This document shows, piece after piece, positions 1 to 64,000 of a DNA stretch of 64,000 nucleotides (position 1 is the stretch's first letter; every line of letters starts with the position of its first letter). The notes under the pieces are model-generated. The model was not told the DNA's origin. It did not search any database and worked only from the letters and a program-made list of their open reading frames with translations. The position numbers and the translations under genes were made by a program. Where the stretch lies: assembly GCA_001574975.1 (NCBI GenBank), contig KQ965749.1, positions 4,082 through 68,081 of the forward strand, written 5' to 3'. This stretch comes from Gonapodya prolifera JEL478. Taxonomy: Eukaryota; Monoblepharomycota; Monoblepharidomycetes; Monoblepharidales; Gonapodyaceae.

Positions 1-600
1 ATTTCCATCTCCACCAGAATTTTCTTCTGGTAAATCAAAGGTGACCTTGTTCTTTCCTTCATCTCCAGCACCAAAATAATTGTAATGGGGGAGATAGAAT
101 TTTCTGACATAGCCCTCTTGATTGAACTTCACATCTCTGGAAATAATAATTTTCCTTGTTTTGGGATCAATCAACTTGTATGTTGTGCTGTCTGTGCCAT
201 ATCCAATGAAGAGGTAATGACCTGCTTTTGGACCCAGCTTATTTGATCCCTTCTCCTTGTTTGAGAACATGGGCATCACAGCCTAGCACTCTGAGATGTG
301 ATAAATCTGCAGTCTTCTTAGTCAGTAGCTTAAATGGAATAGCTCCATTCACTGCTTGAGATGGAAAAGGTTCTTCACATGCACAACACCCTTTGCAATT
401 TCTGACCAGTAAGATTGTGGTAGATTGGACTGATTAATAATTGCTCTTGTAGGCTCTATAAAAGTCCTGATGGCTCTCTCAGCTTTGCTATTAAGCTGAG
501 GCGTATGGGGTGGACTCTCTTCATCTTCAATGCCATTTGCTTTCATCCATGCTTGCATGGAATTGGATTTTAAAACCTCTTTTGCTTTGTCATTTGTAGT
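1..600 (-). mobile_element. Ty1/Copia-like retrotransposon fossil, pol fragment
   Basis: Minus-strand reading gives recognisable Ty1/Copia pol pieces: the end of the integrase core (positions 349-558, with HTPQLNSKAERAIRTF and LPQSYW) followed by the region between integrase and reverse transcriptase (LIDPKTRKIIISRDVKF, about 120-200). The fragment runs off the left edge of the window. It is broken, with several breaks, and no LTR could be delimited. It is an old, inactive copy. The family call is secure; age is only judged as old from its decay. Confidence 0.8.
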
Positions 601-1595
601 TTCTTCAATATAAAACCAGGATATTGCTTTTCCATTCTCAATTTGTACTCTTTAATTTTTGGCTCAGCATCTGACTTCACTCTCAGAGTTTCAATATCAA
701 TAGTTGAAGTACCTTCATGAATTAGTGTTGAGATTTAGTGTGAAGTTGTTATCTAGGACTTTGCAGGGCATTTTGTGAGTGAACCAGAAGAGCATTATTG
801 GTTGAGGTGTAATTTATGATTATGTGTTGTGGTGACATAGAGCTACATAATGGTGAGCTGTAAGTTTAGCCGGAAGTTGCGTACATCCATCGCAATAAGC
901 GGCCATCACTCTTAATAGGTTATGAGCCCGCTTCCCCAGGGTCAAGGAGTTATTGTAGTATGATTTCCTGGTGGATTTGTTGGAGCTGTTAAGTGGAGGC
1001 AACATACTGCTGGAATCAATCCCCAATCCCGTTGCCAAATCAAAACATTGGTCTGTCACTTGCATTGTATGTGAAGAGAGCTTTCAGACAAGCTATCATG
1101 CATCCTAATCCATTGAGAATTGAGGAAGTTGCAGCCATTTCTGCATTTTGGTAATGAGAAGACTGCCATTTTCAAAATTGCGCGCGAGACGCAATTCAAG
1201 CAATCAGACGTGTGTTTCAACAGTGTGTGACCATTGAAAATCAGTGACTTTGTGGATTTGAGCTGTTGATTGTTTCCAAGACAGTGTGGCTTAGATTTCA
1301 AATTGCATTGCTGTATCGTTGTAATCAGACTCAATCCTATTTATTCAATTTTTTTGAGAGCCCTTTTAAAGAGCTTTCTATTCAATTTTGTTTCATCCAG
1401 TTTGGACAAAAACTTGTAGATATTTGAACTTGAAATTACAGGAAGTTAAATTTGTTTCAAACCTTTCTGGCAATATTCCAGATCATTTTTGAGCTATCTC
1501 TAGTATATCCAAAGCAGAATCAGTGCTCAGTTTCAAGGTTATGTTGAAAGTTGACATTTACCCCTTGCACTTGTTGAAGTTATGTTGAGAACACA

Positions 1596-2155
1596 ATGGC
1601 AGAAACTCTGCGACCAGATGTTTTTGCAAAGTCAGTTGGATGTTTAGAGTCCAAGAAGACGTATTTTGAGTAGCATGGGAAGGCTACTATCATTTTGAGA
1701 AGTGTTGACAATGCTTTGAGGCATGTGGGTGGAACTTTATCCTGTCCTGACACACCAGCTGAAGAAGTTAAAGCTTGGAAGCATTTGGATGGTCAAATTC
1801 AAAATGCCCTTATATCTTCAGTGAAAGGAATAGTTTTCAATTTGATGGTGAACTGTTCAGCTGCTGCTGAGATGTGGAAGGCTCTGAAGAAGCATTACAG
1901 TGAATCAACACCTGGAGACCATGTGGCTCTTATAGAAGCCCTTACTAAAGTTCAATTTGATGGCACTGTTGAAGAATTTACCAATGCCTTCTTGGCTGCA
2001 GTACTTGCAATTAAGGAAACTGGTACGCTGCTAAGAGATATTGAACAAGTAACCTATCTCCTTAAACAATCCACAAGAGAGCCCCAATGCTCTTCAGTTA
2101 TTTGTTCAATGCAATCTGCTTCTTCAAATGTCAATGCTATTCTAAGCCAGCTTTA
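1596..2155 (+). mobile_element. Ty1/Copia-like gag fossil (UBN2-type)
   Basis: Plus-strand reading resembles the UBN2-type gag polypeptide of Copia elements, including AWKHLDGQIQNALISSV and AAEMWKALKKHYSE. It is oriented opposite to the pol fragment on its left, so the two are either pieces of two copies or one copy rearranged. No matching pol follows it. It is broken, with a small number of breaks. The stretch between the two fragments (about 600-1595) holds no gene I can support and may contain decayed LTR sequence. Confidence 0.65.
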
Positions 2156-2156
2156 G

Positions 2157-2779
2157 AGTGCTGAGCTAAGAGGGGACATTGGCACTTCAGCAAATGCAGT
2201 TGCGCAACTGTCCTGTAAGAAACACCCCCCCATGTGGAGAAATCCCCCCACCTTGCATGTCAAAGTCAATTTCAGCACTGTATACCAAGCCCTCTAACCA
2301 AAACTTGAAATTCACTAGAATGTCTTTATGGACCAAATATTAGTGGACTCATATTTATACTCAAGAAAGAAAACAAAAGTTCTCCCAAGTTGAACTTTTC
2401 ATCGAAACGAAAAAAAATTAAAATTATTTTGCTGGAAATTTTTCTGACCTCCGGGATGGCAAAAAAAAAATTTTATCCATAAAAAATGTGAGACTAGTAG
2501 TGACATTAATTTTTTTTGCAAAGCAGCATAATCACTACATTTGCAGTTCTTTCAAATGATCACAGTCCACCAAAGGCAGCAAGTCATTTTTAGAATGCAC
2601 AATGCCCCCCCCCCCCCACCCCCCCCCCAGAAAGTAGAATGACATTTTTACATTTGAGTGCAGAGCCTTATGTCAGCTTTTAAGGAGTTTTGTTCCTATT
2701 CAGAAGATTCACTCTTCACCTGATAAAAATAACTGCCAGTAATTTGTACTGCCCTGTTGCTCAAAAGTTTGCATGCCTA
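2157..2779. other. Gap without a gene, low-complexity
   Basis: No credible reading frame is seen. It contains A-rich runs (about 2408-2470) and a C tract interrupted by one A (about 2605-2628). It separates the Copia debris from the Harbinger element. Confidence 0.5.
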
Positions 2780-3059
2780 TTAGGGCTTGTTTGGTACACC
2801 TCTATAATCCAACTATAGAGCCTCAAAAAGGCCTTTTTGGCCAAGATAGAGATAGAGGAATTATAGAGTTTGGTGCAGCTCTATAACTGGGAAAAAGAGA
2901 ACTTGAGGCTCTACAATGCTCTATAATGTTCTATTTCTATAATTCCCCAACAGGACCCATTTGGTACCTCTATAATTGTTGATTATATTATAGAGAAATA
3001 GAAAACGAGGTTGGGGGGTCTTTTTTCAATCTATCACAAAAGTGTTCAAACATTTCCTA

Positions 3060-4256
3060 TTGCAAAATGGCCACATTGCCAATCCTGGCATGCAACATCA
3101 GCAACCTTGACACCAAGGCAGCTGCCCAGAATGCCAGCAAGGCATCCTGTGCTAGCTGGACCAGTCCAGAGCACAACTGGCTTCTCTTGGAATGCCTTGT
3201 ATAGCAAGCCCAATTGGATGCATGGGACTGGGGCTGCCTTCAATGCCATTGCCAAAGACACATACATGGTGGACTAAATCAAGACTTGCTATCACCAGCT
3301 GCAGCAGATTTATAAGACATGGTAGCATCTCAAGGACAAGAGTGGTTGGAGCTGGGACAGTCAAACCTGTCAGATTTTGGTTGATGATGAAGTTTAGGAC
3401 AAAGAACTTCATGTGAGTGATGCTGTTCATTGATTGTTTTGTAATGTGTAGCCCTCCCTCACCCACTCAATATAGGCCATTTCAGAGCGTAGTACTCATG
3501 GCAAGAAGGACAAGGAGAATAGGAGAGTCTGGAGTATCCACAAAAATGGGTCCCCCCAGTGGGATATTGCCTGCAAGGTGTTTGAGGGTCAAGTTGCAGT
3601 CAGCACCCATGCAGTCACCATCCACAATGCAGTGATGAAGGCACAACAGGAGTTTGCAGCAGGCAAGAAAAAGCACAGGCAAAGATGCAGTTACTGGAGG
3701 AGGATGGATCAGATTTGGAATCATTTGATTCAGAGTCACAAGCTGATGAGTCAATTTCAAAGAGATTTTGGCTTGCATTTAATACTTTACTTCCTGGTTT
3801 GTAGGTACACCTTCCCTCCCCTCTGCCTTGTACTCCTTTGCAAGGAGGGATTCTGGGATGTTGGTTGCAAGTTTGGCATCCAGGCTGGAGTCCACCACCT
3901 TGATGCAACAGAAGCGTCCACAAGCAACTGGACTTGGGATAGTGGATGCAATCAAATTGGGGGCAAAGGCAGACCTGCTGATGGAGGGGCTCATCAAACC
4001 CCCCTCCAAGTGCATATGCCGCAATGACGCCCTCCACAATTTCAGGCTTGCCCTGAAAGTTGCACAGGATGATAAACTGGTGGATGCAGCAGATATTTTT
4101 CACAATAATAAAGTGGCTGTGGGGTTCCTGGCATATGAGATGCCAGAACTCCACTTGCGTTATCTCATCTGGGAGCTGGACAGGATGCGCACAAAGGTGG
4201 CACATGATGTGGGTGGACAAAGAATGTTTGGAGTACCTATGTGCTACATAACCTAG
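3060..4256 (+). pseudogene. Harbinger Myb/SANT-like DNA-binding protein, remnant
   Basis: This is the partner protein that, in Harbinger elements, helps bring the transposase to the nucleus and the transposon ends. Readable pieces are SWTSPEHNWLLLECLV (about 3157-3205), which matches the first helices of the Myb/SANT-like domain, and LKDKSGWSWDSQTCQILVDD (about 3325-3395), which matches its SGFGWD-type third part. A conserved-looking C-terminal segment follows at 3828-4256, ending at a stop. The pieces lie in different frames. Some breaks could be introns, but in-frame stops within the SANT part suggest decay. Start and exon limits are not certain. Confidence 0.6.
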
Positions 4257-4668
4257 GTGAGCTGCACAAGCCTGTAATCTGCAGGAACGTGTATATATGA
4301 TCAGATGTACATAGCAAGACGTAATGTGCATAGAACTCACCTGCAGGAACGTGATGCCAAACTTTGGGCACGTCCTGCAGGTGTGCACATCTAAACCCGC
4401 GGCCACAGTAGTGGCACAGCAGCTAATACCCAACCCTCATACTACACTATATACTCCACGTTAGTGGATGTCAGTGTGACACTATGGGGGTTAATGTGAG
4501 CTGTGGGATGTTTGACATGATTGGGACACCTCAAAATGGACATGGGCAGTTCACAGGCACGTTTACAATTTAAAAGTGTAAAAACTATTCTCATGTTGTA
4601 CCAAACAATAAAATATTCAAACATAGATGTATTCTATACGTTTGACAAATGTCCCACCAAAAGTCCAA

Positions 4669-5854
4669 TCACATCACCTGCCCTGCTTGCCATCCCAATT
4701 CACCCTGATACTGAGCCCACATATCTAACACTATGGTGTCCTGAAAACATTTGGGGTGTCATGTGCAGATGGATCACCAGCCTGCCAGTCCTTCCCATCC
4801 TCCCTGTGCACCCCTTCCCTTTGCATTTGCTTGCCTTCAAGACTCACCTCATTGTCCCATTCACCAGCCAATTGTCCATTGTTACACCCTCCATCCAAAT
4901 GAAGTTGTGCAAAACACAACATGCTATGATGAGTTTTGTCTGGACAGCAGGGGAGTACTGAGAATGGGGAATTACTTCTTCAGTACGCCAAATGCGCACT
5001 AAATAACATTATGGAGGGAAGGAATGGCAGAAGCTGAAAAGTTCTTTTGGATTCAATGGTCTAGAGGGGAATTCCAGGAGTAAGAATGCAGATTGGACAA
5101 AAAAAACATTGCAAGATCACTAACCTTGATCCTGCAGTTCCCCATTCCTTAAGGTGATACTGGCCTGTCTTGTAAGGAGTGAGAAACTGCAAGGAAAGTG
5201 CGTAACTGGCATCTGCAAGCCAGAATTTGCCCTCTGGGGTCGCAAAATTCTGTCCAATAGCATCCTTTAGCACAGATCTGTCAAATGCCAATCCTTCCCA
5301 TCCTGGGAATACGTACCAGAAGAGTAAGTCAAAGTCAACTGCTGCCAGCACATTCCAAGTGATGTCCCCCTTCCTGTTCTGATACAGTGCCTGGTCTCTC
5401 GCTGGTATATATATTCTGGGATGTGGGTACCATCAATCGTGCCAACGCAGTTGTTGAAAAATGGGTAGTAGCAGGGGTTGTTTGAAATGCATGGGTGTGT
5501 CCAAACTCCATCCAATGGAATATCCCTGCCATCCTTCAACATTCCAGTGTCCCGCAACTTTGCTTCAAATAAATGGAAGACAGCTGGTTCCATCCTGAGG
5601 ACGCAATGGGGGTGAAACAGCGCACTTTCCAAAACCTCCCACAGACAGTCCAATCCTGGCAGTGCCGGGCCCCTTATCCTCTTAGTCATTGCAATCAATT
5701 TTTTGAAGACAAGCTGGAGGGCAAGTGCCATTTTATAAATGGGGAGTGCCATCCAAGTCCATGCCCACTCCACTTGTGAAGATTCCAACCCAGACAAGGA
5801 AGAAGTGTCTGATTTGTCCATAATGTACATCAATTCTGCTTCTGAAGATGCCAT
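4669..5854 (-). pseudogene. Harbinger DDE transposase (HARBI1-like), inactivated
   Basis: A DDE_Tnp_4 superfamily transposase. The probable start is the Met of MASSEAELMY at 5854. The first catalytic Asp is in GTIDGTHIP (about 5430-5456). The second lies in PGWEGLAFDRSVLKD (about 5267-5310). The motif that carries the catalytic Glu, normally NVIER.FGVLK, reads here as NVI-stop-CAFGVLKK (about 4990-5020), so a TAG occupies the Glu codon and a second stop follows. Downstream, KLIIACCVLHNFIW and a C-terminal LDMWAQY are still readable. At least one frameshift lies between the first two Asp motifs. The enzyme cannot be functional from this copy. Confidence 0.82.
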
Positions 5855-6043
5855 TGGACCAAATTGGAGACTTGGTTGAAAAGATGGAATTGTTAACTCT
5901 GCAACTTGTTCAACAATCTCTACAATTATTTTAGAGCAATTGTTTGGGTGGGCTCCATCTCTATAATATTTTGCTCTACAATAATTTGTTATAGGGAAAT
6001 TATAGAGATAGAGCATTATAGGAAAGAGTTACCAAACGGGCTC

Positions 6044-6706
6044 TAAACAGGAATGTTGACACCTTTGCAACCATTTTATACATCCTCCAAGCTCACCTCC
6101 CCTTCCCTTGTAACAGCCTGTCACTTGTTGCACCAAATGGACACTTTATGAAGCAACTGTGCAAGCACTACCAATACACACTCCTTGCTGATTAACAATA
6201 AGCACTAAGAATATAGGTTTTTGAAGGCAACTCAAGGGTGTGCGATCAATTTTATTCAAGCAATCACTTGCTAGTCTATTCAGATTATACACATCTCTTT
6301 TGCCTTTCTCATGATAATACCCTAAGCAACAACTCCCCTTCAAGTTCCATGCACAAGCATAGCATTAGGGGACATATATTGTAAATAAGTCATAAAAACA
6401 TGCATAACTTGTTCTATTAATTTTAGCAAGTGGTTGACATACAATAAAATCTGAATCTCCCTTCAGCAAAGTATCCTGTGCAATAAATAGGAGGCAATGC
6501 AAATGTGGAAAAATAAACCAACTGCCATTTGCATCAGACACAATACTTCACAAGAGCTAGAACACAGTTGATGATTTGATAATGTTATTGAACTTATAAT
6601 ATACAGAGGTTGTGCAGACATTGCAAGAGAGGTATGATAAAAGACTTCTACAAATATTTCTATAACACAATCCTAAGCAACTTTCTCAATGATTTGATCA
6701 TTTTTA
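6044..6706. other. AT-rich gap without a gene
   Basis: AT-rich DNA between the right end of the Harbinger element and the 3' end of the first unknown gene. No coding frame, RNA gene or repeat was recognised. Confidence 0.5.
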
Positions 6707-9660
6707 CTACGTGCACTTTGAATGCTTAAAGTATGATGCCATTAATCTACATGTCAGCAATGAGAGGATTTGGCCAAAACTTACGTCCTTCTCCATGACA
6801 ATTCATCTTGCACTTTTCTGAAGTCAGACAGAAGTGCCTGATACCGATGATCAAGGGCCCAAAGCTGTCAGAATCATTATCAGATCCACCACAAAACCAT
6901 AACTTTGGAAGTATGAACAGACACACCATTTCCCTCATTTCCAGGTATTGAATCTTATTTGCATCTGCCTCATGCTCTGCAATTTCACGTCCCTTCCTTT
7001 CATGGGAAAGCTGGGATTCTGTTGATCGTAGGGATGTTTCCAACTCAAGTATTCTTTTTGTCAGATTCACAACACCCTAAGTTTGTAAAATGGTTAGAAG
7101 ATATTTCAATAATCTACACAATAACATCTTGAGCTCACCATGCTTGGTGTGGTACCTTCAGGGGGTTCCACCTTGCCCACATGCTCCCCACTCACAAGTG
7201 TTTCAGAAGAAACATTTCCAGAACTCTTTGAAAATGCATCGTATGTCTTATGAGGGGCACGGACTTCTTTTAGATTTGTTTTTAATTCAGCAAGTGTGAA
7301 TTCCAGATCATGAGCTGAATTAGCTGAAAGTTGTTCGACCTGAGAAACTCTTTGAAATTGGGATGGAATTGCGCAGTCATCTTTTGGTAAACCCAGAATC
7401 AAAGGTTCTCCAGGAGCCACTTCTTGTAAAGATGTGGAGGTTGGATGATCAAAGTCACCACATTCATTTGCTTCATTTGGGTGTTCGTTTGTGACCATTG
7501 CACTTTCATCGCAGGTACTTGTGCTTGTCAAATAATGAAGATCATTAGTTCCGTTTTCATCATTTCTTGATGACACGGCAGGAATCGCATTATTTCCTGT
7601 GATCAACCCCCTCAACTGGGAATCGTTGATGAGAGGAAGTTGTAAACTTTCTGTTCCCTGAGCTGGTGTGACAGCTTGCAGTGTTAAGGGTAGATCACCT
7701 TCATCTTCTGTATCAACATATTCCGAGTCTACTGGAGGCTCCAAGCATTTATTCTCCAACGGCGCAATTTTAAAAGCATTTGGTTGCGTTTGCATCAGGT
7801 GGTCATCTGTATTGGCTTCATCTGTGCAAATCACTGCAGTTGAGATAATCTCTTCCACAGGGCTTTGATCCATAGAAGACAAATCTTCCTCTGTAATATC
7901 ATCTCCATCATAAGTTAATGGCTCTGTGGTCATAGGCTCAAACTCTGACGCAACACCTAGTTTGCTCGTTGACGAGATAGTTTGTTTCTCCAGGTGTGCA
8001 TGAAACGTTACAGTCCTTTTCTTCCCAGGCTCAGTCAATGAATGTTTGACTAATTCAGATCCTGAGGCATCTTCACCAACATTCAGATTAAGTTCCCCAT
8101 CAAAGAGCGTGTTGGGCAACGTTGACAAGATAGTGACACTGTTCTCTGGGATAAGAGACAGATTTAGAGGACCATCAAATAGCGCTGAGGGCATTGCAGT
8201 AGGTTGATCGACACTTTTAAATGGCGTAGAATCTTTAGCGTCAAACGTATTTGGAAAAATATTTTCAAAACCTGTAGAATGTTTTCCACTTTTTGGAAAT
8301 TTCGTCATGATCTCATTTGGGAATAGAACATTTGCATATTGTTTGCTTGAAGCCAAATCATTCCCCTCACAAGAGTTGGCTGGGTTTCTCAAATTATCTC
8401 CAGTGGATGTAGACGTCTGCAAAAAGGGCCATGGATTTGAAAATAATAGTGGAGGGGCAACGCCTTTGAAAAGGTCATTCTTCTTTGTCAAGTGTTGAGA
8501 TTGTGCAAGTAAAAGGGACCATTGATCTTCAGGTACCCCAACGTTGTTTCCAATCATGGTTCCAGATCTTAAAGGACTGGAATCCAGAGATTTTGGGAGC
8601 ATAGAATCGCTATCCGTAACAAATGGATTGTCAGCAATAGAAGCAAAAAGATCTTCCACAGGTGGAACCACTAGATCTTTGTGAAGAGCACTGTTGACAA
8701 GGTTTGCAATTCGAGGTACATCATCTACACCTCGTGGAAAGAGTTCATACTCAGCGACAATGCCTTCCTTGGGTTCCAAGACAATCCGAACATTACTGTG
8801 ACCATTGTCGATCAGAACACGGATTCCTCCGTTCTCCCCAGTAATAGGTGCCAAGATTAACGTAGTATTGTTGAGCAAAGCAACCAAACCACAAGAGACT
8901 GCGACGCCTTGGAGAGTGTGTATAGCAAATCGAGCGAGACCTAGTGACTCCCTTTTTGATTTTTTGTTTGGTAAAGTGACCAGATAAAGCTGCCCCTCAC
9001 ACTCTACTGCTGCATGTTTGTCTGGTTCAGGTAAGTCCTTTTGAACCCAGCTAAACTTGCGTGAGGCATTTGACAACAGTTCGCGTGCCAATCGGTCAAG
9101 TTCCAACTCAATCGCTTCCTTTAACCTTTCCAATTCAACGATCTGAGAAGGTTTCCTTGCCACCAATCTCACATTGCACTTATTCTCCCCACCAGTAAGT
9201 GGCGTGCAGCTCATGCTTAAATCCAGCCCTCCATCTTGATGCCAATTCCACTTCCAACCCTCTCCAGGTCCAACTGACGCTCTAAACGCTGGTCGACATG
9301 AACCAGAGAACATCAAGAGGACATACGACGTCAANGATCCGACAGACTTGCGAAGTTCAGCAACCAAAGGTGTAATGGGTACCCATTGTCCATCTTTAGA
9401 GTCAAATCGATAGGACTTGAGTGGCGGGACCGAACAAAGGATTTTGTCGCTGTCAACCTTCCGTTTTCCTTTTGAGCACATGCAAACAAATGGAGACAAA
9501 ACCATTCGAGCCTTACCTGATCAATCGCACCATCCTTCGCGGGGACATTCAAATGAGTCTCGGACACGTCTGAAATTCCTGGTCAAACAATAACAATAAC
9601 ATGCAAGAAAACTCAAGCCAAAACCGTCAACCACAAACCTCCTCGCACAACAGCTCCCAT
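6707..9660 (-). CDS. Hypothetical protein, about 850-900 aa, coiled-coil C-terminus
   Basis: I do not recognise this protein. The start is the only in-frame ATG after an upstream stop (9660). Two short introns follow (9570-9638 and about 9473-9521) and then a large exon to about 7140. At least two further introns lead to a coiled-coil exon (ILELETSLRSTESQLSHERK) and a short last exon ending at 6707. The N-terminal third looks globular. The middle is low-complexity, acidic and Ser/Thr-rich, with DLFASIADNPF, two DLF-type motifs and a duplicated phrase LFDG-x-LNL (about 8175 and 8100). DLF and NPF are short motifs used by endocytic adaptors, so trafficking is one possibility but unproven. One base is undetermined (n, 9334). 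Confidence 0.6.
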
Positions 9661-9889
9661 TTGCTTCACCGCTTCAAAAAGCTTTGTTCGTTCCTCGACA
9701 GATGCAACTCCACATCTATGTGCGGCATGACCGAATCCTCGCACGAAAACGTCAAAAGCCACGGCGCCTTCCACGCTAATGAAAGCCGAAAGCTCGACAT
9801 CCTGAGGTGGTAGTGGTGGATAAAGCAACTAGGGTTTTGCTGGTATGCAGTTTGGAGGTGACGGGGGAACCTCAGCGATGAGTATACAA

Positions 9890-11974
9890 TCAGAAAGAAT
9901 TGCCAACACTGCCCGACCGGTGACGGTATATGTTGTTCGCGGGCGGAGTGACCCATATGGTGTGCTTGGAGTAACCATCCCGCCTATAGTGGGAGGGTGA
10001 CGCGACGAGGCAGCACTTGCTTGAACAGAGAGAAGAGTGCAATGCTGAATATACAGAACCGAAAGTGATTGACCGGCGCCAATATGACGGGTAGGAGGTT
10101 TCGTAAAATTGAGTAAAATATCCTGGATGGGCCGGTTTCATTAAATGCGAGCACGGAATTCTACCAGAGAAGCTCACCACTTTTCCTTCCCCATGCCCGT
10201 CACCAAGCTCAACTGGCCCCGACCAATCCTCCAATTCCAGGAGCGAGTTCCAAGTTGAGGATTCCTCCAACCGTTCATCAAAGCTGAATATGGTCTCCGT
10301 AGCATTATTCAATACTGCTGCCACATCATTGGATAGTTTTAGGAGATCTTTCGCAATTTTGAGAGCTTTTCCTTCGAATTCGACTGATCCGTCCTGCGGG
10401 CCAAGATGCACAAGCGGTGGGGCTGAGCGAAAGAACAAGAGTCCACCAAATCCAAGCTTTGGCGACGGCGGGCGTGAAGGAACTGAGTCCCTGCGGGATT
10501 CCGAGCTAGTTCGCCCAGTTGTCGCATTTCTGCCCTTTATTGCTTGAAACAGAAGTTTCAATGTCCACTTCAAAAGAGTTAGTCCTATGTTAGGAAAAGT
10601 ATGGCGTTTCGGCGAAATAAACAACTCACATGAATTGCATGCCGGTAGTACTTCACGCGGCGAAGAGGCGTGAGAACCAGTTCCGCCTAAGAATCAATGT
10701 AATTGACACACAGTCTTGTTTTGCGAACAGAACTAATAGTCTCACGTCTCTCATGTCGGAAGCATCACTCGTTGATAAAGTCCTGTGTGCTTCTCCAACA
10801 GTATTGAACATATGAGAAATGTGAATGCTATCCTCAGCTCTGGTGGAAGTTTGGACATCGAGCTGGAACTTCGGACTCAATTCTTTGCTCATATTGGAAC
10901 CATCGTCCATAAAGGTTTCGATGGAGTCAAACATGTGTTGCTGTGGAAGGATACGAGCAGTGTTAAAACTGTCAAAACTAAGAGACACATGGTGGAAGCA
11001 TACCGTTTTTCGCAGTAGCTCTTCTGCAGTCTATCGAGTGACGAGAGAATTAGACCCGGAACATGCATGCAATCTTGTTTCTCCCTTACAGGCAAAGTCT
11101 CCGGATCAGAGACAGTTTTTTCTTGCATAGCTCTATCTTGGAGAAACTGAGCAGCAGATTTGAACTTGCCCTGTGAGCTTGTGGTCGCCAGAGCGGTGAA
11201 AACCTTGGCCGAATTGAGCATTGGTTTGGGAGGGGCGGACCCGCACTCCTTCCCAGCATCACATACCTCAGCGCAAGCCGCTGAATCTCGCCTGAATCGT
11301 TCCTCGTCCACAATAAACTGACCGACAGCTTCGTGCCATTTCGTCATGTACCATTCTTCTGAGCGGGGAACACAGTAATGGAGACCATCGGAAAGAGACG
11401 GAAGCACGGGAGTAGGGTCTACTTTCTAAAGTCATCCCGAGATCAACGAGCTTCAGACGTGCCATCGAAACTGGGAGAGTTATTCCACTTACCGTCTTCT
11501 TCTTGCTGATAGGATCTGTCAAGGAGTTTAGAAAGCCCCGGGGTCTTAGTCTCCCACGTACACCCTGCACAACAAATCGCTCTGCATCTGGGGGGCTCCA
11601 TTGCGCAAGATGGACGGGACCACCCGTTCCACTACTCAAGCCGGCTGTGAGCAATGATGGTGTGTGATCTTCCGAAGAGGATGTGGGAAGGGACGGTGAG
11701 CCCAACTAGAAGAAAAACGTGTTTCATGCAGTTGCGATGGCGATGAGGTTTTTAACAGGGATTTCCGAGAGTGATGTGGTTGTGGGTATGTAAGTGAGGC
11801 GCAAAGATTTCGCGCCAGTGAGGCAATGACCCACCCGCTCAACAGTCGTCGGGTTGAGATGCGGGCTTACGTTCCGCGGGACACGCATTGGTGCAGGCAT
11901 CCTGAGAGCAAACAGTGTTGAAAGTCCTGATCCTCAGATGCTGCGGCCATGTTTCCCATCATTTGGCCCATCAT
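9890..11974 (-). CDS. Hypothetical multi-exon protein
   Basis: I do not recognise this protein. The start is MMGQMMGNMAAASEDQD at 11974. Its first intron has a clean GTAAGC donor and a TTCTAG acceptor (about 11711-11870). At least seven short introns can be read, keeping one frame through PPDAERFVVQ, GLHYCVPRSEEWYMTKWHEA, QHMFDSIETFMDDGSNMSKE and AELVLTPLRRVKYYRHAIH, to a large last visible exon (10563 to about 10190). The run of helices with WHEA-like and LRRVKYYRHAIH segments hints at an all-helical fold, but BAR or START identities could not be supported. The 3' end is uncertain: the frame stays open to 9890, but a GTGAGC donor near 10183 may end the exon earlier. Confidence 0.5.
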
Positions 11975-12209
11975 TTCTCAGCTCCTTTGGAGGTTAACGA
12001 GAACTTTAGAATGAAAAAGTAGAATCGTTCGATGAAATTATTCCTTCGCCGGAAGAAAATTGTGTGAAAAGGATTCTGTGAGCATGTCGAGTTTCAAAAT
12101 TCTCATTGACCTTCTACTTTCAAATCAAAAATACTTGACTGAACATTCAGTGTGTGTGCAGGGGATTGGATTGAATGAATGAAAGGGCTGCCGAATTTGG
12201 TCGTGCTAA
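11975..12209. promoter_or_regulatory. Divergent promoter spacer, unknown gene / pantothenate kinase
   Basis: About 235 bp between the minus-strand start at 11974 and the plus-strand ATG at 12210. AT-rich in its middle. No TATA box or known operator is certain. A GTGTGTGCAG near 12145 could be a 5' UTR intron acceptor. Confidence 0.5.
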
Positions 12210-14273
12210 ATGTTTCCCAACCATCAAAACATCATGGAGCCTCGAGAATCGAGCGATGAATCGGCACAAACTCGAAATTCTCTCTTGCACGACGATCGCA
12301 AAGAAGCCCGCGGTCTTCCAGATACGAGTTTGCACATCCTGGATTCCGGCATCAGCGAGCACTCCTATTCTCGTTATTTCCGCCAGTTCAAATCGGCTTT
12401 CGGGGCCGATGTGGGCGGCTCGCTCGCGAAAATAGTCTTTTTCGAGCCTGGTGATCTTCGCGGCCAGGAAAAGAAGGATCTTCGGACCTCGGTGTTGGAG
12501 GTATGTTCCCGTTTCTGTTTCAACTCGTATCCTCAAACTGGAAATCTTACTCCACGATTACCGCGCTGCTGCGGAAGGCTCAGACATTTATAAACTCGTC
12601 GGAAACGTATGGTACGAATTTGAGTACTGAGACTTCGTCGAGAACATTCGCAATGATCCGACTTGCAGGTGGAACGGGAATCAGGGACACGCAACTAAGC
12701 TTTCGGTTTCCGGATAAGTCGCGGCTGCACTTTATAGTGTTCGCCACCCATCGAATGTCGGGTGCTTTGTGAGTCCGGAAGCCCCCACAAGCGATAAGCT
12801 CAAGCATCACAAAGAACTTCTCACCATTCAACAGCGAAATGATGAAACGAAATGCCGGGATGCTTTCCGATATTGATGAAATAGGCTGTACAGGAGGAGG
12901 CGCTTATCGGTACGGCGAGGAGTTTCAGAAGGCAAGACTTGCACGCTTGGTCTAAACTCAAACGACTCACAATATCACTATGCGTCGCGACATCCCAGCG
13001 GTTCGGCGTCAAAGTGGTCAAATACGACGAGATGCAATGCCTCATTAGTGGCCTAAACTTCTTGCTGAACAGAGTTCCCGACGAAGTTTTTGGCTACGAG
13101 GGAGGGATGCAGAGCTTCGCCGATCCACGTCCGTTCGTTCAAGGCAACATGCTGGAACGCAAAACTCTGCCACAATCGGCAGGGGATACACTTTGTAGGT
13201 ACAGACAATGTTCTTTTCAATGTCAGCCCCAATCTTAAGTGCCTTCAGACCCATATCTCCTCGTGAATGTGGGCTCCGGTATTTCCTTTTTGCGATGCAT
13301 TTCTGCCGACAAGTTTGAACGTGTAATGGGCTCTGCTATCGGAGGTGCAACATTCTGGTAGGCGCTTCACAAAACCATTCGACATCACGTCACAGGCTGA
13401 CTAATTATTCCATTTCAAGGGGTCTTGTTCGAAGCATGACCAAAGTCCGTGACTATGATGAGGCGATGAAGCTGGCTATGGCAGGAAACAGTGATAGCGT
13501 CAACATGACAGTGGGGTACGTTGATCTCATAGTGATCGAAGGCTTGGAACTGCCTTTCGAAGCGGATAACCGATTATAGCGACATCTATGGCGGTGATTA
13601 TCCCTCATTCTCGCTACCGCGAAACATGACAGCATCCTTCTTCGGCAAGGTGAGAAGCCTTACTGTTCTTTTGAGTTGCAGGATACTTCTAATGGACAGA
13701 ACTTACAACTTGAAACAGGCAGTATCGCATGACCCCCCTCTGGAAGGAGCTTCCGATGCAGATATCTGGTAAGATGACAATGATTCTCCACATGTTCGAG
13801 AGCCTCTCTCACTACTTATTGAATCTCCAAGCAATGCAGTTTTATTTATGGTCTCTAACAATATCGGACAACTGACGTGAGTTCGGCAGATGTCCTTTTG
13901 AGTACTCGTTTCGCTCCACCTGCTTCATTCGACCGATTAAGGTACCTAACAGCACAGAAGTATGGCATTGAAAAGATTTACTTCTCTGGTAACGTTGGTA
14001 TCTGCACCAAATACCAACGCGGCGGTGATCGCTCACGTATCACTTCTGTTCGCAGTTCCTTCGAGGCAATGAGATCGCAATGCAAGCGCTTCATCGCGCT
14101 ATCACATTCTGGAGTGGGGGAAAGATGCGGTTCGTTAATACTAAGTTGCAAATTTTCTTGATCGAGTCCCTAACGGCAATACTAGGAGTTGTTTTCTGCG
14201 CCATGAAGGCCACTTTGGCGCGCTGGGGGCATTTCTTTTGCACAACGGCTTCACCGGCGAGGATATTGCATGA
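12210..14273 (+). CDS. CAB1: Pantothenate kinase
   Basis: Phosphorylates pantothenate with ATP, the first committed step of coenzyme A synthesis (eukaryotic type II PanK, acetate-kinase/Hsp70/actin fold). In order: phosphate-binding start [17 protein letters not shown] (about 12392-12440), [14 protein letters not shown] (about 12886-12926), [14 protein letters not shown] (about 13029), [14 protein letters not shown] (about 13260), [29 protein letters not shown] (about 13582), [24 protein letters not shown], and the C-terminal [15 protein letters not shown] ending in GEDIA and a TGA at 14271-14273. Start: ATG 12210 or the in-frame ATG 12234, of which 12234 gives the more typical N-terminus. 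Eight or so introns, one of which (12932-12998) appears to use a GC donor. All family motifs are present, so the gene looks intact. Its 3' end faces LYS1 with a 74-bp gap. Confidence 0.9.
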
Positions 14274-14347
14274 ATACCACTACTGCAACACGTCTTACAT
14301 CACCCAAACTGTACTATTTGCAATAGATCGGAGAGACTGTCTGTTCG

Positions 14348-16155
<1,808 letters not shown>

Positions 16156-17059
16156 ATGTCGGGGACTCCGTTCACGGCGCCGATAGTTCAGACGCCCGGA
16201 ATGGGGCCGACGAAAGACCCTAATGTGAGATTTTCAGGATTGCGCTCCAATGATGCTCTCACTTTAACATGATCGCCATCAAGCTCCAAATGTTTCAGAC
16301 AGTCCAGGAGAGCTGCGTCTTTAAATCTGTTCTCAGTGGTGGAATCGGTAAGAAATCCACGAATTCTACGTCCCCTTCATGTGTCGTTTATCAACCGTAT
16401 AAATGAAATTCCTTGTTCAAGGTTTTCTCGCTGGAGGTGTTTTCGGCATGTTCATGGCATCTATAGACTGGAATGCAAATGAAGAGTATCTTCGCATGAC
16501 CACACGCCAGCAACTGCGCCAGACTATGCGAGACATGGGCACTCGCTCATATTCGACCGCGAAGAATCTCGCAGTTGTAGGGACGATTTACTCGGCTTCG
16601 GAATGCGTCATCGAAGGAGTAAGTTATAAGCGCAACTATCTGAGGGTGGCGGTCGTATGTGCGATGAACTTGGTTGGAAACGTTGTTGAATGACACCATG
16701 CAGGAACTTGAACTGGATACGCTCTCGTTATAAATACAAGGCTCTAATGCGATCTTTTCCGCTTGCTCTTCTTAGTATCGAGCCAAAAATGATGTCTACA
16801 ACTCCATTTCGGCTGGTTGTTTCACAGGCGGCGCTCTTGCCGCACGAGGTGAGTCTTGATGCCAAAGTATCTTGACCGGTCCATTCGAAAATCGCCTATC
16901 ATAGCGGGTCCTCAAGCCGCCCTCGCGGGGTGTGCCGGCTTCGCTGCGTTTTCTGCCGCCATTGACTATTTCATGATGTAAGTTCGCCTTTTTGCACGAT
17001 GTCGGAGATTGTTATTATTTTCGATTGAATTCACATTTGTTTTTGAAGGGAGCGATGAT
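16156..17059 (+). CDS. TIM22: Mitochondrial inner-membrane translocase subunit Tim22
   Basis: Channel-forming subunit of the TIM22 complex, which inserts carrier proteins into the mitochondrial inner membrane. The N-terminus MSGTPFTAPIVQTPGMGP is followed by GFLAGGVFGMFMASIDW (about 16422-16470), QTMRDMGTRSYSTAKNLAVV, YSASECVIEG (about 16590-16620), then after an intron YRAKNDVYNSISAGCFTGGALAAR and, after another, GPQAALAGCAGFAAFSAAIDYFM. These are the Tim17/22/23 family segments with the conserved Cys of Tim22. ATG at 16156. The last codons are uncertain: the frame reaches TAA at 16979-16981, but a GTAAGT donor there joins to an exon ending at TGA 17057-17059 (giving MMER). Four or five introns. 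The 3' end faces ELP2 with 61 bp between. Confidence 0.92.
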
Positions 17060-17120
17060 AACTGCCCTAGCCAACGCCACCCCAACAACAATGCCAAACG
17101 CAATTAACGTTCTGTACACA

Positions 17121-20100
17121 CTACTTCTCTCGTTTATGGATGAACTCTGTATAATAGCATAATAGACAGGTGTTGTTCGCCGCAAGGACTTTCAAGGTTG
17201 ATTCCAGAAACTCACCAAACAAGCGCACCGACCTATCCTCACTCACTGACACAAACTCTTCACTACTTTCATCATCACTCATTCCCTTCGTCAGCTCATT
17301 GATCTTCGAAGAAGGTCGCCAGGCAATGTGGTGGACCATTGCTGCATGGGTCAACCTAAGACGAGGTCCTCGTCCACGCTAGACACCACCATGATTTAGG
17401 CAAGAACCGACATAGATCACTTACGCGCTTGGTATTCGGTGCAGCAAAGTAACGGTGAAGCCTGAATGTTGATGGTCGCCATTATACAGAGACAAATCTC
17501 CATTCTCGAAACCAGCGGCAAACACCAAGTGCCTGCAGCAAAAGCATCGATAGTTCACACTCAGTTCCGACCAATAAAGTGTGCGTAGTCTCACTTGTTC
17601 AGCGAAAAAGCAATTGCAGTGACGGGTTGGTCACATTTGACAGTCGTCAACAGACCCTTGGAGCTATCTGAGACCGAAGACCGACACCAAATCCTTATCT
17701 AAACAGGAAACCGCTGGTTTGAAGACAATTTCCTTCCGTGAAGTCCAACAACTCACGGATTTGTCTCTCGAAGCTGTTCCAAACAATTTTCCGTCCCAAG
17801 ACCACGAGCACCGCCAGATGACTCGCGTATGCGCTTTGTCATGGTAGACGTGCAGCTTGACAACTAAACCAGTCCGTAGGGGTGTCACCCGTGTAACTGC
17901 ATCGCGTCAATCAAACCACAGCTGCCACCGCCAACATACCATTGAAACCGTCACCCTCCCGCTGAAACAGACTCCACGCCCTGTCCCTCCCACACGCCAA
18001 TATCCACCTGTCGTCCGGAGAGAACTCGATATAGGTCACAGTCAGCGTGTGGGCTTCCAAAGGCGGTTCAATCTCGTGCCAAGAATCGGTCGACCATAAG
18101 CGAATGGAGGCGTGCTCTCTCTTGGCGGCCTGGTTTCAAATGAGCCAGTGGTCAAAATAAGCGAAAAGCTATTAAAGTTCTCGACAAATTTTCGCGTACC
18201 TTGCTCGCAGACGCAACCAACTTCCCATCGTGTGACGCCGCAACTGCTGAAATCTCGTAGCCGTGACCGTACCTTCACAAATCCACCATTATTTCCTCGT
18301 GCATATTCTCACAAACTCCACCACATAAACTCACAGCTTGTTCACTTCGGGCCACAACGTCTTTTGCGAAAGTTGTTCCTCGTTCGGAGGTCTAACCGAT
18401 GTCACCTGACGTCGAGCTCCCTCGGAGCTTGACTGGGCCTTATTGGACAAGCCCAGTGCCGGCTGGTCCACAGATTCCGCCAGCTAGCTCCAACGCGGAC
18501 GTTTGAGCTCCGCCTCAACCCCAGTGCAGAAACGTGGCCTCTCGGCCCGGTCCTTACCTCGGTAAGATCTTCCACCTGAGCCCTCCCGGCCAGAACCTCC
18601 ACTCTTTGCTCAAATTGTTCCGGGCACTCAAACACACGCAGGACCTTTTCGTCCGCGCCGCTGACAAACCGACCCTGCGCGGTCACGGCGACGCAGTTGA
18701 TGTCGTACCCGTGCACCTGGGGACGCCCGATTTCGTGCCACGATGTTGGCGCGCCGTCGGTAGTGCAGGGGGCAAAAACGCGGGTGGTTTGGTCGTGGCT
18801 AAAAGGGAGGAGATGGGTTGGTGGAGGAGGTGGTGACGGGTAATGGAAAAATGGAGGTACAAACCTTGTCGTGAGGAAATACGCCCCGTTTGGGGTCCAT
18901 GACACGCTTTCCACTGAGCTAAAGTGCCCCGACACGGGCGTCCCAAGTTCCCAGAAACCATCTTCCGGAACGGGCGGGACCACACAAATCCAAAGCCAAC
19001 CGTCAATCACTAAACACCATGTCACCAGCCTCCCAACATACACCGCACCCACCATCCGTCTTTTCCCACACATACACCGCCCCTTTGTGCGCGCTCGCGA
19101 CCATCTTTTTGCCGTCATTCAGCATCCTGGCCGCATGGAACCCGATCGGGTACTCCCCCGCAGGTCCAGTCGCGCTCAGGCGGGTCTCGCCGAGCCAGAT
19201 CCCGCCGTCTGTCGGGGCCCATACGATGATGGTCTTGTCGGCGGAGGCGGAGATGAGTTTGAGGGGTTGGACAGGGTCGTTGTTTTCTGGGTCTGCAAGT
19301 GGGACGACCGTGGTTGGTGCAGTGCGCATAGAAAGGCAATTGGGAGGACAGGCGAGGCGACGGTACCTATGACGACGGGATGCCATTGGACAGAGTAAAT
19401 CCAGTCGTCGTGCGAGACGAGGACCGAGTCCAGCACGATGGAGAACCAAAGGGGTCTGGCAGCACATATGAGGAGTAATAAAGCCCGCCCTCGGTAAGCG
19501 TTCTATACACAAGGACAAAGGTGAGCAAGCAGACCTACATTCCATCTTTACCCGGTACATCAAAAACGTGCGCTTTCGTGCTTAGTTGGATTCCGCTATC
19601 ATCGCTGGAAAACAAATCCCCCACTTGAAGTATGAGCCGAGCCGCCCACGTCACACTTCACGAACCCAAACAATGTACACTCACAGCTCCGCCTCCGCAA
19701 GCGCGTTCAGCATCAAATCGTTCAAATCCACATCGGCCGTCGGGTCCGTTTCCACCGTAGAAGCCTGCGATTCAGAACCTTTGACCGGGGCAAGCTTCCA
19801 CGTGCGAATGTACCTGTCCTGCCCCGCGCTTGCAATCAAGATGTACGGTGCCGCAGAAGAAGAGGAAGAGGAGGAGGAGGCGAAGTCGTAGATGGGGTGG
19901 GATACGGCGAGCGAGCGGATCCAGTCCATATGGCCTTGGAGGGTCGTGATGGGGACGAACTTGGAGATTTTTCAGGTCGCCAAGAAGCTTTACAGGGCTA
20001 TGTTGGGATGAAAGAGCCGCACCTGGTGGTTGTCTTTTTGGAGGAATACGTGGATTCGAGAGTCGGTGTTTCCTGAGAGGAGCAGGCATGCTGGGACGAT

Positions 20101-20914
20101 CAATTGCAACATCGCGAATGGAGGAAATGTCAAAAAAAACAACGAAATATGAAGATAATCACATTTGAGATCCCCATGGAGACCCAAGACGGAATGGAAC
20201 TCACCCCTTGACTCGGGTAAGCGAACAAACGCAAGACACAGCGCGAATCTCGTCTCCATTGGGAGTTGCTGCATCATAGTTACTTCTCCTAAACATAAGC
20301 GTACTGCATCATACCACGCGTTTATCTTTGTTTCAATTGACAGAGAGTTCTCACCGGTTGCGTTCACCAACTTCCATACGACGATGATGCCGTCCGAAGA
20401 CGAGCTCGCGATGAGGGTCACATCACCACACGAAATTCCCGTGACGCTATTAACGGTGGCCTTGCTGAGCGCGGATAATTGCTTGCTCTCCCACTGTTCG
20501 AGTCAAGGTCGAAGGGGTTGGAATGGGGAAACCAACCAGAAACAGGTATCACCAAACGTACATCTTCGCCGCGATTCCGCCAGAGTCTGAGCGACTTGTC
20601 TGCGGACCCGCTGACGATGAATTCAATCGTTTGGCGTTCGTCGCCATCTGCCGTACCATTTGCAACATTGTTCGCCCACAGAGGTCAGTCCCAGACCAGA
20701 CCACACACCAACAGACCGAATCGCACGCACCATGAACGTACACGCACGTCACCAAATCCGTGTGACCCTTGAGCGTGCGCAGACGACCGTGCGCGGGGTT
20801 CCACAGCCCGACAAAGACACCCGCGCCAAAGACGACCGTTCCTGAGTTTGAGACAACAAATGCGTTTGGATCGTCGTTTGCAGCGATTGCCGTGAATGCG
20901 AGATTCGCTTGCAT
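17121..20914 (-). CDS. ELP2: Elongator complex subunit Elp2 (WD40)
   Basis: Elp2 is the double seven-bladed WD40 scaffold of Elongator, which modifies wobble uridines of tRNAs. The start MQANLAFTAIAANDDPNAFV at 20914 and TLKGHTDLVTCVYVHG form the first blade. The order then runs SSSDGIIVVWKLVN (about 20370), HDDWIYSVQWHPVV (about 19400), LISASADKTIIVWAPTDGG with GIWLGETRLS (about 19200-19260), VASAHKGAVYVWEKTDG (about 19060), GHFSSVESVSWTPNGAYFL, DQTTRVFAPC, EIGRPQVHGYDINCVAVTAQ and GADEKVLRVFE (about 18620-18740), SWDGKLFGTASRDKSVSCW (about 17780) and FVSVSEDRSVRLF (about 17220). The phrase HGYDINC with GADEKVLRVFE is specific to Elp2. Many short introns. The one at about 18407-18556 is GC-rich with a strong hairpin. 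Stop at 17121. Confidence 0.9.
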
Positions 20915-21001
20915 CAGAGAGAGAAGAGTGCGGGTGTGAGCAAAGCTGCAACCACAGCACTACACTTCTTCTGCCACCACGTCCGCCCACCCACGCACAC
21001 G
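20915..21001. promoter_or_regulatory. Divergent promoter spacer ELP2 / TIM10
   Basis: Only 87 bp separate the two start codons, so the genes must share a core promoter region. Pyrimidine-rich towards TIM10. No TATA box seen. Confidence 0.5.
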
Positions 21002-21654
21002 ATGTCGTTTCTCTTCGGCCGCGGCGGCGCGCAGCAGCAGCAGCAGCAATCGTCGCTCAACTTGACGGCGGCTGAGTCCGAGCTGGACATGATCACGGAC
21101 CTGTTCAACAGGATTGTCGAGACTGTGAGTTCAGGGGGGTGGGTGGTGTGGGGGTTTGGGGGTTTGTACTGATTTTCTGTTTCTGTGTGCTCGGTAGTGC
21201 TACAGAAAGTGAGATGTGATTGTGACGTGGTTGGTGGAGGGTCAAGATGTCGACAACGATTTTGCAGATGTATCCCCGCGCCCTACCAAGACGGAGAACT
21301 GACAAAAGGTGAGCCCTCCCTCCCCTATCCCCTATCCCGCCGCAATCGATAGGCCTTTGCGTCGATTCCGTCTTGTCTCTCGTAACTGACCGGAAAACAC
21401 ACGGTACTGTAGGAGAGAGCGTCTGTATCGACCGGTAAGCCAACCTTCCCCAACCACACGACCGCATATCGCATTTGAGCTGATGGAATTTCGGTGTGGC
21501 AAGATGCGTGTCCAAGTACTTCGAGGTGGGTTGTTCTTCTTCGTTTTCCCGTCCCAGTCAGTCACCCAACCAACCGATTGACATCCCCACGCACACCGAA
21601 CAGACAAACGCCAAAGTCGGGGGGAAGATGAGCGGAGGGGCGGCGGGGCGATAA
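21002..21654 (+). CDS. TIM10: Mitochondrial intermembrane-space chaperone Tim10
   Basis: Small Tim that, with Tim9, escorts hydrophobic carriers across the intermembrane space to Tim22. The start is MSFLFGRGGAQQQQQQSSLN at 21002, then ELDMITDLFNRIVET. Five tiny exons complete the protein: CYRK, CIPAPYQDGELTKG (about 21270-21308), ESVCIDRCVSK (about 21411-21440), YFETNAKVGGKMSGGAAGR, and TAA at 21652-21654. The twin CX3C motif (CYRKC and CIDRC) and the YQDGEL and KYFE phrases are diagnostic. About 90 aa, the normal length. A Gln run near the N-terminus is encoded by CAG repeats. Splice junctions are clean GT-AG, so the model is well supported. Confidence 0.94.
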
Positions 21655-23155
21655 GCGTGTACAGCGTGCTGGGCGCCTGTCCTGTGGAAATGTATTCATG
21701 CTCTCGACGACCTAAACTTTGGCTTATGTCGAGCGGCTTCCGGCCTATATTATACACACAGTTCCCATAGTACGTGCCGTCTTTCATTGAAAAGCGGGGG
21801 ATTTGCCGTGTCCGCATGGGCTTGGCTATCGCCATTGGGAAAACACGATTCGCCGACCCTCTCGGCGGCGCCCCTTCAGTGGTCCCGTCATATTCCAAAC
21901 CCATGCACCGACATCTCTTCGCATCTTCTTCCACTCGACGCGGCCGTTGTAGTGTCACACCAGCGAGACCGTGTCCACGACCTCCACTGCCACCTCGACG
22001 CTCTGACGTCGGTGCACGCGGATGCGCAGTGAGCAGCTGAGGAAGCAGGTCGCAGTTGAAGCTTTGAGAGAGGAGGTGCAGCGCGAGGTGGGGCGGGTCA
22101 GGCGGGAGTTGGAGAGGGTGGACGTGACTGTGGGCCGATATAATCGGTGAAGTCTGGCAGCCTGTGCAGTGCGGTGTGTTGCTGAAGTGGTTGTGTGGTG
22201 GTCATTAGGTTTATCAAGGCTCAGGGGGGGGAAATTTTAAAGTGTGTAACGACGTATGTTGCGTTGTGTGTGTATTCTGATGCATGTTGAGTTCCGGAGC
22301 TGTCCTCGCACGAATTTCGAACCCGAATTCTTCATCTGTGCCGACAAACTAATTCCGCCTTGGCAACACACATACAACCACAATCTTGACCTAGGAATTT
22401 TGTCGGTGTTGTTTTCTGACGTCGACGGCACTCAAAAATTTTGAATCGTCACCCTTTTTGCCAGCAAAAAGGTCTTCTACACGTAAACTCATCAAGGCTA
22501 CGCATGCGAGAACTCGATGTTTCGCACCACCACCACTATACGCACAAAGGAGTATCAACACAGACACTTCTGTTCCAGAGTAACACGCGTACGTGGGAAG
22601 GAACAAACCATGTGTCAAACTCGTCCGTCGCCACCAGTCCACCATCCCACGCGCCGCCACCCGCCTGACAGTTATTATGGACGTGCCTGGAACCCGAGCA
22701 TGCAAGAGTTGTCGGTGGGACGTGAGTGCGTCCTTGTGGCATGTCGCGTGTGACAGGCAAAGGCAAGGGACGAAAAACGACGCGGACGGGACAGCGACCA
22801 GGGCTTGGCCCTCTTATCCACCGCTCTCGAGGTAAAGTACCGACTGACGTGACCTAGCGACCGTACGCACCATCGTCCCACCATGCCAGGTTGGCCAGCC
22901 AGGGTCGGTGCAAGAGGGGGGGTAGGTGCATCACGTACGCTGCAGTACAAATGAAGACTCGCACGCCGCAATAAGGAAGTCTGACACTTGGATGGTGGAC
23001 ACCTCGCGACCGTTGTACAGTAGGCGAGGACACTGAGCAGCCGCGGACCAGGCACGGCACGGAGACCACGAGCAGGGAACGTGGGAGAAGGAGCAGGAGC
23101 AGGAGTAGGAGAAGATACACATGTATTGGACACACACAGGCAGGACGCAGACGGT
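21655..23155. other. Long spacer between TIM10 and ATP21 3' ends
   Basis: About 1.5 kb between two convergent genes, unusually long for this compact block. The only candidate is a small frame at 22022-22150 (MRSEQLRKQVAVEALREEVQ and on, 42 aa, charged and helical, ending YNR), which looks like the coiled-coil tail of a small protein whose first exon I cannot place. Otherwise no gene or known RNA was recognised. The long open frames on the minus strand here are out-of-frame artefacts of GC-rich DNA. Confidence 0.3.
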
Positions 23156-24103
23156 CTACTTCTTCTTTGACTGTTCCTCCTTCTCGGCGCCACCGATGGC
23201 CCAGTCGATGAGTGCTGAGGACAGATGCGTGAGCGTGATGATGAGGGTGAAGGAGGGAGAGTGCAAGGGGAGAAGGGGAGAGTGAGATTCGAGATAGGGG
23301 TAATGGTGAAGATGGAAGAGATAGGGATGAGGGAGGAGAAAAGAAGATGTGATTGATGATGCGAGAGAGGGGGAGAGAGCGATGAGCAAGTGAAGATTGA
23401 AGGACGGGTAATAAGCACGTTGATTGAATAGTCGACAAGGACGGGACAACAGAGACTCACCCTCTGGAGAGTACCTGTACGATTCGGAGTCGATAATGAC
23501 TGTCGACGTCCCGCGCAGGTGCGATGGTTGATGAAGAAGAAGGAGTCGTCAAAGAACATGGTCGTGGTGAGTGATGTTTTGATCGGCATCCACCCCTCCC
23601 CCCCCCCCCCCCCGCGGGTAGTTCGCCTCCGGCAGACAGCCTCGGTCAGCGCTGCGCGCTTAGGCCTCGGGCACCCTCCTCCGGCCTTGGCAGGCCTCCG
23701 TCGGTCACATCTGCTCCCAGGCCTTCGTAGCTCGAACCCCCCACCCCACCCCCACAAACTCACGCCCTGGATTCGCGTCTGCAAACTTTTTATCCTTCCA
23801 CGCTGCGTAAGCGACGCGGGCCTCCTCGACGAGCAGGTCGTACTCGCGCTTTGTCTCGTTGTCAGCGCGCTCCTTGACAAAGGCACGCAGGGAGAGGTCC
23901 TTTGAGAAACCGTAGTAGGCGCCGAATGCGAGTGCCGACCAGCGGAGGTACTGCGTGAGGGTGTGGTGGTGGGGGATGGGTTTGGGGTTGGGGTGTGGGT
24001 GCATTGGGGGGGGAGAAGGACGTTGGCATGGCCGGAAGTGGGTGAAAAACGGAGCCAGCAGACGTACGTTTACCGTCGCGTAGTTGACAATCGGGTTCGC
24101 CAT
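23156..24103 (-). CDS. ATP21: Mitochondrial ATP synthase subunit e
   Basis: Subunit e (Atp21, formerly Tim11) sits in the membrane part of the F1Fo ATP synthase and drives dimer formation. The start is MANPIVNYATVNV at 24103. After an intron comes YLRWSALAFGAYYGFSKDLS (about 23890-23950), the single membrane span with the family GxxxG-like pattern, then VEEARVAYAAWKDKK. After a 250-nt intron (about 23514-23763) comes a small exon IIDSESYRYSPE, and a last exon ALIDWAIGGAEKEEQSKKK to TAG at 23156-23158. About 100 aa. The long intron carries one copy of the intronic repeat and a run of about 19 C bases (about 23593-23613). It is paired head to head with the BSD gene. Confidence 0.87.
23620..23668 (-). 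repeat. Intronic repeat unit in ATP21 intron (introner-like family)
   Basis: On the minus strand, the transcribed sense of ATP21, the unit reads GAGGCCTAAGCGCGC, then AGCGCTGACCGAGG, then a CTGTCTG link and CCGGAGGCGAAC. Its first part can pair AGCGC with GCGCT. It shares this order with units in the BSD, FCP1-like and fungal_trans introns. Confidence 0.8.
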
Positions 24104-24229
24104 TGTGATTGGACGCGGAGCGGCGAGGAGTGTGAGCTGAAAAGAGTCAGCCAGTGCACACAAGAAATCTGGCACACCGACCAAGGATTCCAGCCTGTGG
24201 AATGGAGTGAGTGGACACAGCAGCAGACA
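24104..24229. promoter_or_regulatory. Divergent promoter spacer ATP21 / BSD gene
   Basis: 126 bp between start codons. Contains ATTGG (24107-24111), an inverted CCAAT core, a common element in fungal promoters of respiratory genes. Function is inferred only. Confidence 0.45.
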
Positions 24230-26240
24230 ATGCAGATTGGCAGCTGGTTCGCGACGCCAGAGTTAGCTGCAGTGGGAGACAGAGTAAAGAGCACGTGGAG
24301 TAAGGTGGCCGAGCAGGTGGCAAGTGTATCCAAGGTGGGGGAATATACTCTACTTGGGAGAGTTGGAATAAGCAACGCCATCACCCACCGCTCCAGATCG
24401 TGGAAAAGGAGATCGAAGACGAGCTCAAGTCAAGCAAGCAGGCCGTTCCCGCGCCAGCTGAAACTCCAGAAACAGCGCAAGTACAACTGCCATGGGACCA
24501 CATCGAACCTGCAATGCGGGACCCGCTCAAACGACAGGTCCTACTTCTCTCTCAGGTGAATCTGCGAGCAGTCCGACCGGAGCAGCAACGCGAGCGGAGA
24601 GAGGACTCCGAGGCCTAAGCGCGATAGCGCTTACCGAGGACCGAGCGAAGCGAGGCTGTCCGCCGGAGGCGAATGGTCTGTGCGCGAAGCGCGAATGACA
24701 CACCACGGAGCGCGAAAGTCCCACGTGGAGCGTATTCCTCTGCCGGAGGCGAATACCTGTGTGAAGCGGATATTCCCGTTCTAACCAGAGCAACTTGGCA
24801 ACTTGTAGGAACAACGAAACTTCACAATCGACCCACACACCGCCGAGAACGACGCCCCCTTTGACATGTCCGCGCACTGGCCACTTGCCAGGGCGATGCT
24901 GGTGCAGGACCCGACGCTGTCAGAGCTCAGATTCCAGTTGGTTCCCAAAGTCGTCAAGGAGGAAGTCTTTTGGAGAAACTACTTTTACAGAGTTGGGTAA
25001 GTTCAATTCTTCTGCCACACTTTTTCGCACTTGGTGCTGATGTTCGCCTTGAATGTATCGATTGGTCTGGGTTTCGTGGGACGTTGGGACATTGGATATG
25101 GTTGGATGGTGTATATTGGGTGTCATGGGACGTCGGGGCATTGTATTGTGTCACATCTGTTGTCATTGGACGTTGGGTATTGGGTATCGGATGTGTATAT
25201 TGGGTTTCATGGGACATTGGCATACGTCGGGGCATTGGTACATGTGTCACGCCTTGTGTCACGCCTGGTGTCACTGGACATTGGAAACGTGTCACGCCTG
25301 GTGTCATTGCACGTTGGGTATGGGCCTCGGATGCTGGATTGGTCATTGATCCTTTGTCTTGTGTCATGTGGCATGAATACGTGGACATTTCGCACCAAAC
25401 CACCTCCCCAGCTTGATCCAGCAAGCCCTTGCCGAACCATACCAACCAACTCGCCATCGTCGTGGACTGTCCAACCCCGCTCCTGCTCCTGTTCCCTCCT
25501 CATTACCCGCCGCTTCCTCCTCTCCTTCCCCTACCGTCCCTTCCACCACCACCAACCCCGCCATTCCTCCCTCCTCAACAACCACCCCGTCTTTCCCCCT
25601 CCGCATCCAAACCGTTACCCCATACGACAAATCTCCAGCGACCTCCAAATCCCCCGCACCTCCACCGGTAGACCACATCACGGCCGCGATCGAGTCGGCG
25701 CTCAGCGGGGAAGGGTGGGATGATGAGTTGGATCGGGAGTTGGAGGTGGGCGTGGGGGAGGATGATGGTGAGTTGAATGGCCCGGGGTGTACTGAGGGGG
25801 ATTGGTGGGGTGTGGAGGGAGAAGAGGAGGAGCGAAAGGATGGGTGATGGGTGAAGGGTGACCGAGTGGACAGGCCGGAGTGAGGGATGAACTTGATGAA
25901 CACGTTTGAGAGTGGCGGGGATGTGCTGTGGAGCTTGTGGGCCGACCTGAATCTGATTCATGATCAAGCCGCAAGGAAGAAGTCGGAGTTGGCAAGTTGG
26001 GGAGCGAGAGATCATCAGAGCGGCGGAGCCCAGAGGGTTGGGCAGGCATGGCGCACTTGGACGGACCTGAATCTGGAGTAAAACGTGGGAAGAGCCAGGA
26101 GGGACCGCCCGTGTCTCTGCACTTCCCGACGTAGCGCTCATCCCTTCCATTACCGCCTACCTCCCCCCTCAGTGAAACTGCACGACGGGTGGGAAGACGA
26201 GCTCAAGCAGATGCTCGAGCAGGAGCAGCCGTCCACATAA
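24230..26240 (+). CDS. BSD-domain protein
   Basis: A BSD-domain protein of the BSDC1/Dos2 type; the cellular role is not established. The start is MQIGSWFATPELAAVGDRVK at 24230, with no better ATG in frame. Exons join to VASVSKIVEKEIEDELKSSK and PLKRQVLLLSQ. After a 255-nt intron rich in repeat units (24556-24810) comes the BSD domain: HTAENDAPFDMSAHWPLARA, LSELRFQLVPKVVKEEVFW and RNYFYRVG (about 24880-24999). An intron of about 410 nt with a decayed tandem repeat follows, then LIQQALAEPYQPT, a Ser/Pro-rich linker, and GEGWDDELDREL. A last intron of 405 nt (25768-26172, GTGAGT donor, CTCAG acceptor) leads to KLHDGWEDELKQMLEQEQ and TAA at 26238-26240. All three long introns exceed the local norm. 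Confidence 0.85.
24610..24678 (+). repeat. Intronic repeat unit in BSD gene (introner-like family)
   Basis: In the 24556-24810 intron the unit reads GAGGCCTAAGCGCGATAGCG, then CTTACCGAGG, then a 17-base insertion, then CCGCCGGAGGCGAATGGTC. TAAGCGC pairs with GCGCTTA around a GATA loop. Two partial copies of the second half (around 24678-24705 and 24740-24780, GCCGGAGGCGAATACC) follow in the same intron. Sense orientation. Confidence 0.82.
25050..25345 (+). repeat. Decayed tandem repeat (minisatellite) inside a BSD-gene intron
   Basis: Recurring phrases built from GTATATTGGGTGTCATGGGA, CGTCGGGGCATTG and TGTCACGCCTGGTGTCA, each seen two or three times with small differences. The whole stretch lies between the BSD-domain exon and the next exon at about 25410, so it is removed by splicing. 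Confidence 0.6.
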
Positions 26241-27069
26241 CGACCGCCCGGGGGTGCCGGAACTCCTCGTCCGACGACCGGACGGCCGCACTGCCGCACG
26301 ACAGCACGGCAGCACAGCTCATCAAACCTCGTTCGCAACCAGTATATTAGAATCCGACACAGTGAAGTTGTACATGGACAATAGCCATGCGCGTTTGATC
26401 TCGTGCGCTGATTTTCGGGCCAAACTGTTTATAAACAGAGGAAATGCATAAATCAACGTTGCCAGCACCGCGTCCCCTTTTCTGTTTCGCTGATGCTCCA
26501 GGCTATTACAAGGTTGGCGGGTTTGTTGGGCGAGTAAACTGTGGCAGAACACCTCATACGATACGATGACAAACACTGTCTTTTACAATGTCTTACAACT
26601 TAGTGCCGCAGGATATGACACCTCCTTGTGTGGTGCCATTGTCATAGATTTGTAACTTCCGCAGTGCCGTCTGTGTGCTCTGTGGTTTCTTCGAGCATAT
26701 CTTTCTCACGCGATCATGTTGTAGCCACGACAACTACCGCCAAAGGGGATAATACGATGCCATCGAGACTGAGACAAAGCAAGAGTTGGACAAAATGAAC
26801 GACATGGTTGAAGGAGAGGCGGAGTTGAAAAAGCTACAATCGCAGCAATTTTGGAATGTACTTTGATGTTGCGTCTTTAAGTGAGAGGCCAATCGCTAGA
26901 GCCAGAGTTCAACACGTACGGATCCGGGCTCCGGCGTGATTGTACCGAAATTCACAAAATAGAATAATTGATAATAAAAGTAGAAATCAATCCATGAATA
27001 CGGCAACTCCCAGCCAAGCGGAGTTCTACACATTACTTCTTTTAAACACTGCGTTGCAAAAGTCGCTGA
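26241..27069. other. Spacer with one dispersed repeat
   Basis: No gene seen. It holds one copy of the roughly 60-bp downstream repeat (26328-26390), then AT-rich DNA up to the 3' end of the kinase-TPR gene. Confidence 0.5.
26328..26390 (+). repeat. Dispersed downstream repeat, copy 1
   Basis: Begins CTCGTTCGCAACCAGTATAT and continues with TTGTACATGGACAATAGCCA and TGC. It shares its order of blocks with copies at 31457 and 32186. It starts 88 bp after the BSD stop codon. Confidence 0.7.
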
Positions 27070-29650
27070 AAACGCTATCACTCCTAGACGTTGTAAAGAT
27101 GTTGATTTGCTGCCTCAGTTTCTGTGCCTGGTGTGCCATGGCAAGCGCATGCTGCGGCGCAAGCCTGTTTGGGTGATCCTCATCAAGCATGCGTTGTCGG
27201 ATTGCACAACATGCGCGAGCAGTTCAATTGTTTTGTCGAGCTCCCCTTGGTCTTGGTACGCCAAAGCAAGGTTGTGCTGCAACGTAAGCCGGGATGGATG
27301 GTCCTCGGCAAAGGGTGCGTTCTTGGATCTTGGTGGCAAGCTCCAGCACCGCAACTGCCTTACCCACCTCCCCTTGCGCCTGGTACGATTCGGGATGGGT
27401 GGTTTTCGGACAGAGTGCGTTCTCGAATTGCAGCAAATGGTTCAAGTCGGACAACAGCGTTGCCCATCTCTCCATGCTCTTGGTATGCCAATGCAAGGTC
27501 ATTCTGCGACGTCAACCGGTCTGGGTGGTCGTCCGCCAGCGTGCGTTGACGGATCTCTACAACACTTCCAAAAGAGCGACAGCCATGGCAAGCCTTTGCT
27601 GTGACGCCAGGCTGTCTGGGTGGTCTTTAGCCTCAATATGGTCTCGGATTGCGACAACATGCTCCAGCAGTGCAAGTGCCAAAGGCACTTCCGCAAGGGC
27701 CTGGTATGCCATCGCAAGTGCGTGCTGCGATGCCAGCTTATCGGGGTGGTCCTCGGCCATTGTGCCTTCTTGGATAGTGACGACATGCTCCAGCAGCGCA
27801 ACTGCTTTTGCCACCTGGCCATGTTTTTCGTAAACAACAGCATGCTGCTCTTGTGAATCCAGCAAGTCTGGGTGGTCTTCAGCCAGAGTCTGTTCTCTGA
27901 TTGCCACAACTTGCTACGGAGCAAAACTGCCATGCTTTCCGTGGGCCTGGTATGCGGTCGCAAGGTTGTACTGCACCTTCAGACGATCTAGATGGTCAGG
28001 AGGAAGTGCACTTTCTTGAATGGCATTGGCTTGCTCCAGCAGATGGGCAGCTTTGCCAGCGTTTACAGCGACGCCGATGCCGTCCACGTACCAGTCTGCC
28101 AACCTGATTTGCGCATCAACATGTCCATTTGATGCGGCCCTCTCATACCACTCCGCGGCGTGCTCAAGAGATTTATCAAGGACACCAAGGCGATTGCAGT
28201 AGTACCACGCAAGACGCTCTTGTGCCGCCGGTCACCCATTAAAGCAGCCCTCTTGAACAATTGTGATGCTCTGTCGAGATCGCGAGTGTCTGCCGCCTCC
28301 CTGGCAAGGTCCACAAGAGCTGCAGCATTTAGTTCAGGGTTGATGTCAAGCATGGGGTGCGACGAGAGTGCGACGAGCTCAGGGCTAGCAAGCGACTCAA
28401 TCAACTAATTGAATGGCAACATTCACGGGAATTCAGAGGTGATCACTCACACCTTGACCGCAAGCATGGCTTTGATTTCCGAGAAGCTCGGACGCTGCTC
28501 CGGTTCCTGATGGCAGCATTGCTCCATAAGACCTCGGAGCAATTTGGCATGCCTGCTGGAGTTGGCTCCCACTCAAGAAGAGGACGCAGGCTACCTTTGC
28601 AAATGCATCGCCACACTATTTCAAGTTTTTCACGAGTCAACGTTGACATGAACTGTGGGTACAAGGTTTGAAGCGTCCACATCTACGATGGTGTTTTATC
28701 CAGTGATGTAAGGGCATCGGGCCATAGTTTCCGATTGCACTCACCGATAAGATGGTAATGCCAAAAGCATAGACGTCATCTTTGGTTGTTGTACCTTCTC
28801 CCAGAAGCCGCTGTGGCGACATGTACTTTGCCGTACCCGATCGCGACCCTGTGACCGTGATATTGTCTCTTTGTGGATCCAAAGTTTGAATCAGAGGCGT
28901 CAAATTGACGGCGCTATCAGCGGGTTCCTACACAATTTTCAAAGCATACCCAGTGCCTCATACATGGTAGATATTTGCTCGCACTGCAACATGTACTCGC
29001 CAACATTCCACGGTCCATCTTGGAGAACCCGAAGTCTGTCACGACACCACGCCCTGACGATCAACAAGTATGGTTTGAGCTCCGCGTGAACTACTTTGCG
29101 ATTGTGCAGGTAGTCCATTCCTTCGGCAGTGTCACGGAGCTGTGAGGTGGAGTACGAGTTGGACAAGAAATGCAGCACTTGAGTTCCGACCAGGCTTCGC
29201 ATTTCTCTGGGGACCGGGTGGGAATCGTCGGAGATAGCCACTCTGTGCCTCTGGTGATGATGCCAAAGAGGGGGAGAACTCTAGGCGAGGACATGTTGTA
29301 CCAGATTGTAGCCTCCCTGTTGAATTGCTATCCAAACAGGCGGAGCATTTGGTGCAAAAGTGAGTGTCGCAAATCGTCGACCGTTGCCAATCCCTTGCTG
29401 ATCAACTCACCTTTTAAATGTAGCCTTCCCTGAACCGTACTGTTTTCACAGCGACATCAATCTGGCCCTGCCAGATTCCACGCACAACGGTACCGACACC
29501 GCCCCCACCCAGCTTCTCGTCTGTGCGTTGGACTTCCGACTCTTGCACTTCCCAACGTTTCCATTGACCTGGGAGTTCCTCGCGGTCAATTTCCATTGGG
29601 ACGGCGCAGCACGATCGCGAAAAGGGTGGAGTTTCGGAGACGCTCTTCAC
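27070..29650 (-). pseudogene. Protein kinase-Sel1-TPR gene, broken
   Basis: A TKL-like kinase fused to Sel1 and kinesin-light-chain-type TPR repeats. The start is at 29650 or MEIDREELPGQWKRWEV (29596). The kinase has the glycine loop GGGGVGTVVRGIWQGQ, the lysine VAVKTV, LRDTAEGMDYLHNRKVVHAE (HAEL-KP catalytic-loop variant, about 29090), DFGFSKM, and SGTAKYMSPQRLLGEGTTTK (about 28810) with DDVYAFGI. Sel1-like repeats (ASQLFKRAALMGD) and 42-residue TPRs (AEDHPDKLASQHALAMAYQA) follow. The frame changes several times in both kinase and TPR parts where no intron fits. Examples are a one-base loss in the TPR at about 27560 (ALLE then VVEIRQRTLADDHPD in another frame), others at about 27395, 27320 and 27200, and one just before DFG. 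It is either a decaying gene or an uncorrected sequence. Confidence 0.7.
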
Positions 29651-29750
29651 CTAGACCGGCGCCTGGAGGGGAATGCAGTCAAACGTTGTTAGCTGGGAAC
29701 TGCGGCCGCGGTAAGGTTTCACCCAGCCAACAGACCCATCGCACCCAAAA
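29651..29750. promoter_or_regulatory. Divergent promoter spacer kinase-TPR / leucine aminopeptidase
   Basis: 100 bp between the outermost start codons, or 154 bp if the kinase starts at 29596. GC-rich, contains GCGGCCGC (29702-29709). Confidence 0.4.
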
Positions 29751-31411
29751 ATGCGACGGGTAGCTCTTCTGGCCATACTCTCAGTCTTCTTTTTTGCCAC
29801 TGTGAAGTCATGGCCCACCACCCATCCTTCGCTGCTCGACCTCTCGGACAGTTCAGCCGACGATCGAGAGCTGATTGCCCAGCCCCCCGTTTGGGTTGAG
29901 CCATGGGGCCCCCGTCTCATTCAGCTTGAGGATGGCGCTGCTCCAATTTCGATGACGGAAGAGGAGATTCTCGACCTTATTCGCGCCAAGCGCAAGTTGT
30001 GAGTATGCTTGTACAGTGAATCGAGTCCTTATACGACACGTTTAACCCAACTTCACCAGCATGGACGTCACACAGTGGCCGAGCGATATTGAAGTTTCGG
30101 TGTGGAAGTCGCCCTCTGGTATCAGCCCGGCTTCCAAAGACACTCCAAAACTTCGATACCAGCCGATTCTCAAAGGCGTATTCTCCAATATATCCGAGGA
30201 TGCGTGTCGAACTTTTTTGACAAAGTTTTCGTCCTTCCCAACTCGCTATTTCCGGTCTCAATCTGGAGTGGACTCTGCAAAGTGGTTGCTTTCGGAAATC
30301 ACGAAACTCGCCGACTCAACGATCGAACAAAGAATCCGTGAAGGTCACCGTCCGTACCATCGCGAACAGTTTCTCTCAGCCGAACATTGTTGCTAGGATT
30401 GAGAAAGCCCAGGACGAGGACAAAGGATCATCGACTGGAGCGACGCAACCAATTGTTGTTGTTTCAGCGCACCAGGATTCGATAAACCAGTGGTGAGTTC
30501 CTGACTGTGTATGAAACTCCTAAAATAATGCACTCATGGGCACGTCATTTCAAAAAGGAATCCATGGTTTGGTCGTGCACCGGGTGCAGACGATGATGGC
30601 TCCGGAAGCACCACGCTCCACGAAGCATTCTCAGTCTACACAAAGGCGGGATTGGTTCCCGAAATTCCTATTGAATTTCACTGGTACGCTGGTGAGGAGG
30701 GTGGACTCCTTGGGAGTCAAACTGTGGTGTCGGCTTACAAGAAGAAGGGTGTTGCTGTTCGCGGAGTGCTCCACATTGACATGGCGGGTTGGACAGGCGA
30801 AGCCAATGGGAAGAAGGAGGTCATTGGTATTGGACAAGTGAGTCTGGGTGTTGCGAAGTGGAATCGTCGGATTGAATCTTATACTATCCCTCTGTTCGTC
30901 AGGACTTTGTCGATCCAAGCTTGACAAAGTTCATGGAGTCTCTTGTGGTACGTCATCTTTTGATATAAAGACCTTCTAAGGGCATGCTGCGATATTCTCT
31001 TCTGCAATTCCTGGCGGAAGGATGAATACCTTACAATTCCGCACGTAACAACTGAATGTGGATACGCCTGCAGCGACCATGCAAGCTGGACGAAAGCGGG
31101 ATATCCGGTTGGTTGTCGTTTGCGATTGCCACCCACAATGCTTGTCAGAGGTCTCACCTATAATCAATGGTGATTACACCAGGCGGTGTTTCCATTTGAG
31201 TCAACCTTCAAGGATTCAAATCCGTATATCCACACTACAAAGGTATGTACTGGCCGGATAAGTTCTATCACATATCAACCCGGCAATAGAACTGATGGTT
31301 GTACAATCCAACCAGGACTCAATTGAGCAGATCTCATTTTCCCACATTGCTCAACATGTCCGCTTAGTGCTTTCTTTCCTGGTTGAGCTTGGTGGTCTCA
31401 CAGAGAGTTGA
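29751..31411 (+). CDS. LAP1: Secreted leucine aminopeptidase (M28E)
   Basis: A zinc aminopeptidase that removes N-terminal residues, preferably Leu, from peptides outside the cell. The start [20 protein letters not shown] at 29751 is a signal peptide. The propeptide-like part is followed by [19 protein letters not shown] (about 30245-30303). Then come the two-zinc ligands in family order: His in [12 protein letters not shown] (about 30450), Asp in GADDDGSGS (about 30587), the catalytic and ligand Glu pair in [13 protein letters not shown] (about 30685), Asp in [11 protein letters not shown] (about 30775), and His in [10 protein letters not shown] (about 31220-31240). Between them [18 protein letters not shown] carries the disulphide Cys pair. 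The C-terminus is [11 protein letters not shown] with TGA at 31409-31411. Six or so introns. All ligands are present, so it is probably active. Confidence 0.9.
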
Positions 31412-31456
31412 TGACCTCGTGGTGTATCGAAGATGCAATGGACCACTTCAATGACA

Positions 31457-31515
31457 CCTCGTTCGCAACTACTATTATTGACAAAGTATTTTGTACATTG
31501 ACAATAGTTCTGCGA
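31457..31515 (+). repeat. Dispersed downstream repeat, copy 2
   Basis: Begins CCTCGTTCGCAACTACTATT, then TTTGTACATTGACAATAGTT. It starts 45 bp after the aminopeptidase stop codon. Confidence 0.75.
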
Positions 31516-32185
31516 GGCTGATTCTATGCTGCGTGGGACTACGAGGTGGGGGAGGTTGGTGGCCCAATAAACGTTCTGGTTCAAGTTGAATGCCGCAGTC
31601 CTGAAATCATTCCTCATCCGCCATACTCACACCCTTAATCGATGGGAGGAATTAGATCGATCCAAACGCGGTTTTCCTTCAGCCAAAAAGTACAACCGGG
31701 TAGTTGAGTGACTGTGGGCTTTCGTTCGCAAAGTTGACAAGAGTATGTTGTGTATTACAGTAAAATGCAGAACATTGCAACTACGCGGCGATGTTCTGTA
31801 TCATCACAGTCTAAAACTTCATGTAAGACTAAAGGCACACGACAGAGGTTTGCAGAGCCGCTCACCAATGTTCGGGAATTACTATCTCACTGTGGCAAAA
31901 GAGCCGGCGTTAGATTCGATCGCTGGACAACCAGGATCGCTCCGCCTCCAAAACTTCTACCAAGGCCTAGCACATTTGGAAATCTTGCCTTTCGGAATTC
32001 GAGTTTCGCCATCGTCTGACTGTCGGAAACTGGAGGTGGAGACGATCATCCGGCAGAATTATGTCGCAATCTTCCGCCCCAGCACCGAAAGCACGCTTCA
32101 TAAGCAAACCGAAGCGAGTTTGGATGCCCCGGGCCCCGGGCCCGGCCTACGTCACGACAGCATATCACAACCTTCCTCTGACTCG

Positions 32186-32245
32186 CCTCGTTCGCAACCA
32201 GTATTATTGACAGAGTGATTTGTACATTGAGAATAGTCATGCAAG
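32186..32245 (+). repeat. Dispersed downstream repeat, copy 3
   Basis: Begins CCTCGTTCGCAACCAGTATT, then TTTGTACATTGAGAATAGTC and ATGC. It lies about 130 bp beyond the taxilin stop, in the opposite orientation to that gene. Confidence 0.75.
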
Positions 32246-32375
32246 TCGCCTGATACATTGTCGATTGCGGGAACCGCAGCAGCGGTGGGACGTTCGCTGG
32301 GGGACCCCTTCGCCCGTAATTCGAAGAGAAGTCTGCCTCGTGAGAAGTCAACGCGGAGGTCTTTCAGGCCTTATC

Positions 32376-33981
32376 CTAAGTCCGAGCAGTGTTCCGTTGC
32401 ATCTGCACGTCGGCCGGCCCGTCAGCTCGCATCACTTATACACACGCACACACATCAATCGACGTACCTGCTCCATCTCCTTCCTGACCAGATTGAAAGT
32501 TTCTGTAGCGACCGAGCCGATCAGAACACCGTGTTCCCCCACTTCGCACCCCGTGGCCTTCGTGACCCCCGCAATCGGGCACTCACCACTCCCCTTCCCC
32601 AACGCCTCCTCGACCGCCCTCCACCGTTCCACATACCCCTCCATCGCGGCCCTCCACTCCTCCTCCCGCGCGACATACGTTGCGACCTGGGCCTGCAACG
32701 CCGCGACCTTGAACTGTTCCTGCTCCGTAAGCCGACGCTGCTGGTCGAGTTTGACATGGACGAGCTGTGTCTCGACATCCTTGGTTTTGAGTATGGACTT
32801 GTAGTGGTGGTCAAGGGCTTGGTATTGGGTCAGGAAGGACTTGAAGCGGTCTTTGGCTCTGAGTTGGAAGGAGGAACAAAGAGGCGATGGATCAGTTCAG
32901 TGTCCATATGGTAGAGATTTCGGTTGACTCAGTGCATAGCGCTCTCACAACGGTCACATCACTTCCACCACAAGGACAGGTTCCTGTGCACAATAACCCC
33001 ACGTTTCTCCATACCCCGCCGAAAACACCACCGATCCGAACTCACTCTTCTGCATCCTCAGCCCGTCGCTTCTTATCATCCGTATCCTCCTCCATCCTGC
33101 TCTTGATCTCCCAAATCGTCGCCTCGAACTTTGACGAGAGCTCTTCCCTCTTCTGCTGCTCCGAGACAGCGAGTCGCTTAGATTCTTCCTTGATCCTCTT
33201 GTTCTCCTTTTGCAGCTCGCGACACACGGTCTCGATTTTTTGTTTCTGGGAGGTCAGTTTGGAGACTTCGGCTTTTGCTGTTGAGTGAATGGGCCGGAGA
33301 CAAAAAGGTGAAAACAATTCCGGTGAGCAGGAAGTGAAGGCATTGAATAGGGAGAGAACGTACCGGAGTCTTTGTCCTTGGCGGCTTGTTCCGATTTGCG
33401 CTTGATTTTGCCGAGTTCGCGTTCCAGGCGTTTATGTTCTTGGAACTGTTCCGGTGAACGATAACGAACAAAAAATCTTCAAAGCCATCTTCTACGACCA
33501 CCAGGACGTGGTTCCACGCACCAATTCCATGTATTTCTGCTGAATCACGTCGATCTTGTCGCCCTGAGTGTTCTGCGCGTTCACGAGCTCAGACAGCTCA
33601 GTTGTGGCTTTGCGGACTTGGGATGCTGCACTCCAGTGAGTGGTAGCGCAGTAGCACAAGTCCCCATGGGTTGAAATCACGGGGTGGACAAAAGAAGTTG
33701 AGAATCAGATACAAATGATCGGCAGCACCGCTCTCCGCAAACGCACCCAGCTCCTCCTCCTCCTCCTCGATCGACTTCTGCTCCGTCTGTAGCTCAGATA
33801 TCTTGGACTGTATCATCTGCGACAGTTCCTCTGGAGTTGGCTTCTGGGTCGGTTTCCGCGCGGCCTTTCCCTTCTGCTGCTGCGGGGGTGGGGCTTGAGC
33901 AGCTTGGCTCTTTGTTGCATTTGCACTGACTGGCTCCATCAGGACGTCGGCCGGTTGGGTGCGCGGTACTGGTTTCGACAT
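32376..33981 (-). CDS. Taxilin family coiled-coil protein
   Basis: Taxilins are long coiled-coil proteins that bind syntaxins and the nascent-chain complex and take part in vesicle traffic. The start MSKPVPRTQPADVLMEPVSA at 33981 precedes a Pro/Gln/Ala-rich N-terminus. Then come coiled-coil exons: ELSQMIQSKISELQTEQKSI, DKIDVIQQKYMELV, FQEHKRLERELGKIKRKSEQ, the taxilin signature VCRELQKENKRIKEESKRLA (about 33190-33240) with REELSSKFEATIWEIKSRME, and FKSFLTQYQALDHHYKSILK through EEEWRAAMEGYVERW (about 32640-32860). The last exons read ETFNLVRKEMEQ and, after a 74-nt intron, MQRNTART to TAG at 32376-32378. This is shorter at the C-terminus than animal taxilins, and the final exon is my least certain part. 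Confidence 0.85.
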
Positions 33982-34049
33982 GGTTGAAAGTGTGCTGCGG
34001 TTGTGGTTGGTTGTTCCATTTGAGTCAGTAATCGCAAGGGGGAGCATCG
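33982..34049. promoter_or_regulatory. Divergent promoter spacer taxilin / phosphatase inhibitor 2
   Basis: Only 68 bp between the start codons, the shortest pair in the window. Contains TGAGTCA (34021-34027), the exact palindromic core bound by Gcn4/AP-1 bZIP factors. Its use is inferred. Confidence 0.5.
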
Positions 34050-34912
34050 ATGGCGGCAAAGGGCATTCTGAAGAAGCAGCAGGACAGGAAAGATGCGGGG
34101 AGATTGCACTGGGACGAAGGTGTGCTCTCTGTTCTCATCCTCCCATCCAACTTGACCAGTCACAACTTAACCATCTTTCTTCCAACCCCAATCCGTGCAA
34201 CAAAGACAACCTCATGATAGCAGAGGCCACCCGCGGCGGGAAAATGACAATCACGGAGCCCAAAACCCCCTTCATTCGGTACGACTCGGCAACCAACATG
34301 ATTCTCGGCCATTCCGCTGCCGTGCCACCCTTGGAGCTCGAGAGGGCCATTGCGGATCAGGCCAGTGCGCGGGAGGATGGGGAAATGGACGATTTTAGTC
34401 TTGGTGCGGGGATGGACGCTGGGCGTGCTAACGTGGATGGTGATCGATTCGGAGGGAGACAAAGTGATCCAACGAACGTTGTGCCGCTTGATGCTGCGTT
34501 TCTTCTGGAGGCGCCAGTCGTGGGTATATCGGGACTCGGGCCTGGAGGTGCTTTTGGCTTGGGAGGAGCCAGCATGGAAGCACCTGGCCGAACATACCAA
34601 GATGTCGACCAGCAAGAAGAGGATCCGTGGGAAGACGACGATGAAGACGACAAGAACCCCGAAGACCTGGAGAAACAACACGAGTTCGAAGACCACCGCA
34701 AATCGCACTACAACATGCGCGAGGCCATGGTGCGGGCGAGGCATCTCATCGAGGAAGACGATGATGAGGATGATGGTGACGCTGGGAAGGCGGCATCAGA
34801 GAACAAGATGAACATTGTCGATGCTGATGATGATGAAGGGGAGGAGGACGAAGAGGACGAAGATTGGTCGGGTCCTGAACAGGTGGTGGTGAAACGATTT
34901 GTGGCAAAGTGA
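34050..34912 (+). CDS. GLC8: Protein phosphatase 1 inhibitor 2 (Glc8-like)
   Basis: A regulator of protein phosphatase 1 (inhibitor-2 family; Glc8 in yeast both inhibits and helps activate the enzyme). Exon 1 (34050-34119) reads MAAKGILKKQQDRKD with the KGILK motif and LHWDE. The 86-nt intron 34120-34205 joins DE to DNLMIAEATRGGKMTITEPK. TITEPKTPFIRYD (about 34250-34290) is the family's conserved EPKTP segment, whose Thr is the usual kinase target. The rest is long and acidic: DDDEDDKNPEDLEKQHEFED, then HYNMREAMVRARHLIEEDD (about 34700), matching the C-terminal HYNE-type helix, and an Asp/Glu-rich tail to the TGA at 34912. About 260 aa, longer than Glc8 because of the acidic tail. Confidence 0.88.
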
Positions 34913-35120
34913 TGACGAAAAGGACGTCGGCCTTCCACATACTGGCATCATGTCACATATTTAGGTAACGAACTCATTCAGTCAATACTTTCTCTGCTGG
35001 TCACACCGACAGTACCATTGGATTGGGTATAGTACAAAATACTCTCCATCACACTTCCAGCCATAGCCTCTCAACCCGCACTTCACGTCCAGTACCCTCA
35101 ACGCCCTCCAAGCCACACCT

Positions 35121-37289
<2,169 letters not shown>

Positions 37290-39150
37290 ATGTTTGACCA
37301 GCTGCATTACGACGACGATGATTACCCGACAGAGACTTCCGACACGCAGCTCGATACGGAGGACACGTGTCTGTCGTACTTCGCACCATTTCGCACCGAT
37401 CCTTCTCTCTTCCGGTGAGCTGCATGCACACGTACACCGATAAGAGTTCAACTCTGACTCCAGAGCCTGCTTTCACGACAGCTACATACGCATCAATCGA
37501 GAAGCTCACGTGGCGTATCTGATGAGAGCTCTGGGCAGATTGAAACCCGGGTTTGTGTCGCTGGACGCAAGCAGAGCGTGGATTTGTTTCTGGACAGTAC
37601 ATTCTTTGGACCTGCTGGGAGTTGCTTTACCAACAGGAGACTCGACACGGTGAGGGATACTGGACCTCGCCCTGCGGATTCATGGAACGTCGCCACGTCA
37701 ATGAAGGACCTCCAATTGACAGAATCATAAACACGTTATCTCGATTCCATAGTCCAACTGGGGGCTTTGGTGGTGGGCCTGGACAACTTCCGCATGCTCT
37801 TCCAACATATGCCGCTGTGCATACCCTCGCTATCATTGGATCCAACGAGGCCTTGAATATCGTCAATCGGTACGCGTACAATGCAACGAGTTGTCGCCTT
37901 CGTCCGGTTCTAGGAAACCCATCGTCGAATTGCTCATTGCTCTAGGGATACCCTGTATAAATGGTTGCTTCGTCTGAAGCAGCCAGATGGATCTTTTGTC
38001 GTGCACGAAGGTGGCGAGGTCGATGTGAGGCACGTATTTCAACCGGAACAAGCCCGTCAGACGTCATTCACACTTGACTGTTCCAGAGCGTCGTACTGCG
38101 CTCTCGCAACGGCGCGATTACTCAACCTTCTCACACCGGAGTTGACCACCGGATGTTCCGACTTTTTACGGCAGTATGTGCTGCCCTTATCCTTGCAGTG
38201 TACTTCCTTTCGAAGCGAAAGTAACCTCCTATTTCTCAGGTGCCAAACCTACGAAGGAGGATTCGGTGGTGTGCCCGCGGTCGAGGCCCATGGAGGATAC
38301 AGCTTCTGCGCCCTTGCCGCTCTTGACATTCTGGATGCTACAAACACTGTTGACGTGGAAAGTCTGGCTGTGAGTATCGGCTTCTTCTCTGGAGGAAACA
38401 GGCCATCAAGCTCACTGATGTGTTCAACATTTATAAGAAATGGACAGCAGCTCGACAAATGCGTTTTGAGGGAGGATTCCAAGGAAGAACGAATAAACTC
38501 GTCGACGGGTGCTACTCGTTCTGGCAGGGTGGCGCGTTCCCGCTTTTGGAAAAGGCTCTTCGGGGGACTGGGAGGACCGTATCTCGTGAGTGACTAGACG
38601 TCGCGAGTGATCACCATTTGTGAAGGAATGATTTGAATTGCTCCTGTTGCGGACCAGCTGATGGATTGATGGGTCGAGGTAAGTCGTTTAGTCTTGAATC
38701 AAGAATGCTTTGAAATAATCAACTTTGTTACCACGTCCACAGTTCCCCTACAACAATACGTTCTTGCGTGCTGCCAGCACACCACGGGTGGTCTCAAAGA
38801 CAAACCAGAGAAGTAAGCGCATCGTTTCAATGCAAGGTTCGCTAACCCACATCGACCTGTCCCATGTCCCAGGTCCCCCGACTTTTACCACACGTGCTAC
38901 GTCCTCAGCGGCATGTCGATCGCACAACATGAATACGTATGGGATGATGTTGATAAGGAGTTCAAGGTGACTCGGTCGGCAAATCACAGTCTTGGAACAG
39001 ACGAGAACATACTGGTGGGTTGTTCCTCTATTGCCGGTAAATCTAATCTGAACTATCAGACATAATATCGTGCACAGCATCCGACGGATCCCGTACATAA
39101 CATACGGATGGACAAACTGAGGCTGGCGATGCAATACTACAGGCGGTAGG
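37290..39150 (+). CDS. RAM1: Protein farnesyltransferase beta subunit
   Basis: Catalytic subunit that attaches farnesyl to C-terminal CaaX cysteines of Ras and other proteins. The start is MFDQLHYDDDDYPTETSDTQ at 37290. Prenyltransferase repeats follow: FHDSYIRINREAHVAYLMRA, FHSPTGGFGGGPGQLPHALP (about 37745-37805), WLLRLKQPDGSFVVHEGGEV, ASYCALATARLLNLLT, CQTYEGGFGGVPAVEAHGGY (about 38242-38301), and RFEGGFQGRTNKLVDGCYSF (about 38463-38522), which holds the zinc ligands Asp and Cys (VDGC). The third ligand His is in DFYHTCYVLSGMSIAQHEYV (about 38882). The C-terminus is HPTDPVHNIRMDKLRLAMQY with TAG at 39148-39150. About nine introns. All zinc and substrate motifs are seen. The 3' end faces RMD1 with an 82-bp gap. 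Confidence 0.93.
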
Positions 39151-39232
39151 GGTGTGCGGTGGAAGAGTGTACCGTAACAATCATCTACATTTAATTATGT
39201 GTTTCAAAACAATGACATGGTGCAGCACAATA

Positions 39233-40884
39233 TCATGATGTAGTTCCTCCGATTTCAAGAGCGTCTATGCTGATCGTGACGAGGCCGATAATGATTTCGA
39301 GCTGAACAAATGTCGCACCAAAAACGAAAAGAAGTCATGCACGGGGAAGCAGGAATGGAAACCATGACTCACAAAAATGAGGAGAATAACGATCCACTCG
39401 AGAAGTTCCCCGTGACTGCTGGTGAGGTGGTCTTTCAACATTTCGAGCAAGTCCGCTACATTGGAGAACATTTATAACCCTGTGCACGGAGAAGATGGGT
39501 ACAGGCTAAGATGACCCACATATAACTGCGACACGCTGGTTGAGAACTTCCACGCGACTCCCGATCTCTAGATAACCCCTGCGTCGAGAAGGTTTGGGAT
39601 ATGTGACGTGAAATCGGGACGTGGACCAAAACACCAACCTAATAGCCTTGTAGAACGGTTCCAAAGCGGGTTCTATATTTGAAGTCAGCTCAGAGTACGT
39701 GGAATCAAAGTGAGTTATACTTTCGAATCTCACCTGACCAAAACAACTCAGGTGTGTCCAAGACGTTCGATACCAGATTGACATTGATTCTCATAATAAA
39801 GAGCTGGCCAATCTTCTTTGTGATCGCCGACCGAGAGAGGGGTATCTTTCCTGTTGTGGCCATTTGATTGGGGATATGGCGCGTCTGCACTCAAAGGTCC
39901 ATGAACTTGCCGCGGCGACACACGCGGAGTAATGAGCAACACTTACCGTTTCAATTGTGGTTTCGACGAGATCTTCAAATAAAGCAAGCTTGACGGATTG
40001 AGCGACACCATGCGAAATCGTCAATTTTCTGATCGGCCCCGGCAACGTGTGAGAATTGGACACAGCTCGTCCACTTCAAGAAATCAGGCGCAGACTCACA
40101 GCATTACATTGTCTGGTGACCGCAACAGAATGATGTCGTTGTATATTCGCGGTTTCCAATCTGCGTTATAGCAGAAGTTGAAGTCCTATGATCACAATTG
40201 AGTAGAAACCGTTTGCTTGACGACAGTTTCAGAACTATATTCGACTCATACCTCTGTCTCACGATCCTCCACATTGTCAATAGGGTCTTCCATGGAACTC
40301 CGCAGCGAGGCAATGATTTCTTCCTCCTCCTCAGAGCTCCAATTCCAGAGCACGACGACTCCATACTCAAACACGAAGAGCTCCTTGAAGCCCGCACCAG
40401 CAGTCCGTCGGCCAAAGTCGCTTTCTTCCGCTTCTCCCAGAATGCTTACGAGCACTGCCTCGCCATCTACTTTCGAGGTTGTGGTGGCGCCATTTGGCTT
40501 GTCTGTCGAGAACGTCGCGTAGAGCACCTCATCAAAACGCTTCGTTGTGTATTTTCCCTCCCAAAGTTTCGATACCGCTTGGAGGTCAATCGAGTTTGCG
40601 ACGCACTCCGCGTGTACGCGGGGTAAAGTCCGTTTGTCCAGCGCCTTCAAGGCGCGCTCCGTCTCGAGACGATTCCTAGGCTGCGACACGGGAAAGTCCA
40701 ACTCTTCATCATCCTGTCGCTCTGGAAACAGAGTGAGCTTCTGCGAGATTTTACTCGTTCGTTTGGCAGGACGTCCTCCGACTCCAGCAGGCGCTGTACC
40801 TAGTTGCGGAACCTGCCGAGACGCTCCGACATCGTCTATGATGGCGGAGGGAAGTTTCTGGTATCTGATTCCTGGTCGCTGCAT
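39233..40884 (-). CDS. Rmd1/Sif2-type DUF155 protein (mitochondrial)
   Basis: Member of the RMD1/SIF2/RMND1 family (DUF155); RMND1-type members are needed for mitochondrial translation, while fungal Rmd1/Sif2 roles vary. The start is MQRPGIRYQKLPSAIIDDVG at 40884. The first exon contains RVHAECVANSIDLQAVSKLW, RFDEVLYATF and ELFVFEYGVVVLWNWSSEEE (about 40320-40385), the family's FEYGVVVLW signature. Later exons give NADWKPRIYNDIILLRSPD, LTISHGVAQSVKLALFEDLV (about 39970-40030), TGKIPLSRSAITKKIGQLFI, DTPELFWSGE, GYLEIGSRVEVLNQRVAVI, and the C-terminal membrane anchor LLEWIVILLIFVEIIIGLVT (about 39270-39400), ending with TGA at 39233-39235. Six or seven introns. The gene looks whole. Confidence 0.88.
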
Positions 40885-41126
40885 CCCTCAATCTTGTTCG
40901 TGAAGTGGGGCGATTCTCAAGTTTAGCCGGTTATCTCAATTCATCCCTGCACACTCAGTCCACCTGCTCAGAGTACCGCGCTTCAATCCATGCAGGCTGT
41001 GGGTGAGAACCCCGGAAGTTCCTCGCAAAATAGATTGCGCATTGTAGAGGAAACTGCAGGAGATCGACATTGAGAGACACTCCCCAATCTGACGGTACTG
41101 AAATAGCAAGGTATCAGTATTTTTAA
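40885..41126. promoter_or_regulatory. Divergent promoter spacer RMD1 / TmcB-like gene
   Basis: 242 bp between start codons. A TATTTTTAA stretch (41118-41126) directly precedes the TmcB-like ATG. No operator recognised. Confidence 0.4.
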
Positions 41127-44100
41127 ATGGCTTTTCTCGATTTATTTATGTCGGAACTTCCGCTCAAGGCGGGGCACAGACTCAATCACCCGACACAAGG
41201 CAACGTCCCACACTCGGCAGAGACAGGACGGTCCATCTTCAACGTCCCATCCGCAACAAGCGCGATGGAGTCAGACTCTGCAAAGCCAAACGATTCTGGG
41301 CCCTCCGGTCGTGCGATCGCGCAATCACACACCTTTGGGGACTCGAATTCACGGAACGAATCCATCGATCTTACCCGTGACTCGCAAATCGAGCACGTTC
41401 CTCTCAAATCAGCTGCTGCGATTGCGATGCGAGGAATGTCTCAAATGCAGGTGGGCTGGGAGTGAGGCAGGCTTCGAGCTTTGCAAGATCATGCACTAAG
41501 GGGATTTGCACAGACCCACAAGCTCTCCAGAATCGAGTACACGCTCTTCTCGGTTCTTCATAGTATGGTTACAGGTGAGCGGAGTACCTCAGTCATTGGT
41601 CAATCGGGATCCTCAAGTTGTCACTTTTGATATTTGCAGGGAACGAAGTACCACCTTCGCTCGCGTACCCTTTGATAATATTTGAGGATGTACAGCTCAT
41701 TTACTTCAGCTGGCACCCTGGGTACACGTAAGCTGTGTCGATATCCTCCACCGGGGCTGGGTTCACTCATCGAATATCCTTTTATAATATTGCTTGTTAC
41801 GCCTCGCTCAGTTTTCCGGGAATGCCCACCTGGATACACTACATATGGAATCCTTTGATCCTTCGGCCCGATTCTTTCTATTTGTTTCTCGCATTCTTTT
41901 CCATCGCGGTCCTGATCGTTATCACCCTGGTCACCACAATGATATTCTGTGGAATTAGTTTCAACAGGGGAACTTTCAAATTCGTCTGGCCGCTGATTTT
42001 ATTGAGAGCAGGAACTTTATTGGCAGGTGAGCGTGATCCCCCATTTATTTGATACATAACATAACTTTATCAAATCTTCTTGTGTTTTGTTCAGTCGGAG
42101 CATTAAACATTCGTGGGTGTCATTAAACGATGAGCTTAAGCGAAGCTTTTGCATCCGAGCATTTGTCATTTTGTTTTTCAAGCGATCACGGAGATACTGC
42201 TTGGTGTTCTGGATTGTCAGGACGGAAGTCTTGCTCTGTATCCCGAAGTCGACTGCTTTCAATCGGCGCAACATATCATTCCGTACATTCTTTCACGTGA
42301 GTTGCTCTCAAGTATCCTTTCCTGCTTAGATTTGCCACGATTGCGGTTCATCTGGACATTGTTTCGGGATAATAGTTTTGTGTCTCACCGTGTTCATTCC
42401 GTACACGCTCCTAATGTCGCTCGTCTACGTTGATGGCAATCCGAAATCCACGAAGAATCCACTCACAAAAGCACAAGGGAGAACGGACTTGCTTTACCTG
42501 ATTGTAAAGCTCGTTGCAGTGCACCTGTGGGAGTTTTCAAGGTCCTCGACGACAAATCTCGCCATCCTCGTTGTCTGCTTATCTGTGAGTCGTGAGACGT
42601 CTTCTTTTTAAAGAAACCCGCCACGGAAACCCTTCTTACCCCTCGAGAGTAGGTGCTCACAAAAGAAACGTTGCAAAAGCAACCGTTTCATGATGATCGG
42701 CTTCAAACAATCCGTTGCGCAATCTTCGTGGCGGCTTTGTTTTCAGTGAGTTACAGTCACACGACAGTCTCTAAGGTTAATAACTGGTTTTGTAAAAGGC
42801 CATCGCTGCTCTCTGCATCGACGCCAGCGCGAGTTTTGGTCCGGGCAGTAGTATTCCCCCCATAATTTTAATTGTAGCGCTGTTCCTTGGACTCGCTATG
42901 GGTGCTGTGGGTTCGCGACTCCTTCGGCGGATCACCACTCGCAGGGTATATTTGCGGATGCAGGCTCACATTAAAAAAATGCGGATTGTGACAGGAAAGA
43001 CGAGTTTTGCGGAGCTGAGTCGCCACTCGACGTGGAACTCGAACCAATTGAAGAGATCAGATGAGGACGATCGGGACCCTGCGACTGTGTTGGATCAAAT
43101 CGGAAACAAGTGAGTTGAGGTGCCCTCGCTCCTTCTCTTTCCTTGCTCGTGATTATGTTTTTTCTCCTAAGTATCTTGCGGTTGACGACACAAACCGCGA
43201 AACAGGAGGTGAGTTGGTGGTTATCAACTGTGACTGCAGCAAACTGTCACCATGTTTGGAATTACGATTCAGCCTCCTCTTTTCAGCTCCCCTTACGAAG
43301 TGGAGGTGGGTGCTCTGACGACGTGGTAATATGATTCAAGCGATGGATAATTGTGATTTCGGTTCAAACTGCAAGCTTGCCTGTCGCTTCGTGCGGGATG
43401 CTGCGGACCCAGATGCTTTGATTCTCATGCGCGAGATTTTTGAAGCGGCCTTTGTGGAGTTCCCTAAGAGTGGATTCGTCATATTGTCGGCGATTCAATA
43501 TTTGCTTGCGTTCCCCTCGGAAAGTACTCTCTTGGTACATCCTAATGAAACAAACGCGGAGAAGGCAGACGAACTACTACTCAAAATATCCAAAATGAAA
43601 GTCCCTTTCGATGTGCAGTTCATGGGTTTTCTTTCTGAGAAACTTATCGAGCAGTCTCAAAAGGTGAGTGGTATGTTTGCATCGATTCGGATTGGAACCC
43701 TCTCAGATTCTTTGATTTCTTAGAGTCGGGAAGTGCAAAAGAGTGAGCTCAACGTCTCGTCGTGAGTTTCGAAAGTCCTTTGTGCATTTCATTTCCTTAA
43801 TTGCAAAATTCATCACTCCGAAGATATGTTGAGATTCTTTCACAGGAAAAGAATGCAAAGGCATATGTGATTATGGGATACACGTGACTGCCGGCTTAAG
43901 TCGCCTTCAATTCATGACCCCTTTTGCAGCACATCGCAACTCTAAAGGAGCTGAAGCTATTCTGGACACGTGTGCGAGGAGCATCGTCACCAAAAGACTA
44001 TTTGGACTATCCAGATTATCTCCCTTCAATTGCCGGTGCGATTGTACTTGCGAGGTCAGTACAAAAATACTGCGCCATTATACCGCTTCACACTTTAACC

Positions 44101-47100
44101 TAATTAAAACACAGTGAAAACTACAAAAGAATACTAGCTCGCCTCCCAAAGTCCAAGGTATGATTGCTTCGCCGTATCATTGAAACTGGTGCAAAGGCGC
44201 GAACGGACCTCTTTTGATATTACCATAGAACATGCTTCGACTTTTCGCTGATTTCAATAATACGGGTACGTGAAATCACTTTAACGATTCGGTTCTATAG
44301 TTTATTGTGGCCTTCAAACTGTAGTGCTGGCAGATTCAGAAGAGAGTCGGCGATTGCTGACTCTAGCGCAAGGTGCAGTGAGGGACAATTTTATGATTTG
44401 ACTCAGAACACCAATGCTAGCCTATTTATTCAGACCTTGAAGACGATCATACTGCGCTCAGTTTTGAGGAACTCGGGCAGAACAATGAAAGTACTGCCAA
44501 TGATTTTGACGACAACTACATAAATCAAAATGAACATCTCGCCATGGCCACCGACAATATGGTGTCAAGTCCTACTGCTCAATATGATGAAGTGGAAGAA
44601 CATGACAGCAAAGCATCGCGTCGGGCTGTCCAGTTCCCAATTGTCAACACCATACCCGTTTCCTCCACCCCAACTCGAAGAGCACCAGCGAGCTCACACG
44701 GTGGCTCTTCGCAGAACAGTGAAACTCGTGCTGCCCGACGAGCGAGGGCAGCTCGCAATGAGTTCGTGAAAAGGCTTGTTCAAGTTCCAAGCACGTTCCG
44801 GAAGCGTCTCCAAGCTTTATCCGTGCTTCATGTGACTCTTGCAGCATTAACAATTGGATATGTCGTCAATGTTTTTAGTTCACGTACGTGGATGGTAATC
44901 TTGAAATTGAATATGCTGTAACGAAATTACGCATCCTGCAGTGACGAGCTCCGTCGAGTCTTTCCGGGAAACAACGGAATTCGGAGTTATAGCTGTATCT
45001 ACGATCCAATCAGCGCGTCTCGCGGCCTACTTTGCGAATAGGGGTGATGCGAAGCAGTTCTCCAAGTGGAAAGATCAGTTCAATGAATCTTCATCGGAAC
45101 TCCAGGATGTCATTTTGCCTTATGTGAGACCGCACTACTGGCTTTCGCTTGATAAACTTTTAGAATACCGAATTTCAGGTCGTCGGTATGAGCAGTGAAA
45201 ACACGAAAAAATGGATGATCTGGGTCTACCCGGAAATCAGTGATGACCCAATGACGCAGATCCCGAGAGCTGAATACGTCAATCAGTACCAACTGACGAG
45301 TCTTCTCGACAGTTATTCTTCTGATCTAATGACGAGTGGTGTGTTCTTTTCACGCTGTATTGTTCAAGTTGTTGTGGCGACCACATACAATTCGCTTGTT
45401 CGCTCTTTCCTTTACAGCAAAGTTTGAAGACCTCGATAGAGATGAAAGACTTCGATTTCTACTGGACAAGTGAGTCCCGTGCCTCTGCCTATGAGTCCTA
45501 CTCATCCTCACGTCACTGAAGTCTTATCACGATTGGAGATGGTTTATATTGTGAGTTCGAGTCCGATCAACCAAAAATTTTCGGTAACTTGACAGTCACT
45601 GCCTCATACTTCCTCAAATATCGCTCTTGTGAAAATTCAGCCATTTGTGATAGTGGTCTGGCCATTTTCAATTCAATGACTTCGACCCAGTTCATGTGCC
45701 TGTTTGTATTGCTTGGCCTTCAGATTTTCTTGGTGGTTTCGAAGATTGCCTTTGTATGGTGAGTGTTTTCAGTGCTTTTGGCTTCAGTCTCAATGCTCAC
45801 ACTGCTGGTATGTAGGTATCCCATGCTGTCTCAGGTGCGGCATATGCAACTACGGTATCTCAAATATATCAAATCAACTTCGAAAAAAACGGTAGACGAG
45901 GTGAGCTGTGCATCTGCGAGAAGGTTCCTCCGGGATTGTATCATTACTGCCACGGTGCCGCTCCAGATTTTATTGGTCATTGATGAACAGCTGGAGTTTC
46001 TGACAACAGAAGATGACGCTGACGCTAAGAATGTATATTCTGGCAAGGTATTAACAAGCGAGAGAAGCAATAGCTCTGATATTTGGTTCCTCCCTCACAC
46101 TCTTATTTCTTGTTCAGGACGACAACAAGACCAGGAAACGGAAGGAAGTGGCGTATATGCTGGCATCATTTGTACTTTACAGTTGCTTTACTTTCGTGGT
46201 CCTCATTCCACCACTGATTCGGATTCCAGAAAATCTCAAGTTTGTTGAGGTGAACCGCCATCGCAATTTCGAACGCAAGACTGCCCACCAACTACCCCTT
46301 TGTCTTCACCAAGCTGGTTTCATATTCGAACGGACAGAAGTACTTAGTGCAGTTGATCCAGTGAGGAGTTGTTGGAAAAACTCATCAACGAAAGCAGGTC
46401 TGATTGATTGTTTCCCCAGGACGATGAGTTACGAAGTGTTAATTGGGGACAACACGACGTGGCTCAGAGGACGTCCAGAAGCCATCATGAAAGATCTGTG
46501 AGTTCGGAACTAATACCAGCCGATATAATTTCTGACCCGCAACCGCCCACGTCCCAGGACACAGCAACTAAAAGATCTCCACCAAAACATTGTTACTGGG
46601 CATGGAGATAAGGAGATTCCACCGTCAACGAGCATTGCCATTCTGAATTCGCTACTTGAATCTCATGGATGTCACATCGACGACTGTACACCTGCTTTGA
46701 CGGGAGAAAGCGTTTATAATGCCACATATGGATTTACCTACGAGGCGGTTACGTCCCCAGTGAACCAGATTGTAGGTGCTTCTAGCGTCGATCTCGAATG
46801 AGCGGCATAACGTGACGAGTATAACGTCAGATCGTAAACTATATTCGTATAGCAGAAAGTTTTCTTACTGTCAATGCGCTAAAGGGAACTAAGAACTTTG
46901 TGGATGACCGATTGCGGTTCATGGAGCACACCGTAAGTGGTACTTTAGGTTGATTTTGAGTCGTACGGCCGGTCGATCTCTTCTAACATCTCCAACCAAT
47001 ATACCAGCAAGATGATATCATATCTGCCCTCCAAACTGTCGACCGTCTTATTCTCAAGGAGTTCCTTCCAACCGGAAACAACCAGGCCTTATCCGCATCA

Positions 47101-47301
47101 ATCGCGCTCTTTTCACTTGCCCTCGCGGTGTTCCTTTTCTTTTACGTGACCATTTACAGTCGCGTAATGCATACCAGAGAGATGGAAATGGAGGTGCTTG
47201 TTGCTCTTCTCCACCAAGCTGCACAGACTGGACAACCGCAGGAGCAGTTGACTAAACTAATACAAACAGGGGGGGCTGCGGCGTTGATGGAAGAAGAGTG
47301 A
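41127..47301 (+). CDS. Large polytopic membrane protein, TmcB/TmcC-like
   Basis: A very large gene of more than 20 exons encoding a membrane protein that resembles the TmcB/TmcC TPR-type proteins found in Dictyostelium and zoosporic fungi. The function is unknown. The start is MAFLDLFMSELPLKAGHRLN at 41127. An N-terminal Ser-rich tail precedes the first membrane spans (LFLAFFSIAVLIVITLVTTM about 41890, then FIPYTLLMSLVYVDG, LYLIVKLVAVHLWEF, SIPPIILIVALFLGLAMGAV). The central cytosolic part CKLACRFVRDAADPDALILM with FPKSGFVILSAIQYLLAF (about 43370-43510) is TPR-like helix pairs and the most family-specific part. A low-complexity linker, then further spans (LSVLHVTLAALTIGYVVNVF about 44818, FMCLFVLLGLQIFLVVSKIA, YMLASFVLYSCFTFVVLIPP, ASIALFSLALAVFLFFYVTI about 47098) enclose an extracytosolic domain. 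TGA at 47299-47301. Confidence 0.75.
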
Positions 47302-47592
47302 TACTGCAGTTGGTAAATCTTATTGCTTTATTTATTGTTATTCAGCGAAGTACGCAAATATTCGATTCGTCGGTTATGTTTCAACTGACTTGAAAAACAA
47401 CTCAGAGTTTACTGTTTTTTATGCATCTCGAAGAGGTCTTGCGGAACGCATTTCATTCCTGAAATAAATCAATTATACGATGGCGAGAAAGGGTACCATC
47501 GTCTGCGGCCTCAGCACGTCTTACTCAAAGAGCTGATAAACCCCATTCAACACTTGGCGCAGACCCACCTCACTGAAAGAACCACAACCACC
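47302..47592. promoter_or_regulatory. Spacer upstream of the Ro60 gene
   Basis: About 290 bp between the TmcB-like stop and the Ro60 start, both on plus. AT-rich after the stop. It must hold the terminator of the first gene and the promoter of the second, with no distinct motif recognised. Confidence 0.4.
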
Positions 47593-50303
47593 ATGGCCTC
47601 GTACCTCAAGAACGCGGCCTCGGATGTCACGGGCTCTTCCGCAGCCGCCGATGCCACCACCCAATCCGAGCAAATTCCCGGCCGGGAGCAGGACATGACG
47701 CAGAACTCCGCGGGAGGATTCACATTCAAAGGTAAATGCTTTCAATTTTTGACGCTTGCGGTTGCTGGCTCTGATTTCGCTCTTGCTGCGCATCTTGTCA
47801 TCAACATGTGATTCTTCAAAGTCACCGATTTCGAGGGACTGCGCCGCTTCCTTGTACTGGGAACGGAGGCAGGAACATGTTACTGCCAGGTTTGAACTTT
47901 CCTGTCGTTATTCTTTCCCTGTTCGTGTCTCACGGTGATGGGCTCTTTCAGGAGACGAAAGTGGCTCTCGACAACGCAAAGTCAATCAAAACCATCATTG
48001 AGGAAGGGAAGGGCAAAGAAGTCGTCGACGTGGTTACCGAATATAGCGAGGGCGGACGAACACCCAAGCAGGACACGCTCATATTCCCCCTTGCCTTGGT
48101 CACGCGCTTCGGGAACGACAATCAGCGCCAGTATGCCTACACCAAAGTTGCTGCCGTGTGTCGCATTCCAACGTGAGTCCTCCCGCCCTCGCTTACAGGG
48201 TCCTCGGCGCCATGTTGTCAGCTTTCGAAAACCCTTTCCACAAATAGCGCACTCTTCGGCCTCATCGAATTTATCAAAGCCCTCAGCAATAACAGCCATC
48301 GCATGGGCGGACGCGGTCTCCACCGTGCGATTAGGGACTGGTACAACCTGCGTGCCAGTGGGAACGCCACGAAGCTTGCCCAAAGATGAAGAGCACGCGG
48401 CGCTGTACAAGTGTGAGTTTGTGTGGTGTAACCACTTGGCGAATGATCATCACCACAGTCGATTTTGTTTTCTTTATCACGGTTAGATATCACAACGTCC
48501 TAGAAGGAGTTCAAGCGGAAGCGTTCGACTCTGATTCAGGATATGGAGAGGAAGATTGAGGAGAACGCTGTGAAAACTGGAAGAGGAGATGGGTCTCGGC
48601 CGGGAAGACTTTGAAATGATCCTCCCAACGGAAGGCCGCACTACTGGTACCACAGACCGGGCGAGCGAGGAAAGCGGGGCAAGTGACTCAAAAGGGGAGC
48701 GCTGAGAAGAGCGACGACAAAGACACACAAAAGCAGGCAGACGAGAAGCAAAGCATGGACGTGGACGACAAAAGCGAAAAGAAAGACGTTTCAAAATCGG
48801 TCAAAGAAGATGATAAAGAGGTTCAGGAGGAGGTCTTGGTGAAAGCAGATGCCAACAGCGACGTGGAAATCGGTGGATCTTCAGCCGAAGAGACTGCCCC
48901 AAAGGAAGACGCAGACGGAAATTAGAAAAAGAAGAAGAAAGTCGTGCGAAAGCCTCACAAATCCATCAAATCTACAACACCGAGGCGAATGTGCACACTT
49001 CTCAACTTCATCAAAGACGTGGAGGACATCCACAAGATTCAGCTCTTGAAAAACAAGATGACGATGCCCCGGGATCGCCGTATTCGCCACAATTACCGCA
49101 ACGCCGGGGGTGCGGATAGTGCATCCAGAGAGGCCAAGAATGCAGAACACGAGGCAAAGATCGTCGCGCTGATCAAGAAGTGGAGGCTTGCCAGGGAGCA
49201 TGTGCCTTCGGACTGGCTCAAGAGCAGGCGGTGTGGGAGACCTTGCTTCAGGATATGCCCATGACGGCAATGTGAGTTCGAGATGCACTTGTCGTGTGTT
49301 AGATGAGGGAAAACCGTTTCATCTCACCGCCTCCACCATATACACAGGATCCGCAACCTCTCAAAAATGACGTCCATCAAACTGCTCAGCCCCATGTCCG
49401 CTGCCTCGGTACTGGTGGCCACCCGTCTTCGCGACCAGGAAGCTCTGAAGAAGGCCAAGGTGCGCCCGTACAATTTGTACATCGCGGTCAAGACGTACCA
49501 GCAGGGGCACGGGATGACGGGAACGTTGACCTGGAGGCCTGATTAGGAGATCTTGGGTGGGCTGATTTGTTGTATGTGAAGGATGCAACCGTGCTGATTA
49601 GTCCCCGTAATTTGACGTAGCGGCGCTGGAGGATGCGTTTTACCTTTCCTTTGGGGTGGTGGAGTCCTCTGGCAAGCGGCACCTTCTTGCATTGGACGTG
49701 TCGGGATCGATGGAAGAGACATTGATGTGAGTGGAATTCGATGATGGGAGTCTTGCCGGACGAGTGTTCAAGTATCTCCCCTAGGAACTCACCCGTCACA
49801 TGCGTGAAGCGACAGCTGTGCTGGCAATGGCGACTGCACGGATTGAGCCACGCTGCCACTTCTTCGGTGAGTGGAGACTGTATGTTCACGTGCAATAAAA
49901 TGGTTCTTCACCCTCGGAATTTCGCGTAACTAGGATTTTGCGACGAGTCCATGCCACTGAACGTGACCAAAAACGACCGACTCGACGAAGTTGAGTGCGA
50001 AATCTCCGACCTTCCGTTCGGTGGGACGGACTGCTCGCTGCCGATACTGTACGCCCTGGAGAACAAGATCCCCGTGTACGTATTCATCGTGTACACGGAC
50101 AGCGAGACATGGTATGGCTGCATACCCCGACGGAGGCCCTGGCCAAGTATCACCGCGAGATGGGCATTCCGGCAAAGATGGCTGTGGCGGCAATGACGGC
50201 GACGGAGTTCACCATTGCGGATCCGGAAGATGTGGGTCAGATGGATGTCGTCGGGTTCGACGCTGGGGCGGTGCAGGTCATGGCGGCCTTTGTCAGGGGA
50301 TGA
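47593..50303 (+). pseudogene. Ro60/TROVE-domain RNA-binding protein, with frame breaks
   Basis: Homologue of the 60-kDa Ro protein, a ring of HEAT-like repeats that binds Y RNAs and misfolded small RNAs, followed by a VWA domain. Start MASYLKNAASDVTGSSAAAD at 47593. Motifs in order: TFKVTDFEGLRRFLVLGTEA (about 47820), EYSEGGRTPKQDTLIFPLAL, LFGLIEFIKALSNNSHRMGG, LHRAIRDWYNLRASGNATKL (about 48310-48385), WRLAREHVPSDWLKS (about 49180), VWETLLQDMPMTAM, IRNLSKMTSIKLLSPMSAAS, YNLYIAVKTYQQGHGMTGTL, RHLLALDVSGSMEETL with the MIDAS motif (about 49695), FGGTDCSLPILYALENKIPV (about 50018), VFIVYTDSETWYG, PTEALAKYHREMGIPAKMAV, and FTIADPEDVGQMDVVGFDAG. Breaks: a TGA after TKLAQR (about 48388) with the usual WSHKDLLRLSH segment missing, a TAG after a long Asp/Glu/Lys-rich insertion (48923), and one-base losses near 49225 and 50120. 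Confidence 0.82.
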
Positions 50304-50522
50304 ATGGGTGTGATGTGTGAAGCGGGTGATATCGGTATGAAAATTGATAAAGAAGGGTTATAATGTAGACGAAAATTTGGATAATTTGAATTTCTTTCCT
50401 TTTCTTACGCTGGCCAAATGCCGCCTTTATATGTGTTTTCGCTCGGTGGTTCGGATGACTGAAAGAAGGGGGGGCTCGGTGTCGATTTGACCGCAGCACT
50501 CACTTTTCGAAGCCAGCAATCA

Positions 50523-52693
50523 ATGGATCTACCGAAAACACTGGAGCTTGTCCCAGCAGGACTCCATCTCCTTCGCAAAGAGAAACGGGAGCGGGCTTGG
50601 CTGGCGCAGGGAGAAGACGTGTGCAGGACTTGCCTGACGGAAGCAGTTCGACCGGCGTTTTGCATGGCGAAAGGTGAGAGAATGGCCGTTCCAGGACAAG
50701 ATCACCGAGACATTGACAAAATCATCCTCTCCAAAGTTCCCTTCCTGGTGAATCCATGCCTCTGGCATCCAGAATGGCGTGACGTCACCTCACCGCCTTC
50801 GGAAACAATCTGCTCGAACGCACAGATATACAAGTACTCTCGAGTGTATGGAGTCACGGAGACGCCGGGCTCTACTCTGAGAATACTCTCCCCCGTTTCC
50901 CCGCACGCCCGTGTGACCCGCTCTCTGATGACGACGGAGGAGCGGATGAAAGGGGTTGAGTTCGAAAAGCTGTTGCTCAAAAGGGGTGACGAAGGAACGC
51001 TTCAGCAGTTGACGGAGTCGGGAAAGGCGGAGACTATCATGTGAGTTCTGGTTGTTTTAGGGTCACGTTGTTCTGCAAGGTTGATCACTGAATGCATCTA
51101 CAGACTACACAACCCTTTCGAGCCCGCTGTCGAGACAAATCCAAGCATTTTCTTGGTAGATTCGACCGCTCTTGAGACAGAATCAGAGTCTCCGCCGAGC
51201 GCTTCCAGGCGCACAAGATCGCCAAAGCTTTCCTCTTCGACTTTTTTATCTTTGACACTCGTTGCGTCACCTTCCATGACTTTCAACATCCCGCCCTTCA
51301 TTCCGCCGTTTAGTCACACTAATATGAGAGCAGAAATCAGTCCGGCTTACCATTTGGTCACCATAACCGAATCCATCCTGAGGTGAATAAAAAGCGCATT
51401 TGTTTACGGAAGTCGGGAGTTGTCATCATATCTCCCGCCCTCAGACAGGACACCTTCTACGGCAAAGACATCACCGGAATAACATACGAGCCACCATCCT
51501 ACCACGACCTCCTAGGCAACGCTGACTACCGCTCATGGGGCTGTCCACACCCAGGCCAACGCGTGTACATCACACCATCATACGCGCACCTCAACGTCGC
51601 CACAATCACACCGGCGACCGTGGGCCGTCACCAGCCGCACGGCCCACTCTTTCTTTCCAAGACGGCAAAGCTCCCGATGAATGTCGTGGACGGGTATTTG
51701 GACCTGGTTCAGAGGAAGGATAGGGGTGTTGGGGGAAGGACGTCGCGGGAGTGGAGGGATGCGGGGGATGTGAATGAGATGGACAAGTGGAAGGTTAAAG
51801 GGATGGTAGAGTCGGAGGATAAGGATACGGTCGTTTTTGGGGAGCATTACTTTCGGGCGAGTGTTGATGATTTACTTGATGGGCGAAACTGCGATCCTAA
51901 AACTCGGCTCCCACCCCTCGATCCACTAGGTCCACGTCAACTTCTTCGTACCATGGAGAAGTTTTGTGGACTCGCCGCCACAGGCTGCGACTTTAGCCCC
52001 TGCTACACACTCCCCAGCGCCTGCACACAAGCAGGGTCTCCAGCCCCGCTCCAAACAATCCCCGAGAACGGACGCCTCCCCTCCGCACCAAGTAACCCCA
52101 ACAAACGCCCCACAATCCCGATAGAAGACCGACGCGTGATCTACTGGAAAAAGACCAAAACCTTGACGCTTCCGACAATGCGCGCTGCATCCGTGCCGGC
52201 GCCGGCCGAGTTCTTGGTGTTGTGGAAGGTACGTGCCGACGGTTCACGACGAACCTTGTGGGATCGACTCACAAATGAACTATGACTGTCAGTTTGAGCT
52301 TTCGCTCGATGAGGACCAGACCTACAGTTGGGTCGTCACACGAATGTGAGTGATCTCAACGGTCAACCACGCCCTCAAGCTACCGTATCATTGATCACTG
52401 TTGCCTCTACGCTTGCCAAGGCATCCAATGGTCCCCCTTCCCCCTCCATCAACCCCGCACTCTGACGCCTTCTCTGCCTGCTTCCACTGCGGTGTCCCAA
52501 CCACCCCCTCGACTCTTCTCCTGTGCACTGGATGCCGCCCCGCGTTCCCACTCGAGACTGTAGACCCCGTGGGGTGTCCTGGGTACTGCAGTATGACGTG
52601 TCAGCGGTTTGATTGGAAAAGGGTCACAAGTGGGCGTGTAAGATGTTGCATAAGGCGGCGGTCGTGGGCTTGGATGACGCAGAGGCAGTGTGA
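50523..52693 (+). CDS. MYND zinc-finger protein, otherwise unknown
   Basis: Recognised only by its C-terminal MYND finger, a zinc-binding protein-interaction module. The start is MDLPKTLELVPAGLHLLRKE at 50523. The N-terminal 400 residues match no family I know. They include GEDVCRTCLTEAVRPAF with two Cys, a Ser-rich stretch, and an exon of about 900 nt (51383-52230) with ITGITYEPPSYHDLLGNADY. The finger reads CFHCGVPTTPSTLLLCTGCR, YCSMTCQRFDWK (about 52480-52620) and HKWACKMLHKAAV, ending at TGA 52691-52693. Between FDWK and HKWACK the frame slips by one base at a run of A (about 52616-52620: AAAA where AAAAA would keep frame), best explained as a sequencing error in a homopolymer. About five introns. 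Confidence 0.7.
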
Positions 52694-53143
52694 GAGTCGA
52701 CGTGGTTGAGCTTGCTCTCGCTTCAGAGGTGGAGCGTGGGCGCCAGGAAGATCAAACAAAAGCAACAACCAATCAGTCACATCCAAATAGTATCACAATT
52801 ATCCCAAAGAGAGAAGAGCAAGAATAAAATACAGCTGAATACTCAAAGAAAAAGAGCGTCTCCTCCATTACTAATGCCACTACCTCTGATCCCCAAGACT
52901 GTGTAATTGGTTGAAATTCGGTTAAACTTCAGGATCTTCATCTGAGCTTGTTCCTCGTTCGTTTCGGCAACTGGATTCAGTGGCCATCCCGCTCTGCTGC
53001 TCTTCTCAATCAAGCCCTCCCTCTCGACGCTTCGTGGGCATTTGCGGGGTGCCCATGACTCCAGCTCGTCGCTGCATGCCAAAGGGGGACAAAAGTTCCA
53101 ACTCCATCGCCGCAGGACGCATCTCTAGCTGCCAAAAGAGCTG
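52694..53143. other. Spacer without a recognised gene
   Basis: About 450 bp between two plus-strand genes. It must contain the promoter of the FCP1-like gene and possibly a first exon of it, since a TAG (53220-53222) may be an intron acceptor rather than a stop. Nothing else was recognised. Confidence 0.4.
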
Positions 53144-54715
53144 ATGACCACCAAGGAACTCGGTCCTACCAAGCGCTGGGTCGCTGGGAGCTCTGAGCGC
53201 GATCCTTTGGCCGGTGACACATAGGAAGGCGATGATTGCACCGACATTCTTGTCGTACTGGACCTCAACGGAACGCTTCTGGACCGCATCACCAAGGCGC
53301 GCCTCGCTCGAGACCGAAAGACTGGCGCGACGCTGTTGAACGTCTCCACTTCGCCGCCCAACTGAACAAGAATCCGGTCTACCTGCGCCCTTACCTGTTT
53401 TACTTTCTGGAGTTTGTGTTCTCCACGTTTCATGTCACTATGTGGACGTCTGCGACAATCAAGAACGCGCTCGTTTTGGTCCAAGGTGCAATGCCCCAAC
53501 ATCTCTACGAGAAGCTCGAGTTCGTGTGGGAAAGGTCCAAGTGCGACTTTGGATGGCCTGCAGATTACAGTGATTCAAAGAAGAATCTGGAAGAGATATG
53601 GAGGGCATACCCGAAATGGAATGAGGTGAGTGAAATTTATCAGGATCGCGAGGCCTGGACGCGACAACGCTGACGGAGAGTCCGGCGGAGGCGAGTGGTC
53701 CGCGAAGCGGAATACATTCATCGCCAGAGGAGAATTCCCGTGAAGCGGTACACTCATCACCGGAGCGAACCCGAGGCCTAGGCGTGATAGCGCTGACCGA
53801 GGAGTCCGCTGGAGGCGAATGATACAGCGCAGAGTAATATTCCATTTCTGAAGTTTGTACGCTCCACTCCTCCTTCTCGCTCCAGCGTAACACCATCATC
53901 CTCGACGACACCTCCAGCAAGCACGTGTCTAGCCCCAGCAACGCCGTGCTCATTCCCACCTACATCATACTCGCACAGGAAGGCACTTCCCCCGTGTTGC
54001 AGCATATCTCCACAATCTACACATGTGGTACCGTGTCATCGCTCGCAATGATGACCGTGCCGACGTGAGGACTTGGATGCGTGGGAACAGCCTGATCGAG
54101 GTCCTGGCGGGTTCTGCCCCTGCCCACTCTGCTGCCTTTTTCTCTCTTTCGTCGTCAGGAACTCTTCCCTACAACCGCTTTATAGACCACGAGATCATCA
54201 CGGACAGTCGTGGCGCTGTCACGCATATGACGCTGATACCCGGATGTCGCCAGGTAGATGTGGACTCGGCTGCCAAAAGGGAAGATGGCGAGGACGAGAC
54301 ATGGAAGCGAGGCTGGGAGACGGGCAAAAAGGAGGGATATCGGGAGGGTGGCCGGGGTGGGCGAGTCTGAGAAATGAAGCGAGGTGTGGTGTCAATACCG
54401 CAGGTGGACGGGATGACGAGAGTTGCAAGTTTGAGCGAAATTTGGAGCCCCCGAGACAGGATGAAACACAAAAATCTTGATGCGGCAAGCGTGGAGCGTG
54501 TTCGGATGGTTTTGGTCCTGGGGAAGGACAAGGACGGGACCTATTTTGAGAATGCGTCTGAGCTCGATGCCGCCACGACAGAAGAGGAGCTCAGCGATGA
54601 CGATACAACGAGGGCGAAGAGGAGGAAGACGGATGTGTTTACGGGGAGTTTGAAAGCATGGGAAGGGGCTGGGCGAGCTGGGACTGTTCTTTTGGTGACG
54701 ACGTGGTGTGTTTGA
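53144..54715 (+). CDS. FCP1/NIF-type (HAD) phosphatase-like protein
   Basis: A haloacid-dehalogenase-fold protein of the FCP1/small CTD phosphatase group. The motif I region is ILVVLDLNGTLLDRITKARL (about 53247-53306), where the usual DxDGT appears as DLNGT, so the second catalytic Asp is Asn. Then YLRPYLFYFLEFVFSTFHVT and MWTSATIKNALVLVQGAMPQ (motif II, about 53380-53495), EFVWERSKCDF and, after a 250-nt intron (about 53625-53886), NTIILDDTSSKHVSSPSNAV (motif III/IV DD, about 53890). The Asp-to-Asn change would be expected to weaken or abolish phosphatase activity. The start ATG 53144 is tentative, as an in-frame TAG at 53220 suggests an upstream exon. A frame change near 53350 needs either a small intron or a base error. 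Downstream exons (to about 54715) with GKDKDGTYFENASELDAATT are low-complexity and could belong to this gene or a neighbour. Confidence 0.65.
53650..53700 (+). repeat. Intronic repeat unit 1 in FCP1-like gene
   Basis: Reads GAGGCCTGGACGCGACAACG, then CTGACGGAGA, then GTCCGGCGGAGGCGAGTGG. Same block order as the other units, in the sense strand of the gene. It begins 25 bases after the donor site. Confidence 0.78.
53773..53823 (+). repeat. Intronic repeat unit 2 in FCP1-like gene
   Basis: Reads GAGGCCTAGGCGTGATAGCG, then CTGACCGAGGA, then GTCCGCTGGAGGCGAATGAT. This is the second unit in the same 250-nt intron, also in sense orientation. Confidence 0.82.
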
Positions 54716-55059
54716 AGGTGGACGCAAGTTTCTGTTGGGCTACTACTTCGTTGGGATTCTTTACAGGTTTTGCATCATGATACTTGCATTTGCTTTGCTT
54801 GAGGGGTTTTGCATCACGTTTTCTTTTTCTTGTTTCCATGGATGGATGTGGCATGATCACGTAGTACCAATTTTGAGATTATTTTCATTTGTTTGTCACT
54901 GAGAGAAAGAATCGCATAGAAAACGACTTCCCGTCGCTTCCCTGCTCCACAAGGAAAATATGGATTATCACTCGAGAAGGTGAATCTAATTGTCTCCGGA
55001 GTTCGGGAAGGTGAGCTTGGCCTTGGAATGTTAGACAACACACATTGGTCAAGGCAACC
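54716..55059. other. Spacer without a recognised gene
   Basis: About 340 bp between plus-strand genes. No frame or repeat supported. Confidence 0.4.
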
Positions 55060-55521
55060 ATGTGCAAACGTTACAATCTGGAGCTACCCCTCGCAGCGTC
55101 GATGTGCCCTTCTGGTCCGGGCAATTTTGAGCAATTGTTGATGAATTGCTTGCCCGAAAACCATAGAGTGTTCAAACCCTTGGATATCGAGTCTGTCTAT
55201 GCAGCCATTGGCTGTACCAACCTCACCCCAACAAAGAAGTGCTCACGGTGCGAGATGGTCTATTACTGTGACGTCGTTTGCCAAAAGACGCACTGGAAGG
55301 TTCACAAGGCAATCTGTAGAAGGGACTTCTGGAATGTGGAGGAGGTGCATGAAGCTGAAGATGTGGAACAGACTGTACAATGGTCAATGGGGGCGCCGTT
55401 TGTTGGATGGGTACCATGCTCCACTTGTTTGATCGCACAGTATTGTTGCACTTTGTATTCTCTGGAACAAGGCAAAGTTCCCGTCCTTCCAATTTCAGAT
55501 ATCTTTTTGTGCGTTAATTGA
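55060..55521 (+). CDS. Small MYND-finger protein
   Basis: A single open frame of 153 codons starting MCKRYNLELPLAASMCPSGP. The finger reads AAIGCTNLTPTKKCSRCEMV then YYCDVVCQKTHWKVHKAIC (about 55200-55317). It has six of the seven Cys and the His of the MYND pattern, but the first Cys of the opening CxxC pair is replaced (AAIGC), so zinc binding at the first site may be weak unless an upstream exon supplies it. The N-terminal half is unfamiliar. The C-terminus after the finger (PFVGWVPCSTCLIAQYCCTL) is Cys-rich. It could be a 3' part of a longer MYND gene, since an intron upstream is possible. Confidence 0.6.
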   Translation: MCKRYNLELPLAASMCPSGPGNFEQLLMNCLPENHRVFKPLDIESVYAAIGCTNLTPTKKCSRCEMVYYCDVVCQKTHWKVHKAICRRDFWNVEEVHEAEDVEQTVQWSMGAPFVGWVPCSTCLIAQYCCTLYSLEQGKVPVLPISDIFLCVN

Positions 55522-55752
55522 ATAAAAAATTTCCCTCTAAAATGTTCCCCAGAATCAAACTAAGAGAGCATATATTCAAAGCAACAACGCAATATCAGGC
55601 ACATCCAAATCAGTATCGTAACTATCACAAAGAGAAAAGGCAATCATTATGCAACTGCAAATCCAAGAAAAGACTCCCTCGTCCAGCTCAACCAATGCAT
55701 AATGCCGCACTGCCTCACTGCCACACTCGCCCATTTTATCTCAGCACTATCT

Positions 55753-58700
55753 TCACGACGCCGCAATCAACTTTTCGCCCCGGTTTTTCACCCCTTGCAC
55801 CGCCGCCCTCAATTTGGAAGGGTAGTCCACCGTGAGTACCTTCTCCATCAACCGCTTCGAATACTGCCCGGCGATCCCCCACCCGTGGGACGCAACACTA
55901 TCCAGAATCTCAAACACCAGCTGCAAGTCGTCCATCGCCACTGAGAGGCCCTCGCACTCGGAGATTTTCTCGATCGAGTAGGCGAGCGAGGGCATCCACA
56001 GGGGGAACTTGAGATCCCGAAGGCGCGCGCGCGCGTTAGGGTCTCGCGCTGCCACGGGAGGTGTGGGAAGCACGCCGCTCCCAAAGCGCGGATCCGAGAC
56101 GAGATAGCGTATTTCGCGGAGGACGTTTTTGCATTCCGCAAGGCATTTCTCGGGTGCCAGTTTAAGGAACATGAGGCTTGAGTGCGGCGGGGTGAAAGTT
56201 GCGGACGCGAAGGGTCGTGGATGCCGGGTTTCCATCAGTCGCTATTCCAACAGCTGAATCGCTTATGCTCCAACTCACCACCTCAAATTATAATACGAGA
56301 CGAGCGTCGCCATTCCTAATCGCAAGGTATCCCACGACCCTTCCTGCTCTTGCTCCTCTTTGTCTCCCGTGAGAGCTGCAAGAGCGGGAGAAATGGTGTT
56401 CGTGGGGGAAGACGCCGAGGGTGGGCCGAGAGATTGAATGTCGGGAGGTAGACCGTACCAGGTACAGAACTCTCGCTCGAGGGTTTCGCCTATTGTTGCG
56501 TGGTGGTGGCGTGTTCAGTCCAACCATCAAAAAGCTGTCCGACCCGGTTTACCAACCGTCTTCGACTCCATCCTCCAACAAGTAATACAACGTCCTGCTC
56601 ATAAACCAACAGAACACAACCATGGCGGAAAAGGGGGGTGTTGCAGTGATGGGGCGGATGGATTTGAATGGGTTTCCCGAGGGAGCAGGTGTGGGAGGAG
56701 CGGAGGCGTGTGGTTTGAAGAAGTACTTGTCACAGCAGCTGATTAAAGGGAGAAGAGCAGGGCAGGGAGGATGAGACGGTGAAAACCCAAACCTCTAACC
56801 CTGACCTCAGACGTCAACTCACGGCAACGGGATCTCAATCTCGCTGGCCCTCAGATATGGTATCCTCGCCTCGATGATGGCCGTGTACGAGTCCAGGATG
56901 TACAGCGCCCAGAACGTCCTGCGTTTTTCCTCCGCCTCCCGCCATTCGCCTGGTTTCTGCACTTGGGGGCCCTGCCCCTGCGCCCCCCCAACCGCCATAT
57001 AACTCTTTGCCCGGCCCAACCCCATCCGCCTCGCCATCGCCACGGCCAAACTCAACCACATCTCATCCAGTCCTTTGCCCATATGCCCGTTTGTGACGAT
57101 GTCAAAGATCAGGATCAGGATCGCCTGAAGTGTGGCTAGGTTTGATGTGATCGTGCGAGAGACTGAGGGCGTCGAGAAGGGGTCCGAGTCGAGGAGCGAC
57201 GAAGGCCCCGACGAGAACGCGATGGAGCGTAGGTCACGCTCGGCGAGGGAGAAGTAGGCGTCGCCCGCAGAGGAGCCCGATGTTGTGTGGCGGGATGCGA
57301 CTGGTGGTGGGATGTGTTGGGAAACGGGTGAGTGAAGGAGGACAACGCCACGCACCAGCATACACCGCATATAAAAACGCGGGTGGCTTGAACGCCAGCT
57401 CCTTCAAGAACGTCGCCGGATGGAAAATAGGCATCGCGGTGTTGAAGTAGGCCAAGAACGCTGCCACGAGCGTTCTATCAATGTACACCCCGCCTGCGCC
57501 CGTCGACAGGGCCGATCCACGGCGGGACAGTGCACCTGCACCGGCAACGTCAACCAAGTCCAACTCCAACACCCCCGCCCCAGCTCCGGACTCGGGCACG
57601 ACGGCGACAGCCTCCGAGGGCGCGACGGGGAGGGTGAAGGTCGGGTGCATATCTCCCAGGGATGTGCGCAGGCGGGCGAATGTTTCGGACCAGGCGTCCG
57701 GGAGGGAGAATGAGAGGTGCGGTCCCGTGTGAGTGGACGCAGCAGGAGGACTGGAGGAGGAAGATGAGTCGGATACGTCGTCCGGTGCGCGTTGGTCCCG
57801 CTGAAGGTGCGGGAGGGGGTTGGGGTTGGGGTGCGGTGGATGGGCGAGTGCGGGGAAGGGGATTGTGGATTGGTGGTTGTGGTATGCAGTGGATCCGGCG
57901 AGGAGGTTGGCGAGGGAGTCCTCGGCGGTTGAGGGAGAGCGCCACGGAGATCCGGCGTCTGCGAGGCGCAGGTCGGCGAGGAAGGATGGGCGGCGGTGGG
58001 AGGCGCGGGATTCGGTTGTGTACTGGGGGGTGTACTGGGAAAAGTGTGGTGGCGTACCGCCGGTGAACTGCGGAAAGTCAAACTCAGACCCGACCGACGT
58101 CGATGTCGATCGGCGATGTGCGTGCCCCCCCGCCGCCGCCTGGTATGCGTCGTAGATGAACGACGAGGACATGGACATGGAGCGAGGACGTCCGGACGGG
58201 TGCACGTCGGACTTGACGCGCTTGTCCTGTCGGTGGTAGAGCTCGTCATCGATGTCCGAAGCCGAGTCCATGTCGAGGAGTGGTGCGGAGGTGGGAAGTT
58301 TGCCGGTGGAAGAGCGGGTTTGGATTTTGCTATGTTGGAGGGGAGTGAGTGATGTGAGAGAGTGAATTTGGTACTCCGGAACACGCTCCGAGGCGATATC
58401 GCGTCTTTGAAGCAGCCCTCGGTCAGTGCTGTCGCACTTAGGCCTCTGCCTCGCAGTCAATTACCCTCTCGCACACTCGAACCCCCTACCCCATCTATAC
58501 GAGAAAGCTTCTCGGTTATATGCTCCGCGCGGTAAATCTCCTCTGGCAGACTGCTCAAACAGAGCTGTCGCATGCATCTCGCGACTAACTCCCAACCCGG
58601 TCCTCAGACGCAGATACTTCTCGCCAAGACGATCCGTGGGGAATTCGCTTCCGGCAGACTGCTCGAACACGCTTCGCGCTTAGACCTCGAGCTCAGAGTC

Positions 58701-59161
58701 TGGCTGTTGCACTCAGGCCTCGGACTCCCTGCGCTCTGTGTCTCCCGGCTTCGGTCTTGTGGTCTCAGTCGCAAAACCCCTCCGTCCCCTCCCACCAACT
58801 ATCTCCCCTCACGCCACCCCCAACACTGATGCTTACCGTGGCGGGAGGGAAGGCAGAGGAGGTCGAGAAGCTGTACAGAAAAGCAATCAACTTGAAAACG
58901 TCAAAACCCCCGCACTCGAATCCAAGACCACCTACCCTCCGGCACAGCTACTGCCCCCTCTTCTGGCCGTATCTTTCTCGGTCTTCCTCTCTTCCTCTTC
59001 ACCGGCTGCTGCTGCATCCCGTCTGCTCCAGCTCTTCCTACTCCAACGTCCACTCCCGTCATGGCTTCCGCCCCCACGTCCTGGGCAAAGTGGTCGTGCG
59101 TCAGAATCACAGGCGACAGCGGTCCAATCGGCATCGCTGCTGCGGCTGCTCCTGTCTCCAT
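55753..59161 (-). CDS. Fungal_trans-domain transcription regulator with AT-hook
   Basis: A nuclear regulator with the fungal-specific transcription-factor domain (PF04082 type). The start METGAAAAAMPIGPLSPVIL at 59161 leads to an AT-hook KRKRGRPRKIRPEE (about 58955-58996), which binds the minor groove of AT-rich DNA. No Zn2Cys6 cluster can be seen in any N-terminal frame, although that is the usual partner of this domain. After a short exon and an intron of about 510 nt (about 58346-58850) full of repeat units comes a large Ser/Pro/Thr-rich exon, then AMPIFHPATFLKELAFKPPA (about 57385-57445). The core follows with DEMWLSLAVAMARRMGLGRA (about 57007-57066) and EEKRRTFWALYILDSYTAII (about 56872-56931), EARIPYLRASEIEIPLP. 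The last exon is 56235-55753, with VSDPRFGSGVLPTPP and SIEKISECEGLSVAMDDLQL. Confidence 0.8.
58412..58445 (-). repeat. Intronic repeat unit c in fungal_trans gene
   Basis: On the minus strand reads GAGGCCTAAGTGCGACAGCA then CTGACCGAGGGCTG. AGTGC pairs with GCACT around GACA. Compared with AGCGC/GCGCT in other copies, both sides of the pair have changed together. Confidence 0.8.
58641..58689 (-). repeat. Intronic repeat unit b in fungal_trans gene
   Basis: On the minus strand reads GAGGTCTAAGCGCGAAGCG, then a diverged link, then AGTCTGCCGGAAGCGAATTC. Sense orientation, in the same intron as units a and c. Confidence 0.7.
58691..58723 (-). repeat. Intronic repeat unit a in fungal_trans gene
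   Basis: On the minus strand reads GAGGCCTGAGTGCAACAGC followed by CAGACTCTGAG. It is the most diverged of the three units of this intron and lacks the second half. Confidence 0.6.
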
Positions 59162-60313
59162 CGTCGGTGTGGCTTGCGTCGGGGCCGCGAGGGTCGCAGT
59201 GACTCCACAAAAAAACGCTGTCTCCCTCTCGCCCGGCTATTCCATTTTTGCGACACACTCCGAAACTCCGGAGTTTCGGTGACCATCCATCGGAGTACTA
59301 TGGGCATGTGCCTGAGCAACCTAGATTCCTTGCTAAATAGCATCGGCCATGCATTTCTCTCGTCGTTATTAGCGCAAGCCAAAATCTCACTCTTTTTCGT
59401 CACTTAGTCTCTCATCGAATAGATGAAGAGAATTCCGACACTCGTATTCAATACACAATCACGTTCCGCTCTCGCATAAGCGCTGACGTTTTATCTTTTT
59501 CAATACATATCATCACGTCAACCACTGACTGGAGCCGCAATTCAGCAAAGCCCCGAATCCTTCTTCTTTAGTCCCTCAAGTCTGCCGCCCGAGTTATCAA
59601 GTAACTAAGCTTACAAGGCCCAGACCTCCGGAACTCTGGTCGATTCCGAGACCCGCACTCGGAAGCCGGATGCAAGTGAACCCCGAGCCTGCCGTGATTT
59701 GTCACCCATCCTACAACACCCTGTAATTCCTCTCCAGTTGCTCCCTTCCGACACAGACAGTATTGTTATACACTACTTATAAAGAACACTGTGGTTGGTT
59801 GCGACCGCTGCGTCACAGCTCATGGAATCGTACCCCTCGCCCATAAACCAATGCATCCTCGCACCACCACATTTGACTCACTTCAGCGTCGAAAAGAAAC
59901 ATCTTTGCAGAGCCAGGTCACGTAAGTGACGCAAACGCAGCGCAAGCACTGCTGTGGAGGTACGGCCAGAACATACGTGATACCGCGGTAGTGCCGAGAT
60001 TGCTATGGGAAGCCCCGCCTTGGAACGTACATACGTATGCACGCATTAGGAAGCTATACACAGCGCGTGTCTCCCGAACAACGGACTTACACACCTTCAC
60101 TGAGACAATGTTGTACCTACACCGAAACGCCGTGAACACAATACAGTATATTAGTCATGTGTAGAATCTCCACCAGTAGTTTGCGGCCAATGTTGAAACA
60201 CCCCTCACACGCCCATCTGACCGCTGCCAAAATGAACACGCTTCGCAGATAACCAGTTAAACACGTGTACATTGACGTGGATTGTGTGGACTTGAGGGTA
60301 CACCACACTCGGT
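59162..60313. other. Gap without a recognised gene
   Basis: About 1.1 kb, AT-richer than the surroundings. A short palindrome CGAAACTCCGGAGTTTCG lies at 59261-59278. No coding frame or known RNA could be supported. Confidence 0.5.
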
Positions 60314-61048
60314 TTGACCCTGGAGAGATTCTTCGTCGAAGGTCGTCCATGCCGTATCCCGGCTTTACATTTACGCCGCTCTCAACCATCTTCGGTACGC
60401 TGGTTTGTCTACCCATTCGTCTATGGTTCTTTCGAAGGATCAACGTTGAAGGCGGAGCCCTCGAGGCCTGGGGAGTTGGACCCCCGTCATGTCAAACTTG
60501 GCAAGAGCATTGCACGAGGGTTGATGGGAGCAGTGGCAAGTGGCACGTATGATGGCCAACCTGCGATCTTCAAGCTCCTTGATGAAAGCAAGAAGCCCGG
60601 TCTTGTTGAGGAACTACAGAACGAAAGTGATGTCTACGCAAAGCTGGTTACCCTTCAAGGGCGACTCATTCTGGTTAGTACTCCGCAAACTTCACATTTC
60701 TATCAAATTATTCATCCCATGTTTTTTTAGGTCAGAAATTTATTGCGTTTGGCCGTCTCTGGGGCATGTTGTTGACCCTCCTGACCGAATATGTAGGAAC
60801 CTCCTTCGCCCGTCTCGTCCGGGACAACTTGTTGGCCAAAGACAAGGCACGAGAGCTTGCACGGGTGCTCTACGCCAGCTGCATGCTGCTGGGTGGATTC
60901 ATGGGGACGTGCAGCCGCCGAACTTCTGTGGATAATTGACGTGGCAAGGGCTAAACCCGTCGCGAACTCTCCTGGCTTGTCCACTGCTCAGGTGGTTGAG
61001 AAGACTGAGGACTGGTTCCAGGCTGATGAACAGGATTTGGGTGGCTGA
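60314..61048 (+). pseudogene. Protein-kinase-like fragment, decayed
   Basis: Pieces of a kinase-like fold. The lysine-strand region is ASGTYDGQPAIFKLLDESKK (about 60536-60595), with a helix-C-like ELQNESDVYAKLVTLQG. Further on is RQLHAAGWIHGDVQPPNF (about 60870-60930), equivalent to the HRD catalytic loop in fungal kinase-like proteins where HGDVxPxN replaces HRDLKPxN. ELLWIIDVARAKPV (about 60919-60960) sits where the DFG loop should be. The pieces fall in three frames and introns explain only some of the changes, so I judge it a broken copy. It may belong to a repeated family of fungal kinase-like genes. Confidence 0.55.
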
Positions 61049-61362
61049 TCGTTGATCGAGCGGAGCGCGCATATGTTACTTTTATATTTAATAAGGGCGT
61101 TTAAGCACGCTTGCAAATGGTTGTAATGGAGAACACGAAATCTAATACTGTCGGAACCAACCGGTGTGACAACTGAGGAGAACTTTGGAAGCTGAGAAAA
61201 TTGTTTGACCGATCACATATTTTCCTCATGATACATATTTAATTGTTCGCAACGGAAACAAGGGGTACACATTCAGAGTCGAAAGTGCTCACGTTCATTT
61301 GCCACTAACGGATATCGCCTTTCATTCAGTCACGTAGAGCAAATATCGTCCATTTGTCACCT
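61049..61362. other. AT-rich spacer
   Basis: About 310 bp between the kinase-like fragment and the 3' end of the unknown minus-strand gene. No feature recognised. Confidence 0.4.
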
Positions 61363-62349
61363 TCACATCCCCACATAGCTCCTGTCAAAATTCATGAACT
61401 TCCCATCGATCTCTCTTCTGACGCGCTTTGGTGCCTTTCGGAATGCTTCGGCACCCAACTCAGAGCACTGCTCAAGGTCAAACCACAGATGCTTCGCAGG
61501 AAGAGTTTTCGCAATGTTCATCCAGGCACTGGCGAGCTCGTCGACACTGCTCTCACCACCAGCGGTGACTGTTAAGTGCACATCGACAATTCCTGGAAGG
61601 TGGGTGGCCACGGCTCTCGCAAAGGATTCACCGGCGGTAGTCCAAAGCTGAAAGTCTGCAACGTTCACAAACACGTGAAGCCTGTGGACGTGAGGGTACA
61701 CGCCCTTGGGTTTCACCCCGGAGAGACCTGTTCCAACGTCGTGGAAGGACAACACCTCAAGTTCGACGAGACACGGAAAGTGTTGCACTACTTCCTCCAG
61801 CGCCTCACCGAGAAGAATATAGACACTGGAAGTTCCTTTTGGGTAATACATGAACTTTTTGATTCTGCATCGATGATGCAAAGGTAAGGTGCAGTAGTCC
61901 CGATGGCCACCGTAGTAATCCCTCTCGCTTATTATCACACTGTGGTTTGGGCAAACTGAAAACATATTTGGCAAATGATGTGCGTGTTTTACCCCTCAAT
62001 GTCTCCGTGAAATTGAAACCGATCAACAGAAGGGAGGCTGAATAAAGAGTTTCCTTTCTGCCAAGCGCTCGCGATTTTCTCTGTTATCGATAGAGTCCAA
62101 ATGGAGTATTGTGACAAAAGCTGATACACGACCGGTTGGGTGATATATTTCGTCAGAAAGATGGAATAGTTCGGCAGCGATGACAAATTGTACATCAAAC
62201 ACTGCCCAATCAATCCACCGGTCCGAAATGTTCTCAAAAGCCCACAAAACAGCCTTTTCGGGCACGGACCCAGCTACTGTGCGCTCTGCGGGGTGGGCGG
62301 CAGTGACTTGTGACATGATAGTGTCCACGACGATTTGGGGGTCCATCAC
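61363..62349 (-). CDS. Hypothetical protein, possibly F-box/LRR-like
   Basis: I do not recognise a named family. The start is MMDPQIVVDTIMSQVTAAHP at 62349, whose DPQIVVDTIM resembles the beginning of an F-box (P-x-E-I-hydrophobic). It continues to LHLDSIDNRENRERLAERKL. One intron near 61980-62030 probably joins to the second exon (about 61974-61363), which reads RDYCTLPLHHRCRIKKFMYY, FPCLVELEVLSFHDVGTGLS (LRR-like spacing of hydrophobics), HRLHVFVNVADFQLWTTAGE and HLWFDLEQCSELGAEAFRKA to the stop at 61363. Such F-box-like genes are often species-specific in fungi. Moderate support that it is coding: two long frames with protein-like composition and no overlap with anything better. Confidence 0.5.
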
Positions 62350-62544
62350 TTGAGTTTCGAGGAGATTCAGGGCGACGTTTTGAGTCTCGAAACCTCAAAT
62401 TCACATATTCCATTACCCCCTTTAATTTACACACTTGGCGGCTTCGTCCCCTGCGACTTCCTGTACGTCAACCGTGAGGGGTGATATGGGTAATCGCTTT
62501 TTAGCTACCCTGCGGGACAGGACCTGTTGCTCATGAAAACCCAC

Positions 62545-63388
62545 TCACGATCCAGCACAGGCGCTCATGCCCGGCATAGCCACACGTCCAGCCGCAGACG
62601 TGGCCATAATAATGCGTGCCTGTGGACCGTTTGGGTGAGACTTGCTGAACTTGCGGAGGGGGAGGAACCAGCGTGTCATTCTTGGCGAACCAAGACGGGC
62701 AAAAGCAGCAGAACAACAAGAGTGGGGCAAGAGACCGAGATGGTGACAATCTTACACTTGTCACACTTGTGCACTTTAAATCGTGAAAGTAACTCACCTC
62801 ACGGCCCCGAACGTGTTCACTTGGAACACCTTTTCCATCGCCTCCACAGAGGTTATCTCCACGTAGCCACCCTCCGCAACTCCCGCCTACCACCAACAAA
62901 CTTGACCCCATGAGAATCTATTCAGTGTCAAATACCGGCTCCTATCACCGCTCACATTGTTAACCAGCGCGTAAACACCCTACTCCTCACTCGCAGCGAC
63001 CATCGCCCAACATCGACGTGCGTCGGCCTGGCTGGTCACGCTCAGACGGAAAGGTATCACTAGTGTCTCCACTCCTTGCTGTCATGCCGCGTCCGCCAGG
63101 CCAGATACACCGTCGTCGGTGAGTCACACGCCATACACGCGGAACCCCGCACGGGCAAGGTCAAGCGTGGACTGAAAGCCGAATCCGGTATCGCATCCCT
63201 AGTGGAGGAAAGAAATCCGTGCGAGGTGATGCGGGATGGGAGAAAGGGGGAGGTGCGATCAGGGGCCATGTGGAGGAGGCATAAAGGTGGGGAAGTCGAT
63301 ATTCCGGACCGGATTCTGGACTGACGCCTACCGTCACGACTACCGGTGATCCAGGCGGCGCAGATGGCGTGCTGGCGAAGTTGCCCAT
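62545..63388 (-). pseudogene. Short-chain dehydrogenase (RDH/BDH-like), truncated
   Basis: An SDR of the retinol/3-hydroxybutyrate dehydrogenase-like group. The start MGNFASTPSAPPGSPVVVT at 63388 is joined by an intron (GTAGGC donor at 63331) to GCDTGFGFQSTLDLARAGFR. Together these make the NAD(P)-binding VVVTGCDTGFG (TGxxxGxG). Then FRLDVTSQADAR (about 63040), VYALVNN (about 62965, the NNAG motif region), VEITSVEAMEKVFQVNTFGA (about 62800-62855), and FLPLLRK-like then ARIIMATSAAGRVAMPGMSA (about 62560-62620). The catalytic Tyr-x3-Lys should follow MSA, but the reading is MSACAGS and the gene runs out, so the Tyr and the C-terminal third are missing. Several small introns are needed. Probably a truncated gene. 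Confidence 0.6.
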
Positions 63389-63795
63389 GAGAAGTTGAGG
63401 GATTGGCAAAATCAAGTCAGAGCGGAGGATTTACACACTCAAGCCAAACCAGTCAGTCTGCGGAGGGGGGTCACTGTACTGTACTCCACTCTCTATGATA
63501 TAGAATATAATGCGTGGTACTTTACTCCACCCACCACTGTACTCCGTCACGTATATAATCCATATACTCGGGTTATAGACGGTCCCAGTAACGGTCTTGA
63601 CGTGGAAAGGCGATTCATTCCATCGATGGTGACGTGTCACCTGGACGAGGTGCGCCGCTCACAAAGCCCCCACATTCGTTACAAGGAAGGGGAATCGCTC
63701 ATTTGCGCTGGGCGGGGGGGGCAAAACCACGCGAGGAAAACAGCCTATTTAGCAATCGCTCACCATGTTCCATGGCGCAAAAAGCAAAAGTATTT
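63389..63795. other. Spacer between SDR gene and tRNA
   Basis: About 400 bp. Contains short stretches of repeated ATATA/GTACTCC sequence (around 63480-63570) but no gene. Confidence 0.4.
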
Positions 63796-63866
63796 TCCGA
63801 TACCGGGGTTCGAACCCGGGTCACCGCGGTGAAAGCGCGGGATCCTAACCACTGGACTATATCGGA
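63796..63866 (-). tRNA. tRNA-Glu (anticodon TTC)
   Basis: On the minus strand the 71-nt sequence starts TCCGATATAGTCCAGTGG and ends with TATCGGA, closing a 7-bp acceptor stem. The anticodon arm has stem CCGCG/CGCGG and loop CTTTCAC, giving anticodon TTC (reads GAA, Glu). The B box GGTTCGAAC and A-box-like AGTGGTTAGGAT are intact, and the T stem pairs. No intron and no encoded CCA. It should be transcribed by RNA polymerase III from its internal promoter. Confidence 0.95.
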
Positions 63867-64000
63867 CCTTCCAGTTATTTTCTTGTTTTAAATTACAGAT
63901 ATAAATAAAATTTAAAATGCTCGCCGTTTCCCCCGCGTTGATGGTGAGCCTGTTGTTCACAAGTAGCGAAGCGGATGGTGAACGGAGGCGCGAAGCTAAA

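Follow-up and report, generated by a model that had tools for sequence, protein, structure and literature searches.

How does one short repeat unit come to lie, gene sense after gene sense, in the introns of four unrelated genes within a single 64,000-nucleotide stretch of DNA (the window)? The origin and growth of spliceosomal introns is a long-standing question; of the sources known to supply new ones in bulk, introners are the chief one. The initial annotation described seven copies of the unit, all within GT-AG introns, and proposed an introner-type family. Six of the seven are recovered by a profile of 68 positions, built from 72 units and run on the window (E 1e-19 to 0.019), as compared with a single match at E = 4 in a control search of the reversed window plus 50 kb. 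The seventh, on the minus strand of the fourth gene (58691..58723), is weak, being a 14-mer with three mismatches and no profile match, and two further weak profile pieces fall inside the same introns. All window copies lie in sense within four predicted introns, as had been claimed.

The first of these introns, in an ATP synthase E-chain (ATP21-like) gene (23500..23763, minus strand, 264 nt; its acceptor was set by eye, guided by how the exons are conserved in the homeologue), was fused by the gene finder with the next intron into 23215-23763; it holds one unit copy made of the core and the CCGGAGGCGAAY hairpin (23621..23670, minus strand, profile E 9.9e-12). The predicted intron of the BSD-domain gene (24556..24808, plus strand, 253 nt) is covered to 88% by family sequence. 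A leader module of type M1 (GTCCGACCGGAGC...; 24570..24606, plus strand, end approximate) begins about 15 nt past the donor and is followed by a full unit with a core hairpin, a GA/GNA hairpin and a CGCC-GGA-GGCG hairpin (24608..24675, plus strand, E 1.3e-19) and by a weak partial unit representing the tail hairpin (24727..24755, plus strand, E 0.32). A third predicted intron, within the NIF/FCP1-like domain (53626..53885, plus strand, 260 nt; ends by eye), carries a diverged copy (53649..53697, plus strand, E 0.019) and a better one (53771..53821, plus strand, E 8.2e-12). The fourth, near the 5′ end of its gene (58330..58836, minus strand, 507 nt; ends by eye), contains a core-only copy with the AGTGC/GCACT stem variant reported earlier (58416..58446, minus strand, E 8.9e-6), a weak partial unit (58535..58562, minus strand, E 6.1), a further copy (58642..58689, minus strand, E 5.4e-5) and the weak seventh copy.

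The gene finder, which was seeded with generic codon preferences, models the ATP21-like and BSD clusters as sense introns and scores the third and fourth clusters as intergenic, by 3.9 and 3.8 above intron, respectively; we read these two as introns because the NIF domain spans the junction and the exons are conserved with the homeologue. Pfam domains identify three of the four hosts (ATP-synt_E, BSD and NIF/FCP1-like), as annotated initially, while the only exon of the fourth gene that was searched gave no match in support of the proposed fungal_trans assignment. At 264, 253, 260 and 507 nt, the element introns are indeed far longer than the local norm (median 86 nt in 175 predicted introns lacking the element). 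The host genome has short introns with GTGAGT donors, as would fit a basidiomycete, and its thymidylate synthase is best matched by PDB 2aaz, a Cryptococcus neoformans protein (391 bits, against 371 for the next entry). Long element-free introns occur too, as in the thymidylate synthase gene (239/266 nt).

A genome-wide search, for which the initial annotation had called, returned 340 occurrences of the 22-base core with up to three mismatches in the 47.6-Mb assembly, against one for the reversed pattern; an arbitrary sample of 50 kb over five places held zero copies, in agreement with this density. The sequence is GC-rich and repetitive, with poly-G tracts close by, as an origin by chance, low complexity or faulty assembly might predict, but the genome-wide count refutes such an origin, the copies diverge independently and their hosts are genes with intact domains, leaving it a negligible probability. 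From the 340 core copies, 53 distinct loci and the window were analysed. The loci are the top BLAST matches together with exact matches to the pattern, a choice that over-represents well-kept copies and under-samples old, decayed ones. Duplicate loci (L018, L039, L041, L043, L045 and L055) were dropped from the counts, as were L001 and L012, for which the window and L023 already stand. A fraction of the genes exist in the same genome as two diverged copies, and some loci are homeologues of one another (L004/L029, L021/L052 and L057/window), which makes the 69 copy clusters partly non-independent. Among the 50 element introns compared, many similar copies recur across unrelated genes, as in introners.

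Is the sense orientation general? With copies masked and gene-finder models compared, the best model of the 69 clusters was a sense intron in 48, an antisense intron in none, intergenic in 12 and an exon in nine. In 61 clusters the sense score lay more than 5 log units above the antisense score, and the opposite held in two, one of which is a verified antisense copy (L013 at 1535) in an intron of an NmrA-like gene on the minus strand; the strand bias proposed earlier is extreme in the copies examined, though not the "always" in which it was phrased. When solely copies within predicted introns are counted (L013 left out), 83 of 83 are in sense. The stretches common to gene-oriented introns number 4381 on the plus and one on the minus strand. 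A Pfam domain spans the element-intron junction in 12 of 20 predicted proteins (20 taken from 40 listed). As for the 21 clusters not called intronic, the best coding stretch is in sense on both flanks of ten (L003 twice, L004, L005, L015, L035, L050, L054 and two in the window), L057 is the homeologue of the window BSD intron, L013 at 1535 is the antisense copy just named, and nine are undecided (L002, L008, L013 at 250, L020, L022, L030 at 2026, L031, L047 and L053), with a coding score that leans antisense for L022 and L047. The loci examined may thus include a small number of copies that are intergenic, exonic or antisense.

Such a bias might arise if a non-autonomous, SINE- or MITE-like mobile element inserted into existing introns and selection purged exonic and antisense copies. 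This account, which we consider improbable, accommodates the at least one antisense intronic copy and the 12 of 69 clusters that are best modeled as intergenic, yet ten of the 21 non-intron clusters are sense-flanked, another matches a window intron, and an antisense intron is the best model for no cluster. The antisense strand of the element is pyrimidine-rich and has 140 TTAG/TCAG motifs versus eight in sense, which could serve as false acceptors; when a branch point is required, however, predicted acceptors are denser in sense (8.2 versus 2.1 per kb), so that splice damage is not an obvious cause of the bias. The median non-element residual per intron (113 nt, with a few values inflated because the gene finder fuses exons into long introns, as in L027, L006 and a 23.2-kb intron) lies near the ordinary-intron median of 86 nt, as insertion into existing introns would have it, but insertion of a unit-length element would not be expected to begin so near the donor or to vary in its number of modules.

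The placement of family sequence within the introns is asymmetric. Similarity begins a median of 7 nt from the 5′ splice site and stops about 80 nt short of the acceptor; in 29 of 50 introns it starts no more than 10 nt from the donor, as in introners, and in only four of 50 does it come equally close to the 3′ splice site, so that the end-to-end similarity of introners fails. More than 40 nt precede the first shared sequence in ten of the 50, some of these being gene-model errors. Where the 5′ residual is 0, part of the match may be no more than resemblance of GTGAGT donors, and the donor anchoring may partly reflect constraint on intron 3′ ends, since the last ~40 nt of an intron tolerate no insertions and copies inserted at random would likewise have a long unshared stretch on their 3′ side. 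In the loci examined the elements have a usual order: a leader where recognised, then one to four core-plus-hairpin units, then an unshared 3′ end with the branch point and acceptor. The long leader probes gave 26 matches in 22 of 49 introns (L057 left out), every one ahead of the first core, and the short probe M1s gave 16 matches before and 28 after it, the latter because M1s fits the tail hairpin too. Element ends are blurred, with no sharp definition.

We tentatively conclude that the units form a dispersed, modular, intron-borne family that is introner-like in its working and anchored at the 5′ splice site, and that donor-anchored modular spread fits the observations best. The same data can also be read, with a lower probability that we would call doubtful, as true introners, whereby insertion created each intron and brought the donor and the branch point, and the 3′ end of the element has since decayed beyond recognition. 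Consistent with this alternative, some introns are almost all element (L007, 98%; L036_1436, 94%; L028, 90%; window_24556, 88%) and the branch-point consensus CTGAC lies within the core (65 in sense, one antisense), which speaks for donor-anchored spread as well; the 3′ ends are nevertheless unshared although the equally old 5′ ends remain recognisable.

Comparison of gene copies bears directly on whether insertion made these introns. In 15 of 15 homeologous pairs the element intron is common to both members, and none is polymorphic, which argues against true introners. Both L044 and its homeologue L073 have an element intron of a LUD-domain gene (SHL/VFG) that the older paralogs L079 and L080 lack; by our own reading, these two paralogs have four other introns in common with the L044 gene. 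This absence favors creation of the intron by the element, but it could be gain or loss, and a second element intron (FLK/STD) is common to all four LUD genes. Similarly, distant paralogs (38–42% identity) read stop-free through both L042 sites (C7) and the second L033 site (C47), as expected had the introns been inserted there, while other L033 paralogs (C43 and C68) break near the first L033 site and read-through at the L009 and L046 sites contains a stop codon and is doubtful. Because all 15 pairs share the intron and paralog absence can mean loss as well as gain, the proposal of intron creation is not supported as stated, though such creation is possible in places. What often differs between homeologous introns is the modules, by insertion or deletion: their number and type vary between homeologues with flanking exons that are 79–98% identical. 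Module turnover is not uniform across pairs, the L044/L073 introns showing little difference.

The family is rich in local hairpins. Hairpins with a GNA loop number 92 versus 6.2 in shuffles (a count inflated by related copies and made without L057), and the complementary TNC loop three; their stems vary while the loops persist, in sense only. The core hairpin, in an alignment of 29 rows (L018 left out), is paired in 99.3% of cells and shows an A-U to G-C change in three of the 29 sequences. The paired stem change that the initial annotation took as a sign of a meaningful fold is only weakly supported for the core, where one of 15 pairs is altered on both sides, a level that shuffles reach in 265 of 500 cases; RNAalifold picked helices beyond the core one, with little covariation. 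Folding of four whole elements as RNA or DNA gave no excess stability over shuffles (z −1.2 to 0.3), and we therefore limit the structural argument to the local hairpins.

Could the hairpins be kept as functional intronic RNA, for the splicing of long introns or for host-gene regulation? The conserved GNA loops on varying stems, the intact pairing of the core and the element remnants that persist at one intron in the older paralogs are compatible with this idea. We find it very unlikely, given that the host genes are unrelated, that module number and type vary between homeologues at 79–98% exon identity, that whole structures are no more stable than shuffles, that introns such as those of thymidylate synthase reach similar lengths without the element, and that an Rfam search of window positions 23000-59500 returned no match above the gathering score.

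Donor-anchored modular spread suggests a different role for the hairpins. In such a model, an element intron would pass its 5′ part, including the donor, on to another intron by way of a single-stranded intermediate linked to transcription, either the intron RNA itself or the coding strand once displaced. Having the donor in common would then set the start and direction of the copied sequence, the stable GNA-loop hairpins would encourage switches between strands and make module number change, and the same process may have created some of the nearly all-element introns. The loci examined yielded no instance of copying from one named locus to another. GCGNAGC is the rule for extraordinarily stable DNA mini-hairpins, and 49 element introns contain 129 instances of it, with any of the four bases as N, versus 14.8 expected. 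This excess likens the element introns to the mini-hairpins of PMC10527192, which in the part of that paper available to us are an in-vitro DNA fold with no mention of introns.

Fungal mitochondrial double-hairpin elements, too, are mobile short hairpin modules. They are mitochondrial, unlike the present family, and are not known to be tied to nuclear introns or gene direction. The introner-like elements of Dothideomycetes likewise number in the hundreds, as similar copies in the introns of unrelated genes, with up to eight families per genome, and are, in the available portion of PMC4457414, whole introns at new positions, whereas the present copies have only their 5′ part in common, contain arrays of one to four units and include one candidate for intron creation; stable secondary structure or inverted repeats are ascribed to them in the accessible text of PMC8469720. 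From that same text, the proliferating stwintrons of Hypoxylaceae and the introns derived from them are, like the present family, repeated; they are spliceosomal introns that function on the coding strand alone, and a link to transcription and R-loops is discussed. In contrast to our family, they are bounded by terminal inverted repeats and enter new positions as complete introns, seamlessly. The introners screened across eukaryotes, as described in the available part of PMC9860276, share with the present family that they are intronic repeats over unrelated genes. At each end of the intron, similarity in that screen must start no further than 10 bases into the intron or 5 into the exon, a demand that, going by this description, would filter out a 5′-anchored family, and the sole fungal group named there is the pezizomycotina.

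Altogether, the observation made in the initial annotation is confirmed and its interpretation partly supported: hundreds of core copies occur in the genome, and those examined lie mostly in predicted introns of unrelated genes with an extreme sense bias, while similarity from end to end does not hold. In the partial texts cited, the introner-bearing fungi named are ascomycetes only, and the present family probably belongs to another fungal phylum. Because some genes occur in two diverged copies, gain and loss of modules can be traced within one organism. The family carries polarity from the 5′ splice site, and introner screens that demand both ends would miss families such as this one. At its most far-reaching, and in our judgment an unlikely reading, the family would represent mobile intron material of a new class, which, instead of moving as an entire intron, starts at the 5′ splice site and copies itself inward into other introns via single-stranded DNA or RNA bearing GNA-loop hairpins, so that introns would be enlarged, and sometimes born, at their donor end.

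The unit sequences reported in the initial annotation are present in the window, and a profile built from 72 units recovered six of the seven copies described there at E 0.019 or better, while the seventh is represented only by a weak 14-mer. The profile added two weak pieces within the same window introns, and its reversed control gave a single match (E = 4). Throughout the assembly (47,557,447 bases in 207 contigs, the window being C19:4082-68081), the 22-mer GAGGCCTRAGCGCGRYAGCGCT occurs 164 + 176 times with up to three mismatches, compared with 0 + 1 occurrences for the same 22-mer read backward. The gene content looks fungal, and GTGAGT donors and short introns, together with a thymidylate synthase whose best match is PDB 2aaz (Cryptococcus neoformans), would be in keeping with a basidiomycete. 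The host introns are indeed long, at about 264, 253, 260 and 507 nt; the median of 175 predicted introns lacking the element is 86 nt. Pfam supports three of the proposed host genes (ATP-synt_E, BSD and NIF), with only the NIF match spanning its element intron; the fourth, proposed as fungal_trans, was submitted as a single exon and gave no Pfam match.

To place copies relative to genes, we fetched 60 loci (53 distinct) from the 340 copies, comprising the best matches to a 71-base unit and exact 22-mer matches, and used a small gene finder, trained on this genome with the copies on both strands masked, to score every one of 69 clusters under four forced models. The best model was a sense intron in 48 clusters, intergenic in 12 (including two of the four window clusters), exonic in nine and an antisense intron in none. 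Among the 21 clusters with non-intronic calls, ten have sense coding sequence to either side, a further one is the BSD intron's homeologue (its second, diverged copy), another is antisense, and nine gave no clear call. Copies inside any one cluster all have the same orientation. The proposal that copies always lie in sense is borne out by 61/69 clusters, where the sense model scores over 5 log units above the antisense one, but not without exception: the reverse holds for two clusters (L013 and L047), and in L013 the intronic copy runs antisense to its host, a minus-strand gene (NmrA-like as assigned by eye) whose exons continue on both sides. This one clear antisense copy (L013, 1501-1569) could show, as an experiment of nature, how a reversed element is spliced. 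From 40 predicted host proteins, 20 were submitted to Pfam, and a domain spans the element-intron junction in 12 of them (L009, L017, L024, L030, L033, L040, L042, L044, L046, L051, L054 and L060); the spanning match in L036 scores below the cut-off, a domain adjoins the junction or stops just past it in L010, L027, L028 and L048, and the search with L026, L034 and L056 returned no match. The element intron of L051 (1413-1886), which has three cores, lies in the gene for the splicing factor Isy1.

Such a strand distribution could also arise if a transposon had entered introns and selection had purged its antisense and exonic copies. In favor of this, the antisense strand has 140 TTAG/TCAG compared with 8 in sense; however, when a branch point is required, predicted acceptors are commoner on the sense strand, and we regard this explanation as conceivable but improbable.

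Among 50 gene-oriented element introns, shared stretches number 4381 in the plus orientation and 1 in the minus. Similarity begins near the donor (median distance 7 nt; ≤10 nt in 29/50 introns and >40 nt in 10/50), where a start distance of 0 may include mere resemblance between donor hexamers, and it stops a median of 82 nt ahead of the acceptor, coming within 10 nt in 4/50. Long leader probes, of no fewer than four types, gave 26 matches in 22 of 49 introns, all upstream of the first core, while a short leader probe matched on both sides (16 upstream and 28 downstream) because it also fits the tail. There is one core in 20 of these introns, two in 18, three in seven, four in three and none in one; hairpin modules lie downstream of the first core in 128/142 cases, and antisense module matches were absent from all 49. 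Long poly-G or G-rich sense-strand tracts occur beside the element just past the donor, near the 5' splice site, in several introns: L009, L030, the window (23500-23763) and others.

In the core hairpin, AGCGC-loop-GCGCT, the loop sequences include GATA, GACA and GCTA. Short hairpins also make up the tails, among them TCGC-GGA-GCGA, CCGC-GAA-GCGG, GCGC-GGA-GCGC and CGCC-GGA-GGCG. GNA-loop hairpins with stems of at least 4 number 92 versus 6.2 in shuffles, counts that are not independent events because the copies are related, and complementary TNC-loop hairpins number 3 versus 4.6; the GNA-loop density is 4.7 per kb, whereas exons have 0.38 and other introns 0.13. As a general rule, GCGNAGC sequences form stable DNA mini-hairpins. 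Here, GCGNAGC occurs 129 times versus 14.8 expected (N being G in 63, A in 46, C in 16 and T in 4), and mini-hairpins of this kind are described as extraordinarily stable in DNA form (PMC10527192). The core helix is paired in 99.3% of cells across 29 aligned units. A two-sided change, of the kind noted earlier for the hairpin, was seen at only 1/15 pairs, in three sequences, and one such pair was reached in 265/500 shuffles, and four whole elements, when folded, were no more stable than shuffles. The core also contains CTGAC, the usual branch-point consensus (65 sense and 1 antisense in 47 element bodies), and CTRAC lies ≤20 nt downstream in 56/89 cores.

Portions of the window have matches on contig C75 (71-88% identity). 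The comparison of window 21876-63918 with L066-L069 on that contig indicates an assembly partly in two diverged copies, as a hybrid or an incompletely merged diploid would have. Exon probes from 18 element loci identified a second copy for eight, and L009 has one too. The third window intron (NIF/FCP1-like) is without a counterpart on C75, where about 6.1 kb including this gene and its element intron (window 49451-55551) is shrunk to about 1.35 kb (L069, 4466-5817). In the 15 homeologous intron pairs compared (three from the window and 12 from other loci), both copies have the intron in 15/15, and family modules were seen by eye in both, except in L077, the partner of L040, which has tail-like sequence only. 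The two BSD introns are set apart by one 17-nt hairpin module and one 49-nt unit; the L054/L070 introns are internally almost unalignable with an exon on one side 97.5% identical, whereas those of L044/L073 differ little. Because the intron is kept in all pairs while the modules are often unlike, introns persist and modules turn over unevenly.

The LUD-domain gene L044 and its homeologue L073 have two older paralogs, L079 and L080, and by our reading all four share four intron positions, although one was overlooked by the gene finder in L079 and one put at the wrong place in L080. The FLK/STD element intron is common to all four genes, with an alignable tail kept in the paralogs; the SHL/VFG element intron is absent from L079 and L080, where the coding sequence is uninterrupted, so that either L044/L073 gained it once or the paralogs lost it once. 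A CTTCATCACCTTCTTCAC-like repeat makes up most of a neighboring LUD intron (L044, 1774-2011 in reverse-complement coordinates), which is 238 nt long in L044 and 175 nt in the homeologue. Distant paralogs are open, without a stop, through both L042 sites (C7, 38%) and the second L033 site (C47, 42%); matches spanning the L009 (C64, 33%) and L046 (C8, 48%) sites hold an internal stop and are doubtful, and other L033 paralogs (C43 and C68) break near the first site, evidence that is weak either way because of the large distance. Both copies of thymidylate synthase have long G-rich introns without the element (L081, 1970-2208, 239 nt; L082, 1234-1499, 266 nt). Classic introners, in which insertion of the element made the intron, would account for the sense direction and perhaps for the LUD case, but they leave the unshared 3' ends unexplained; we consider this origin rather unlikely.

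Four features have to be accounted for by any mechanism: the sense direction, the near-donor start, 3' ends that are not shared, and the turnover of modules. We tentatively favor donor-anchored modular spread as the best of the explanations weighed. The 5' part of one element intron would be copied into another intron via a transcription-linked single strand, with the donor hexamer common to both introns setting start and direction, and stable hairpins might invite slippage and strand switching; copying of this kind would explain all four features. For introner-like elements of fungi, a transcription-linked R-loop model was under discussion before (PMC8469720).

A survey of 175 genomes reported 548 introner families; in the sections of it considered here, pezizomycotina is the only fungal group named, and no TSDs or TIRs were found for the ascomycete families (PMC9860276). 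Its screen, as described there, asked that similarity start near both intron boundaries, and the present family would drop out because of this. Our search of the open-licence literature on introners, introner-like elements and intron gain found no report of this family among the papers listed. The initial assignment to an introner-type family thus stands as regards how the element works, which resembles introner-like elements, but not as regards its 3' boundary, where similarity was found in 4/50 introns, and for this reason we keep it apart from introner members. We classify the family as a variant of introner-like elements, new among the reports found in that literature.
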